From assembly GCF_036785885.1 (NCBI RefSeq), contig NC_092322.1:13476466-13540465 (forward strand): a stretch of DNA of 64,000 nucleotides. Direction: 5' to 3'. Shown piece after piece: positions 1 through 64,000 of the stretch (position 1 is the stretch's first letter; every line of letters begins with the position of its first letter). The DNA is from Coffea arabica. Taxonomy: Eukaryota; Streptophyta; Magnoliopsida; Gentianales; Rubiaceae. The notes below the pieces were generated by a model that saw only the letters and a list, made by a program, of their open reading frames with translations, was not told the DNA's origin and ran no database searches. The position numbers were made by a program, and so were the translations under genes.

Positions 1-418
1 CCTCTATGGTGTACATAAACCCACTCATTATTTGGATTAAAATGCCAATGTGACGAAATTCGTAATCCATAATGGAATCAGCTAAAATGTCAAAAATATC
101 CCTATGTAAAGTTAAAAATTATTTATTAATCATTGGGGGGTTATGTATATATATTGAAAATAATAAAGGAGTTATATGCTAAAATATAAAATCATGTGGG
201 GTTAGAGTGTCATATTTATTATGTTTATACATTTTGGTCACTTCAGTCATTTTAGTCAAGGTTAATTCCGATATTTTCATAGATTCCGTTACGGATGATC
301 ATTTTCGTCACATTGATACTTTAATCCAAACTATGAGGGGATTATATAGAGTTTTTAAAACTATAGGAGTGTTATGCGAAAATTAACCATACTATAGAAG
401 GTAAAGTGTAATTTGTCC
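1..418. mobile_element. Mutator-like MITE, left end cut by window edge
   Basis: This is the first of three copies of the element in the 1.54-kb repeats. Its right terminal inverted repeat (about 300-418) matches the left arm in inverse orientation. Both arms share the phrases around 'tttggattaaaatg' and 'aatgtgacgaaatt'. The outermost left bases lie before position 1. Confidence 0.6.
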
Positions 419-1048
419 TTCTATTTATGGTAGAATAATGATTAATGGTAGGAAACCTGGCTATGGATATAAATAGATGGAGACAAGCAGGTACAATTGC
501 ATAGATTGGTACAAGTATTACAAGATTGGCAGTGTGATTATTACAAAATTTGTTTTGCACAAAATCAGATCCACGAGTATATTAAAAAATATCGTAATAA
601 TTAGACACTTTAAGACAAAATTCAACCGAACATTTGCCGGTTTCATTTCGGAGCCATGTAAAAGTAGAGAACACGAAATTGGATTGATGTTAGGATAATC
701 ATCCTATTAAGCTAATATAAAACTTCGAAATTTTCTTTTTCTTTGTTGGATTTTTGGCAATCAAAAGAGTTGTCAATTACTCACTGGAATGAGTTCTATT
801 TCTACAGGCGGCTTAACTTATTCATCACAGTAGAACAGCAACATAACTTATTTATCACACGTGAAACTCACGTGGAGGATGACGACGCTCTAGAACCATC
901 TTCCCGGTTTAAAATACTGCATTTCTAATAAGTTTTTATTGTTTGTAGAGGTTATACAATTCTTAACAACGTACAAGAGCTAATCAAGTTCTATGGCGAT
1001 GGTAATTATACTTTTGACATGAAAATAATTAACTCAACATTACATTTT

Positions 1049-1445
1049 TCTTTCCGACAAACGCAAAGTGGAAGAAATCTAAACCTATTCCTCAATCCCA
1101 TCCAAAAGGTAATTGCTGACTTTTTGGTGTGACCAAGGGACTTAAATATCACTCACTCAACCCTCACTGGACCGATGTGGAAGAAAGGGGGAAGGGAAAC
1201 ACTCGCACTCTTGGTTTTACCCTCAGCATTGGCTATTACCTTACCTGTGACTCTTGTTTCTTTCCAACAAACGCAAAGTGGAAGAAATCTAAACCTATTC
1301 CTCAATCTCACCCAAAAGGCAATTGCTGACTTCTGGGTGTGACCAAGGGACTTAAATCTCTCTCACTCAACCCTCACTAGACCGATGTGGAAGAAAGGGG
1401 GAAGGGAAACACTCGCACTCTTGGTTTTACCCTCAGCATTGGCTA
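1049..1445. repeat. ~205-bp subrepeat, two copies in tandem
   Basis: Two adjacent copies begin at about 1049 and 1258 with 'tttctttcc[ga]acaaacgcaaag' and run through a stretch ending in 'cagcattggctat'. A second pair lies at about 2583-2983 in the next 1.54-kb unit. The minus strand contains TCCCACATCGG-like text in some copies, a phrase common in plant repetitive DNA. No gene was recognised. Confidence 0.7.
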
Positions 1446-1490
1446 TCAACATTACATGCATGCATATTTTGTGGACCTTTAATTCTATTC

Positions 1491-1957
1491 AAGGCAAATT
1501 ACACTTTACACCCTGTGGTTTAGTGATTGTTTACATAACTCCTCTACGGTGTACATATGCTCCCTCATTATTTGGATTAAAATGTCAATGTGACGAAATT
1601 CGTAATCCATAATGGAATCAACTAAAATGTCAAAAATATCCCTATGTAAAGTTAAAAATTATTTATTAATCATTGGGGGTTATGTATATATATTGAAAAT
1701 AACAAAGGGGTTATATGGTTAAATATAAAATCATGTGGGGTTAGTGTGTCGTACTTATTATGTTTATATATTTTGGTCACTTCAGTCATTTTAGTCATGG
1801 TTTATTCCGATATTTTCATAGATTCCGTTACGGATGATCATTTTCGTCACATTGATACTTTAATCCAAACAATGTGGGGGTTATACATAGTTTTTAAAAC
1901 TATAAGAGAGTTATGTGAAAATTAACTTTACTATAGAAGGTAAAGTGTAATTTGTCC
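1491..1957. mobile_element. Mutator-like MITE with ~110-bp terminal inverted repeats
   Basis: The left arm starts near 'aaggcaaattacactttac'. The right arm ends 'aaagtgtaatttgtcc', and its reverse complement follows the left arm for roughly 110 bp. Flanks read ttctattca on the left and ttctattta on the right, consistent with a slightly decayed 9-bp target duplication typical of Mutator-like elements. It has no coding capacity. It was copied as part of the 1.54-kb unit rather than inserted three times. Confidence 0.65.
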
Positions 1958-3026
1958 TTCTATTTACTGTAGAATAATGATTAATGGTAGAAAACCTGGC
2001 TATGGATATAAATAGATGGAGACAAGCAGGTACAATTGCATAGATTGGTACTAGTATTACAATATTGGCAGTGTAATTATTACAAAATTTGTTTTACACA
2101 AAATCAGATCCACGAGTATGTTAAAAAATATCGTAAAAATTAGACACTTTGAGACAAAATTCAACCGAACATTTGCCTGTTTCATTTCGGGGCCATGTAA
2201 AAGTAGAGAACACGAAATTGGATTGATGCTAGGATAATCATCCTATTAAGCTAATATAAAACTTCGAAATTTTCTTTTTCTTTGTTGGATTTTTGGCAAT
2301 CGAAGAGTTGTCAATTACTCACTGGAATGAGTTCTATTTCTACAGGCGACTTAACTTATTCATCACAGCAGAACATCAACATAACCTATTCATCACACGT
2401 GAAACTCACGTGGAGGACGACGACGCTCTTGGACCATCTTCCCGGTTTAGAATACTGCATTTCTAATAAGGTTTTATTGTTTGTAGAGGTTATACAATCC
2501 TTAACAACGTACAAGAGCTAATCAGTTCTATGGCGATGGTAATTATAATTTTGACATGAACATAATGAACTCAACATTACGTTTTTTTTTCGAAAAATGC
2601 AAAATGGAAGAAATCTGAACCTATTCCTCAATCCCATCCAAAAGGCAATTGCTGACTTCTGGGTGTGACCAAGGGACTTAAATCTCACTCACTCAACCCT
2701 CACTGAACCGATGTGGGAGAAAGGGGGAAGGGAAACACTCTCACTCTTGGTTTTACCCTCAGCATTGGCTATTACCCTACCCGTGACTCTTGTTTCTTTC
2801 CAACAAACGCAAAGTGGAAGAAATCTAAACCTATTTCTCAATCCCAACCAAAAGGCAATTGCTGACTTCTGGGTGTGACCAAGGGACTTAAATCTCACTC
2901 ACTTAACCCTCACTGGACCGATGTGGGAGATAGGGAGAAGGGAAACACTCGCACTCTTGGTTTTACCCTCAGCATTGGCTATCAACATTACATGCATGCA
3001 TATTTTGTGGACCTTTAATTCTATTC

Positions 3027-3494
3027 AAGGCAAATTACACTTTACACCCTGTGGTTTAGTGATTGTTTGCATATCCCCTCTATGGTGTACATAAGCCCCC
3101 TCATTATTTGGATTAAAATGTCAATGTGACGAAATTTGTAATCCATAATGGAATCAGGTAAAATGTCAAAAATATCCCTATGTAAAATTTAAAATTATTT
3201 ATTAATCATTCGGGGGTTATGTATATATATTGAAAATAATAAAGGGGTTATATGGTAAAATATAAAATCATGTGGGGTTAGAGTGTCGTACTTATTATGT
3301 TTATATATTTTGGTCACTTCAGTCATTTTAGTCAAGGTTAATTCCGATATTTTCATAGATTCCGTTACGGATGATCATTTTCGTCACATTGATATTTTAA
3401 TCCAAACTGTGAGGGGGTTATATGTAGTTTTTAAAATTATAGTAGAGTTATGTAAAAATTAACTATACTATAGAAGGTAAAGTGTAATTTGTCC
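3027..3494. mobile_element. Mutator-like MITE, third copy
   Basis: Same termini and same position in the unit as the copy at 1491-1957, with scattered substitutions. Confidence 0.65.
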
Positions 3495-4004
3495 TTCTAT
3501 TTATGGTAGAATAATGATTAATGGTAGGAAACCTGGCTATGGATATAAATAGATGGAGACAAGCAGGTACAATTGCATAGATTGGTACAAGTATTATAAG
3601 ATTGGCAGTGTAATTATTACAAAATTTGTTTTACAAAAAATCAGATTCACGAGTACATTAAAAAATATCGTAAAAATTAGACACTTTGAGACAAAATTCA
3701 ACCGAACCTTTGCCTGTTTCATTTCGGGGCCATGTAAAAGTAGAGAACACGAAATTGGATTGATGCTAGGATAATCATCCTATTAAGCTAATGTAAAACT
3801 TCGAAATTTTCTTTTTCTTTGTTGAATTTTTGGCAATCAAAAGAGTTGTCAATTACTCACTGGAATGAGTTCTATTTCTACAGGCGGCATAACTTATTCA
3901 TCACAGCAGAACAGCAACATAACTTATTCATCATACGTGAAACTCACGTGGAGGACGACGATGCTCTAGAACCATCTTCCCGGTTTAAAATACTACATTT
4001 CTAA

Positions 4005-5244
4005 TGATTGTTATCTAGCTTTTCCAGTCTCCTCTTTTTCGGGCAAGCCTTCAGTCTCTTCTCTCTCGGCTTCTCTGTTTCTTCTCCATCTTTCTCTTCT
4101 TTTTTTTTCTTTCTTATTTTCACTTTTATTAGGTATTTGTACTTGCAGACATGAAACCCACAAATTTTTCCATAGATTACGCGTACACTTTTACCCTAAA
4201 ATTCAGGGATTTTTTTTTGGTATTTCTTGCCATTCTTTTTTTCTTTATTTTTTTTGCACCATGAACATATTTACTGATCCGTATTTTTTTTCTTGTAATT
4301 TTCAGCTTTGGTCCGAAAATAGAAAAGGTGTTCATTCCAGGTTAGTTTACCTTTGATTCGTATCATTAATCTGCTGAAATTTTTGTTAACATTATATGGG
4401 CTGATATTCTTAAATATTTTAATATTAGTGTTATATGCCTATATGTTTGGCTATTTACTCTTATGATAAGTTTTTGCTTATGCTTCTTAAGAAGATATAG
4501 CTGCGTTTTACTGGTTTTATGTGGTATTTTAAGGCATCATAATATTAATAAGTATATTTAAAAAAAATTCTTATTGGCCAAAAAAATTAGTGATTTTCCC
4601 CCCAATTTATGCTTGCCCTTCCGATTTACCTTCTATGTACACTATCTCATCTTCCGATTTACCCTAGGATTTGTCGGTCTCCTCTCATTTAATTAAAGTG
4701 TTTTGAGTTAATTTATAAATCATTTACATATTTTTGAATTTTTTTTCCCAAATCGATGGATTGATAACTAAAAAGATACAACATGCTAATATATATATAG
4801 ATATATATATGTATATATAAACTTGATTGTATTATTTTGAAGTTACTTCAAAACGGTATTCTCATGGTTATGAATTATTGCAAGTTGTTTTTAAGCGTAC
4901 TATAAATTATTCATAATTTTTAATTAATTTAACCTATTTTGTCCGAACCAATGACACAAAATTTGTTAAAGAAACATTGATCAATTTGCAAAGATTAAGT
5001 TATAAATTCGGCGTATTATGATAATTAAGAAATCACAAGAAAAGGGCAAACTTGGAATGAAATTGTATTCGCTCTCCCAAAATGAATTTTTTAATATTAT
5101 ATTTTGAAATGAGTTTCAAATGGTACAAAAACATAACAATCTTGAAATTCCTGAACCCTCTTACTGGCTTTAAATTTCGCTGGTTGCTGTACTTTTTGTA
5201 TGATTTGCACTTGACCAGTTCTTTAATTGTTCTAGTACCATATG
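4005..5244. other. Intergenic DNA, no gene seen
   Basis: AT-rich. A pyrimidine-rich leader-like stretch lies at about 4010-4125 and short AT microsatellites at about 4785-4820. No frame of useful length and no recognised transposon ends. It separates the 1.54-kb repeats from the NAGK array. Confidence 0.6.
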
Positions 5245-5323
5245 AACCTCAGGGGAGGTAAATGTAATTAACCCTTATTTCAACTATGAAGAGAAAAATT
5301 CCTCCAACACCCTCCTGGTACCT

Positions 5324-5521
5324 GTAAGTGGAGCTCTTCATTAGTAATCTAGGCTCTGAATTTGACGTATAAAGATTGTGATTTTGACATCCTAAATTTG
5401 TTTTCTGGTCCCAAATTTCACACAACGATGTGTGCTTTTATGTACGTAACTATATTGCTTTGCAGTTGTAAAACAAATTTTAATTGTTGCTGTTCCAACT
5501 TGGAGTCTCTTATTATTGCAG
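5324..5521 (+). other. Probable 5'-UTR intron of NAGK copy 1 (repeated in every unit)
   Basis: A strong donor 'cct|gtaagtgg' is followed by a pyrimidine-rich tract and the acceptor 'ttattattgcag|atctc', about 100 bp before the ATG. An alternative acceptor 'ctttgcag' ends at 5465. The same sites recur in all units at the same spacing. Inferred from splice consensus only. Confidence 0.4.
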
Positions 5522-5623
5522 ATCTCATTGACCTGGTTCCCTGCGTTTTGCTCGGAGTGTGGTTGGTTTGGATTTCTTGTTTTGACCAAAATAGTCCACG
5601 CAAAAGGAGCATAGGCAGAAGAA

Positions 5624-6739
5624 ATGCTGTCTGCTAAATCCCTCCCCCTCTCTTCCCCTTTGATAAAAGCATCCAAATCTCCTGATGCTAATCTCACCTC
5701 AAAATACTACATAGGCATCAACAAATGGAGTAGGAAAATGTATACCAATCCTTCTCTTAGTTTTCAGAGCTCCTGCCGCGAGACTTCATCAGAACCAGTA
5801 GTTGTACCTGAAGCACGTTCCATGTCAGCACAAAACAGAGTCGATATCCTTTCGGAGGCGCTGCCTTATATACAAAAGTTTCATGGCAAGACAATTGTGG
5901 TCAAATATGGAGGTGCAGCCACGACGTCTGAGGCCCTTCAAGTACCTGTAATATCTAACTTGGTTCTTCTCCAAAATTTTGGTCTTCGCATTGTCATTGT
6001 CCATAGTGCGGGTCCTGAAATCAACCAGTGGCTTGGTAGACTGGGCTTGAAGCCCAAGTTTGGGAATGGACTCCATGTCACTGATGCAACAACCATGGAA
6101 GTTGTTGCGATGGTATTGGGGGGTAAAGTTAACAAACATCTTGTTTCCTTAATCAACAAGGCAGGGGCTTCTGCTGTTGGCTTATCTGTTACGGGACTTA
6201 CTGCTGTTGGCTTATCTGGTATGGGGGCTACTGCTGCTGGCTTATCTGGTATGGATGACCATCTTTTAACTGCCAGGCCGTCTTTCACAAATTTCGGTCT
6301 GCTTGGCTTCGTTGGTGATATAGCCACTGGGGAGCCGGCAGTGCTTCGACCACTCATTGACAATGGTTATATCCCAGTCGTTGCCTCTGTAGCTGCCGAC
6401 AAGACAGGCCGGCTATACATCATCAATGCAGACACAGTTGCGGGTGAGCTTGCTGCAGCCTTGGCAGCAGAGAAGTTAATTCTTTTGACTGATGTGGCTG
6501 GGATTCTAGAGGAGCGAGATGATCCAAGAAGTTTGGTGAAGGAAGTCGATATCGAAGGGGCGAGGAGGATGATGAATGATGAGAAGAATGCAGGTGGGAT
6601 GTTTCAAAAGGTGGATTGCTGCGTGAGGTCCGTAGCTCAAGGTGTCAGGGCTGCAAGTATAATTGATGGACGAGTACAGCACTCATTACTTCTTGAGTTT
6701 CTCACTGGTGGAGGAGCAGGAACAATGATCACTGGATAA
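5624..6739 (+). CDS. N-acetylglutamate kinase-like protein, copy 1 (divergent, 371 aa)
   Basis: An amino-acid-kinase-family protein related to plastid N-acetyl-L-glutamate kinase, which phosphorylates N-acetylglutamate in arginine synthesis. A Ser-rich N-terminus of about 65 residues looks like a plastid transit peptide. The kinase domain follows, with the VVKYGGA lysine, the DATTMEVV, INADTVAGELAAAL and LILLTDVAGIL blocks, and the C-terminal IIDGR-HSLLLE and GAGTMITG plant signatures. This is the most diverged array member. It lacks six residues (DDLSGM) of the internal repeat and reads HSAG where the others read HGAG and canonical enzymes read HGGG. Other differences include C82Y, M100T, A107V, D112N, G308R and I328N (copy-2 numbering). 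Intronless and open throughout. Whether it is active is unknown. Confidence 0.9.
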   Translation: MLSAKSLPLSSPLIKASKSPDANLTSKYYIGINKWSRKMYTNPSLSFQSSCRETSSEPVVVPEARSMSAQNRVDILSEALPYIQKFHGKTIVVKYGGAATTSEALQVPVISNLVLLQNFGLRIVIVHSAGPEINQWLGRLGLKPKFGNGLHVTDATTMEVVAMVLGGKVNKHLVSLINKAGASAVGLSVTGLTAVGLSGMGATAAGLSGMDDHLLTARPSFTNFGLLGFVGDIATGEPAVLRPLIDNGYIPVVASVAADKTGRLYIINADTVAGELAAALAAEKLILLTDVAGILEERDDPRSLVKEVDIEGARRMMNDEKNAGGMFQKVDCCVRSVAQGVRAASIIDGRVQHSLLLEFLTGGGAGTMITG

Positions 6740-7292
6740 ATTGGAGAGCTTGCACCCTCGGTAAAGCTTACGTTTGTTAACCACTTTAGAAGATCTAAAG
6801 TCAAAGCAAGTTTAGTTACAATCATCTTTATTTTCTTTGTACATATGGAGAAACTTGAAAAACGATAGCACTGGGATAATATCTACTTTCAAGAGCATGA
6901 ATCTGCTAATAAAATGGTCAAAGTTGAGAAGGTTTCGGGGCCAATTATTTTCCCCATGTTAATTTTGTAGGCACATTCTCCTCTTTCTAATGTGCTTCAG
7001 CACTAATTTTCCCCATAGCCAACAAAAGAAAAAAAAGTAAAAGCCATCTGGAAAAAAAAAAAAAACCAAAGGCAAAGAAGATTCCATTTGCTGCATTGGT
7101 CACACCTTGCAACCTAACCACTCACTGCACCTTTGCATGAAAAATTTTTAACGTATACAATCACTTTCAACTCTTCAATTTCAAATCTTAAAAACCAAAC
7201 ATGGCTATTCACGCTGTCACACTAGCTTCCAATATATAATACGATCCAAACTCCAAGGAAATTGATCTAAAACCAATTAAAAAGAAGTTGAC

Positions 7293-7398
7293 CTAGCAAG
7301 ACTGGTCTTGCTTGATGCGGTCCGCACCCAAATGGAAGCTGTGGTCGAAGGTCTTGATTAACTTGGACTGTTCATTTTGCACCCAGTAACTCCCATTT
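7293..7398 (-). pseudogene. 106-bp tail of the GRAS-derived frame, one per array unit
   Basis: The last 106 bp of every unit repeat the minus-strand 3' end of the frame at 30188-31099. The same stub recurs at 9836-9941, 12379-12484, 14923-15028, 17465-17570, 20008-20113, 22552-22657, 25095-25200 and 27640-27745. Only in unit 10 does it continue upstream into GRAS sequence. It marks one breakpoint of the founding duplication. The encoded ~35 residues (GSYWVQNEQ to KQDQSC) are not GRAS-like. Confidence 0.85.
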
Positions 7399-8148
7399 CA
7401 GGAGAGCACAAGACATGTTTTCCTCAATTTGAACCATATTTCAGGAATTAAAATAATTTCTTCTTTTTTTATTTTCCTTTCAATTTATCGAATTTTTAAT
7501 ATTCAATTTTAAGATTTAAAATAATTATTGATTCAAAACTATTTATGGAAGCAAAGATATGATTTTTATAAAGTAATAAGCAAAAATTTTTTTCTATTTT
7601 TTTAGATTGCTTCAGGGTTAATAAAATAAAAATATGTTCTTTTTTTAATGCAACATGGCCTCAATATGGGCATTTTCGGCATTAAGGGGGTTTTTGTTAA
7701 ATGTTTGATCATTCAAAGGGTGAGACCGTTATTTGGACAAATTACAGGGATTGATTGGTAATATGGTCAAACCTCAGGGGAGGTAAATGTAATTAACCCT
7801 TATTTCAACTATGAAGAGAAAAATTCCTCCAACACCCTCCTGGTACCTGTAAGTGGAGCTCTTCATTAGTAATTTAGGGTCTGAATTTGACGTATAAAGA
7901 TTGTGATTTTGACATCCTAAATTTGTTTTCTGGTCCCAAATTTCACACAACGATGTGTGCTTTTTTGTACGTAACTATATTGCTTTGCAGTTGTAAAACA
8001 AATTTTAATTGTTGCTGTTCCAACTTGGAGTCTCTTATTATTGCAGATCTCATTGACCTGGTTCCCTGCGTTTTGCTCGGAGTGTGGTTGGTTTGGATTT
8101 CTTGATTTGACCAAAATAGTCCACGCAAAAGGAGCATAGGCAGAAGAA

Positions 8149-9282
8149 ATGCTGTCTGCTAAATCCCTCCCCCTCTCTTCCCCTTTGATAAAAGCATTAA
8201 AATCTCCTGATGCTAATCTCACCTCAAAATACTACATAGGCATCAACAAATGGAGTAGGAAAATGTATACCAATCCTTCTCTTAGTTTTCAGAGCTCCTG
8301 CCGCGAGACTTCATCAGAACCAGTAGTTGTACCTGAATCACGTTCCATGTCAGCACAAAACAGAGTCGATATCCTTTCGGAGGCGCTGCCTTGCATACAA
8401 AAGTTCCATGGCAAGACAATTGTGGTCAAATATGGAGGTGCAGCCATGACGTCTGAGGCCCTTCAAGCACCTGTAATATCTGACTTGGTTCTTCTCCAAA
8501 ATTTTGGTCTTCGCATTGTCATTGTCCATGGTGCGGGTCCTGAAATCAACCAGTGGCTTGGTAGATTGGGCTTGAAGCCCAAGTTTGGGAATGGACTCCA
8601 TGTCACTGATGCAACAACCATGGAAGTTGTTGCGATGGTATTGGGGGGTAAAGTTAATAAACATCTTGTTACCTTAATCAACAAGGCAGGGGCTTCTGCT
8701 GCTGGCTTATCTGTTACGGGGCTTACTGCTGTTGGCTTATCTGGTATGGATGACTTATCTGGTATGGGGGCTACTGCTGCTGGCTTATCTGGTATGGATG
8801 ACCATCTTTTAACTGCCAGGCCGCCTTCCCCAAATTCCGGTCTGCTTGGCTTCGTTGGTGATATAGCCACTGGGGAGCCGGCAGTGCTTCGACCACTCAT
8901 TGACAATGGTTATATCCCAGTCGTTGCCTCTGTAGCTGCCGACAAGACAGGCCGGCTATACATCATCAATGCAGACACAGTTGCGGGTGAGCTTGCTGCA
9001 GCCTTGGCAGCAGAGAAGTTAATTCTTTTGACTGATGTGGCTGGGATTCTAGAGGAGCGAGATGATCCAGGAAGTTTGGTGAAGGAAGTCGATATCGAAG
9101 GGGCGAGGAGGATGATGAATGATGAGAAGATTGCAGGTGGGATGTTTCAAAAGGTGGATTGCTGCGTGAGGTCCGTAGCTCAAGGTGTCAGGGCTGCAAG
9201 TATAATTGATGGACGAGTACAGCACTCATTACTTCTTGAGTTTCTCACTGGTGGAGGAGCAGGAACAATGATCACTGGATAA
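8149..9282 (+). CDS. N-acetylglutamate kinase-like protein, copy 2 (type member, 377 aa)
   Basis: Residues 1 to ~68 form a Ser-rich, acid-poor plastid transit-like leader; the amino-acid-kinase domain covers about 88-377. By alignment to E. coli ArgB, catalytic residues are kept: K94 (K8), D276 (D162) and K335 (K217). Three ligand positions are changed: HGGG reads H127-G-A129-G (G44), GLRVT reads GLH151VT (R66), and the YNINAD of plant enzymes reads Y-I272-INAD (N158). Canonical plant NAGK has one AVGLSGxDGRLLTAR segment. Here residues 185-217 hold a 26-residue expansion built from repeated GLSGM-type units. Usual plant NAGK is about 350 residues, so the extra length is this insert. The chosen ATG is the first in frame and gives the transit peptide. 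The ancestral activity is acetylglutamate phosphorylation; present substrate use is uncertain. Confidence 0.92.
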   Translation: MLSAKSLPLSSPLIKALKSPDANLTSKYYIGINKWSRKMYTNPSLSFQSSCRETSSEPVVVPESRSMSAQNRVDILSEALPCIQKFHGKTIVVKYGGAAMTSEALQAPVISDLVLLQNFGLRIVIVHGAGPEINQWLGRLGLKPKFGNGLHVTDATTMEVVAMVLGGKVNKHLVTLINKAGASAAGLSVTGLTAVGLSGMDDLSGMGATAAGLSGMDDHLLTARPPSPNSGLLGFVGDIATGEPAVLRPLIDNGYIPVVASVAADKTGRLYIINADTVAGELAAALAAEKLILLTDVAGILEERDDPGSLVKEVDIEGARRMMNDEKIAGGMFQKVDCCVRSVAQGVRAASIIDGRVQHSLLLEFLTGGGAGTMITG

Positions 9283-10691
9283 ATTGGAGAGCTTGCACCC
9301 TCGGTAAAGCTTACGTTTGTTAACCACTTTAGAAGATCTAAAGTCAAAGCAAGTTTAGTTACAATCATCTTTATTTTCTTTGTACATATGGAGAAACTTG
9401 AAAAACGATAGCACTGGGATAATATCTACTTTCAAGAACATGAATCTGCTGATAGAATGGTCAAAGTTGAGAAGGTTTCGGGGCCACTTATTTTCCCCAT
9501 GTTAATTTTGTAGTCACATTCTCCTCTTTCTAATGTGCTTCAGCACTAATTTTCCCCATAGCCAACAAAAGAAAAAACAAGTAAAAGCCATCTGGGAAAA
9601 AAAAAAAACCAAAGGCAAAGAAGATTCCATTTGCTGCATTGGTCACACCTTGCAACCTAACCACTCACTGCACCTTTGCATGAAAAATTTTTAACGTATA
9701 CAATCACTTTCAACTCTTCAATTTCAAATCTTAAAAACAAAACATGGCTATTCACGCTGTCACACTAGCTTCCAATATATAATACGATCCAAACTCCAAG
9801 GAAATTGATCTAAAACCAATTAAAAAGAAGTTGACCTAGCAAGACTGGTCTTGCTTGATGCGGTCCGCACCCAAATGGAAGCTGTGGTCGAAGGTCTTGA
9901 TTAACTTGGACTGTTCATTTTGCACCCAGTAACTCCCATTTCAGGAGAGCACAAGACATGTTTTTCTCAATTTGAACCATATTTCAGGAATTAAAATAAT
10001 TTCTTCTTTTTTTATTTTTCTTTCAATTTATCGAATTTTTAATATTCAATTTTAAGATTTAAAATAATTATTGATTCAAAACTATTTATGGAAGCAAAGA
10101 TATGGTTTTTATAAAATAATAAGCAAAAAATTTTTTCTATTTTTTTAGATTGCTTCAGGGTTAATAAAATAAAAATATGTTCTTTTTTTAATGCAACATG
10201 GCCTCAATATGGGCATTTTCGGCATTAAGGGGGTTTTTGTTAAATGTTTGATCATTCAAAGGGTGAGACCGTTATTTGGACAAATTACAGGGATTGATTG
10301 GTAATATGGTCAAATCTCAGGGGAGGTAAATGTAATTAACCCTTATTTCAACTATGAAGAGAAAAATTCCTCCAACACCCTCCTGGTACCTGTAAGTGGA
10401 GCTCTTCATTAGTAATTTAGGGTCTGAATTTGACGTATAAAGATTGTGATTTTGACATCCTAAATTTGTTTTCTGGTCCCAAATTTCACACAACGATGTG
10501 TGCTTTTTTGTACGTAACTATATTGCTTTGCAGTTGTAAAACAAATTTTAATTGTTGCTGTTCCAACTTGGAGTCTCTTATTATTGCAGATCTCATTGAC
10601 CTGGTTCCCTGCGTTTTGCTCGGAGTGTGGTTGGTTTGGATTTCTTGCTTTGACCAAAATAGTCCACGCAAAAGGAGCATAGGCAGAAGAA

Positions 10692-11825
10692 ATGCTGTCT
10701 GCTAAATCCCTCCCCCTCTCTTCCCCTTTGATAAAAGCATTAAAATCTCCTGATGCTAATCTCACCTCAAAATACTACATAGGCATCAACAAATGGAGTA
10801 GGAAAATGTATACCAATCCTTCTCTTAGTTTTCAGAGCTCCTGCCGCGAGACTTCATCAGAACCAGTAGTTGTACCTGAATCACGTTCCATGTCAGCACA
10901 AAACAGAGTCGATATCCTTTCGGAGGCGCTGCCTTGCATACAAAAGTTCCATGGCAAGACAATTGTGGTCAAATATGGAGGTGCAGCAATGACGTCTGAG
11001 GCCCTTCAAGCACCTGTAATATCTGACTTGGTTCTTCTCCAAAATTTTGGTCTTCGCATTGTCATTGTCCATGGTGCGGGTCCTGAAATCAACCAGTGGC
11101 TTGGTAGATTGGGCTTGAAGCCCAAGTTTGGGAATGGACTCCATGTCACTGATGCAACAACCATGGAAGTTGTTGCGATGGTATTGGGGGGTAAAGTTAA
11201 TAAACATCTTGTTACCTTAATCAACAAGGCAGGGGCTTCTGCTGCTGGCTTATCTGTTACGGGGCTTACTGCTGTTGGCTTATCTGGTATGGATGACTTA
11301 TCTGGTATGGGGGCTACTGCTGCTGGCTTATCTGGTATGGATGACCATCTTTTAACTGCCAGGCCGCCTTCCCCAAATTCCGGTCTGCTTGGCTTCGTTG
11401 GTGATATAGCCACTGGGGAGCCGGCAGTGCTTCGACCACTCATTGACAATGGTTATATCCCAGTCGTTGCCTCTGTAGCTGCCGACAAGACAGGCCGGCT
11501 ATACATCATCAATGCAGACACAGTTGCGGGTGAGCTTGCTGCAGCCTTGGCAGCAGAGAAGTTAATTCTTTTGACTGATGTGGCTGGGATTCTAGAGGAG
11601 CGAGATGATCCAGGAAGTTTGGTGAAGGAAGTCGATATCGAAGGGGCGAGGAGGATGATGAATGATGAGAAGATTGCAGGTGGGATGTTTCAAAAGGTGG
11701 ATTGCTGCGTGAGGTCCGTAGCTCAAGGTGTCAGGGCTGCAAGTATAATTGATGGACGAGTACAGCACTCATTACTTCTTGAGTTTCTCACTGGTGGAGG
11801 AGCAGGAACAATGATCACTGGATAA
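10692..11825 (+). CDS. N-acetylglutamate kinase-like protein, copy 3
   Basis: Protein identical to copy 2 as read here. A private silent change (GCC to GCA at codon 99) separates the DNA. Same leader, kinase blocks and 26-residue GLSG expansion. Its unit carries 'caaatctcagg' upstream, shared with B-type units, while the coding part is A-type. Confidence 0.92.
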   Translation: MLSAKSLPLSSPLIKALKSPDANLTSKYYIGINKWSRKMYTNPSLSFQSSCRETSSEPVVVPESRSMSAQNRVDILSEALPCIQKFHGKTIVVKYGGAAMTSEALQAPVISDLVLLQNFGLRIVIVHGAGPEINQWLGRLGLKPKFGNGLHVTDATTMEVVAMVLGGKVNKHLVTLINKAGASAAGLSVTGLTAVGLSGMDDLSGMGATAAGLSGMDDHLLTARPPSPNSGLLGFVGDIATGEPAVLRPLIDNGYIPVVASVAADKTGRLYIINADTVAGELAAALAAEKLILLTDVAGILEERDDPGSLVKEVDIEGARRMMNDEKIAGGMFQKVDCCVRSVAQGVRAASIIDGRVQHSLLLEFLTGGGAGTMITG

Positions 11826-13235
11826 ATTGGAGAGCTTGCACCCTCGGTAAAGCTTACGTTTGTTAACCACTTTAGAAGATCTAAAGTCAAAGCAAGTTTA
11901 GTTACAATCATCTTTATTTTCTTTGTACATATGGAGAAACTTGAAAAACGATAGCACTGGGATAATATCTACTTTCAAGAACATGAATCTGCTGATAGAA
12001 TGGTCAAAGTTGAGAAGGTTTCGGGGCCACTTATTTTCCCCATGTTAATTTTGTAGTCACATTCTCCTCTTTCTAATGTGCTTCAGCACTAATTTTCCCC
12101 ATAGCCAACAAAAGAAAAAACAAGTAAAAGCCATCTGGGAAAAAAAAAAAACCAAAGGCAAAGAAGATTCCATTTGCTGCATTGGTCACACCTTGCAACC
12201 TAACCACTCACTGCACCTTTGCATGAAAAATTTTTAACGTATACAATCACTTTCAACTCTTCAATTTCAAATCTTAAAAACAAAACATGGCTATTCACGC
12301 TGTCACACTAGCTTCCAATATATAATACGATCCAAACTCCAAGGAAATTGATCTAAAACCAATTAAAAAGAAGTTGACCTAGCAAGACTGGTCTTGCTTG
12401 ATGCGGTCCGCACCCAAATGGAAGCTGTGGTCGAAGGTCTTGATTAACTTGGACTGTTCATTTTGCACCCAGTAACTCCCATTTCAGGAGAGCACAAGAC
12501 ATGTTTTTCCTCAATTTGAACCATATTTCAGGAATTAAAATAATTTCTTCTTTTTTTATTTTTCTTTCAATTTATCGAATTTTTAATATTCAATTTTAAG
12601 ATTTAAAATAATTATTGATTCAAAACTATTTATGGAAGCAAAGATATGGTTTTTATAAAATAATAAGCAAAAATTTTTTTCTATTTTTTTAGATTGCTTC
12701 AGGGTTAATAAAATAAAAATATGTTCTTTTTTTAATGCAACATGGCCTCAATATGGGCATTTTCGGCATTAAGGGGGTTTTTGTTAAATGTTTGATCATT
12801 CAAAGGGTGAGACCGTTATTTGGACAAATTACAGGGATTGATTGGTAATATGGTCAAATCTCAGGGGAGGTAAATGTAATTAACCCTTATTTCAACTATG
12901 AAGAGAAAAATTCCTCCAACACCCTCCTGGTACCTGTAAGTGGAGCTCTTCATTAGTAATTTAGGGTCTGAATTTGACGTATAAAGATTGTGATTTTGAC
13001 ATCCTAAATTTGTTTTCTGGTCCCAAATTTCACACAACGATGTGTGCTTTTTTGTACGTAACTATATTGCTTTGCAGTTGTAAAACAAATTTTAAATGTT
13101 GCTGTTCCAACTTGGAGTCTCTTATTATTGCAGATCTCATTGACCTGGTTCCCTGCGTTTTGCTCGGAGTGTGGTTGGTTTGGATTTCTTGCTTTGACCA
13201 AAATAGTCCACGCAAAAGGAGCATAGGCAGAAGAA

Positions 13236-14369
13236 ATGCTGTCTGCTAAATCCCTCCCCCTCTCTTCCCCTTTGATAAAAGCATTAAAATCTCCTGATGC
13301 TAATCTCACCTCAAAATACTACATAGGCATCAACAAATGGAGTAGGAAAATGTATACCAATCCTTCTCTTAGTTTTCAGAGCTCCTGCCGCGAGACTTCA
13401 TCAGAACCAGTAGTTGTACCTGAATCACGTTCCATGTCAGCACAAAACAGAGTCGATATCCTTTCGGAGGCGCTGCCTTGCATACAAAAGTTCCATGGCA
13501 AGACAATTGTGGTCAAATATGGAGGTGCAGCCATGACGTCTGAGGCCCTTCAAGCACCTGTAATATCTGACTTGGTTCTTCTCCAAAATTTTGGTCTTCG
13601 CATTGTCATTGTCCATGGTGCGGGTCCTGAAATCAACCAGTGGCTTGGTAGATTGGGCTTGAAGCCCAAGTTTGGGAATGGACTCCATGTCACTGATGCA
13701 ACAACCATGGAAGTTGTTGCGATGGTATTGGGGGGTAAAGTTAATAAACATCTTGTTACCTTAATCAACAAGGCAGGGGCTTCTGCTGCTGGCTTATCTG
13801 TTACGGGGCTTACTGCTGTTGGCTTATCTGGTATGGATGACTTATCTGGTATGGGGGCTACTGCTGCTGGCTTATCTGGTATGGATGACCATCTTTTAAC
13901 TGCCAGGCCGCCTTCCCCAAATTCCGGTCTGCTTGGCTTCGTTGGTGATATAGCCACTGGGGAGCCGGCAGTGCTTCGACCACTCATTGACAATGGTTAT
14001 ATCCCAGTCGTTGCCTCTGTAGCTGCCGACAAGACAGGCCGGCTATACATCATCAATGCAGACACAGTTGCGGGTGAGCTTGCTGCAGCCTTGGCAGCAG
14101 AGAAGTTAATTCTTTTGACTGATGTGGCTGGGATTCTAGAGGAGCGAGATGATCCAGAAAGTTTGGTGAAGGAAGTCGATATCGAAGGGGCGAGGAGGAT
14201 GATGAATGATGAGAAGATTGCAGGTGGGATGTTTCAAAAGGTGGATTGCTGCGTGAGGTCCGTAGCTCAAGGTGTCAGGGCTGCAAGTGTAATTGATGGA
14301 CGAGTACAGCACTCATTACTTCTTGAGTTTCTCACTGGTGGAGGAGCAGGAACAATGATCACTGGATAA
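13236..14369 (+). CDS. N-acetylglutamate kinase-like protein, copy 4 (B type)
   Basis: B-type member: G308E (DDPESLV) and I352V (ASVIDG) relative to copy 2, plus the leader marker 'ttttaaatgttgc'. The same three changes occur together in copies 6 and 8. G308 is in the loop after LTDVAGILEERDDP, a surface region in known structures, so a large effect on activity is not expected. Frame intact. Confidence 0.92.
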   Translation: MLSAKSLPLSSPLIKALKSPDANLTSKYYIGINKWSRKMYTNPSLSFQSSCRETSSEPVVVPESRSMSAQNRVDILSEALPCIQKFHGKTIVVKYGGAAMTSEALQAPVISDLVLLQNFGLRIVIVHGAGPEINQWLGRLGLKPKFGNGLHVTDATTMEVVAMVLGGKVNKHLVTLINKAGASAAGLSVTGLTAVGLSGMDDLSGMGATAAGLSGMDDHLLTARPPSPNSGLLGFVGDIATGEPAVLRPLIDNGYIPVVASVAADKTGRLYIINADTVAGELAAALAAEKLILLTDVAGILEERDDPESLVKEVDIEGARRMMNDEKIAGGMFQKVDCCVRSVAQGVRAASVIDGRVQHSLLLEFLTGGGAGTMITG

Positions 14370-15778
14370 ATTGGAGAGCTTGCACCCTCGGTAAAGCTTA
14401 CGTTTGTTAACCACTTTAGAAGATCTAAAGTCAAAGCAAGTTTAGTTACAATCATCTTTATTTTCTTTGTACATATGGAGAAACTTGAAAAACGATAGCA
14501 CTGGGATAATATCTACTTTCAAGAACATGAATCTGCTGATAGAATGGTCAAAGTTGAGAAGGTTTCGGGGCCACTTATTTTCCCCATGTTAATTTTGTAG
14601 TCACATTCTCCTCTTTCTAATGTGCTTCAGCACTAATTTTCCCCATAGCCAACAAAAGAAAAAACAAGTAAAAGCCATCTGGGAAAAAAAAAAAACCAAA
14701 GGCAAAGAAGATTCCATTTGCTGCATTGGTCACACCTTGCAACCTAACCACTCACTGCACCTTTGCATGAAAAATTTTTAACGTATACAATCACTTTCAA
14801 CTCTTCAATTTCAAATCTTAAAAACAAAACATGGCTATTCACGCTGTCACACTAGCTTCCAATATATAATATGATCCAAACTCCAAGGAAATTGATCTAA
14901 AACCAATTAAAAAGAAGTTGACCTAGCAAGACTGGTCTTGCTTGATGCGGTCCGCACCCAAATGGAAGCTGTGGTCGAAGGTCTTGATTAACTTGGACTG
15001 TTCATTTTGCACCCAGTAACTCCCATTTCAGGAGAGCACAAGACATGTTTTCCTCAATTTGAACCATATTTCAGGAATTAAAATAATTTTTTCTTTTTTT
15101 ATTTTTCTTTCAATTTATCGAATTTTTAATATTCAATTTTAAGATTTAAAATAATTATTGATTCAAAACTATTTATGGAAGCAAAGATATGGTTTTTATA
15201 AAATAATAAGCAAAAATTTTTTTCTATTTTTTTAGATTGCTTCAGGGTTAATAAAATAAAAATATGTTCTTTTTTTAATGCAACATGGCCTCAATATGGG
15301 CATTTTCGGCATTAAGGGGGTTTTTGTTAAATGTTTGATCATTCAAAGGGTGAGACCGTTATTTGGACAAATTACAGGGATTGATTGGTAATATGGTCAA
15401 ACCTCAGGGGAGGTAAATGTAATTAACCCTTATTTCAACTATGAAGAGAAAAATTCCTCCAACACCCTCCTGGTACCTGTAAGTGGAGCTCTTCATTAGT
15501 AATTTAGGGTCTGAATTTGACGTATAAAGATTGTGATTTTGACATCCTAAATTTGTTTTCTGGTCCCAAATTTCACACAACGATGTGTGCTTTTTTGTAC
15601 GTAACTATATTGCTTTGCAGTTGTAAAACAAATTTTAATTGTTGCTGTTCCAACTTGGAGTCTCTTATTATTGCAGATCTCATTGACCTGGTTCCCTGCG
15701 TTTTGCTCGGAGTGTGGTTGGTTTGGATTTCTTGCTTTGACCAAAATAGTCCACGCAAAAGGAGCATAGGCAGAAGAA

Positions 15779-16912
15779 ATGCTGTCTGCTAAATCCCTCC
15801 CCCTCTCTTCCCCTTTGATAAAAGCATTAAAATCTCCTGATGCTAATCTCACCTCAAAATACTACATAGGCATCAACAAATGGAGTAGGAAAATGTATAC
15901 CAATCCTTCTCTTAGTTTTCAGAGCTCCTGCCGCGAGACTTCATCAGAACCAGTAGTTGTACCTGAATCACGTTCCATGTCAGCACAAAACAGAGTCGAT
16001 ATCCTTTCGGAGGCGCTGCCTTGCATACAAAAGTTCCATGGCAAGACAATTGTGGTCAAATATGGAGGTGCAGCCATGACGTCTGAGGCCCTTCAAGCAC
16101 CTGTAATATCTGACTTGGTTCTTCTCCAAAATTTTGGTCTTCGCATTGTCATTGTCCATGGTGCGGGTCCTGAAATCAACCAGTGGCTTGGTAGATTGGG
16201 CTTGAAGCCCAAGTTTGGGAATGGACTCCATGTCACTGATGCAACAACCATGGAAGTTGTTGCGATGGTATTGGGGGGTAAAGTTAATAAACATCTTGTT
16301 ACCTTAATCAACAAGGCAGGGGCTTCTGCTGCTGGCTTATCTGTTACGGGGCTTACTGCTGTTGGCTTATCTGGTATGGATGACTTATCTGGTATGGGGG
16401 CTACTGCTGCTGGCTTATCTGGTATGGATGACCATCTTTTAACTGCCAGGCCGCCTTCCCCAAATTCCGGTCTGCTTGGCTTCGTTGGTGATATAGCCAC
16501 TGGGGAGCCGGCAGTGCTTCGACCACTCATTGACAATGGTTATATCCCAGTCGTTGCCTCTGTAGCTGCCGACAAGACAGGCCGGCTATACATCATCAAT
16601 GCAGACACAGTTGCGGGTGAGCTTGCTGCAGCCTTGGCAGCAGAGAAGTTAATTCTTTTGACTGATGTGGCTGGGATTCTAGAGGAGCGAGATGATCCAG
16701 GAAGTTTGGTGAAGGAAGTCGATATCGAAGGGGCGAGGAGGATGATGAATGATGAGAAGATTGCAGGTGGGATGTTTCAAAAGGTGGATTGCTGCGTGAG
16801 GTCCGTAGCTCAAGGTGTCAGGGCTGCAAGTATAATTGATGGACGAGTACAGCACTCATTACTTCTTGAGTTTCTCACTGGTGGAGGAGCAGGAACAATG
16901 ATCACTGGATAA
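15779..16912 (+). CDS. N-acetylglutamate kinase-like protein, copy 5 (A' type)
   Basis: Protein identical to copy 2. Its unit has the marker 'aataattttttc' in the upstream DNA, shared with units 7 and 9. Together with unit 4 it forms the first 5.09-kb dimer of the higher-order repeat. Frame intact. Confidence 0.92.
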   Translation: MLSAKSLPLSSPLIKALKSPDANLTSKYYIGINKWSRKMYTNPSLSFQSSCRETSSEPVVVPESRSMSAQNRVDILSEALPCIQKFHGKTIVVKYGGAAMTSEALQAPVISDLVLLQNFGLRIVIVHGAGPEINQWLGRLGLKPKFGNGLHVTDATTMEVVAMVLGGKVNKHLVTLINKAGASAAGLSVTGLTAVGLSGMDDLSGMGATAAGLSGMDDHLLTARPPSPNSGLLGFVGDIATGEPAVLRPLIDNGYIPVVASVAADKTGRLYIINADTVAGELAAALAAEKLILLTDVAGILEERDDPGSLVKEVDIEGARRMMNDEKIAGGMFQKVDCCVRSVAQGVRAASIIDGRVQHSLLLEFLTGGGAGTMITG

Positions 16913-18320
16913 ATTGGAGAGCTTGCACCCTCGGTAAAGCTTACGTTTGTTAACCACTTTAGAAGATCTAAAGTCAAAGCAAGTTTAGTTACAATCATCT
17001 TTATTTTCTTTGTACATATGGAGAAACTTGAAAAACGATAGCACTGGGATAATATCTACTTTCAAGAACATGAATCTGCTGATAGAATGGTCAAAGTTGA
17101 GAAGGTTTCGGGGCCACTTATTTTCCCCATGTTAATTTTGTAGTCACATTCTCCTCTTTCTAATGTGCTTCAGCACTAATTTTCCCCATAGCCAACAAAA
17201 GAAAAAAAAAGTAAAAGCCATCTGGAAAAAAAAAAAACCAAAGGCAAAGAAGATTCCATTTGCTGCATTGGTCACACCTTGCAACCTAACCACTCACTGC
17301 ACCTTTGCATGAAAAATTTTTAACGTATACAATCACTTTCAACTCTTCAATTTCAAATCTTAAAAACAAAACATGGCTATTCACGCTGTCACACTAGCTT
17401 CCAATATATAATACGATCCAAACTCCAAGGAAATTGATCTAAAACCAATTAAAAAGAAGTTGACCTAGCAAGACTGGTCTTGCTTGATGCGGTCCGCACC
17501 CAAATGGAAGCTGTGGTCGAAGGTCTTGATTAACTTGGACTGTTCATTTTGCACCCAGTAACTCCCATTTCAGGAGAGCACAAGACATGTTTTCCTCAAT
17601 TTGAACCATATTTCAGGAATTAAAATAATTTCTTCTTTTTTTATTTTTCTTTCAATTTATCGAATTTTTAATATTCAATTTTAAGATTTAAAATAATTAT
17701 TGATTCAAAACTATTTATGGAAGCAAAGATATGGTTTTTATAAAATAATAAGCAAAAATTTTTTTCTATTTTTTTAGATTGCTTCAGGGTTAATAAAATA
17801 AAAATATGTTCTTTTTTTAATGCAACATGGCCTCAATATGGGCATTTTCGGCATTAAGGGGGTTTTTGTTAAATGTTTGATCATTCAAAGGGTGAGACCG
17901 TTATTTGGACAAATTACAGGGATTGATTGGTAATATGGTCAAATCTCAGGGGAGGTAAATGTAATTAACCCTTATTTCAACTATGAAGAGAAAAATTCCT
18001 CCAACACCCTCCTGGTACCTGTAAGTGGAGCTCTTCATTAGTAATTTAGGGTCTGAATTTGACGTATAAAGATTGTGATTTTGACATCCTAAATTTGTTT
18101 TCTGGTCCCAAATTTCACACAACGATGTGTGCTTTTTTGTACGTAACTATATTGCTTTGCAGTTGTAAAACAAATTTTAAATGTTGCTGTTCCAACTTGG
18201 AGTCTCTTATTATTGCAGATCTCATTGACCTGGTTCCCTGCGTTTTGCTCGGAGTGTGGTTGGTTTGGATTTCTTGCTTTGACCAAAATAGTCCACGCAA
18301 AAGGAGCATAGGCAGAAGAA

Positions 18321-19454
18321 ATGCTGTCTGCTAAATCCCTCCCCCTCTCTTCCCCTTTGATAAAAGCATTAAAATCTCCTGATGCTAATCTCACCTCAAA
18401 ATACTACATAGGCATCAACAAATGGAGTAGGAAAATGTATACCAATCCTTCTCTTAGTTTTCAGAGCTCCTGCCGCGAGACTTCATCAGAACCAGTAGTT
18501 GTACCTGAATCACGTTCCATGTCAGCACAAAACAGAGTCGATATCCTTTCGGAGGCGCTGCCTTGCATACAAAAGTTCCATGGCAAGACAATTGTGGTCA
18601 AATATGGAGGTGCAGCCATGACGTCTGAGGCCCTTCAAGCACCTGTAATATCTGACTTGGTTCTTCTCCAAAATTTTGGTCTTCGCATTGTCATTGTCCA
18701 TGGTGCGGGTCCTGAAATCAACCAGTGGCTTGGTAGATTGGGCTTGAAGCCCAAGTTTGGGAATGGACTCCATGTCACTGATGCAACAACCATGGAAGTT
18801 GTTGCGATGGTATTGGGGGGTAAAGTTAATAAACATCTTGTTACCTTAATCAACAAGGCAGGGGCTTCTGCTGCTGGCTTATCTGTTACGGGGCTTACTG
18901 CTGTTGGCTTATCTGGTATGGATGACTTATCTGGTATGGGGGCTACTGCTGCTGGCTTATCTGGTATGGATGACCATCTTTTAACTGCCAGGCCGCCTTC
19001 CCCAAATTCCGGTCTGCTTGGCTTCGTTGGTGATATAGCCACTGGGGAGCCGGCAGTGCTTCGACCACTCATTGACAATGGTTATATCCCAGTCGTTGCC
19101 TCTGTAGCTGCCGACAAGACAGGCCGGCTATACATCATCAATGCAGACACAGTTGCGGGTGAGCTTGCTGCAGCCTTGGCAGCAGAGAAGTTAATTCTTT
19201 TGACTGATGTGGCTGGGATTCTAGAGGAGCGAGATGATCCAGAAAGTTTGGTGAAGGAAGTCGATATCGAAGGGGCGAGGAGGATGATGAATGATGAGAA
19301 GATTGCAGGTGGGATGTTTCAAAAGGTGGATTGCTGCGTGAGGTCCGTAGCTCAAGGTGTCAGGGCTGCAAGTGTAATTGATGGACGAGTACAGCACTCA
19401 TTACTTCTTGAGTTTCTCACTGGTGGAGGAGCAGGAACAATGATCACTGGATAA
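18321..19454 (+). CDS. N-acetylglutamate kinase-like protein, copy 6 (B type)
   Basis: Carries the B-type markers G308E and I352V and the leader variant of copy 4; otherwise as copy 2. First half of the second 5.09-kb dimer. Frame intact. Confidence 0.92.
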   Translation: MLSAKSLPLSSPLIKALKSPDANLTSKYYIGINKWSRKMYTNPSLSFQSSCRETSSEPVVVPESRSMSAQNRVDILSEALPCIQKFHGKTIVVKYGGAAMTSEALQAPVISDLVLLQNFGLRIVIVHGAGPEINQWLGRLGLKPKFGNGLHVTDATTMEVVAMVLGGKVNKHLVTLINKAGASAAGLSVTGLTAVGLSGMDDLSGMGATAAGLSGMDDHLLTARPPSPNSGLLGFVGDIATGEPAVLRPLIDNGYIPVVASVAADKTGRLYIINADTVAGELAAALAAEKLILLTDVAGILEERDDPESLVKEVDIEGARRMMNDEKIAGGMFQKVDCCVRSVAQGVRAASVIDGRVQHSLLLEFLTGGGAGTMITG

Positions 19455-20863
19455 ATTGGAGAGCTTGCACCCTCGGTAAAGCTTACGTTTGTTAACCACT
19501 TTAGAAGATCTAAAGTCAAAGCAAGTTTAGTTACAATCATCTTTATTTTCTTTGTACATATGGAGAAACTTGAAAAACGATAGCACTGGGATAATATCTA
19601 CTTTCAAGAACATGAATCTGCTGATAGAATGGTCAAAGTTGAGAAGGTTTCGGGGCCACTTATTTTCCCCATGTTAATTTTGTAGTCACATTCTCCTCTT
19701 TCTAATGTGCTTCAGCACTAATTTTCCCCATAGCCAACAAAAGAAAAAACAAGTAAAAGCCATCTGGGAAAAAAAAAAAACCAAAGGCAAAGAAGATTCC
19801 ATTTGCTGCATTGGTCACACCTTGCAACCTAACCACTCACTGCACCTTTGCATGAAAAATTTTTAACGTATACAATCACTTTCAACTCTTCAATTTCAAA
19901 TCTTAAAAACAAAACATGGCTATTCACGCTGTCACACTAGCTTCCAATATATAATACGATCCAAACTCCAAGGAAATTGATCTAAAACCAATTAAAAAGA
20001 AGTTGACCTAGCAAGACTGGTCTTGCTTGATGCGGTCCGCACCCAAATGGAAGCTGTGGTCGAAGGTCTTGATTAACTTGGACTGTTCATTTTGCACCCA
20101 GTAACTCCCATTTCAGGAGAGCACAAGACATGTTTTCCTCAATTTGAACCATATTTCAGGAATTAAAATAATTTTTTCTTTTTTTATTTTTCTTTCAATT
20201 TATCGAATTTTTAATATTCAATTTTAAGATTTAAAATAATTATTGATTCAAAACTATTTATGGAAGCAAAGATATGGTTTTTATAAAATAATAAGCAAAA
20301 ATTTTTTTCTATTTTTTTAGATTGCTTCAGGGTTAATAAAATAAAAATATGTTCTTTTTTTAATGCAACATGGCCTCAATATGGGCATTTTCGGCATTAA
20401 GGGGGTTTTTGTTAAATGTTTGATCATTCAAAGGGTGAGACCGTTATTTGGACAAATTACAGGGATTGATTGGTAATATGGTCAAACCTCAGGGGAGGTA
20501 AATGTAATTAACCCTTATTTCAACTATGAAGAGAAAAATTCCTCCAACACCCTCCTGGTACCTGTAAGTGGAGCTCTTCATTAGTAATTTAGGGTCTGAA
20601 TTTGACGTATAAAGATTGTGATTTTGACATCCTAAATTTGTTTTCTGGTCCCAAATTTCACACAACGATGTGTGCTTTTTTGTACGTAACTATATTGCTT
20701 TGCAGTTGTAAAACAAATTTTAATTGTTGCTGTTCCAACTTGGAGTCTCTTATTATTGCAGATCTCATTGACCTGGTTCCCTGCGTTTTGCTCGGAGTGT
20801 GGTTGGTTTGGATTTCTTGCTTTGACCAAAATAGTCCACGCAAAAGGAGCATAGGCAGAAGAA

Positions 20864-21997
20864 ATGCTGTCTGCTAAATCCCTCCCCCTCTCTTCCCCTT
20901 TGATAAAAGCATTAAAATCTCCTGATGCTAATCTCACCTCAAAATACTACATAGGCATCAACAAATGGAGTAGGAAAATGTATACCAATCCTTCTCTTAG
21001 TTTTCAGAGCTCCTGCCGCGAGACTTCATCAGAACCAGTAGTTGTACCTGAATCACGTTCCATGTCAGCACAAAACAGAGTCGATATCCTTTCGGAGGCG
21101 CTGCCTTGCATACAAAAGTTCCATGGCAAGACAATTGTGGTCAAATATGGAGGTGCAGCCATGACGTCTGAGGCCCTTCAAGCACCTGTAATATCTGACT
21201 TGGTTCTTCTCCAAAATTTTGGTCTTCGCATTGTCATTGTCCATGGTGCGGGTCCTGAAATCAACCAGTGGCTTGGTAGATTGGGCTTGAAGCCCAAGTT
21301 TGGGAATGGACTCCATGTCACTGATGCAACAACCATGGAAGTTGTTGCGATGGTATTGGGGGGTAAAGTTAATAAACATCTTGTTACCTTAATCAACAAG
21401 GCAGGGGCTTCTGCTGCTGGCTTATCTGTTACGGGGCTTACTGCTGTTGGCTTATCTGGTATGGATGACTTATCTGGTATGGGGGCTACTGCTGCTGGCT
21501 TATCTGGTATGGATGACCATCTTTTAACTGCCAGGCCGCCTTCCCCAAATTCCGGTCTGCTTGGCTTCGTTGGTGATATAGCCACTGGGGAGCCGGCAGT
21601 GCTTCGACCACTCATTGACAATGGTTATATCCCAGTCGTTGCCTCTGTAGCTGCCGACAAGACAGGCCGGCTATACATCATCAATGCAGACACAGTTGCG
21701 GGTGAGCTTGCTGCAGCCTTGGCAGCAGAGAAGTTAATTCTTTTGACTGATGTGGCTGGGATTCTAGAGGAGCGAGATGATCCAGGAAGTTTGGTGAAGG
21801 AAGTCGATATCGAAGGGGCGAGGAGGATGATGAATGATGAGAAGATTGCAGGTGGGATGTTTCAAAAGGTGGATTGCTGCGTGAGGTCCGTAGCTCAAGG
21901 TGTCAGGGCTGCAAGTATAATTGATGGACGAGTACAGCACTCATTACTTCTTGAGTTTCTCACTGGTGGAGGAGCAGGAACAATGATCACTGGATAA
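20864..21997 (+). CDS. N-acetylglutamate kinase-like protein, copy 7 (A' type)
   Basis: Protein identical to copies 2, 3, 5 and 9. Upstream marker as in units 5 and 9. Second half of the second dimer. Frame intact. Confidence 0.92.
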   Translation: MLSAKSLPLSSPLIKALKSPDANLTSKYYIGINKWSRKMYTNPSLSFQSSCRETSSEPVVVPESRSMSAQNRVDILSEALPCIQKFHGKTIVVKYGGAAMTSEALQAPVISDLVLLQNFGLRIVIVHGAGPEINQWLGRLGLKPKFGNGLHVTDATTMEVVAMVLGGKVNKHLVTLINKAGASAAGLSVTGLTAVGLSGMDDLSGMGATAAGLSGMDDHLLTARPPSPNSGLLGFVGDIATGEPAVLRPLIDNGYIPVVASVAADKTGRLYIINADTVAGELAAALAAEKLILLTDVAGILEERDDPGSLVKEVDIEGARRMMNDEKIAGGMFQKVDCCVRSVAQGVRAASIIDGRVQHSLLLEFLTGGGAGTMITG

Positions 21998-23407
21998 ATT
22001 GGAGAGCTTGCACCCTCGGTAAAGCTTACGTTTGTTAACCACTTTAGAAGATCTAAAGTCAAAGCAAGTTTAGTTACAATCATCTTTATTTTCTTTGTAC
22101 ATATGGAGAAACTTGAAAAACGATAGCACTGGGATAATATCTACTTTCAAGAACATGAATCTGCTGATAGAATGGTCAAAGTTGAGAAGGTTTCGGGGCC
22201 ACTTATTTTCCCCATGTTAATTTTGTAGTCACATTCTCCTCTTTCTAATGTGCTTCAGCACTAATTTTCCCCATAGCCAACAAAAGAAAAAACAAGTAAA
22301 AGCCATCTGGGAAAAAAAAAAAAACCAAAGGCAAAGAAGATTCCATTTGCTGCATTGGTCACACCTTGCAACCTAACCACTCACTGCACCTTTGCATGAA
22401 AAATTTTTAACGTATACAATCACTTTCAACTCTTCAATTTCAAATCTTAAAAACAAAACATGGCTATTCACGCTGTCACACTAGCTTCCAATATATAATA
22501 CGATCCAAACTCCAAGGAAATTGATCTAAAACCAATTAAAAAGAAGTTGACCTAGCAAGACTGGTCTTGCTTGATGCGGTCCGCACCCAAATGGAAGCTG
22601 TGGTCGAAGGTCTTGATTAACTTGGACTGTTCATTTTGCACCCAGTAACTCCCATTTCAGGAGAGCACAAGACATGTTTTCCTCAATTTGAACCATATTT
22701 CAGGAATTAAAATAATTTCTTCTTTTTTTATTTTTCTTTCAATTTATCGAATTTTTAATATTCAATTTTAAGATTTAAAATAATTATTGATTCAAAACTA
22801 TTTATGGAAGCAAAGATATGGTTTTTATAAAATAATAAGCAAAAATTTTTTTCTATTTTTTTAGATTGCTTCAGGGTTAATAAAATAAAAATATGTTCTT
22901 TTTTTAATGCAACATGGCCTCAATATGGGCATTTTCGGCATTAAGGGGGTTTTTGTTAAATGTTTGATCATTCAAAGGGTGAGACCGTTATTTGGACAAA
23001 TTACAGGGATTGATTGGTAATATGGTCAAATCTCAGGGGAGGTAAATGTAATTAACCCTTATTTCAACTATGAAGAGAAAAATTCCTCCAACACCCTCCT
23101 GGTACCTGTAAGTGGAGCTCTTCATTAGTAATTTAGGGTCTGAATTTGACGTATAAAGATTGTGATTTTGACATCCTAAATTTGTTTTCTGGTCCCAAAT
23201 TTCACACAACGATGTGTGCTTTTTTGTACGTAACTATATTGCTTTGCAGTTGTAAAACAAATTTTAAATGTTGCTGTTCCAACTTGGAGTCTCTTATTAT
23301 TGCAGATCTCATTGACCTGGTTCCCTGCGTTTTGCTCGGAGTGTGGTTGGTTTGGATTTCTTGCTTTGACCAAAATAGTCCACGCAAAAGGAGCATAGGC
23401 AGAAGAA

Positions 23408-24541
23408 ATGCTGTCTGCTAAATCCCTCCCCCTCTCTTCCCCTTTGATAAAAGCATTAAAATCTCCTGATGCTAATCTCACCTCAAAATACTACATAGGC
23501 ATCAACAAATGGAGTAGGAAAATGTATACCAATCCTTCTCTTAGTTTTCAGAGCTCCTGCCGCGAGACTTCATCAGAACCAGTAGTTGTACCTGAATCAC
23601 GTTCCATGTCAGCACAAAACAGAGTCGATATCCTTTCGGAGGCGCTGCCTTGCATACAAAAGTTCCATGGCAAGACAATTGTGGTCAAATATGGAGGTGC
23701 AGCCATGACGTCTGAGGCCCTTCAAGCACCTGTAATATCTGACTTGGTTCTTCTCCAAAATTTTGGTCTTCGCATTGTCATTGTCCATGGTGCGGGTCCT
23801 GAAATCAACCAGTGGCTTGGTAGATTGGGCTTGAAGCCCAAGTTTGGGAATGGACTCCATGTCACTGATGCAACAACCATGGAAGTTGTTGCGATGGTAT
23901 TGGGGGGTAAAGTTAATAAACATCTTGTTACCTTAATCAACAAGGCAGGGGCTTCTGCTGCTGGCTTATCTGTTACGGGGCTTACTGCTGTTGGCTTATC
24001 TGGTATGGATGACTTATCTGGTATGGGGGCTACTGCTGCTGGCTTATCTGGTATGGATGACCATCTTTTAACTGCCAGGCCGCCTTCCCCAAATTCCGGT
24101 CTGCTTGGCTTCGTTGGTGATATAGCCACTGGGGAGCCGGCAGTGCTTCGACCACTCATTGACAATGGTTATATCCCAGTCGTTGCCTCTGTAGCTGCCG
24201 ACAAGACAGGCCGGCTATACATCATCAATGCAGACACAGTTGCGGGTGAGCTTGCTGCAGCCTTGGCAGCAGAGAAGTTAATTCTTTTGACTGATGTGGC
24301 TGGGATTCTAGAGGAGCGAGATGATCCAGAAAGTTTGGTGAAGGAAGTCGATATCGAAGGGGCGAGGAGGATGATGAATGATGAGAAGATTGCAGGTGGG
24401 ATGTTTCAAAAGGTGGATTGCTGCGTGAGGTCCGTAGCTCAAGGTGTCAGGGCTGCAAGTGTAATTGATGGACGAGTACAGCACTCATTACTTCTTGAGT
24501 TTCTCACTGGTGGAGGAGCAGGAACAATGATCACTGGATAA
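23408..24541 (+). CDS. N-acetylglutamate kinase-like protein, copy 8 (B type)
   Basis: Same protein as copies 4 and 6 (G308E, I352V). First half of the third dimer. Frame intact. Confidence 0.92.
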   Translation: MLSAKSLPLSSPLIKALKSPDANLTSKYYIGINKWSRKMYTNPSLSFQSSCRETSSEPVVVPESRSMSAQNRVDILSEALPCIQKFHGKTIVVKYGGAAMTSEALQAPVISDLVLLQNFGLRIVIVHGAGPEINQWLGRLGLKPKFGNGLHVTDATTMEVVAMVLGGKVNKHLVTLINKAGASAAGLSVTGLTAVGLSGMDDLSGMGATAAGLSGMDDHLLTARPPSPNSGLLGFVGDIATGEPAVLRPLIDNGYIPVVASVAADKTGRLYIINADTVAGELAAALAAEKLILLTDVAGILEERDDPESLVKEVDIEGARRMMNDEKIAGGMFQKVDCCVRSVAQGVRAASVIDGRVQHSLLLEFLTGGGAGTMITG

Positions 24542-25950
24542 ATTGGAGAGCTTGCACCCTCGGTAAAGCTTACGTTTGTTAACCACTTTAGAAGATCTAA
24601 AGTCAAAGCAAGTTTAGTTACAATCATCTTTATTTTCTTTGTACATATGGAGAAACTTGAAAAACGATAGCACTGGGATAATATCTACTTTCAAGAACAT
24701 GAATCTGCTGATAGAATGGTCAAAGTTGAGAAGGTTTCGGGGCCACTTATTTTCCCCATGTTAATTTTGTAGTCACATTCTCCTCTTTCTAATGTGCTTC
24801 AGCACTAATTTTCCCCATAGCCAACAAAAGAAAAAACAAGTAAAAGCCATCTGGGAAAAAAAAAAAACCAAAGGCAAAGAAGATTCCATTTGCTGCATTG
24901 GTCACACCTTGCAACCTAACCACTCACTGCACCTTTGCATGAAAAATTTTTAACGTATACAATCACTTTCAACTCTTCAATTTCAAATCTTAAAAACAAA
25001 ACATGGCTATTCACGCTGTCACACTAGCTTCCAATATATAATACGATCCAAACTCCAAGGAAATTGATCTAAAACCAATTAAAAAGAAGTTGACCTAGCA
25101 AGACTGGTCTTGCTTGATGCGGTCCGCACCCAAATGGAAGCTGTGGTCGAAGGTCTTGATTAACTTGGACTGTTCATTTTGCACCCAGTAACTCCCATTT
25201 CAGGAGAGCACAAGACATGTTTTCCTCAATTTGAACCATATTTCAGGAATTAAAATAATTTTTTCTTTTTTTATTTTTCTTTCAATTTATCGAATTTTTA
25301 ATATTCAATTTTAAGATTTAAAATAATTATTGATTCAAAACTATTTATGGAAGCAAAGATATGGTTTTTATAAAATAATAAGCAAAAATTTTTTTCTATT
25401 TTTTTAGATTGCTTCAGGGTTAATAAAATAAAAATATGTTCTTTTTTTAATGCAACATGGCCTCAATATGGGCATTTTCGGCATTAAGGGGGTTTTTGTT
25501 AAATGTTTGATCATTCAAAGGGTGAGACCGTTATTTGGACAAATTACAGGGATTGATTGGTAATATGGTCAAATCTCAGGGGAGGTAAATGTAATTAACC
25601 CTTATTTCAACTATGAAGAGAAAAATTCCTCCAACACCCTCCTGGTACCTGTAAGTGGAGCTCTTCATTAGTAATTTAGGGTCTGAATTTGACGTATAAA
25701 GATTGTGATTTTGACATCCTAAATTTGTTTTCTGGTCCCAAATTTCACACAACGATGTGTGCTTTTTTGTACGTAACTATATTGCTTTGCAGTTGTAAAA
25801 CAAATTTTAATTGTTGCTGTTCCAACTTGGAGTCTCTTATTATTGCAGATCTCATTGACCTGGTTCCCTGCGTTTTGCTCGGAGTGTGGTTGGTTTGGAT
25901 TTCTTGCTTTGACCAAAATAGTCCACGCAAAAGGAGCATAGGCAGAAGAA

Positions 25951-27084
25951 ATGCTGTCTGCTAAATCCCTCCCCCTCTCTTCCCCTTTGATAAAAGCATT
26001 AAAATCTCCTGATGCTAATCTCACCTCAAAATACTACATAGGCATCAACAAATGGAGTAGGAAAATGTATACCAATCCTTCTCTTAGTTTTCAGAGCTCC
26101 TGCCGCGAGACTTCATCAGAACCAGTAGTTGTACCTGAATCACGTTCCATGTCAGCACAAAACAGAGTCGATATCCTTTCGGAGGCGCTGCCTTGCATAC
26201 AAAAGTTCCATGGCAAGACAATTGTGGTCAAATATGGAGGTGCAGCCATGACGTCTGAGGCCCTTCAAGCACCTGTAATATCTGACTTGGTTCTTCTCCA
26301 AAATTTTGGTCTTCGCATTGTCATTGTCCATGGTGCGGGTCCTGAAATCAACCAGTGGCTTGGTAGATTGGGCTTGAAGCCCAAGTTTGGGAATGGACTC
26401 CATGTCACTGATGCAACAACCATGGAAGTTGTTGCGATGGTATTGGGGGGTAAAGTTAATAAACATCTTGTTACCTTAATCAACAAGGCAGGGGCTTCTG
26501 CTGCTGGCTTATCTGTTACGGGGCTTACTGCTGTTGGCTTATCTGGTATGGATGACTTATCTGGTATGGGGGCTACTGCTGCTGGCTTATCTGGTATGGA
26601 TGACCATCTTTTAACTGCCAGGCCGCCTTCCCCAAATTCCGGTCTGCTTGGCTTCGTTGGTGATATAGCCACTGGGGAGCCGGCAGTGCTTCGACCACTC
26701 ATTGACAATGGTTATATCCCAGTCGTTGCCTCTGTAGCTGCCGACAAGACAGGCCGGCTATACATCATCAATGCAGACACAGTTGCGGGTGAGCTTGCTG
26801 CAGCCTTGGCAGCAGAGAAGTTAATTCTTTTGACTGATGTGGCTGGGATTCTAGAGGAGCGAGATGATCCAGGAAGTTTGGTGAAGGAAGTCGATATCGA
26901 AGGGGCGAGGAGGATGATGAATGATGAGAAGATTGCAGGTGGGATGTTTCAAAAGGTGGATTGCTGCGTGAGGTCCGTAGCTCAAGGTGTCAGGGCTGCA
27001 AGTATAATTGATGGACGAGTACAGCACTCATTACTTCTTGAGTTTCTCACTGGTGGAGGAGCAGGAACAATGATCACTGGATAA
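25951..27084 (+). CDS. N-acetylglutamate kinase-like protein, copy 9 (A' type)
   Basis: Protein identical to copy 2. Its 3' flank ('gataaaatgg' and an uninterrupted A-run before 'gtaaaagcc') matches copy 10 rather than copies 2-8, so the third dimer joins the array end here. Frame intact. Confidence 0.92.
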   Translation: MLSAKSLPLSSPLIKALKSPDANLTSKYYIGINKWSRKMYTNPSLSFQSSCRETSSEPVVVPESRSMSAQNRVDILSEALPCIQKFHGKTIVVKYGGAAMTSEALQAPVISDLVLLQNFGLRIVIVHGAGPEINQWLGRLGLKPKFGNGLHVTDATTMEVVAMVLGGKVNKHLVTLINKAGASAAGLSVTGLTAVGLSGMDDLSGMGATAAGLSGMDDHLLTARPPSPNSGLLGFVGDIATGEPAVLRPLIDNGYIPVVASVAADKTGRLYIINADTVAGELAAALAAEKLILLTDVAGILEERDDPGSLVKEVDIEGARRMMNDEKIAGGMFQKVDCCVRSVAQGVRAASIIDGRVQHSLLLEFLTGGGAGTMITG

Positions 27085-28495
27085 ATTGGAGAGCTTGCAC
27101 CCTCGGTAAAGCTTACGTTTGTTAACCACTTTAGAAGATCTAAAGTCAAAGCAAGTTTAGTTACAATCATCTTTATTTTCTTTGTACATATGGAGAAACT
27201 TGAAAAACGATAGCACTGGGATAATATCTACTTTCAAGAACATGAATCTGCTGATAAAATGGTCAAAGTTGAGAAGGTTTCGGGGCCACTTATTTTCCCC
27301 ATGTTAATTTTGTAGTCACATTCTCCTCTTTCTAATGTGCTTCAGCACTAATTTTCCCCATAGCCAACAAAAGAAAAAAAAAGTAAAAGCCATCTGGAAA
27401 AAAAAAAAAAAACCAAAGGCAAAGAAGATTCCATTTGCTGCATTGGTCACACCTTGCAACCTAACCACTCACTGCACCTTTGCATGAAAAATTTTTAACG
27501 TATACAATCACTTTCAACTCTTCAATTTCAAATCTTAAAAACAAAACATGGCTATTCACGCTGTCACACTAGCTTCCAATATATAATATGATCCAAACTC
27601 CAAGGAAATTGATCTAAAACCAATTAAAAAGAAGTTGACCTAGCAAGACTGGTCTTGCTTGATGCGGTCCGCACCCAAATGGAAGCTGTGGTCGAAGGTC
27701 TTGATTAACTTGGACTGTTCATTTTGCACCCAGTAACTCCCATTTCAGGAGAGCACAAGACATGTTTTCCTCAATTTGAACCATATTTCAGGAATTAAAA
27801 TAATTTCTTCTTTTTTTATTTTTCTTTCAATTTATCGAATTTTTAATATTCAATTTTAAGATTTAAAATAATTATTGATTCAAAACTATTTATGGAAGCA
27901 AAGATATGGTTTTTATAAAATAATAAGCAAAAATTTTTTTCTATTTTTTTAGATTGCTTCAGGGTTAATAAAATAAAAATATGTTCTTTTTTTAATGCAA
28001 CATGGCCTCAATATGGGCATTTTCGGCATTAAGGGGGTTTTTGTTAAATGTTTGATCATTCAAAGGGTGAGACCGTTATTTGGACAAATTACAGGGATTG
28101 ATTGGTAATATGGTCAAACCTCAGGGGAGGTAAATGTAATTAACCCTTATTTCAACTATGAAGAGAAAAATTCCTCCAACACCCTCCTGGTACCTGTAAG
28201 TGGAGCTCTTCATTAGTAATTTAGGGTCTGAATTTGACGTATAAAGATTGTGATTTTGACATCCTAAATTTGTTTTCTGGTCCCAAATTTCACACAACGA
28301 TGTGTGCTTTTTTGTACGTAACTATATTGCTTTGCAGTTGTAAAACAAATTTTAATTGTTGCTGTTCCAACTTGGAGTCTCTTATTATTGCAGATCTCAT
28401 TGACCTGGTTCCCTGCGTTTTGCTCGGAGTGTGGTTGGTTTGGATTTCTTGCTTTGACCAAAATAGTCCACGCAAAAGGAGCATAGGCAGAAGAA

Positions 28496-29629
28496 ATGCT
28501 GTCTGCTAAATCCCTCCCCCTCTCTTCCCCTTTGATAAAAGCATTAAAATCTCCTGATGCTAATCTCACCTCAAAATACTACATAGGCATCAACAAATGG
28601 AGTAGGAAAATGTATACCAATCCTTCTCTTAGTTTTCAGAGCTCCTGCCGCGAGACTTCATCAGAACCAGTAGTTGTACCTGAATCACGTTCCATGTCAG
28701 CACAAAACAGAGTCGATATCCTTTCGGAGGCGCTGCCTTGCATACAAAAGTTCCATGGCAAGACAATTGTGGTCAAATATGGAGGTGCAGCCATGACGTC
28801 TGAGGCCCTTCAAGCACCTGTAATATCTGACTTGGTTCTTCTCCAAAATTTTGGTCTTCGCATTGTCATTGTCCATGGTGCGGGTCCTGAAATCAACCAG
28901 TGGTTTGGTAGATTGGGCTTGAAGCCCAAGTTTGGGAATGGACTCCATGTCACTGATGCAACAACCATGGAAGTTGTTGCGATGGTATTGGGGGGTAAAG
29001 TTAATAAACATCTTGTTACCTTAATCAACAAGGCAGGGGCTTCTGCTGCTGGCTTATCTGTTACGGGGCTTACTGCTGTTGGCTTATCTGGTATGGATGA
29101 CTTATCTGGTATGGGGGCTACTGCTGCTGGCTTATCTGGTATGGATGACCATCTTTTAACTGCCAGGCCGCCTTCCCCAAATTCCGGTCTGCTTGGCTTC
29201 GTTGGTGATATAGCCACTGGGGAGCCGGCAGTGCTTCGACCACTCATTGACAATGGTTATATCCCAGTCGTTGCCTCTGTAGCTGCCGACAAGACAGGCC
29301 GGCTATACATCATCAATGCAGACACAGTTGCGGGTGAGCTTGCTGCAGCCTTGGCAGCAGAGAAGTTAATTCTTTTGACTGATGTGGCTGGGATTCTATA
29401 GGAGCGAGATGATCCAGGATGTTTGGGGAAAGAAGTCGATATCGAAGGGGCGAGGAGGATGATGAATGATGAGAAGATTGCAGGTGGGATGTTTCAAAAG
29501 ATGGATTGCTGCGTGAGGTCCGTAGCTCAAGGTGTCAGGGCTGCAAGTATAATTGATGGACGAGTACAGCACTCATTACTTCTTGAGTTTCTCACTGGTG
29601 GAGGAGCAGGAACAATGATCACTGGATAA
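28496..29629 (+). pseudogene. N-acetylglutamate kinase-like copy 10, nonsense-interrupted
   Basis: Last array member, next to the GRAS gene. The frame is as in copy 2 up to residue 301, where codon 302 (GAG) has become TAG. Translation would end after LTDVAGIL, losing the C-terminal ~75 residues with the nucleotide-site lysine (K335 in copy 2) and the arginine-site and PII-contact region of plant NAGK. Further changes lie at L137F, S309C, V311G and V336M. A downstream in-frame ATG (29423) opens only a 68-residue tail. Very probably a non-functional edge copy. Confidence 0.88.
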
Positions 29630-30187
29630 ATTGGAGAGCTTGCACCCTCGGTAAAGCTTACGTTTGTTAACCACTTTAGAAGATCTAAAGTCAAAGCAAG
29701 TTTAGTTACAATCATCTTTATTTTCTTTGTACATATGGAGAAACTTGAAAAACGATAGCACTGGGATAATATCTACTTTCAAGAACATGAATCTGCTGAT
29801 AAAATGGTCAAAGTTGAGAAGGTTTCGGGGCCACTTATTTTCCCCATGTTAATTTTGTAGTCACATTCTCCTCTTTCTAATGTGCTTCAGCACTAATTTT
29901 CCCCATAGCCAACAAAAGAAAAAAAAAGTAAAAGCCATCTGGAAAAAAAAAAAAAAAAAACCAAAGGCAAAGAAGATTCCATTTGCTGCATTGGTCACAC
30001 CTTGCAACCTAACCACTCACTGCACCTTTGCATGAAAAAGTTTTAACGTATACAATCACTTTCAACTCTTCAATTTCAAATCTTAAAAACAAAACATGGC
30101 TATTCACGCTGTCACACTAGCTTCCAATATATAATATGATCCAAACTCCAAGGAAATTGATCTAAAACCAATTAAAAAGAAGTTGAC

Positions 30188-31211
30188 CTAGCAAGACTGG
30201 TCTTGCTTGATGCGGTCCGCACCCAAATGGAAGCTGTGGTCGAAGGTCTTGATTAACTTGGACTGTTCATTTTGCACCCAGTAACTCCCATTTATCTTTG
30301 GGGACAGTTTCCTCAAACCGTTGAAAAATGTTTCGACCAACGAGCTTTCTCTATGAGGCATGTGAAGCTGATTGATCATACAATTAGCTATCAGGGTATG
30401 CCCTACTTTGATCTCTTCAAAATCTTCTTCTTTCTTTATCAGAACTTGGTCAGAGGAGAAAGAAAGATTGATTGAATTTGCGAAATCTTGTAATCTAAAA
30501 CCTGTTTGTTGAATATTACATGAACTTCCTTTGTCGCCAACAATAGCTGTTATCCTAAGAGATGCATCTTCTCTAGCAGCAAGGTCAACCATCAAAGAAG
30601 GCCATTGAATTCCTTCCATGAAGTCAAAATCAATAACATGAATCTCCCGATGACCTTCGGTTGCCTCCAGGATTGCCTGGTTGGCTGTGAAATGCGCGAA
30701 CTTCACATATGGCGAGAGCTCCTGCAGCATTTGGAAGGCTGAGATAGCATTGGTTTGTCGGGAAACAGGGTTCTCCGGATGCTCAGGAGCAGTGAGGCTC
30801 TTGTCAAGAAGGCCCTGAGTGAAGTATAAAGCTAACCTATCCATTGGATTGTCACCATTTTCTTGATCAGATAGGATATCCTTGAGCCTGGGTGCAACTA
30901 TTGAAGCAAGACGAACATTTCCTGCTTCAATAGCTTCTGCCCCCATCAGCAGCAGACCAGTTAAGCTGCTCTCTTCCATGAGTTCATCTTGAATATCCTT
31001 CAAATGGGATTGCTCAGCAGCCAAAAAATCCATAGTTTCTTTGGATATCTCGACAGGGGAACAATCTTTTGTGTACCATGTTTTCGTGGTGTAAAGCACA
31101 ATTTTTAGCTATGAAATCGAAATCCTTGATATCTGTTTCCATTTCAAGAAACTTTTCAGTGCTAACAATATCACTGGAGACATAATCTTGGAAATAATAA
31201 GGTTGAATCAA
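30188..31211 (-). pseudogene. GRAS-family transcription regulator, NSP2/SCL26-like, truncated
   Basis: The 303-codon frame at 30188-31099 shows the N-terminal half of a GRAS domain. A leucine-rich LHRI block (SSLTGLLLMGAEAIEAGN, then DRLALYFTQGL) is followed by the VHIID motif as HVIDFDFMEGIQWPSLM and a second leucine-rich block ending in LRKLSPKI. The PFYRE and SAW blocks are missing. After SPKI the frame runs into 35 unrelated residues inside the NAGK array unit and stops. The likely N-terminus (MIQPYYFQDY, from 31211) lies in another frame, so there is a one-base shift between about 31040 and 31120, or a sequencing error. GRAS proteins are nuclear regulators; NSP2-type members act in symbiosis and strigolactone signalling. 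This copy is probably not functional. Confidence 0.8.
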
Positions 31212-32687
31212 ATGGTTGTTTTTGGAAAGGTAATGCAGTTTCCAAGCTACAATGATGACCTGAGAACCACTCCTACAAAGCCAACAATATGGTCACCTCC
31301 CCAAGAATAGTAGCCATAAAGTCATGTGGGTCTGAATATTCAGAATAAGTTTATCACTACAGGCTTCATAAGAACCAGAATCAAACAGTGGTTTCAGCTC
31401 CTCCAAGCATTTTCTGTCCTAAATTTCATTTTCTTAGTCCCCTTATACCGTGATTCACTGACTGAAAGACCAGTCCCATAGGCCTAAAAGAATAATTCAA
31501 TTAGAAACATATGAAAATATGGTAAAGATTCTGAATTGCAGTAGATTCTGGAGGATATAGGAATCAAAGAACTGTTCAGCAACATAAAACAAGCCCATTT
31601 GACAAGAAGAAAGGCAGTATATATATGCCCGCCACACTACTTAGAATTCTTAGCCATTTCTTTTTATGCAGAGGGGGGGGGGGGGATATGATAATTAACA
31701 ACTGCATGCCAGAAGCAAGCAGTAATAAGAACATTATTCCATCTGAAGCAACTCCAGAAAACAAAGCCAGGACGGGAATAATAAAGCATTAGATAGCTCG
31801 CATGCAATGCCTTATGCACAGCCAGATGACAAAAAAATCTAATTATCACAACACAACAGCCTCTTGACTGTTCATTTTTATTCTTTGAAGCCAGCTACGA
31901 ACACTTTCACACAGAAAGCAGAGGATAAAGCATAAGACATTGAAAACACTCAACTTGCCAAAATATTGCATGCTAAGGAGCAAATTCAGAAAATGGAGTT
32001 CATGTTTTGATTGCTAACCTGCCTATAAAATATGTAGTTAAAACTCCTAACCAATAATCAAAATTTAAATCTGACAGGATCAGGAATCTGATAATGAATA
32101 TCAGGATTGTTTTCCCTTTGGACTTTGAACAAATCAACATTGAGTAATAGAAATGCCAAAAGAAGCTGGTGTAATCTGTCAAGTCTAGAGAAGATGTTTC
32201 TACCGCTCAGACAACATTCCTATAGACGTCAAAGTTCCTCAGCCTTAATAAACCAGGTATTCTCACGTCCGTACAAACAATTACAAGAGGGGATAAAGGA
32301 GGATAATAAACTACAAAGCATTACTATTAACTGGTTCACTTCTCTTGCTCTATACCAGCATACATAATGTGTCTTTACAGGAGGCCTGCAAAATATTCAA
32401 ATAAAATAAACTGAATGCAACTTTTGTCATTTTGAGTAGCACATTCACCATAATTAAATAGAACTAACTTTATATACTGCTCGACGAGAATCATAAGTAT
32501 CCTTTGATGAACTAAGTTTACATTCAAAAGATCGTGATTTTACTGGTAAGAGGACATAGACAAGGCATTAGATTATATACTTATAAGAGAACAACAAATA
32601 CATTTATCTACAAACCTGAGTAACTCTGATGAGCAAGACCAAGAATCATGGAGAAAAAGAAAGGAAATATGGAGAAGATATCTTGTC
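31212..32687. other. Intergenic DNA between GRAS relic and WDR83-like gene
   Basis: No gene recognised. It contains a 13-base G run at 31673-31685, unusual for this AT-rich window and a likely site of length errors. The right part should hold the 3' UTR of the WDR83-like gene. Confidence 0.55.
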
Positions 32688-35600
32688 TTAGGTTTTCCAC
32701 ACCCGGATAGTTCCATCAACGGATGAAGTCACCATACAGCTATCTTTTGGGTGATAGCTTACACTGGTCACCTGCCACCAGCGAGAGCAATTGATGTCAG
32801 TCCACTTTTCACAATATAGGAAATTTAAAAATACATTCTTTCTTCATGGACAGCAAAAAATGTAGTTAGATTTTTTCCCTCAGGACTATTCTTGGAAAAG
32901 GTAGGCGATCCTTCACTTTGTTGACTATATTCTTTTTGATATAGACCAGTAGTGAAATGGCATAGTCAAGATCCATAAGCTGTTGAGAGTTCTGGAACAT
33001 TATCTTAACTCCTCTAGGACTCCCACATACACCTTTGCCCAAGAAAACAATTTATGACACTTAACAAAGGAGCACAGTTCTTTAATAACATTAATTTTAT
33101 TTCTCCTCCACCAAGCATGACATTGGGTTGTAATGTCTAATGCAATGATTGCAACCATAAATGGTTGGCTGCCTAATCTGTTAAAGATGAAGATAACTTC
33201 TACAAATTCAACAAACACACAACAAAATGTTGTTGGTTGAACCAAGTCACCTGGTACCAATATACAAGTGTTATCACATGTGAAGCTGAAATTGCGAAGA
33301 CTAATGTGAAGTTCCAAAATGGGTCAGTTAATGATAATCACTCAATGCAGACACAAAACACTAAATCTTCAATTTCCAGTTTTCCTCATTTAAAAAACCA
33401 TCCTAACCTCTATAACTTTTACATGGGATTCTGCAGATAGGTAGATAATTAGTACAAGCCCCAAGCGACTCGAAATTAAACCCAAAACTTAAAGTTATGA
33501 AAACTTTACCCACCTAAAGATCTAACCAAAGATCTCCTCCCTTCAGAGAGAGAGAGAGAGAGAAACAGATTTACCCAGAAAAAGGTTAAACTTCATAGGG
33601 AAAAGTCATGAACGTGTACTTTATGATCCTGAATTAGAAAATCAATTGATAAAGGCATACGAAAATCTCAAGTGTCATGACCCACCCTCAAGGTATGCTA
33701 AATAAGCTTTTCAACATACCCAAAGCAAATACTAAATCATGCAAAATTAGAAATCAGGCATAACTTTCTCAAAAAGGTATTTTGAATTTCAATAAGGCTA
33801 TGATGCTTCATGTATCAGAAGCTGCATTGATCTATTAAAAAAGATAATTAGCCATTTTCCTGAAAATATAAACAGATAAAGAAAAGTGGACCGAAAAATT
33901 TTACTTCCTGCACTAAAAGGGAGGACTTAGAATATGAGGGTTGTTTTAGTTGAGATCAACTAAAACTCAAACCGGTTATATTAGTGAAACACTGAGTAAA
34001 TGCAATAACAGATATGTCAGTGTAGAATGTTACCACTGAGGAGTGAGCTCGGAAGCTTGATATGGCAGATGCATCCACCAAATCCCAGAAGTAGATAAAG
34101 CCATCTTCAGAACCCCCAGTCACATGCGCATCACTGTTTGTGAGGCAGCAGTCCATCTTAAATGACTGACACGGCAAAAACAAAACAGAGAAAATTACTA
34201 CTCAAAGACAAAACACTAAGACACCAGATAAACAAAGTCAAAACTTGCTTTGAAATGGGAAAAAAATGTAGCAGCGTCGTCACAGAAAAGAATTGATCTT
34301 GAGCATTAAGACGGAGAAGTGCAGTATGTTTCTGTTCAAAGTTTAGGAAAAGAAATATAAAACTTATACTACATCTGTATTAAGGACCAAAATGAGGCTC
34401 CACAAGCACCTTGCAAGTATGACCTTTATATTCTTGCAAAAGTTCACCAGTATATCTATTGTCATCAGAGAGAAAAAGAGATTATGTCAATGATTCAACA
34501 GATAAAATACATGGGCATTATACAAAAGTATATGACAAAGAAAAACTCCCAAGGCCAATCACCTGTCCAATAGTCGTATAGTTGAATCCAGGCAGCTTGC
34601 TAAGATACAATTACCATCATTTGACAGAGAGATACAGTTGACAGGTTGGCCCAAGTCATCAGAAATTTCTCTAAGAAGCACCAAAAAATTGTAATAAGAT
34701 AATGCCTAAGGAATCAATCCTTAGAAAGATTAACCATTGCTATAAAGTCAAGTGCATACCTACCAATTCGAATATCAAATGTCCGAACAGTTCCATCAAC
34801 ACTTCCAGCAATTATCTCAGTTTTTGTTAAACAAACAGACATGACAGTATCCCGAAAAGTATCAATGATCTGCAGAGTTATTAAAATATTTAGTTCAAAG
34901 TAATCAAATTCCAATTATTAGAACTGTGAGAGTAGGGCAAGACACAGTAAACAAGGAGCAAACTAAAGGAAACACCAAAATAGTGCTCCTAAAACTAAAG
35001 TGACTTATGATATCTTTTCTTAGATCTCAAGAGCTCTGGAATTTTCATTTTCATGTAAAGCTAGAGCCAAATGTTGTTGAAGCAAAAATTGCTGCTATGA
35101 TGATGGTCTATTAATACTTCTAGAGAGTCAAGAAACTTTAGGAAATTTGGCGTCAAGAATTCCTTGCAAACTCCATCTATCCAATTTATCTACACAATGT
35201 AACCAAAACTCCAACTGGAACACAACATTGTCGTTCTCACCCTCAAGATTTGGCACTAGGTAGCAACATAGCCTTCAGCTTTCACATTTAAAATGGTCAC
35301 TCAAACAAGTCTTATCAATGCAACCATTCCCTTGCCTTTTGGCAATTACAGGAAATGCATATCTTAGCAATCCAGAAACCCCAATCTATCATCCACAGTC
35401 AACATCGCTATTCTATTTAAAGAAGTCAATGGAAGAATGAATAATGAAATTGACCTGAATAGGCTCCGTATTATGAGACCTGCAGTCCCAAGCACGCAAA
35501 GAGTGATCATTTCCTGCTGATACTACTACAGTTGCATACTCATTAAACTTAACAGCATTCACCTGTAAAAAGATAAAAATGGAGCAAAATGTCAGATAAG

Positions 35601-37184
35601 ACTGATTGACATGATACTCATCTTTATTCTCTACATTCTAACATCTTGGTCATCAATGACAACCAAATATGCATGCAATCATTACTTCCAATGAGGCAAA
35701 AACATACCACGAGACTTAGTTTTGTTTAAAGGTTATTAAGAACTCAAAAAACTGTTAAGTTCTTCAAGGAGATTACAGGACTATGTAAACTAGTTTTTAA
35801 CTTAAATTGTCACCTCTAAGCTTTAAAATTAAGAAAATGGCTTCAAAGAATTGTAGAAAATTGGCCACCAGTGGACTTATGATAAGGCCTCTTTTACTCA
35901 TTGCCACAAGTTTTCTCCAAACTCAAATATAGAATTAAAAAGCTGGGATTGGACAGACATCATGGATAAGCATAAAATTTCAATGTCACATATAACTGTA
36001 CAAAAACTATCTGAGAACAAAACATACACACATTTCATCTGAGGAACTAGGGCAGAAGCTTTGAAGATTTCAATCTTAGCTTTAATTGGATAACCGAATA
36101 AAGGATTGGGCTGCAATTTAAAAAGGTAACCAATTCTTTAACAGATCAACCAACATGTCAGTCCACATTATACACATTCCAACTCCCACCATCAAGCACA
36201 ATATAATAACGCCAAAAAAGAGAATCTCTATCATCAAGGAACCAAAAGGAATCTTTTATCAAATTCAAATCTGATCTCTGAAACCTTCTGAATTCAACAA
36301 ATAGCTATATAGGTCATTATCGATCTCTTAAATTGAGTCAATTGGAACTGAGTACACAGAGGCGGGAGGGTTTAAAGAACTGCTGCTATGAGAAGTGAGA
36401 CGAATTTATTATTATTCTGATAAAACTAACAATTTACTACTCCATCTGTATCTATTACAAAAAAAAAAAAAAAAAGATTCTAGTGATGGAATTGCCATGA
36501 ACCTCACTGTCATGGCCACGGAATTTTCGAATTACTCGACCACTTGCTACATCCCAATAGAAGACTTGTCGATCACCACCACAAGAACAAAGCTTGGAAT
36601 TGTCCCTACAACACAAACAACCATTATTAACCCAAATTATCCAACAAATTCGATAACCATAAAAATCCACATCAAAATTCACCATATCAATTTAGTAAAC
36701 CACAGATTCAAAAATAATAAAAATTGCATTTTGCTGGCGAGAATACCAAAACAAGCTGATAAAAAACAACCCACACAAAAAAAAAAAAAAACTTTTCATC
36801 TAATTCAACCGTATTTTTTCGTGGCATAAAAAATAGGGTTTGGGATTTGCATTCGAATTCTACCCAACCAAAAGCTGAAAAAACTCAAAAAATTTAAAAT
36901 CTTGGTTCGAAAGAATTAAAACCCATGTCAAGGGATTACTGGAAAAGGGAGAGAAAGAGCATTTACGGAGTAACGTGGACATCGCGGACTTCGCGGCCAT
37001 GGGATTTGTAGGTTTTGATGTGAATTCCACGGTGGGGATTCCAGAGGCGTATGGTACGGTCCTTGCCGCAGCTCAGACAATACTCGCCGTTCGAGTTGAA
37101 TCTCGCTGCTAAGACGGCGCCCTCGTGTCCTTTCAGCACGTTTACTTCCTTCGTCGGCAGGCTCTCGGCGCCGGCGTTGCTCAT
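32688..37184 (-). CDS. WDR83/MORG1-like WD40-repeat protein (302 aa, eight exons)
   Basis: Exons on the minus strand: 36967-37184, 36503-36605, 35455-35562, 34760-34869, 34563-34670, 34410-34455, 34034-34165 and 32688-32771. All introns are GT-AG, the lengths sum to 909 bp and phases agree at every join. The protein starts MSNAGAESLPTKEVNVLKGH and ends DGTIRVWKT. It forms a seven-blade WD40 propeller with recurring GH and WD-type dipeptides (IRLWNPHRG, VFYWDVASG, LRAWDCRS, VRTFDIRIG, IRLLDR, IYFWDLVDA, IRVWKT). The order and wording match plant WDR83/MORG1 proteins, about 300 residues. In animals this family scaffolds ERK-pathway components and associates with spliceosomes; the plant role is less defined. 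A single-copy housekeeping-type gene between accessory regions. Confidence 0.93.
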
Positions 37185-38151
37185 TTTCGGGTTCGTATGC
37201 CGGAAGGGGTGAAAGGCTCAGCTGATGCAGTAGAAAAGAGCGGCAAAAATCTGGGTCGGATCAATATTCCCAACGAAATAGGAAAAGTTTTATTGGGCTT
37301 TAAGCAGGATTGGGCCTAATAGACTGTAGGCCTGTCAACTGAATTAGAAATTTAGCCTGAGTCTAGCCTTCAAAAGCTTATAAAAAAGCTTATAAATGCA
37401 AGGCCTAATCTTGGCCCATTTGTATTTGGGATTTTAATTCTACAGTAAGTGTATGCTTAGAACTTTTAATTTATTTTTCTCTACTAGCAGTGGCGGCAGC
37501 AAGGGCGAAGGATATTAAGAAGTGGGGAAGGAAGAGAAGGATTTGAACATAGATTGATGTCAATATTAGTCCCTACCCAAAATGCGAGTTTAGAATACTA
37601 ATTTGAAAATTATTTTGGAATATCATTTTTAGCATAGTTTAGACTCAGATTCTGTTACATTTTCGAATGTATAATGAAACATAGTGATACATTCCAAGTG
37701 AGAGAAGTCAGTTCTCTCTTCGCACACATAGTGGAAGTAATTTCGAGTCATTAGAAGGAAAATTAGATAAAACTGATGTGTTACCAAGAGAAGAATAGAA
37801 TATAATGTATGAGAAAATTCTTGATTTTGAAATGTTCATGTCATTTCTCAATCATCATTAGCTTACCTTTGGAAGAGAATAAGGGAAAATTGCAGTTATT
37901 CGTTGTTCCCTTATGTTTATGCTTCATTACATGTTGTCTTGTCCCTTTCTTTCTTGTGCCTGTTTTTTAACTCAATCGCTCATCTTTTGGCTTCAACACT
38001 TTGGACCCTCACTCTCACTAATTTGTAATTTTAGTACGTTGTTCATCACGTCATTGTCCTCCCACCGCATTGTTTTAGAAAGATAAGGGTCCAAGTATGC
38101 TAGTATTCAACATGAGACACAAAGAAATGATCCATATAAAACTCATAGAAC
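37185..38151. other. Upstream region of the WDR83-like gene, no other gene seen
   Basis: Contains the minus-strand promoter of the WDR83-like gene immediately right of 37184. Further right is AT-rich DNA with no supported frame. Confidence 0.5.
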
Positions 38152-38334
38152 GCCTTCAGGCGAGGTGAGGTAGCTCAGTGATAATCTCATTGGATCTTTA
38201 CCTAGATGTTACTATTTTGAATCTCACTTGTTACCGTGTAGTGCAATCCTTGGAATGGGTTCTGCACTATTGCAGGGAGAATAGTCTGGTGTAAGCCAAG
38301 ATACCTCCCACACGTCAGGGGAAAAAAAAAAAAA
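38152..38334 (+). mobile_element. tRNA-derived SINE
   Basis: A box-A-like 'gtagctcagtgataatctc' near 38170 and a box-B-like 'ttgaatctcact' near 38217 are followed by a SINE body and a 13-base A tail. Flanks 'ctcatagaac' and 'tctgtagaac' match at 8 of 10 positions, a possible decayed target duplication. Confidence 0.6.
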
Positions 38335-38897
38335 TCTGTAGAACATATTACTATTGTAAACTAAAACTACTTCAGATAATGGATAACACTAGTATTACCG
38401 TAAACGAAAAAAATGTGAATTTTCCCTAATAATTATAATGCTTCTCTTAGTAAGAATCATAAGAATAATATTCCTTTTGTTGTTAGGAACACAATCAGAA
38501 TAATATCTATTGTAATTCAAACGTAATATTTGAAAGTTATAGGCTGTTTAATCTGGCTCCATACGTACATAAGTGGGCAGACTGGAAGACCAAACAATTC
38601 AAACTTCTCAAGTCCATCCCCATTGAAAAGCTGTCTTCAATGTACATGCCGCGTGAGAATCTGTGTTCTAGCACATAACAGCCGATGCATCTCAAGAGAT
38701 TCAACTAGACTGCCTTCTCCTACTTAGTTATTACTGATCAAAGCTGCCTCAAAAGTTCACATATTTAATGAAACTCCAGCCGTTCATATTGTGTTGCTTC
38801 CATTACTTTGTAACAGTTATGTCTTTCCCTATGCCCTTTTGATTATTTACCATTGAATACACTTAATAATAACATGTCCTCTCCCTCCTTCACCACC

Positions 38898-38906
38898 CTA
38901 TAAATC
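38898..38906 (+). promoter_or_regulatory. TATA box of EC1-like gene 1
   Basis: 'ctataaatc' lies 46 bp before the ATG at 38952, in a pyrimidine-rich context; a usual plant TATA position allowing a short leader. Confidence 0.6.
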
Positions 38907-38951
38907 CCTCCAAAACCCTTCAATTTTCTTCACAACTCTATTCGGCAAAAG

Positions 38952-39359
38952 ATGGCTCTCAACTCTGTCAAATTGCTTTTTCTTGTCATAACTTGTTTTA
39001 TGGTGATTTCCTGCTCATCATCAGCAAGAAAGATACTGCCAAGAAACCTTTCTGGATCAGATGATCAATCCATTTCCAAGCTTAACTCCCGGCTTGAGAC
39101 CAATAATGGAAGTGTGCTAGAATGCTGGAATGCCCTGTCAGAGATAAAATCATGCACAGATGAGATTGCTGCTTACTTCACAAATGGCACAACTGATATT
39201 GGACCAGGATGCTGCCATGCCATCATTGTGATTACACACAATTGCTGGCCTACAATCTTGTCTGCACTTGGTTTTTCAGCGGATCAGACCTATATCCTTC
39301 GAGGCTATTGTGATGCATCACTTTCCTCCTTTGGACCAGCTCAAGCTCCATCAGCATGA
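38952..39359 (+). CDS. EC1-like egg-cell-secreted protein (135 aa)
   Basis: A small secreted Cys-rich protein of the ECA1/EC1 (prolamin-like, DUF1278) family. Residues 1-25 are a signal peptide ending near SSSA. The mature part has six cysteines (58, 68, 87, 88, 98, 120) in the EC1 pattern: ECWNALSEIKSCTDEI, then NGT-IGPGCCHAI, HNCWP, LGF and LRGYC. In Arabidopsis, EC1 proteins are released by the egg cell on sperm arrival and activate sperm fusion competence. A single exon, normal for the family. A second family member lies 2.6 kb downstream. Confidence 0.92.
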   Translation: MALNSVKLLFLVITCFMVISCSSSARKILPRNLSGSDDQSISKLNSRLETNNGSVLECWNALSEIKSCTDEIAAYFTNGTTDIGPGCCHAIIVITHNCWPTILSALGFSADQTYILRGYCDASLSSFGPAQAPSA

Positions 39360-40451
39360 TCGTTAGTCGATAATCACCGATTAATTACCGCAAATAATTA
39401 AGACTATTATGGTTAATGTAATAGGTCTTAAGTAATTTATTTCCAGTCCTTTGATGATTGTGGTTGTGTTGCTCGACTAATTAGGTATGTCGTATTGGAA
39501 ATTATGGGAGGTTTGATGGCTTTCCTAGCTAGTCTCTTATGTACGAGTTTGCTTGTTGAAGTAGTAATAGTCATTTTACCACTTCAATATGAATAATTGT
39601 CTTTGCTATAAATGTTTGCCTATGCTTTGTGATTCCATTAATTATCACACTTGTGCTTACTACCTACTTTGATGATTATTGTCGAGATTAAAAAAAAATG
39701 TTATCTCTGGCTATAACTTCTAAAATTCAAGCATGAGGTTTCCTTAAATACAGAAAATTCGCCTTTTTTATCGAGATTAATTATGAAAATTCCCCCAAAT
39801 TCGTTACAAATTCCACAAATAGGGTGAGTCGCCAGTGGTAAATTATGAGCAGGCTAATTAAATACTACTTACCTCAAAAAAAAAAAATGTGTAAGGGTTA
39901 AAGCAAATTCTTCAACCAAGAGGAAACTTGATATAAAAATAAAAATAAGGAAAAAAAAGCAGATGGGTAATTGGCCATGATTAGAGAATTTGCCCTAAAA
40001 GAAAGCAATGAAGGAAAATGAATAGGAGATAATGAAATCAAACCCCTCAAGATATTCAGTTGTCTCGTAGTTTTTACTGGGAAATGGTTTATGTAAATTG
40101 ATGCATGAGATACCTTAAGGTTCCACTCTAATTCTTTTTTCTTTTTCTTTTTCTTTTTCAAAGTTGCTTGGGTGAAAGCTTCTTATTCTTGAGTACAATT
40201 TTCTGACAGCCATATCGTTTACCCATTTGAAAGAATTTGATTGGGTACACAAAAATAAAAATAGCTAATTTTACTGCAGTATATCCGCCTATCATGTATC
40301 TATATATGCACACACATATCAACTAACACAAAGTATTGGCTAAAAAAAAAGAAAGAAACCATTCTATCACATGAGGAGACATTCAAAGTGATCAAAATAC
40401 TACTTTTGCGCAAAATCAACATAACTTATTTTCCCTAGATGAAATAATTGA
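39360..40451. other. Intergenic DNA, no gene seen
   Basis: 3' flank of EC1-like gene 1 and AT-rich DNA with A-runs. No supported frame. Confidence 0.5.
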
Positions 40452-40460
40452 TAAATCAAA

Positions 40461-41537
40461 GGAAAATTTGCCAATTCAGTCCCTCACATTTTCATAAAGA
40501 ACTTTTTTAGCCCCTCACATTTAAAATCAATCAAAATAATCCTTCAAATATAAAAAAGTTTGCACGTTTGGTTCCAAAACTCATTTTCGCTCATTTCTCC
40601 AGCCAAGGAGTGCACGTCTCCATCACTTGCTCATAATTTCAAGCACAAGCCATCCTCAACAAGATGAGCACATGAGGTAGTCATGCAGTTTTTGCAGAAA
40701 AAGTGAGCAAAAATGAGTTTTGGAACCAAATAGGCAGATTTTTTTTAATGAGGAATTATTTTGGTTGATTTTGAATGTGAAGGACTAAAAATTTGTTTTC
40801 TGAAAATGTGTGAGACGGGTCCGTTTGGTTGGGAGTAAAATGTTTTCCCTGGGAAAATATTTTCCAGGAAAATCATTTCACTTTCATCATTTTCAGGTGC
40901 TTGGTTAGCCCATTAAAAATATTTTCTTACTTCATTTTCTAGTGTTTGTTTAACTTTTGAAATATTTTCCAACTTTGAAATATTTTCACTTTTACCTCTA
41001 TCTTTACTTTCTACACATTATAACCACATACTTCTTCCCATGCAAAATAAAAAAAATTTATCTCATTGTTTAACTTTAAAAAAATCTTACAGAAATGTAT
41101 GTATGAATAAAAAATTTCTCCTTAAACAATAAACAAATTGCTGGCCATTCATTGTCAAATATCAATCACACGCAATGCTTATTGTGACATATACCTTGCA
41201 CTCTCACTGCTGAAAGCTTCCCTAGAAAAGAATGTCCCTATTATACATAATTAATTACTAGAATAGGTGAGCAGGGTGAGGCCTTTTTTTGATTTTGAAC
41301 ATCCTACAAGTTTTGAGAGTTTGACAGATACCTTTATCAAGCGGGATGCGTGCGTTTAGGAAAACAACTTCGGTAAAGTTAGAAGAAAAGTTGTTTTCCA
41401 TAGGATGAGTGAAAAACTTTTACACAGTAAAATATTTTCAGTAACTTTTGTGCAACCAAGCACGGGAAATTAGAAAAATATTTTCCTGGGAAAGATTTTC
41501 ACTAGAAACAAACAGACCCCAAATTGGCAAATTTCCC
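40461..41537. mobile_element. Mutator-like MITE carrying a nested second MITE
   Basis: The termini 'ggaaaatttgccaatt' and its inverse 'aattggcaaatttccc' are flanked by perfect 9-bp repeats 'taaatcaaa' at 40452-40460 and 41538-41546. A long inverted arm pairs about 40480-40560 with 40735-40815. The right arm is interrupted by the element at 40817-41520. No coding capacity. Confidence 0.85.
40817..41520. mobile_element. MITE (GGGTCYGTTTG family) nested in the element at 40461-41537
   Basis: It begins 'gggtccgtttggtt' and ends 'aaacaaacagacccc', inverse to the start. The inner arms share 'ggaaaatattttcc' motifs. These termini are common in hAT-like plant MITEs. A clean target duplication was not found, so a few host bases may have been lost on insertion. 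Confidence 0.7.
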
Positions 41538-41944
41538 TAAATCAAAATGCACTGTCTTAACCTGAAACGCAAGGTGATTATAACTTGAAACGCAAGTGAC
41601 ATACTACTAATTTTCCTAAACGGATGAAGCAGCAATCATTTGGGGACTTAATGAGCTATTTACATCTGAAACCTAGCATATATCTTGTCATTTATGATCA
41701 GAACTGAGAAGCCCCATGAACTGACGAACACTACCCAAATTAATATCACCAAGCTTAACACGTTTAATCATTCTAATTACTTCATTTAAGCATGATCAAA
41801 TTTCCCATGCATGATAATCACGTCATTTAATTATAAACAACTTTACCCTTCCATCGGTTACAAAATTAAACAAACCACATGTCTATTTTATCTCCATATA
41901 AATTGTTTATAGTCCCTTCACCTCCCATGCTCATAACTTGCCTT

Positions 41945-41953
41945 CTATAAATA
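41945..41953 (+). promoter_or_regulatory. TATA box of EC1-like gene 2
   Basis: 'ctataaata' lies about 50 bp before the ATG at 42003, the same spacing as in EC1-like gene 1. Confidence 0.55.
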
Positions 41954-42002
41954 CACTAACAAGTACTAATATCCTCCGCAACAAAGACTTAAAAAACCAA
42001 CA

Positions 42003-43070
42003 ATGTCTTACTCTTCCAAAGTCCTTCTCCTAGCTCTATTGGCATGTTCCATTTCCATGACACCCTCCATGTTCATGGCTCGACCGATAAACTCGAAATC
42101 ATCAACCCTAATGGGTAGGCTAAAGTTGGAAGATGAAGAGGGTGTGTTATGGTATCGAACAGTAGCCAGGCAACAGAACAGCTCCCAATGGACAGATATA
42201 ATGAATTTAGCACAAAACAAGATGAATAACAGGAAGTATCAATAATGTACCAGTGAATGATCAATGAACTGAAATTGATATTGATTAAACAAGAAATTAC
42301 AGAATTGGCGGGATGAAGGAAAGAAATGATAGAATGAAGGAAATCAGAGAAGAAAGGTTCAGGGAATGATCCCTTACAAATTGCTAACAATAATCCTGCC
42401 TTTTCCTCTACTATTCCTGTCTATATATAGAGCTAGCTAATAACAAACTCCTTCCGCGTTCACCCAGCTTGGCCATGTGAATAGCTAACTGAATCTGTTT
42501 GCAGAGCCACTTGCTGTTGAGCTCAAGTTGCTTGAGCTTGTTTCCAGCAAAGGCGTGTTTCTAACCTCACGCCTTTGTTTTCTGCTTCTCCTTCCTGCTT
42601 CACGCTTTCCTCTCCTAATGCACGCCTTCCTCCTTCTTAGTGGACGTGATATCAGTTTTCACGTTTTCAGCTTCCCTTCTGTTATCTTTACTAAGGCGTG
42701 ATATTAAGTTCACGTCTTCAGCTTTATTTCTGCTCCATGACAGGGTGATAACTCGTTATTAGCTACTTGTTGGGAATCTCTCTTTGAGCTGAGGTCTTGC
42801 ACTGGAGAAGTCATTCTGTTTTTCCTTAATGGGGAAACCTATCTTGGACCGAGTTGTTGCCGTGCCATCAGAACCATTGAACACCATTGCTGGCCTTCCA
42901 TGCTTGGCTCTCTTGGCTACACTGCTGAAGAAGGTGACATCCTTCGTGGTTATTGTGATGCAGCTGATGAACATGATGATTCCGGTGGTTATGGTTATCC
43001 TCAGCCACCATCTCCTCCACATCTTGTGAATTCTACCACAAATTCGTCTTCCCACGTCTTGACGCCGTAG
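42003..43070 (+). pseudogene. Second EC1-like gene, split by a solo LTR
   Basis: The 5' part (42003-42144) encodes a signal peptide and a short linker with GRLKLEDEEG. The 3' part (42748-43070) encodes the Cys-rich core: CWESLFELRSC, NGETYLGPSCCRAI, HHCWPS, LGYTAEEGDILRGYC, then a Gly/Pro/Ser-rich tail and TAG. The two parts flank a 598-bp insertion at 42145-42742, and nothing of the host gene appears lost except for the 5-bp target duplication. The coding parts look otherwise undamaged, so the insertion is probably recent. As it stands, translation runs into the insert and stops at 42245. A paralogue of the gene at 38952, presumably with the same egg-cell role before insertion. Confidence 0.88.
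42145..42742. mobile_element. Solo LTR (fossil LTR retrotransposon) inside EC1-like gene 2
   Basis: A 598-bp insertion with ends TGTTATGG and CCATGACA, i.e. TG...CA with short inverted termini. It is flanked by the 5-bp duplication gggtg at 42140-42144 and 42743-42747. A TATA-like 'ctatatatag' lies inside. No coding region and no second LTR, so it fits a solo LTR left by recombination. Family not assigned. The clean flanks suggest a fairly young insertion. Confidence 0.82.
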
Positions 43071-44974
43071 TTGATGCTCAATGTATTTATTCGAAAAATA
43101 AAAATCCCACATTAAATATTTTATTTAATGTTCTTGTAGTGACTTTGCCTCTTGAATCTCAATATCTTTCATGTTTTTAAGTATTTTTGTACCTTCGATT
43201 TGATAATTGTGTTGAACATCTAGCCTTATAATTAACCAAGCATACAAATGTGTCCTGACTCCATTAAAATACAGGACAAGCATGGGGCTTTCTAGAATGA
43301 TGTAGCAAGGGGCTTTTCAGCTGATTGGGATGAAAAATACAAGAGAATTGAAGAAAGAATAGAAAACCAGAAAATACAAACCATATCTAAAGGCTCATAG
43401 TTTTTTTTTTTCTTTTTCTGTATGTGCAATGAAGGGATTCCACAATTAACCAAACTGGATCAAAAGGGTAGCATGAATAGGATGTATACCAGGAAATCAC
43501 TCTATTTACTAGTACCCTGTAACAAAATAAGAGATCCCATTTACTAGTACAAGCATGAAAATTTGAAAAACTATTGAACAGGTGAATACAAGCACTAAAT
43601 CAGGTTTCAGTTGGACAGGACATCTGACTCTTGCAGTTTCAATCTTGACCACTAAATCAGGACCTCAATGGCACTTCTTTTTAGGTATTCTGCGAACACA
43701 AATTTAGTGGTAAAAGAAACCTCTACTGTTTAGTCATTTAACTATCCAAGTACTTTTGAATTCTGGCATTCAGGTCTTCCAATTGAAACCATACACAGTT
43801 TTGGTGTGTTTTGTGGCCATAGGTTGCATCTTCAGAAAGCTGTTGATCTGTAGGATTTGCTTTCCCTCCTCGTTCCAAGTAACTATCAGCAGAGAAATGA
43901 GAAAGATAACACATCTCTGCAGCAGCATGAACGCAAATTATACTAAGAAATCATCCTCTTAACTACCATCTTGCAACAAATAAGAGATAGTATAGTGATA
44001 TCTGAGTACAAAGTTTCAACAGCTGGATAATCCACTAACAGGGACAGCATCAGATGCATGCACAATCATCTGAATACATAGCAATCCTATCCAACCAAAT
44101 TTGCTACTTCCGAATTGGGTATCAAGCACCCATTAACATCAGAAACTGTCCCTTGAACATATTTTACCTGCAATATCTTTTCTCAACCATAACATCAACG
44201 TGATATATTGGAACTTCTGTCAATCTTGTTGATTCGTTAGCTCTTCTATCAGCTTTCTGTGATTCAGGTCTAAATAGTTTCAAATCAAACATTATTAGCT
44301 CTTTTATGAAGTTCTGTGATTCAACTAATTTTTCTGTCGTTTTCTTGCGCAAAACAGGATTTGCTTGTTAACTGCCTTTATGAGAATTAGACTAGCTGTT
44401 GGATGTGATGAATTGGGAGTTCTAAATTAAGACCTGTGGTGGGCTGGAATTGTTTGCAGAAGTCTTCATTACTCTGGTTGAAATGTATAGAAGGAACAGA
44501 AAAGGGCACCTCGCACATATGGCATGTGTTCTGCCGCTTTTAAAAATCATATCAATCTGTAGCAGCATTTTGAAAAGACTAGACTCATGAACATCATTAA
44601 ACAACAAACAGGAAAAAGAATATGGAGAAGATTTTGTCTTGCCACATGCAATTACAAAGTTATAGCTGAATCAAGTTGAGACCAAAGAATTGGGGATCTT
44701 CAGAAATTGCTTAAAGAAACATGAATAGTTGTCATCGAACTAATTCAGAATATACAGGTGGTACTGTGGTAGTACATCTAACCTACTGAATGGAATCCCA
44801 CTCTGAATTGATTCTGTCCCAATTCAAGAAAAGACACGAATGGCTCACCACTGTAAAATACGATGAGAGGGCAGTGAGTCTGTGACTCCTTTTGATCTGA
44901 GTAGTAAGAAAACAGAAATCACCAATAACTTCAATTTGATCTTAGTACTAAGGAAACATGGATCAGCAATAACT
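43071..44974. other. Intergenic DNA, no gene seen
   Basis: 3' flank of EC1-like gene 2, then AT-rich DNA up to the NLR relic. Short frames only. Confidence 0.5.
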
Positions 44975-47900
44975 TCACATAATGATCTTCAGACCCTCAT
45001 TTCCCATTTCCATCTGTTCTTGTCCAATTTGCTTTACAGAACATACAGCAGACTCACTACACCCTTTCACCTCAATCATTTCAAGAGTCGAACATTCCCC
45101 TAAACAAGAAGGGACCTCTTCCAGCACCTCGCAATAATGCAAAACCAATTTCTCAAGACGGGGAAAATTATCAGCAGAGGCAGTCCACCTGCAAAAGCCT
45201 AAATCTGATAGCTCCATGTATCGAAGATTACAGAATTCCCCTTCTTTCATTTCCCATTCTTCCCCCACAAAAGGAGTCTCGAACTTTAAGAACTTCAAGG
45301 TTGGGCAGCTTTCCAATTGCTGAAGTTTCACTCCATGTCCGGTCATTGCATGAGAGAGTCAATTTTCTCAAATTTAATGGAAATTCAAACTCGAATGCTT
45401 CAAATCCACATACCACCTTTAGGGATTCTAGTAGACTCGAATGATCCAACATCAGAGTCCCATAGCAAATTCCAGAAGATGCTGTTTAGAGCCCTGAGAC
45501 TCCAACACACTTTAGCCTGCGGATGTTGGGTAACTTTTTCAGTATCTTTTGCAAGCTTTGAGAAGAGGGATCAATTATAAGGTTTAGAGTTTCTAAATGA
45601 ACTAAATCCGGGGATTCTTCAAGATTGTCACTGGGAAAACTAAAACCGTATATATAATAACTTTATACCCAAAGATGCCTCAACGTCTTAATATTCCAGA
45701 TAGTCTTTGGCAACTCGACATGAGTAATGCTTCCATAAACCACCAAAGTATGTAACCTTGAGAGATTGGCTATTGCAGATGGAACAAAGTCTATTTTCAG
45801 ATTAATCCCCCAGTATCTCAAGTGAACAAGGCATAGTACTTCCAATGGAAATGATTCACAAAAGTCAAAGTTTCCCAAATCCAACACTCTAAGAAGTTTA
45901 GACATCAAAAACCCCAAATCCAGATCTGTAGCATTCTGCTCATAGCTAGGAAAGAAGAGCAAACAGCGTAAATTGGGAAAAATTTGCCTTGACTGCTTAA
46001 CCACCTCTACCATTGTATTGTAAATACACATTCGGTGGGGATTGTAGTTGCAAGGTCCTGTAGGACAAGAAGGGTCTTTATACCTATCAATTATATGTAG
46101 AAAACCTTCTAGTTTGGCTTTTTCCACACAAAATTAATGTACCAAATCATGAACTTGGCAGGCTTTGGCACCTCCCAGAGTTCTTTCTCGAGTAACCATA
46201 ACTAAACTTCTAGCAATCAAATCCATCAAGCAGTCATTGGCCACTTCCTCTAAGCTCTTTCTTTCAGTCTTTTGAACAAATCCTTCAGAAATATAAAGCT
46301 GTAACAACCTTTGTACAGAAATATCTCGTTCATCTGGAAATACACTAAAGTAAAGAAGACATGGCTTCAAATAATCTGGTAAATGACTATAACTCTGCTC
46401 AAGAGTCTTCATGCAGTTTCCAGTGTCAAGAATAATGCTGGCATTTAGAGTTTCTGCAGTTTCTTCCCAGCAATCTTGATCAGTAGTAGCAAGAATTCCA
46501 GAAACCAGGATAACAATGAGAGGTAGTCCCTTACAGTTTGTTGCTATTCGGAATCCAACTTCACTTAGTATAGGAGGACATCCTTCTTTGCCAAATATCT
46601 TAGTCTGCAGCAAAGCCCAACACTCTTTATCAGTAAGTTGACGAAGATGGTGACTTGGTGAGGCTTGCAATCTTCTTTAAATAGCGAAGACAAATTCTGA
46701 TATCTGCTGGCGAACATGATCCTGCTTCCATTGGCATCATCTAGTAGTGAGTTTCTCAACAAATTCCATACCCCAATGTCCTACACGTCATCTAAAACAA
46801 TGGGATACCTATGTCCCTTCAAACGCTGGTATAGTTCTACAGCCAAAACATCTTCTTCAATCTTAACACATTGGTTAGGACTCCTAGAATCAATGCTACA
46901 TAAAATCTGAACTAACAAATTGTGATTGCTGTATACTTGAGAAACATAACACCAAGCATGAATATGAAAGTGCAGTTTAATTGAAGGATCACTGTAAACT
47001 TTAATGGCTAATGTAGTCTTACCAAGCCCAGGCATACCCACGATAGGAACAACATCCAACTGCTTTGTTCCTCTTGTACGTCTGCCAGTGATAGTTTCCA
47101 CCTCGTCTCCAAGACCCACAAGATCTTCATGGCGGCAGTTAATTGAGATGGCATGTGAACGGAAGCCCGGGTAACTCTCTTGATTTCACCATTATAACTT
47201 ATGCTGTCACAGATCTCTTGGGCCTCGATCTTCATAAGATTGATGTCTTCAGCAACAGCATCCAAAAAGTAATGACCTTTATCACTGACAACTATCGAGT
47301 CAATTACTAACTCTGCCTTGTATGCAATCTCCATAACACGATTCCAGCAAGTTTTGAGTTTGTCATTCTGATTGCGCTTCTCCTTGATATTCTCGAGGAA
47401 AGATCTTAAGAATGTGAGATTTTTTTGGACTATGTGGATGCTATCAACTGGGAAAGCAAGTGAATGATCAGTTTCATCACAGCTTGCTAGCTCCTTTAGA
47501 TTTTCCAACAGAGCCTAACTCATTGGTCCTGGGAAAACTAAATGAAGATGATGATGTTAGTGGATACATGTATGCTACTTCTGCCATTATATACTTGAGC
47601 ACTTTGAGCAAATGGAAAAGTGCAAGATCTGTTTCCTCAGTCAAGCCTTCTTTCATTTCATTTGGAGAAAGGGTGAACATCAAAATTCCTGCATCACAAG
47701 CCACAACTCCAATAAGATCCTTCAATTCATCACGTAGCTCATTGAACTTCTTCTTGAGTACGATACTCATGAATCTTTTTTTCTGATGGAGTTTTAGCAT
47801 TTGCTCCTTCACTTGAACCTGAAAACTGTTATAAGATCCTAGTAGATCGATAAGGTAATCTAGGAAAGAATCAACAAAGTTGGCCACTGCATATTCATTC

Positions 47901-48813
47901 TCCTCCAGGGCTGAAGCATATGATGATCTCGATTGCTTTGAAGCTGTCAGGACATGGATATAAGTTTCTTGGACCTGGGGGTCAACAGGATTAATCTTCT
48001 CCTGTATCAATTGAGAAATTTTGTACTCCATTTCATCGAACACTTCATCATCTCTGCAAACCGACATACAGAAATCAAGCGTGCAGCCACAACTTCAACG
48101 TGAATCAAGAGATCTATCAATTGCATATGCTCAACACCTTGCACTGTGGCCAAGCCAATGAGGTTCCTTAACAACATTAGCTTCTCTTGAAGGGTTTCTA
48201 TTAGCTTCTCCCATTTTCTCCCGCGAAGATCATCCAGATACTCTACAAGGGAATCAATGAGATCCATAACTAGTCGTGGATCACCTAGCGAGTGGTAGTC
48301 CAACAAGGTGAGGATGCATGATTTCTTGATATCAGTTTCAAGAAACAACTTGATATTTTCCCTGGACCTGTTGAGCTCAATTTGGATGATGCGTCTACGA
48401 TCCAATGCACGGGAATGGATATATCTCTGATAAGCTAAGTGAAGATGATGCGTCATCCCATTAAGCAATTCTTGAATCCTCAAAGAAATAGTACTAAGCC
48501 TTAAAGTTTCAGACATGGCATTACCCTTGTTCTCGTGATCATGCTCCACACAGGTTTCCCCATCCCCACTGTTCCTCCTTCTCCTCCTCCTACAATTTCT
48601 GACATACAGAAAAAAGGTTTTCAATAGCCTTACCTCCATCTTCAGCTTCCAAATATCAGGATACCAGTCAAAACAGGATTTACAGGACTTGTCCAGCCAG
48701 GCCAGATAATCTAAAGCAAAATCAAAGCAACAAGTGTTATTGATGGAAGACGTCTCCATCATGGTATCTACTTTTCCCTTGGACATCAGATTTCTATCTG
48801 GTCTAGCAATCAA
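44975..48813 (-). pseudogene. R1-type CC-NB-LRR disease-resistance gene, decayed
   Basis: The parts are in the right order on the minus strand. First comes an extended R1-like N-terminal region (48813 to about 47130) with the PVDPQVQETYI and late-blight R1-type helices. The NB-ARC follows with the P-loop GMPGLGKTTLA, kinase-2 YPIVLDDV, GLPL as GLPLIVILVSG, and MHD as VHDLVH. The LRR comes last (about 46127-44975; LPNLEVLKV, FPRLEKLVLHYCEVL). The frame changes near 48060, 47510, 47125, 46670 and 45300, and in-frame stops follow VLDDV (46.78 kb), VHDLVH (46134) and RHLWV (45663). That is at least eight disruptions. Such proteins are intracellular pathogen receptors; this copy cannot make one. 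Confidence 0.88.
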
Positions 48814-50132
48814 ATAAACTTATCTGAAGATCTGAAAATTTCTGTGATCTAACAATAGCCAGTACTACAGGCCAGGCTTTTTATTTTTTTGGGGTAAGTG
48901 GTACAATGCGCTATCTTGTTCACAAAAGATGCGGTACTATGATAGTAAAAAGTTGAATAAATGTGACAACAGTTTCCCAACAACTTCTGTTGTGGCAAAC
49001 AAAGACCAAGACTTATACACACACAAGGACCAAGACCAAGAGGTCCAAGAGAATTACAGGCGTTTTTGTTCAAACCAATGATTCGTATGTAACGGAAATC
49101 ATTCTATCAAAGGGAAAAATTATCATTTTTATTCCTCATTTTTGAGGCTTTGACCAGTATTGTTGTCCCTTATTAGTCACAAGGTACTAATTTGCTAGGT
49201 TTTTACTGAAATTTGAGGAAGTCTAGCAGAAGACTTGACTTTAGTTGCATTTGCTGGTTAAATTAGAATGAATAACAAAAGCAAAAGCAAAGTCAAATTT
49301 CTGACTTTTCTCATTATTCCAAATCCTTATTCTCGAATTTTACCAATTATTGAAGAAACAAACTCTAACCATAAAATTTTCCAAGATGCCAGGCGCAAAA
49401 TCTGGACTGCGTTTTCTATCTTGTTTATAAAAGAACTCTGTCACACTTCTTGGCCACAAAACAGAGCTTTTTAAATCAAGCTGCTTGTCTTGCAATAAGT
49501 TCTCATGGGAGTTTGGAACCAGGTTTCGATCTCCTATAAAGATATCAAAGGGGTATCTTATTTATGATTAGAGGTGTCAAAATGGGTGAATTGATTGGAT
49601 TTGGACGGATCAATATAATTGAATTGTGATTGATACCTTTACTTATAAGTGATTTTCAATAATTTTTAGTGCTTATAAATTTGAGGGTACAAAGCAGGCT
49701 TATTTGTTCTTCACATGGATATCTAGAAATTACAAATGATACTTTTAGACAAATGCCCTCTCTCTCATCCCAATTTTTATGATCCCTGTCGTCCCAATTC
49801 TTCTCAATTCCACACCCTTGCCAAACGAAGGAATCCCATATTTTGAGCAACTATATTGTACACTTACTGAACAACTTTTGGACCTCTATAGGCTGAAAAG
49901 GAAGGGCCAAAAAAAAAAAAAAAAAACCCTGCATTCCACAAACCTTGAATAATTGCAGTTATTATTACTTCAATAATGCAAAATAAAAGCAGTACAGCGA
50001 ATTGTACGCAACCATTATTTTTCACTGAGAAACAACAACCATCAAGCCAAAGTGCAGTTATTATTACTTATTAAAGATACTTAGAACTCCAAATTTTGGG
50101 CGTAACATATCCCATAATTATGCCACAATATC
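48814..50132. other. Intergenic DNA, no gene seen
   Basis: Upstream flank of the NLR relic and the 3' flank of citrate-binding-like gene 1. An A-run lies at about 49909-49926. No supported frame. Confidence 0.5.
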
Positions 50133-50923
50133 TCAGTTTTTCTTGAGAACTCTGATTCCACTCCAACGAGACTCCATATAATCAGAAGGATTGTCTTGCG
50201 TATACACTCCAAACTTGAAATAATGTGTAGCAGGACCATTATCATTAGTTTCATGCTTGAGAACTCCATCAATGTACACTCTAACTCTCCCAGCACCTGT
50301 ATCATGTATCACATTGACGCGATACCATTTGTTGTAGACATTAGGGATTATGACAGGACTTCTGTAGTATGTGAGGGATGGATTGTAGACTCTTAGCATA
50401 GCAGTTGTGGCCTGAGTGCTTGCTCCAAAAACTTGCATTACGCTAACACCAGTGGTTCCAGAGGGTACATAGACATTACCCTCGAATTGCCATACACCTG
50501 AAGTGTAATCGTAGCCCTGAGAAGCGAAGTAACATAATTAATGGTTCTTAAACTTCGTTGTTTTGCTATGTATTGTCAAAGTTGAAAGGGGTAGAAGTTG
50601 AAAGGTCTATTCCAAAGTTGAAAGATAGTTTTCTATATGAATTGCCGGAAGAAGAAAAGAAGAGAAAAACTTACATTAATGCGAACTTCAGTACGAGGTT
50701 TGGTAGTACTACCAGCAGAAAAAGGTTTGTCTGTCTTATAAACCCACAGTTTATGAACGCCACCAACGTAGGAGTAGCGTTGATTGACAGGGACATCGTA
50801 AGGCTTCTGAACTTGAAAATTTGCAGTACTGAGCGAAACAGGGCTGAACCCATCAGTTGGATCAGCCTTCAGAGCCCTCAGCAGGGTTAAGATCAAAGTG
50901 GTGAAGAAGAGGAAAGTTGTCAT
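50133..50923 (-). CDS. Citrate-binding-protein-like, alginate-lyase-2 fold, gene 1 (210 aa)
   Basis: Two exons on the minus strand: 50675-50923 and 50133-50516, a GT-AG intron of 158 bp in phase 0. Residues 1-20 form a signal peptide (MTTFLFFTTLILTLLRALKA). The rest is a concanavalin-like jelly roll of the alginate_lyase2 type, with the RTEVR strand at the exon join, then QVFGAS and YFKFGVYTQ. In bacterial PL7 lyases the corresponding sites are RxExR, Q(I/V)H and YFKxGxY. The catalytic His is absent here (QVF), so a binding role is likelier than a lyase role. Related to the vacuolar citrate-binding protein of Hevea. A paralogue is at 57283-58700. Confidence 0.9.
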
Positions 50924-51000
50924 TGCTAACTCAAGAAATGAAGAGCAAGAAATTGCTTTAGGTGTAGTGAAGATATGGAGGACTGAATCTGGGCATGGGT

Positions 51001-51008
51001 TTTTATAG
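51001..51008 (-). promoter_or_regulatory. TATA box of citrate-binding-like gene 1
   Basis: Minus-strand CTATAAAA about 80 bp upstream of the ATG at 50923. Confidence 0.55.
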
Positions 51009-51195
51009 GTGGTAGAATCTGATCTTGGGTTTTATTTTTCATTTTTATTATTTTTGTTGGGGCGGCTTAAATTCGATTTGAAGGAAGTCTTGATAATAAA
51101 ACTGGTAAAAAATGCAAGCAGTGCCCTTTTAGTACAGAAATTCTAAGGGTCTACTTTTGAACTCAAGAAGGCCATGACAGGTAAAGATAAGATAA

Positions 51196-52017
51196 GGGAT
51201 AATTTCAGAAACCTACCTCGAGGTTTTAAACAATTTCATTTAGCTCCTTCAATGTTTTAAAAATTACATATACATGCCTTGTCATTTAAAGTGACAATAT
51301 TACCCCTAAATATTTTAATGAAAAATTCCCTTATTTGGTATGCTTGTACTTAGAATGGCTTTTAAAATTATTTTTTCATTCTTTTTCCTTCTTATTCCTT
51401 TTTTTAAAAAATTTTTTGCCAGTAAAACTGTATAACTAGCACTAGTACCTCTAGTTTCGATTGTAACTAAATGTCGAACTAGTGATTTTTTTATGAGTTA
51501 ACTTATATGTAATTCAATATTTTTGCTGATCTTTGTTTTCTACTTTTTTTGGTATTAAGATTAATAATAAATAAAAAAGAAATAGTCCAAAACCATTACT
51601 AAATTATGATAATCTTACTTCTCAAAAAATTCATAAATTCTAAATGAATTATTTTAACATTTTCTTTCCATCTTATAAATCTAAATCCATAATAAAATAC
51701 CCTCAAAAGTATCATATCATAGTGATAAAATTATTATTATAGTTGTTTATCAAACAGTAGGTATGGATATGAAAATTTTGGTACCTTTTCCTTATAATTG
51801 TACTAGATAATCTAATAATTGTATAGGAAAATGAATTAAAACTCATTGCACAAGGGCATTTTTGGGTATTCATTTAAAAAATTTGTCCAAATCAATATTA
51901 TTTTAAGGTTTAGTTACTAAAACTATCAAATCAAGGGAGATAGGTGTAATTTTTCAAATCTCAGCAGAGTTGAGTGAAATTGTCAGAAATCTTAGGGGAG
52001 GTTTATGGAATTATACC
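51196..52017. mobile_element. Mutator-like MITE (822 bp)
   Basis: Terminal inverted repeats of about 50 bp start 'gggataatttcagaaacct' on the left; the reverse complement of the right end reads 'ggtataattccataaacct'. Flanks 'ataagataa' (51187-51195) and 'ataagatta' (52018-52026) match at 8 of 9 bases, the 9-bp duplication of Mutator-like elements. It sits in the upstream region of citrate-binding-like gene 1 and is absent from the homologous upstream block of gene 2. Confidence 0.85.
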
Positions 52018-52897
52018 ATAAGATTAATTTTATTAATCTTCTACTACGAATCTACCTTGTTTTTTAATTGTAACGAAGATTGCAATTCTAATTTGAAAAT
52101 TTGTCAGGTATTAGAATCTTAGAAAGTGTTTTTCTTTTTTTTTTTTTTTTTGGGTATGTTGTGGTATAAGACCATGGAGATGGCAGAATAGATAATTTTA
52201 AAAATCCACATATTCAAGACATTGGAAACCTAAAATTTCCAATTGTGCTCTTTTTGGAGGCATTCCAAAGTTGAAGTGCCGGTGTCCAGAAAATGGGGGA
52301 AATATTTCAATCCTGAAGAAGTGAAATTGCGTAAATTGAAACTGAAAAGAACAGTCAAGTCCCAAATGACAGAGGAGTTTTGCATTATTGTAGCCTACTT
52401 GTTTTCAGAACACAAGAAGTGTTAGGCTTTGCAAAAGAGTTGACAAAGTGAAAAGGTCCAACTAAAAGACTAATTCCATTCAATGATCTCAATAACATCA
52501 ATTTGTATCTGGAATTATTGTTTTAAATGAATCCATTTGGCAACAATCATGCAAAATTATTGCACGATTAGTATTGGACTTTGTCCCTCCGGTACAGTTG
52601 AGTTGCTTGTGACGAATGTGTAATGCCCAAATCTGAAATCTTTTGCAAGTTGACTTAAGCCGGCCAATATTACAAGTTTCAATTTCTGTTACACCAAGCA
52701 TGAGGCTGACGAGGGTGACACCTTTTTTTTTTTTCTTTGATATCAGTTAGAATAAGGTGACGGGTATGAATTAACATAAATAATGATAAATGTATATTCG
52801 ATATGTGTGAAATAAAGAAATGCATAATATTTATAGTGAATGAATTTTACATACATATGTTTATTGTTAAAGAAAGTTTTAATCTTCTAAATTATTT

Positions 52898-53364
52898 GGA
52901 AAAATTACATATAACCCCCTCTAGTTTTGTCTATTACCATATGACCCTCTAACATTTGAAAATGTCTGTTTCACCCCCTATAGTGTTATGTGAAGTGAAA
53001 ATTTGGTGAAAAATAACACAGTAACATCGTTAACTAAAATACCAATAGTGTCCTTACTTAAATGATAAATCAATTAATAGCTTAACTACCTTGTATAAAA
53101 GTATATGGTGGTTACGTGGATAAATGCAAAAATTATAGGGGATAGAGTGGATAATTATACAAACCATAAGGGGGTTATAGAGATTAAAATTTTATCACAC
53201 ACACTCTTAGAGTGCATTTGGTATAAACCCTGTAATTGATTGTGCATTTCATCTATTTTCCACTTTACACAAAAATCATAGGGGAATTATGTGGCTATTT
53301 TGAAATCTGAGGGGGATCATTCGGGATTATATAAAATCATAGGAGACTTGTAAGTAATTTATCC
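52898..53364. mobile_element. Mutator-like MITE (467 bp)
   Basis: The left end 'ggaaaaattacatataaccc' and the inverse of the right end 'ggataaattacttacaagtc' are related. The element is flanked by perfect 9-bp repeats 'aaattattt' at 52889-52897 and 53365-53373. No coding capacity. Confidence 0.82.
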
Positions 53365-53575
53365 AAATTATTTTGATAAAATGATTGTTATGTTGGTAGT
53401 TATTGCTTAGGGGTGGTTATATTGAAAAAAAAAAGTCTAAATAGTAAATTAAGAAATGCTTAAAGGTAGTTATCTTGACAACATGTATTTAGGTAATTAA
53501 GGTAAAATTAGTTTTTATAAAGGTGAAAATAATAGTACATAAAGTGAGATAAATTGAAAGTACATAAAATGTAAA

Positions 53576-53726
53576 GATTAATTTTTTATACACTAACACT
53601 GTATATACTTTCACTATTAGATGCGTGACACATAACCTAAATTTGAATTTGAAACTCAAATTTTACAAAAATGTTATATATTCAACCGTGATAGTGTATA
53701 CATCATCAATGTGTATAGGATTTACT
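53576..53726. mobile_element. Small MITE (TATACACTAACACTGTATA type)
   Basis: Inverted arms pair 'tatacactaacactgtatac' near 53587 with 'gtatacatcatcaatgtgtata' near 53697. A related element starts near 63905 and is cut by the window end. Exact ends and target duplication are unclear. Confidence 0.45.
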
Positions 53727-55144
53727 CAAAAAGTAATAGGACATCTAACACCAAAATTTTGATAAAATATCCAAAGCCAAGTTAGAGCACAATTCCTTTT
53801 TAAAAAAAAAGAAAAAAAAAAGTTAGAGCACAAATTGTCACAATATAAAACTCACTATAACATGTTGAAACCGCAAGAAACCAAGGCGGCAAAATCACTT
53901 AGGTTTATGGAGATTAAAGGTCATTTGCTCCCAGCAAATGACTTATTATGCCCCCCATTTGTTAAAGCGCTCTACTATCATAATGTTAGAATTATTTTGT
54001 TACTCGAGGACCAATAAAATCCACTAAGAAATTGTTGATGACACTCCACTTTTTGTTAATGATATTTCCACTATCATTTTTTATCATGCAATTTTTATTT
54101 ATTAGATTATATAAAATAAATTAATGGTAAGCGTGTGATTAATAAAAAGTAGGGTGCGATTACATTTTCCAATCCACTATTATATGGTCTGTTAAATTTT
54201 TGCATTGCCTTTTGGACGAGACTGAGAATTAGGGAGTAATATAATTAATCATTAAGTAATTTGGTTCTATTAGCGGACTTGTTAATTGTTAAACCAATCA
54301 TTTGGTGGAAATAGGAAAGCTGACTTTTTGACCATGTTTCTTAGCCGCCCACGCAATTTGCCTTTCCCACGGACAGTCGGGTGAGCATAAAATTAGTTAT
54401 CCGAATTTTCAACCCAATAAAATTTAATTATATGCCCCCAAAAAATTGGTTATCCGAATTTTCAACCCAGTAAAATTTAATTTGGTTAATCGATTTTGAT
54501 TTCGGATGTTTGATTTCAATTTTAAATAACAATCGATTTTTTGGGGGTATATTTGGTATACTCATTGATCATTCATAAATTTCTTTGGACTTAGGATTTA
54601 CGTATCCCATATTGCACTTTAGAACTTATAATAGATACAAAAAGACACATAAATATTTATTAGTAATTATAGGTAGGAAGTTCTGGATTCAAGATACCAC
54701 TTAAAAAAACGAGTGTAATTGTAGACTTTCATCAACTATCAATAATCATATTTATGACTTTCAATAACCTCACCTGCCCGTAGCCTCTAGGTCCTCTACC
54801 CTAATTCCCCCTCATCACTGCCTGTTGACTCCATCCAAATTAATGCTACCAGCTGTGGGTGTGTCTATATATATATACACATATATATACACACACCATT
54901 TTTACTAGGTTGCTTTTAGGATCTCTCACGTCCAAAAATTCACGAACTCAAGATTTTTGCAAAGCCTTTTTTCTCCCTTGTTTTTTGAGCAAGGAGGCAA
55001 AATACATCAACATACATAAATAAAGGATTACTATACTATTTTTCGGTTTTGAAATCTAGAAATGGTCCTTAAAAAAAAATCTAGAAATGGTAAACTTGTA
55101 TTATTCCTTAGAAGTACTGAAAATTTTCAAATTTCAAAGGAAAC
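53727..55144. other. Intergenic DNA, no gene seen
   Basis: AT-rich. Holds a ~58-bp tandem duplication at about 54388-54490 ('ttatccgaattttcaaccc' twice) and a TA/CA microsatellite at about 54866-54895. Confidence 0.5.
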
Positions 55145-55160
55145 ATATAACATTTGACTT

Positions 55161-55321
55161 AGCTTCAAAAAAATTCAGACGGGTATGTTATGCACTCGTT
55201 TGGTCCGGTGGTGATTCAGTCCCCTCCGGATTATTCCTGGGCCTCCTTAGGTCCACCCCCTCCCCCTTAGTGTAGAATAGATTAGGTTATATAATAATTG
55301 TCGTCTCCGAAAAAAATATAT
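55161..55321 (+). mobile_element. SINE, short form
   Basis: Flanked by perfect 16-bp repeats 'atataacatttgactt' at 55145-55160 and 55322-55337. The 3' part ('cctccttaggtccaccccct' to an A-rich tail) is shared with the SINE at 59440. No clear box A or box B at the 5' end, so it is 5'-truncated or from a different family sharing the tail. An inverted relative lies at about 61855-62012. Confidence 0.75.
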
Positions 55322-55372
55322 ATATAACATTTGACTTTGCAGGCGGCTTACCATCGTGTAACCATTTCTATG

Positions 55373-55849
55373 TAGAGCTGTTAATCGAGCCGAGTCGAGC
55401 CGAGTATTTGGCTGCCGAGCTCGACTCGAGTTTAATTCGAGCCGAGCTCGACTCGAGCTCGTTAAGAAAACGAACTTTAAAATGTGTTCGAACTCGGCTC
55501 GTTAAATGTACATGTGGCTCGACCTCGAGCTCGAGCTCGACTCGTTTATCACAAACGAGTCGAGCTTCACGAGCTCGAGCTCGAGTTCGTACAAATTAAC
55601 ATTAATAAAAACCTATAATTTTTAATTTATATAATTTTAATTTCTAAAATGACAAATATACCCTTCATTAACGAGCTCTAACGAGCTACTCGAGTATCAA
55701 ACGAGCCGAGCTTACTCGGCTCGTTAACTAAACGAGCATGTTTCGAGTTCGAGCTCGACTCGTTAACCAAAATTAACGAGCCGAGCTCGAGCCTTAACGA
55801 ATCGAGCTCTAACGAGCTTTCGAGTTACTTGATTGGCTTAACAGCTCTA
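55373..55849. mobile_element. hAT-type MITE rich in GAGCTCGA motifs (477 bp)
   Basis: Perfect terminal inverted repeats 'tagagctgttaa' / 'ttaacagctcta' are flanked by perfect 8-bp repeats 'tttctatg' at 55365-55372 and 55850-55857, the hAT duplication length. The interior is dense in GAGCTCGAG and CGAGCCGAG strings that can fold back on each other. Confidence 0.88.
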
Positions 55850-55857
55850 TTTCTATG

Positions 55858-57282
55858 TCTACATGTCCAGGGTAACGACAGAACCTGGCTAAGGGGTTGA
55901 ATTCATTGTATGTTTCACAGGAAATCTATATCCATTTGAAATTTTTTTTTGAGATAAAATAGAAGTCAATATTATTAATAAATTAATTAAAAATCTTCCA
56001 ATTGATCGATTACTTGATAAAAAAAAAAAAGTTGTATTAATGGTAGAATATACATAGAACATGTCACAGGCATATCTATTAGAGACTTCTTCAGTTATTC
56101 ATTTGTAAATACTTAAAAAATAACTAACTCTAACTCTAATAGATGCAATACATCGATTACGTGATTATATATGATAGTAATGGATTATTTAGTAAAATCC
56201 CTTGCATAATCATGATAGTAATGGATTATTTAGTAAAATCCCACTCATACTCTTACATATGAATTTTGGGAATTTAAAAGAATCACACTCAACACAATGC
56301 CCACACTCAACACAATGTCTCTCCGCCATTGCGATGAATGACATCAACAAAACCAAAATTTGAAGCATCCAAGAAGTACATAATTAAGGGGTACAAAGTC
56401 TACATACTTTTCATCCTTTCTGAAATAATTTCATTCTGCTAATTAGTGAGCTAAATTGTTATCTTGATGAGAATGGTTATGATGAACAAGTGGTTAAAAA
56501 GATGGAAATGGACAAACAGAACTCAAGGGTTAATTGTCGCTTTTTTGTTTCTTGGTTTACATGAAATGAAGCTTTCTTATCCTACATGAGACAATACTTT
56601 GCCTTCCATTATCTTTTTCATTTGTGTTCATGACACAAAGGGATATTGTAAGATACATACGTATAATAATCCGGGGTATTGAAGTAAATTCAGCAATGAG
56701 ATCCCCTTCATTTGTAAATTCTGCTTTACTCAGTGACAATTCAATTTGAAGTCATAGCCCCACTTACTGGTGCCCATCCAGCAGTCTTCTCAACTTCCTT
56801 GCTGCAGATGACAAATAAGTTGGACAAAATTTCAAATCGTATCGAGTCCTCCAATCATCTATTGTATCGAGTCCTCCAATCATCTATTGAATTTCCACAT
56901 AAACGAGTTTTTTTGGGGGCTATAATATATGTAGATGAGTTCTTCCAAAAGGATATTAATGAGTGTGTTTGGACAGTAGATTATTTGAAATAACCATGAG
57001 ATTATTTGAATAAACTTAGTCGAAAGGGACATTAATCAGGTAACCATGAGATTTCCGGCTCCGTTCTCTAATCTTGTGTTTTTTGGGTACTTTATAGTAG
57101 GTTTAAAGTTTCACTTAAACCAACAAAAAAAAAAAAAAGAGATGAAAAACAAAAACCTTTATCTTCCATTATTGAGAAATATCAACCATCAAACCGAAGT
57201 ACAAGGGTTATTAATATTATTATTAGAAGTGCACATTGGCCTTCACATATCCCATAATTATTTATGCCACAATACATCGATC
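55858..57282. other. Intergenic DNA, no gene seen
   Basis: AT-rich 3' flank of citrate-binding-like gene 2. Contains direct duplications of 20-45 bp near 56185-56245, 56285-56320 and 56835-56888. Confidence 0.5.
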
Positions 57283-58700
57283 TCAGTTCTTCCTCAGAAC
57301 TTTGATTCCAACCCAACGGGACTCCATGTAATCAGAAGGATTGTCTTGTGTATACACTCCAAACTTGAAATAGTGTGTAGCAGGACCATTATCATGAGTT
57401 TCATACTTGAAAACTCCATCAATGTACACTCTAACTCTCCCTGCACCTGTGTCATGTATCACATTGACACGATACCATTTGTTGTAGACGTTGGGGATTA
57501 GGACAGGATTTGTGTAGTATGTGAGGGATGGATTGTAGACTCTTAGCATAGCAGTTGTGGCCTGAGTGCTTGCTCCAAATACTTGCATTATGCTGACACC
57601 AGAAGTTCCAGAGGGTACATATGCATAACCCTCGAATTGCCATACACCTGAAGTGTAGTCGTAGCCCTGAGAAGCAAATTAATTACCAGCAATGTTATGT
57701 CAACTTCATTTTATTTTTTTTGGGGTAGCTTGCGAGCTTGGTAGAGCAAAGTAGGGTCCTCTTCCAAATTCAAGATTGGGTTTGGGGCCTCTGACGTTGC
57801 AAGTGCAATCACAGAGTGTTATTAATCACTCAAAATCATGTCAATTTCAGTTCGATTTATTTCAATTTTTTTTTATTTTAAAATGAATGATACAGATTAG
57901 ATTGAATTATTGTGGCCCGATTTGGACCATATATTCAACGCAATTGCAACAGCCCATGTCCCTCTCTGAGTGAAACAATTATTATCATGGACAATACTCT
58001 CTTTTTTGGATAAAATACACTATTTCATTCCATGAAATTTATACTAATGATAAAAAATACATTAAACATGTCACAGGTATAACTAATATGGAAACCATGG
58101 ACAATACTCTGAGTTCGACACCATTTCATGCATTTTCATTTACAGTTCATCGTTCAGTTTCAAAGTTTTCCTACCCTATCCACAACCCAAAATTTACTTT
58201 GCTACCCGTTTGGATTGGCCATTTTTTCAAAAACAAGTTTTTCAAATACAATGCTACATCAATACACAATAACTCAAAAAAAATTTCATCCATACAATAT
58301 ATCAAATATTTCAAACAAATTTTATAGTCAAAATTTTTCATATATACTGCTACAGTAAAGTTTTTCAAAAACAGCTAATCCAAACTGAGAATCATATCTC
58401 TAGTAGGGAAAACTTTTTTTTTTCTTTTTTTTGCCAGGAAAAAATACTTACTGTGATGCGAATTTCAGTACGAGGTTTGGTATTGCTAGTTTGAGAATAA
58501 GGTTTATCTGTCTTATAAACCCACAGTCTGTGTTCACCACCAATGTACGAATAGCGTTGATTGACAGAGACATCGTACGGCTTCTGGACTTGAAAATTTG
58601 CCTCACTCAGCTTAACATAGCTGAACCCATCAGTTGGATCAGCCTTCAGAGCCCTCAGGAGGGTTAAGAACAAAGTGGCTAAGAAGAGAAAAGGCGTCAT
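57283..58700 (-). CDS. Citrate-binding-protein-like, alginate-lyase-2 fold, gene 2 (210 aa)
   Basis: Exons 58452-58700 and 57283-57666, with the same exon lengths (249 and 384 bp) and phase as gene 1. The intron is longer, 785 bp. The signal peptide MTPFLFLATLFLTLLRALKA is followed by RTEIR, QVFGAS and YFKFGVYTQ as in gene 1, with differences such as SQTSN for SAGST and DGVFKYETHD for DGVLKHETND. The frame is intact. Gene 1 and gene 2 are tandem duplicates in the same orientation, and the upstream DNA is also homologous. Confidence 0.9.
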
Positions 58701-58788
58701 TGCTAACTGAAGAAATGAAGAGCAAGAAAGTGTTTTAGGTGTGGTGAAGATCAGGGAAGATGATGGAATGCTACACTGGGGGCTTGGG

Positions 58789-58797
58789 TTATATAGC
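58789..58797 (-). promoter_or_regulatory. TATA box of citrate-binding-like gene 2
   Basis: Minus-strand CTATATAAC about 90 bp before the ATG at 58700. Confidence 0.5.
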
Positions 58798-58976
58798 TAG
58801 ATGGTGGAGTCTTATCTTCTTTTTCATTTTAACTTCATCTGTAGAGTTAAATTTAAGAAAGTCTTTGATATAAAAATGGTCCATAAAGCAAGTAGTCCCC
58901 TTTTTGTACATAAAAAAAATTCCAATATCCGTTTTAGGTTCTAGAAACTTTGAGCCTAATTACTAATAAGTTGCCC

Positions 58977-59014
<38 letters not shown>

Positions 59015-59420
59015 ATATAAGTTGCCAATATCAAGTAATATTTTCTTGGTGACAACACTGCAATTTTAATGCGAAAACAGCGTTAGCTTGTCAGGTGTTG
59101 GAATCTTAGATAGTAATTTATTTATTTTTTTCCTTGTTTGTGTTTTGCGTTGTGGGATATGACCATGTACAGATGATATTTTGAAAAACTTATAGAATAT
59201 AGGTAAGTACATTGAAGGTATTTCAAAGTTAAAGTGCCAAATTGCAAAAAATGGAGCAAATTTTGAAGAAGATGCATGAACTGAATAGTAAAAGAACAGT
59301 GAAGTCCTTGGTGCCCGCAGACGCAGAGTTCTCCATTAATTGTTAACTGCACTGGCCTGCGCAGGGGGTTCTACAAGTAGATAGTGGACTTTTACTGATC
59401 TGGGGTTCAATTATTTAAGC

Positions 59421-60290
59421 AAGTAATCCACTTTTAGTAGCCACTGGGCCAGCTCAGTAGCCACCAGGGAGGGACTTAAGTCCCTCCTTGGGCTGTTGGT
59501 GAGGGTTCAAATCCATCGGCAGCGAAAAAAATCTAAGGGTTGTGCCATAGCACTTTTTTGATCTAGTTGGGTCTGTATACCCACTAGTCCCTACAACAGC
59601 CTCCTTAGGCTCCCCCTCCCCCTAGATTAGGATAGAGTAGGTTATACAAATGTATCGTTGCTGACAAAAAAAAAAAAAAAAGTAATCCACTTTTAGTACA
59701 GAAAATTGTTTTAAGATTTTCCTTTTAATTCTATAAATTTTGGGTCTACTAGGGAACTAGTTTTCCACACATACACATATATATTAACTATGGAAATGGA
59801 GTTCCAAGAAGCATTTGAGGGATTTTCTTTGTTAAATTTACCAGGTGTTTTCATAAGTTATTGCAGTTCCAATGTGACAGCAAAATGAGGTCTTAGGAAT
59901 TAGAATCTTAGGAAGCCAATTATTATTGTTTTTTATTGTGGGATAAGACCACAGAAGATATGTTCAATTATGATGACTATTGAGGAATTGAGCATTCATT
60001 TTCCAGAACTAAAAAAAAAAAAAAAAGAAATGTTGAAAAACTTACTTTGCAAAAGAGTTGACAAAGTTCAGTGCTCTCCAATTATTGTACTTGTAATTTT
60101 TGCAGTCAAAAACCAATTTGTACCTCAAAATATTGTCCTCAATGAAACCATTCCGTTTGTGGAATAAAACCAATCTGTACAAATTGTCCCCAATTTGTAC
60201 CAAAGTCGTTTGTGACAATCCAGAGATGGTTTTATTCCAAATCCGGATATTTTGTTAAAAGTCGACTCAAGTAGACCGGACTACATGTTT
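59421..60290. repeat. Third copy of the citrate-binding upstream block, without gene
   Basis: Sequence resembling 51115-52690 minus the MITE: 'ttttagtacagaaa', 'gggtctact', 'tagaatcttag', 'ggataagacca', 'gcaaaagagttgacaaag' and 'gtcgactcaagtagaccgg' occur in the same order as around gene 1. The second copy lies at about 58801-59340. No coding part is attached to this third copy. A SINE has inserted into it. Confidence 0.6.
59440..59680 (+). mobile_element. tRNA-derived SINE with 18-bp target duplication
   Basis: Box-A-like 'ggccagctcagtagccacc' near 59447 and box-B 'gggttcaaatcc' near 59504, then the shared 'cctccttaggctccccctc' tail and an A run. Flanked by 'agtaatccacttttagta' at 59422-59439 and 59681-59698 (18 bp, perfect). 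Confidence 0.88.
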
Positions 60291-61854
60291 AGGACCAAAA
60301 TTCTCAATAAACAATTTTGGACTGTAATTTATTAGAGTAACGCTTTCGGTCCACGGGTTAGTCCAAATAAATTTCAATTAAAACTACAGGTTCAAAATGG
60401 TTAATTCAAATTACTTAGTAGCCTCTGAGCTCAAACTTATATATCATTTATATTTCCTTCCCCCTTTCAATGTGAAATTAGTTGTGGGATCATACATTCA
60501 TCCTTATTTAAGGACGTTACTTTCGCGCAAAACCCGTCACAATTCAAACTGTTCACTTGATCGAATTCAAAGTTTAGAGGTGGCTCGTACGAGTTCTAAA
60601 TAACCTTCAGCCTATCAAAAATTTGAAATGAAAAATAATGAAATATAGTCTTGGGCCTATGGACTATTAAAAAATAATTTGGGTTAACAATTTTGAATCC
60701 ATGATTTCAATTAAAAAGTTACTTGAACCGGTCCATGCATCTCTGCATCGGATGAGTTGGGACCAATACAGTTATAGGTTCGACCATGCAATGGAGTGTA
60801 AGGAGTTAAGTGCTATAAGGGTTGAGTACACCGTCCAATGGGGGCTATCTCTAAAAAAATTTCACATTGACCAAGGGTCATCTCTAAACTCTGTACGAGC
60901 CACCTATAGAATCTATGCGTGACTAAGTGTATAGTTTGGATTATGATCCGATTTTGCAAAGATGCAAAATTCTTAAGTGGGGATGAATGTGAGGATCCGT
61001 CCCACATTGAATTGAAGTGGAAAGGAGTGAAATATAACTTTGGGTCCATGGATTACAAGTATAATTATTTTGATCCCATGGTTTCAGTTCGAAAGTTACT
61101 TGGGTTAACCCATGAACCCGAAACTTTTTCCGTTGGACATAAGAAACACCAGCTTATTCATTCCGAAATGCGTTCATCTATTCTTTAAACACATTTTTTT
61201 TTTTTTTGAAAAATGTTGCAATTCAGGGGTGAGTTGTAATATTAATGGTTATAATAGTGGGTCACCTTTTTTTTTTTTTTTTTTGGTTCTTATCTGCTGT
61301 CCTAAGTGCAGCAAATTAAAAGAAAAAAAACTTCTCAAGAAAACTACCTTATGTTCGTGAAATTTTTTATCATGTCATGAAATAATGCCAGTAATACTTA
61401 CAAAATTTCATTCTAGTCCTCAAATTGGAGATATACATAAGTATAAAGTAAGACTGAAAGATGAACCAAACTATTTGATATTCGAATCGAACTTAATTTG
61501 GTAAGAATTCATTCAAATTTGATTCACTAACTAATTAAACCAAGGGTGAACAACATTTTATATTTGATAATCATTCAAACTTGATTCAGTAAATAAATAA
61601 ACTAAGTTTGAACAAAATTTTCAATTTGTTACAATAATCAAATAAATTTAAACACTAGAATGCTCGACTTAATTAAACTTATTTACATCCCTAGTTAAAT
61701 ATGACAAAATACTTTCTCGTTGCATTCACTATATCAGATTATACAGTAAGATTGTTCTAATTTGTAACTTCTTAAATTTTGCAAATTGTCTAAGAATTAA
61801 AGAGTAACATTATGACATAGTTTAGAATTGAGCTGCCTCTGCTAATTAATTGAC
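60291..61854. other. Intergenic repetitive-looking DNA, no gene seen
   Basis: AT-rich with phrases repeated within the block (for example 'ccatg[ag]tttcagtt' and 'gaaagttacttg' near 60705 and 61085) and TCCCACATTG near 60999. It may be a decayed repeat, but no ends were found. T-runs at about 61191-61207 and 61268-61284. Confidence 0.4.
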
Positions 61855-62012
61855 TTTTTTTTTTCGAAGACAACAACAGTTGTATAACTTAATCTATTCT
61901 ATACTAAGGGGGAGGGGGCGGACCTAAGGAGGTCCAGGGATAATTCGGAGGGGACTGAACCACCACCGGACCAAACGAGTACATAACACACTTGTCTGAA
62001 TTTTTTGAAATA
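61855..62012 (-). mobile_element. SINE, short form, inverted
   Basis: Reverse complement of the type at 55161-55321: T-run, 'tctatactaagggggagggg', 'cctaaggaggtccagggata' and 'ggaccaaacgagtacataac'. No clear target duplication. Confidence 0.65.
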
Positions 62013-62498
62013 AACCACTTAAACGTGACTTGCTTGCTTTACACAAAATTTTTTGTCTAGAGGGTATCCAAAAATTGACTATTTGGTCATGTTAGGGGGC
62101 CATCCTCTGAACTTGAATCCATATCCGCCGCCCCCTCGCGGTTTTGTCTCCCTAATTCCCCATCACAAACGGAACTAGAAAGTTTACTTTGACAATGCAA
62201 ATCTTAATATATTTGCATTCAAGTATGTGATATAAGATATTTTTAATTTTTGCATGGGCAAATATCTAAACTTATAGGGAATAGTTTAAAAATTTTCAAT
62301 TTTCTAAGGGATAAAAATCTAAAATTACAGAACTGTGAAGGATCAGGGGTTCAAACGGTTGTCAAAAAAATCATTTGGACCAATTTTGCTTCATTTTTCA
62401 CGGGATATAATTTACTTTTAACAACTTGTAAATGTAAAATAAAATTTTATAGACCTCAAATATGGTGGTAAAATCGATGTATAAGATGTAATTTGGGA

Positions 62499-62500
<2 letters not shown>

Positions 62501-62555
<55 letters not shown>
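62501..62555. repeat. (TA)n microsatellite
   Basis: About 55 bp of nearly pure TA dinucleotide. A shorter one lies at 58979-59002. Confidence 0.95.
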
Positions 62556-62560
<5 letters not shown>

Positions 62561-62762
62561 GCCAAATTATGGCTGTCAATCTTTCGGTGCGATTGCTACT
62601 TGGCCCAACCGTGGGGAAATAGGGCAGGTGGCCCCTCCTGCCACTCCTCCGGTTCCCTCTATGATCACCACACTACCTATTGACTCAATCCGAATGCTTC
62701 ATTCTAGAGATTTTCTTAGCTGAGATTAATACTTGTTATAATTACAAGTCGGCGGCTGAATT

Positions 62763-62905
62763 TTTTTTTTTTTATCGAGGATTTTTCTATCGAAACTGGT
62801 CAATAAAGATCGTCACATATTGTGATAAATTTTATAGAAAGCAAGATTCGAACTCTTGATCGCCTGCACCAAGTTTGGGATGACCACTGGACCAACGCCA
62901 GTGGC
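62763..62905 (-). mobile_element. tRNA-derived SINE, inverted, 14-bp target duplication
   Basis: On the minus strand: box-A-like 'tggtccagtggtcatc', box-B 'gagttcgaatcttg', and a terminal A run. Flanked by perfect 'tcggcggctgaatt' at 62749-62762 and 62906-62919. Confidence 0.85.
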
Positions 62906-63425
62906 TCGGCGGCTGAATTCTTTGACCAATAATTTAACAAAGGTAGCTGTCCCTACAGGCCTATTGCTCCATATTGTCATTTATGGAAGTGCCGGCGTAC
63001 AGAAAGTAAGATTTCGAGAAATAAACCTAACTCCCAACAGTACCTCCAAAAATCGGTAACTTTTGAAGGCTACTGGAGACTTATAACCCAAGACCCAACC
63101 CCCACCCCCCAATACTGATGTGTCGGCATTTTTTCTTTCCCCCCTTCTTGGGGCATGCGACCAGAGGGACACATAAACATAACACAGTGATGTTGTTTTG
63201 TTGAAACCACTGAGTTCCAATCTGCAACGGATCTTCTGTCTCAATCTCTAATTTTGCATATTACTCAATTAATAGTTATTAAATCTTTAAATAACAAAAA
63301 AGAACTAAAAAATAATATTTATATAGGAGAAATAGAAATATAATAAAAAGTAAGAAAAAGAGTAGCACAGAATATGGGACGGAATATCTATTGCAGTTCC
63401 CATCCTCTTATATTAGAGCAGTTAC

Positions 63426-63660
63426 TCAGGGCCATAAAAAATCTTCAATACTACTCAATGAAGAATTTAACTTGTCACATCCTGAGATATCTAGAAAACG
63501 TAGAGATTGGGAGTTTTCCATATCTAGGGAAGCATCTAAATTAGAGCAGTTGCTCTGCGTCATGGTAAAGTGTTGAAGAGATGCAAGGCTCTTCAAATTC
63601 CTCGTACAAGCCAAACTTCCGCATTTCTCTATGCTTGAGAGATAATCAGAATTGGTGGAT
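63426..63660 (-). pseudogene. LRR fragment, probably of an NLR gene
   Basis: The minus strand encodes LSSIEKCGSL, then LKSLASLQHF, CSNLDASLDM and SLRFLDISGCDKL, the spacing of C-terminal NLR leucine-rich repeats. There is no NB-ARC in reach. It could be an exon of a gene continuing outside the window or a relic. Confidence 0.45.
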
Positions 63661-63904
63661 ATGAAAATAGAAAAGAGTTATGTGGAAGAGTTTTTTTTTC
63701 TTTTGTTTTTTTAACAAAAAAAAAATACCCAGAAGACTGGAGGAAATTTAAACTTACAGGAAGTAGAGAAAGTCCACAGTTACAAATAAAATATCCTTGA
63801 TTTTAATCGTGGGCATATGTGCAATCTCCTCTGCAGCAATCGGTGCCAATGTCAATTAGTTGGTATTTGAAACTTAAAATGATCAACAGGTGAAGATTTA
63901 GGTA

Positions 63905-64000
63905 AGATTAAATCCTATATACACTGACAGTGTATACACTATTACCGTTAGATCTATGACATATGTATAAAAATTAAATTTCAAATTCAAATTTTGCATA
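63905..64000. mobile_element. Small MITE cut by the window end
   Basis: 'tatacactgacagtgtatac' and following text match the element at 53576-53726. The right end lies outside the window. Confidence 0.4.

What the first reader, a model, noticed from the sequence alone, without database searches (positions are those of the whole stretch)
5245..30293. Ten-copy tandem amplification of an N-acetylglutamate kinase-like gene
NAGK is the regulated step of arginine synthesis and is normally kept at low copy in plants. Here ten head-to-tail units of ~2.54 kb each carry a full promoter, leader, gene and 3' region. Nine frames are open, and proteins of copies 2-9 differ at only two positions. Such an array looks like dosage amplification or a new plastid enzyme family, and may be undescribed. 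The near identity also raises the question of assembly accuracy.
Basis: partly seen in the sequence, partly recalled or inferred. Interest (0 to 1): 0.85.

Follow-up and report, generated by a model that had tools for sequence, protein, structure and literature searches.

The report
Ten-copy array of altered kinase paralogue
In the coffee genome a side-copy of an arginine-synthesis gene has recently been repeated ten times in a row, apparently starting at a hairpin-prone mobile element, but the copies have lost residues needed to bind the usual substrate, so they are probably not extra working enzyme.

Summary
The array is real in the assembly: ten head-to-tail units at 5245-30293, nine open frames, a tenth with a TAG and a short 3' end. 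The genome matches the published Coffea arabica HiFi assembly. The homeologous chromosome has one copy at this site, and separate NAGK loci lie 0.73 Mb away and on the homeolog, so one homeolog has expanded a duplicated paralogue. "More NAGK dosage" is not supported. All ten copies have lost NAG-site residues (E. coli numbering R66 to H, N158 to I, G44 to A) that 79 of 79 comparison NAGKs keep, and carry a 20-26-residue insertion repeating what I infer is the dimer-interface strand. Coding substitutions show no amino-acid constraint (omega 1.2-1.4), yet frames stay open. Each unit junction holds half of a ~792-bp palindromic Mutator-like MITE, cut 0.5-3 bp from its centre. The other breakpoint lies in a neighbouring GRAS gene, exactly where that gene has a ~330-bp deletion. 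Best reading: a break at the palindrome centre seeded a tandem duplication, and unequal crossing-over (visible as a dimeric pattern in u3-u8) expanded it, giving a young array of NAGK-fold pseudokinase genes, probably nearly neutral. Expression, read depth and activity are untested.

The parts
5245..30293 (+). ten-unit tandem array
   Evidence: self-alignment and unit alignment
5245..7769 (+). unit 1 (most diverged, 1.5%; lacks the 18-bp part of the insertion)
7770..28116 (+). units 2-9 (starts 7770, 10313, 12857, 15400, 17942, 20485, 23029, 25572); u3u4/u5u6/u7u8 form a dimeric higher-order repeat
28117..30293 (+). unit 10, truncated at the 3' end, frame interrupted by TAG at 29399-29401
5624..6739 (+). 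u1 NAGK-like frame, 371 aa
   Evidence: Pfam AA_kinase, TIGR00761 above cut-off
8149..9282 (+). u2 NAGK-like frame, 377 aa (same frame in u3-u9 at 10692, 13236, 15779, 18321, 20864, 23408, 25951)
   Evidence: u2 scanned
8706..8802 (+). in-frame internal repeat that copies the AVGLSG strand (inferred beta5); equivalent repeats in the other units
   Evidence: TRF; protein alignment; model
5245..5274 (+). 30-bp MITE terminus left upstream of u1 (deletion through AACCTCAG microhomology inferred)
7401..7769 (+). MITE half between u1 and u2 (others: 9944-10312, 12487-12856, 15031-15399, 17573-17941, 20116-20484, 22660-23028, 25203-25571, 27748-28116); its outer end continues ~30 bp into the next unit
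5368..5374 (+). TATAAAG, present in u1, u2, the C14 single copy and the C13 NAGK locus
30293..30294 (.). right end of array; same breakpoint (CCCATTT) as the unit/MITE junctions; ~330-bp deletion relative to the paralogous locus
30188..31258 (-). broken GRAS gene (N-terminus missing, internal deletion at 30293); 492/491-residue stop-free frames at the C13 and C14 NAGK loci

Best explanation
This is a recent tandem amplification of a non-canonical NAGK paralogue on one homeolog of an allotetraploid coffee. Steps: (1) a segment holding NAGK plus a GRAS gene was duplicated ~0.73 Mb away before the two subgenomes split (inferred from shared gene order and from a copy at both homeologs). (2) A ~792-bp palindromic Mutator-like MITE inserted just upstream of the gene in the C13 copy (shown by the residual MITE end and halves). 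(3) The MITE extruded a hairpin or cruciform and was broken at its centre. The broken end was joined to a second break inside the GRAS gene, giving the first tandem duplication with a half-MITE junction (inferred from breakpoints 0.5-3 bp from the palindrome centre and a shared GRAS breakpoint). (4) Unequal crossing-over between the ~2.5-kb repeats, partly as two-unit blocks, raised the number to ten and homogenised u2-u9 (inferred from the dimeric variant pattern in u3-u8 and the diverged end units). (5) The encoded protein keeps the amino-acid-kinase fold and catalytic lysines but has lost the NAG pocket, so it most likely has no useful NAGK activity. If made, it is probably a plastid-targeted pseudokinase. 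The array is most likely the product of local instability on a relaxed gene rather than of selection for NAGK dosage.
For: Array and variants. One copy at the same site on C14 (94.8% identity to u2 over 911 bp). Genome-wide, 13 argB-like frames over the cut-off (10 array, 3 others) plus 4 weak matches below it; Arabidopsis query finds the same 13 and a truncated piece. [NAGK + 3' region + GRAS] at C13:14.23 Mb and C14:15.95 Mb. MITE 791-794 bp, perfect 9-bp target duplications in 5 of 5 copies fetched, array half starting 0.5, 2, 2.5, 2.5 and 3 bp from centre. Shared CCCATTT breakpoint. R66, N158 and G44 lost while 79 of 79 others keep them; R66 and N158 matter for NAG affinity: PMC2851564, passages. 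Substitutions N:S 87:26 against ~2.7:1 with no constraint; ML omega 1.21 and 1.40. Fold retained, insertion disordered. Palindrome-centre breaks as a known source of rearrangement and amplification: PMC7999016, passages.
Against: Frames are better kept than neutrality predicts: 0 stops where ~3.7 were expected (P 0.025), and 2 in-frame indel events where ~16 were expected from nearby non-coding DNA (P ~1e-5). This suggests that coding capacity mattered, at least before the array formed; the indel yardstick is AT-rich non-coding sequence, so that P is optimistic. On the array branch alone (32 N: 14 S) omega 0.5 is not rejected (P 0.058), and some regional values are below 1 (down to 0.55). No amino-acid constraint is visible even between the two loci I call canonical (11 N: 2 S), and both carry L65S in the NAG pocket, so the genome's working NAGK is not proved. 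The 77 bacterial comparison loci were fetched with peptide patterns, of which GGPEINQW and QSYNINAD cover G44 and N158, so conservation there is partly built in; R66 is in no pattern, and E. coli, Arabidopsis and Synechococcus keep all three. The C14 copy is a mosaic, which blurs the branch counts. The order of MITE break and GRAS break is inferred from one locus.
Confidence: 0.66

Rival explanations
1. Regulatory pseudo-subunit: the array makes a NAGK-fold protein that cannot bind NAG but co-assembles with the real NAGK hexamer (or binds PII) and changes its arginine or nitrogen control; copy number sets how much is made.
For: Fold, N-terminal helix, catalytic lysines and C-terminal domain are retained; frames are kept open beyond neutral expectation; omega is slightly above 1. 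An acetylglutamate kinase protein, copy unknown, is listed in arabica cherries (PMC10094060, figure-legend passage).
Against: The insertion lies at what I infer to be beta5, the strand that PMC3329491 gives as pairing across the dimer, and the model leaves it disordered; no expression data for any copy; no P-II gene found exon by exon (0 matches, inconclusive because such genes are probably intron-rich, recalled).
Confidence: 0.18
2. Dosage amplification of working NAGK selected for more arginine synthesis.
For: Nine open genes with an internal TATA-like box; catalytic K8, D162, K217 and glycines 11, 45, 184, 213 are kept.
Against: R66H, N158I and G44A in every copy against 79 of 79 conserved; insertion at the inferred interface; no amino-acid constraint; ancestral upstream flank missing in u2-u10.
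Confidence: 0.06
3. Assembly artefact: fewer units exist and the assembler repeated a block.
For: u6 and u8 are identical and u5u6/u7u8 differ by 1 substitution and 2 gap columns; no reads could be checked.
Against: u1, u2, u3, u5 (a one-base gap) and u10 carry private variants, u4, u7 and u9 unique combinations; end units are graded; the assembly is HiFi (hifiasm) from a di-haploid accession (PMC11018527, abstract in listing and passages).
Confidence: 0.07

Closest known systems
Plant plastid N-acetyl-L-glutamate kinase (Arabidopsis NAGK, PDB 2RD5/4USJ)
   Same: 65-66% identity over the mature part, same fold (2rd5_A TM 0.96 normalised to target), N-terminal helix, catalytic lysines and aspartate
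   Different: R66, N158 and G44 replaced; 20-26-residue insertion repeating the inferred beta5 strand; ten tandem copies
CUP1 tandem arrays of yeast (PMC4232551)
   Same: Tandem array built from a single gene by a non-homologous first junction (abstract and start of introduction seen)
   Different: CUP1 encodes a copper-binding metallothionein; here the junction is the centre of a palindromic MITE and the product looks inactive
Palindrome- or cruciform-initiated breakage and amplification (PMC7999016)
   Same: A break at a palindrome gives ends that seed rearrangement and amplification (passages)
   Different: The passages seen describe mostly palindromic (inverted) duplications; here the product is a direct tandem repeat joined to half a palindrome
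Mutator-like MITEs with long inverted repeats
   Same: 9-bp target duplications, ~390-bp arms, small size; family label recalled, no TE library searched
   Different: Array copies are halves, repeated nine times as part of the unit

Membership tests
N-acetylglutamate kinase (argB) | Amino-acid-kinase domain and argB model above cut-off | tested here: met
   PF00696 137 bits; TIGR00761 237.5 bits against cut-off 151.3 for u2
N-acetylglutamate kinase (argB) | Catalytic Lys8, Asp162, Lys217 and ATP-loop glycines 11, 45, 184, 213 (residue list from PMC3329491) | tested here: met
   All kept in u1 and u2
N-acetylglutamate kinase (argB) | NAG-binding Arg66 and Asn158 (PMC2851564) | tested here: not met
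   H and I in u1 and u2 and in the u3-u10 frames printed; R and N in 79 of 79 comparison sequences, E. coli and the three other coffee loci; N158 lies in a fetch pattern
N-acetylglutamate kinase (argB) | Gly44 of the GGG loop | tested here: not met
   A in array, E in the C14 single copy; G in 79 of 79, though G44 lies in a fetch pattern; G also in E. coli, Arabidopsis, Synechococcus
N-acetylglutamate kinase (argB) | Uninterrupted beta5 strand at the dimer interface (PMC3329491) | tested here: not met
   26-residue insertion in u2, residues 186-205 pLDDT under 50; control C13 model has a clean strand 184-188; that this strand is beta5 is my inference from its place after the long helix
N-acetylglutamate kinase (argB) | N-terminal helix of arginine-sensitive NAGKs | tested here: met
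   Helix 69-86 in both models
N-acetylglutamate kinase (argB) | Phosphorylation of N-acetylglutamate | not testable with these tools
   needs an assay
N-acetylglutamate kinase (argB) | Plastid targeting | tested here: inconclusive
   ~65-residue low-confidence leader shared with the other coffee copies; no predictor available
Long-TIR Mutator-like MITE | 9-bp target site duplication | tested here: met
   5 of 5 dispersed copies fetched, chosen from the 66 matches listed, where 40 of 275 candidates were scored
Long-TIR Mutator-like MITE | Terminal inverted repeats reaching nearly to the centre | tested here: met
   791-794 bp, 91-94% identical to their own reverse complement, 5 of 5

The most novel reading that the evidence does not exclude
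A plant has evolved a multicopy, fast-changing NAGK pseudokinase that is kept as a coding gene and retunes the arginine gatekeeper by mixed assembly or by competing for PII, with copy number as the dial. The array was created by cutting a palindromic transposon at its centre.
Probability: 0.12. Interest if true: 0.75.

Novelty: new variant of a known kind. Interest (0 to 1): 0.45.

Why it matters
The locus preserves what looks like the first junction of a gene amplification at nucleotide resolution: half a palindromic MITE cut at its centre and joined to a break in the neighbouring gene. Centre-of-palindrome breakage as a starter of tandem (not inverted) gene arrays in plants can be tested there with other coffee accessions. 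It also shows why copy counts and automatic 'acetylglutamate kinase' labels can mislead: these genes pass the argB model but have lost residues of the substrate pocket. If the protein is made, it is a test case for pseudokinase control of arginine synthesis.

Tried and rejected
Canonical NAGK hidden elsewhere with introns: the argB model and an Arabidopsis protein query found only the 13 frames, one truncated piece and four weak sub-cut-off matches; rejected for this assembly, with the tool's caveat that only best candidates are scored (19 of 19 and 14 of 14 here). MITE originally downstream of the gene: rejected, because its outer end, not its centre, faces the next unit and a 30-bp MITE end sits upstream of u1. 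Positive selection as a firm claim: rejected, 87:26 is not above neutral (P 0.18). Recency of open frames as proof of function: rejected, u2-u9 are too similar for nine frames to count as nine observations. PII partner search: 0 matches, inconclusive. Arginine-site and PII-contact residues: no residue list found in the passages searched, so not tested. Literature: no paper on an NAGK array, or on NAGK in coffee beyond a proteome figure legend, was seen in the listings (one search showed 12 of 2,834). Most subscription papers are not in that library.
Full report
OBSERVATION. Self-comparison of the window returns a tandem family at 5245-30293. Cut at the repeat boundaries it gives ten units: u1 2525 bp, u2-u9 2542-2545 bp, u10 2177 bp. 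u2-u9 differ on average by 0.20%; u1 differs from them by 1.5% and u10 by 0.56%. Nine frames are open (371 aa in u1, 377 aa in u2-u9); u10 has a TAG after codon 301. The finding as observed is confirmed.

WHERE IT IS. The window lies at C13:13476466-13540465 of a 1,197,963,845-base genome in 131 contigs. This fits the Coffea arabica HiFi assembly, given as 1,198 Mb and 132 scaffolds (PMC11018527, passages). An exon from C2 aligns at 128 of 136 residues (counted by eye) with each of two caffeine-pathway methyltransferases of known structure, 2EFJ and 2EG5; that these are from Coffea canephora is recalled. C13 and C14 look like a homeologous pair: the longer blocks of the right flank align to C14 at 92-95%. 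Which is the canephora and which the eugenioides chromosome was not determined.

RELATIVES IN THE SAME GENOME. An argB model and an Arabidopsis NAGK query each find the ten array copies and three other full, uninterrupted frames: C14:15,154,808-15,155,860 (+), the positional counterpart of the array, one copy, 350 aa; C13:14,233,376-14,234,428 (-); and C14:15,953,759-15,954,811 (-). Four weak matches on C3, C4, C11 and C12 lie below the argB cut-off. A truncated N-terminal piece, 97.6% identical to u1 over 497 bp, starts at C13:13,456,401 or before. The 14.23-Mb and 15.95-Mb loci carry, in the same order, the NAGK gene, the unit's 3' region and a GRAS gene with 492/491-residue stop-free frames. 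The array locus carries the same order with a broken GRAS gene, so I infer that it descends from a segmental duplicate of that NAGK-GRAS block which predates the split of the two homeologs. At the C14 counterpart, homology stops about 30 bp after the stop codon; the 3' region was not found in the 60 kb read, and the GRAS query found only 70-bp pieces there. That copy is also a mosaic: closer to u2 in the first part of the gene and to the C13 NAGK locus in the middle, which suggests gene conversion and blurs branch counts.

ANATOMY OF A UNIT. Each unit u1-u9 ends in 369-370 bp that is one half of a dispersed element. In five genomic copies fetched, the element is 791-794 bp, nearly a perfect palindrome, flanked in 5 of 5 by perfect 9-bp target duplications. 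That is the signature of a Mutator-like MITE (label recalled). The array half begins 0.5-3 bp from the centre of symmetry in all five comparisons, and its outer end runs about 30 bp into the start of the next unit. Upstream of u1 only this 30-bp end remains (5245-5274), set against host sequence that shares AACCTCAG with the MITE end; loss of the MITE body there through that microhomology is my inference. At the other side, the unit/MITE junctions and the right end of u10 both break at the same CCCATTT. In u10 the sequence then jumps about 330 bp relative to the intact locus, inside the GRAS coding sequence. A shared breakpoint suggests one joined event rather than two.

HOW THE ARRAY GREW. 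Variant columns show u3u4, u5u6 and u7u8 as near copies of one two-unit block (1 to 4 substitutions between blocks). u6 and u8 are identical; u9 and u10 share variants, some of them also in u1. Diverged ends, homogenised middle and a dimeric period are what unequal crossing-over leaves. They also argue against a simple assembler loop, although one block could be miscounted.

WHAT THE PROTEIN IS. Pfam, NCBIfam and structure searches all place it in NAGK. Against E. coli NAGK, Lys8, Asp162, Lys217 and glycines 11, 45, 184 and 213 are kept (roles from PMC3329491, section 7 read). Arg66 is His, Asn158 is Ile and Gly44 is Ala in the array (u1 also Gly43 to Ser). These three sites are invariant in 79 of 79 other sequences (77 bacterial, Arabidopsis, Synechococcus; 3 of 80 bacterial loci dropped). 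A caution: the bacterial loci were fetched with peptide patterns, and two of these cover Gly44 and Asn158, so only Arg66 is free of that bias in the bacterial set; E. coli, Arabidopsis and Synechococcus, not fetched that way, keep all three. Arg66 and Asn158 underlie the affinity for NAG (PMC2851564, passages). The insertion is 20 residues in u1 and 26 in u2, with one more residue further on, and repeats the AVGLSG strand. From its place after the long helix of the C13 model I take this to be beta5, the strand that pairs across the dimer (PMC3329491). The model of u2 keeps the fold (TM 0.96 to 2RD5_A, normalised to target) but leaves residues 186-205 at pLDDT under 50, while the C13 control has a clean strand there. 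Loss of NAG kinase activity is therefore likely but not assayed.

SELECTION. Over the whole frame dN/dS is 0.93-1.79 in the 14 of 15 pairs where it could be computed; regional values run from 0.55 to 1.83. Substitutions sorted by branch total 87 non-synonymous to 26 synonymous, 12 sites set aside, against about 2.7:1 for no constraint; ML omega is 1.21 and 1.40. Over the whole tree omega of 0.5 or less is rejected; on the array branch alone (32:14) omega 0.3 is rejected but 0.5 is not (P 0.058); positive selection is not shown (P 0.18). Yet no stop lies in the frames compared (3.7 expected, P 0.025; u10, with its TAG, was not among them), and coding indels are few and in frame. So the reading frame mattered while amino acids were free to change, or decay has only begun. 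This counts against a simple dead-pseudogene reading, and the same lack of constraint holds for the loci I treat as canonical, which carry L65S. The C13 locus has an ordinary overall rate since Arabidopsis (26 against 21 private changes; u2 30 against 18), so I take C13:14.23 Mb as the best candidate for the working gene, without proof.

EXPRESSION. Nothing in these tools measures it. A TATAAAG is at the same place in 4 of 4 sequences checked (u1, u2, C14 single copy, C13 locus). The conserved flank upstream of 5245 is not carried by u2-u10. An acetylglutamate kinase entry (copy unknown) is listed for arabica cherries (PMC10094060, figure-legend passage).

VERDICT. A real, young array of a NAGK-fold gene, on one homeolog, whose NAG pocket has lost key residues. 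It was probably seeded by breakage at the centre of a palindromic MITE and grown by unequal exchange. Dosage amplification of NAGK is unlikely; a regulatory pseudo-subunit remains open.

Noticed in passing
window 1-4014 and L017 (10 kb upstream): A 1.54-kb non-coding satellite-like tandem repeat (~95% identity; seven full and three partial copies over 14 kb) abuts the NAGK array; no match in the 60 kb of C14 read.
   Followed up: partly
L149 (C13:13456401-13457600): A truncated NAGK copy, 97.6% identical to u1 over 497 bp and cut off by an AT microsatellite.
   Followed up: partly
window 45663-48813 (-): Fragments of an R1-type NB-LRR resistance gene spread over several short frames.
   Followed up: no
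L010 and L011 (C14 just after the single-copy gene): The C14 counterpart loses homology about 30 bp after its stop codon and has about 17 kb of sequence without a match at the C13 locus before synteny resumes.
   Followed up: partly
window 50026-50532 and 57173-57682: A dispersed direct repeat, 87% identical.
   Followed up: no
L001/L002 and L010: The five coffee sequences compared have Gln where the 79 others have Pro just before the catalytic Lys (E. coli has Val), and the three non-array copies also changed Leu65 of the NAG pocket.
   Followed up: partly
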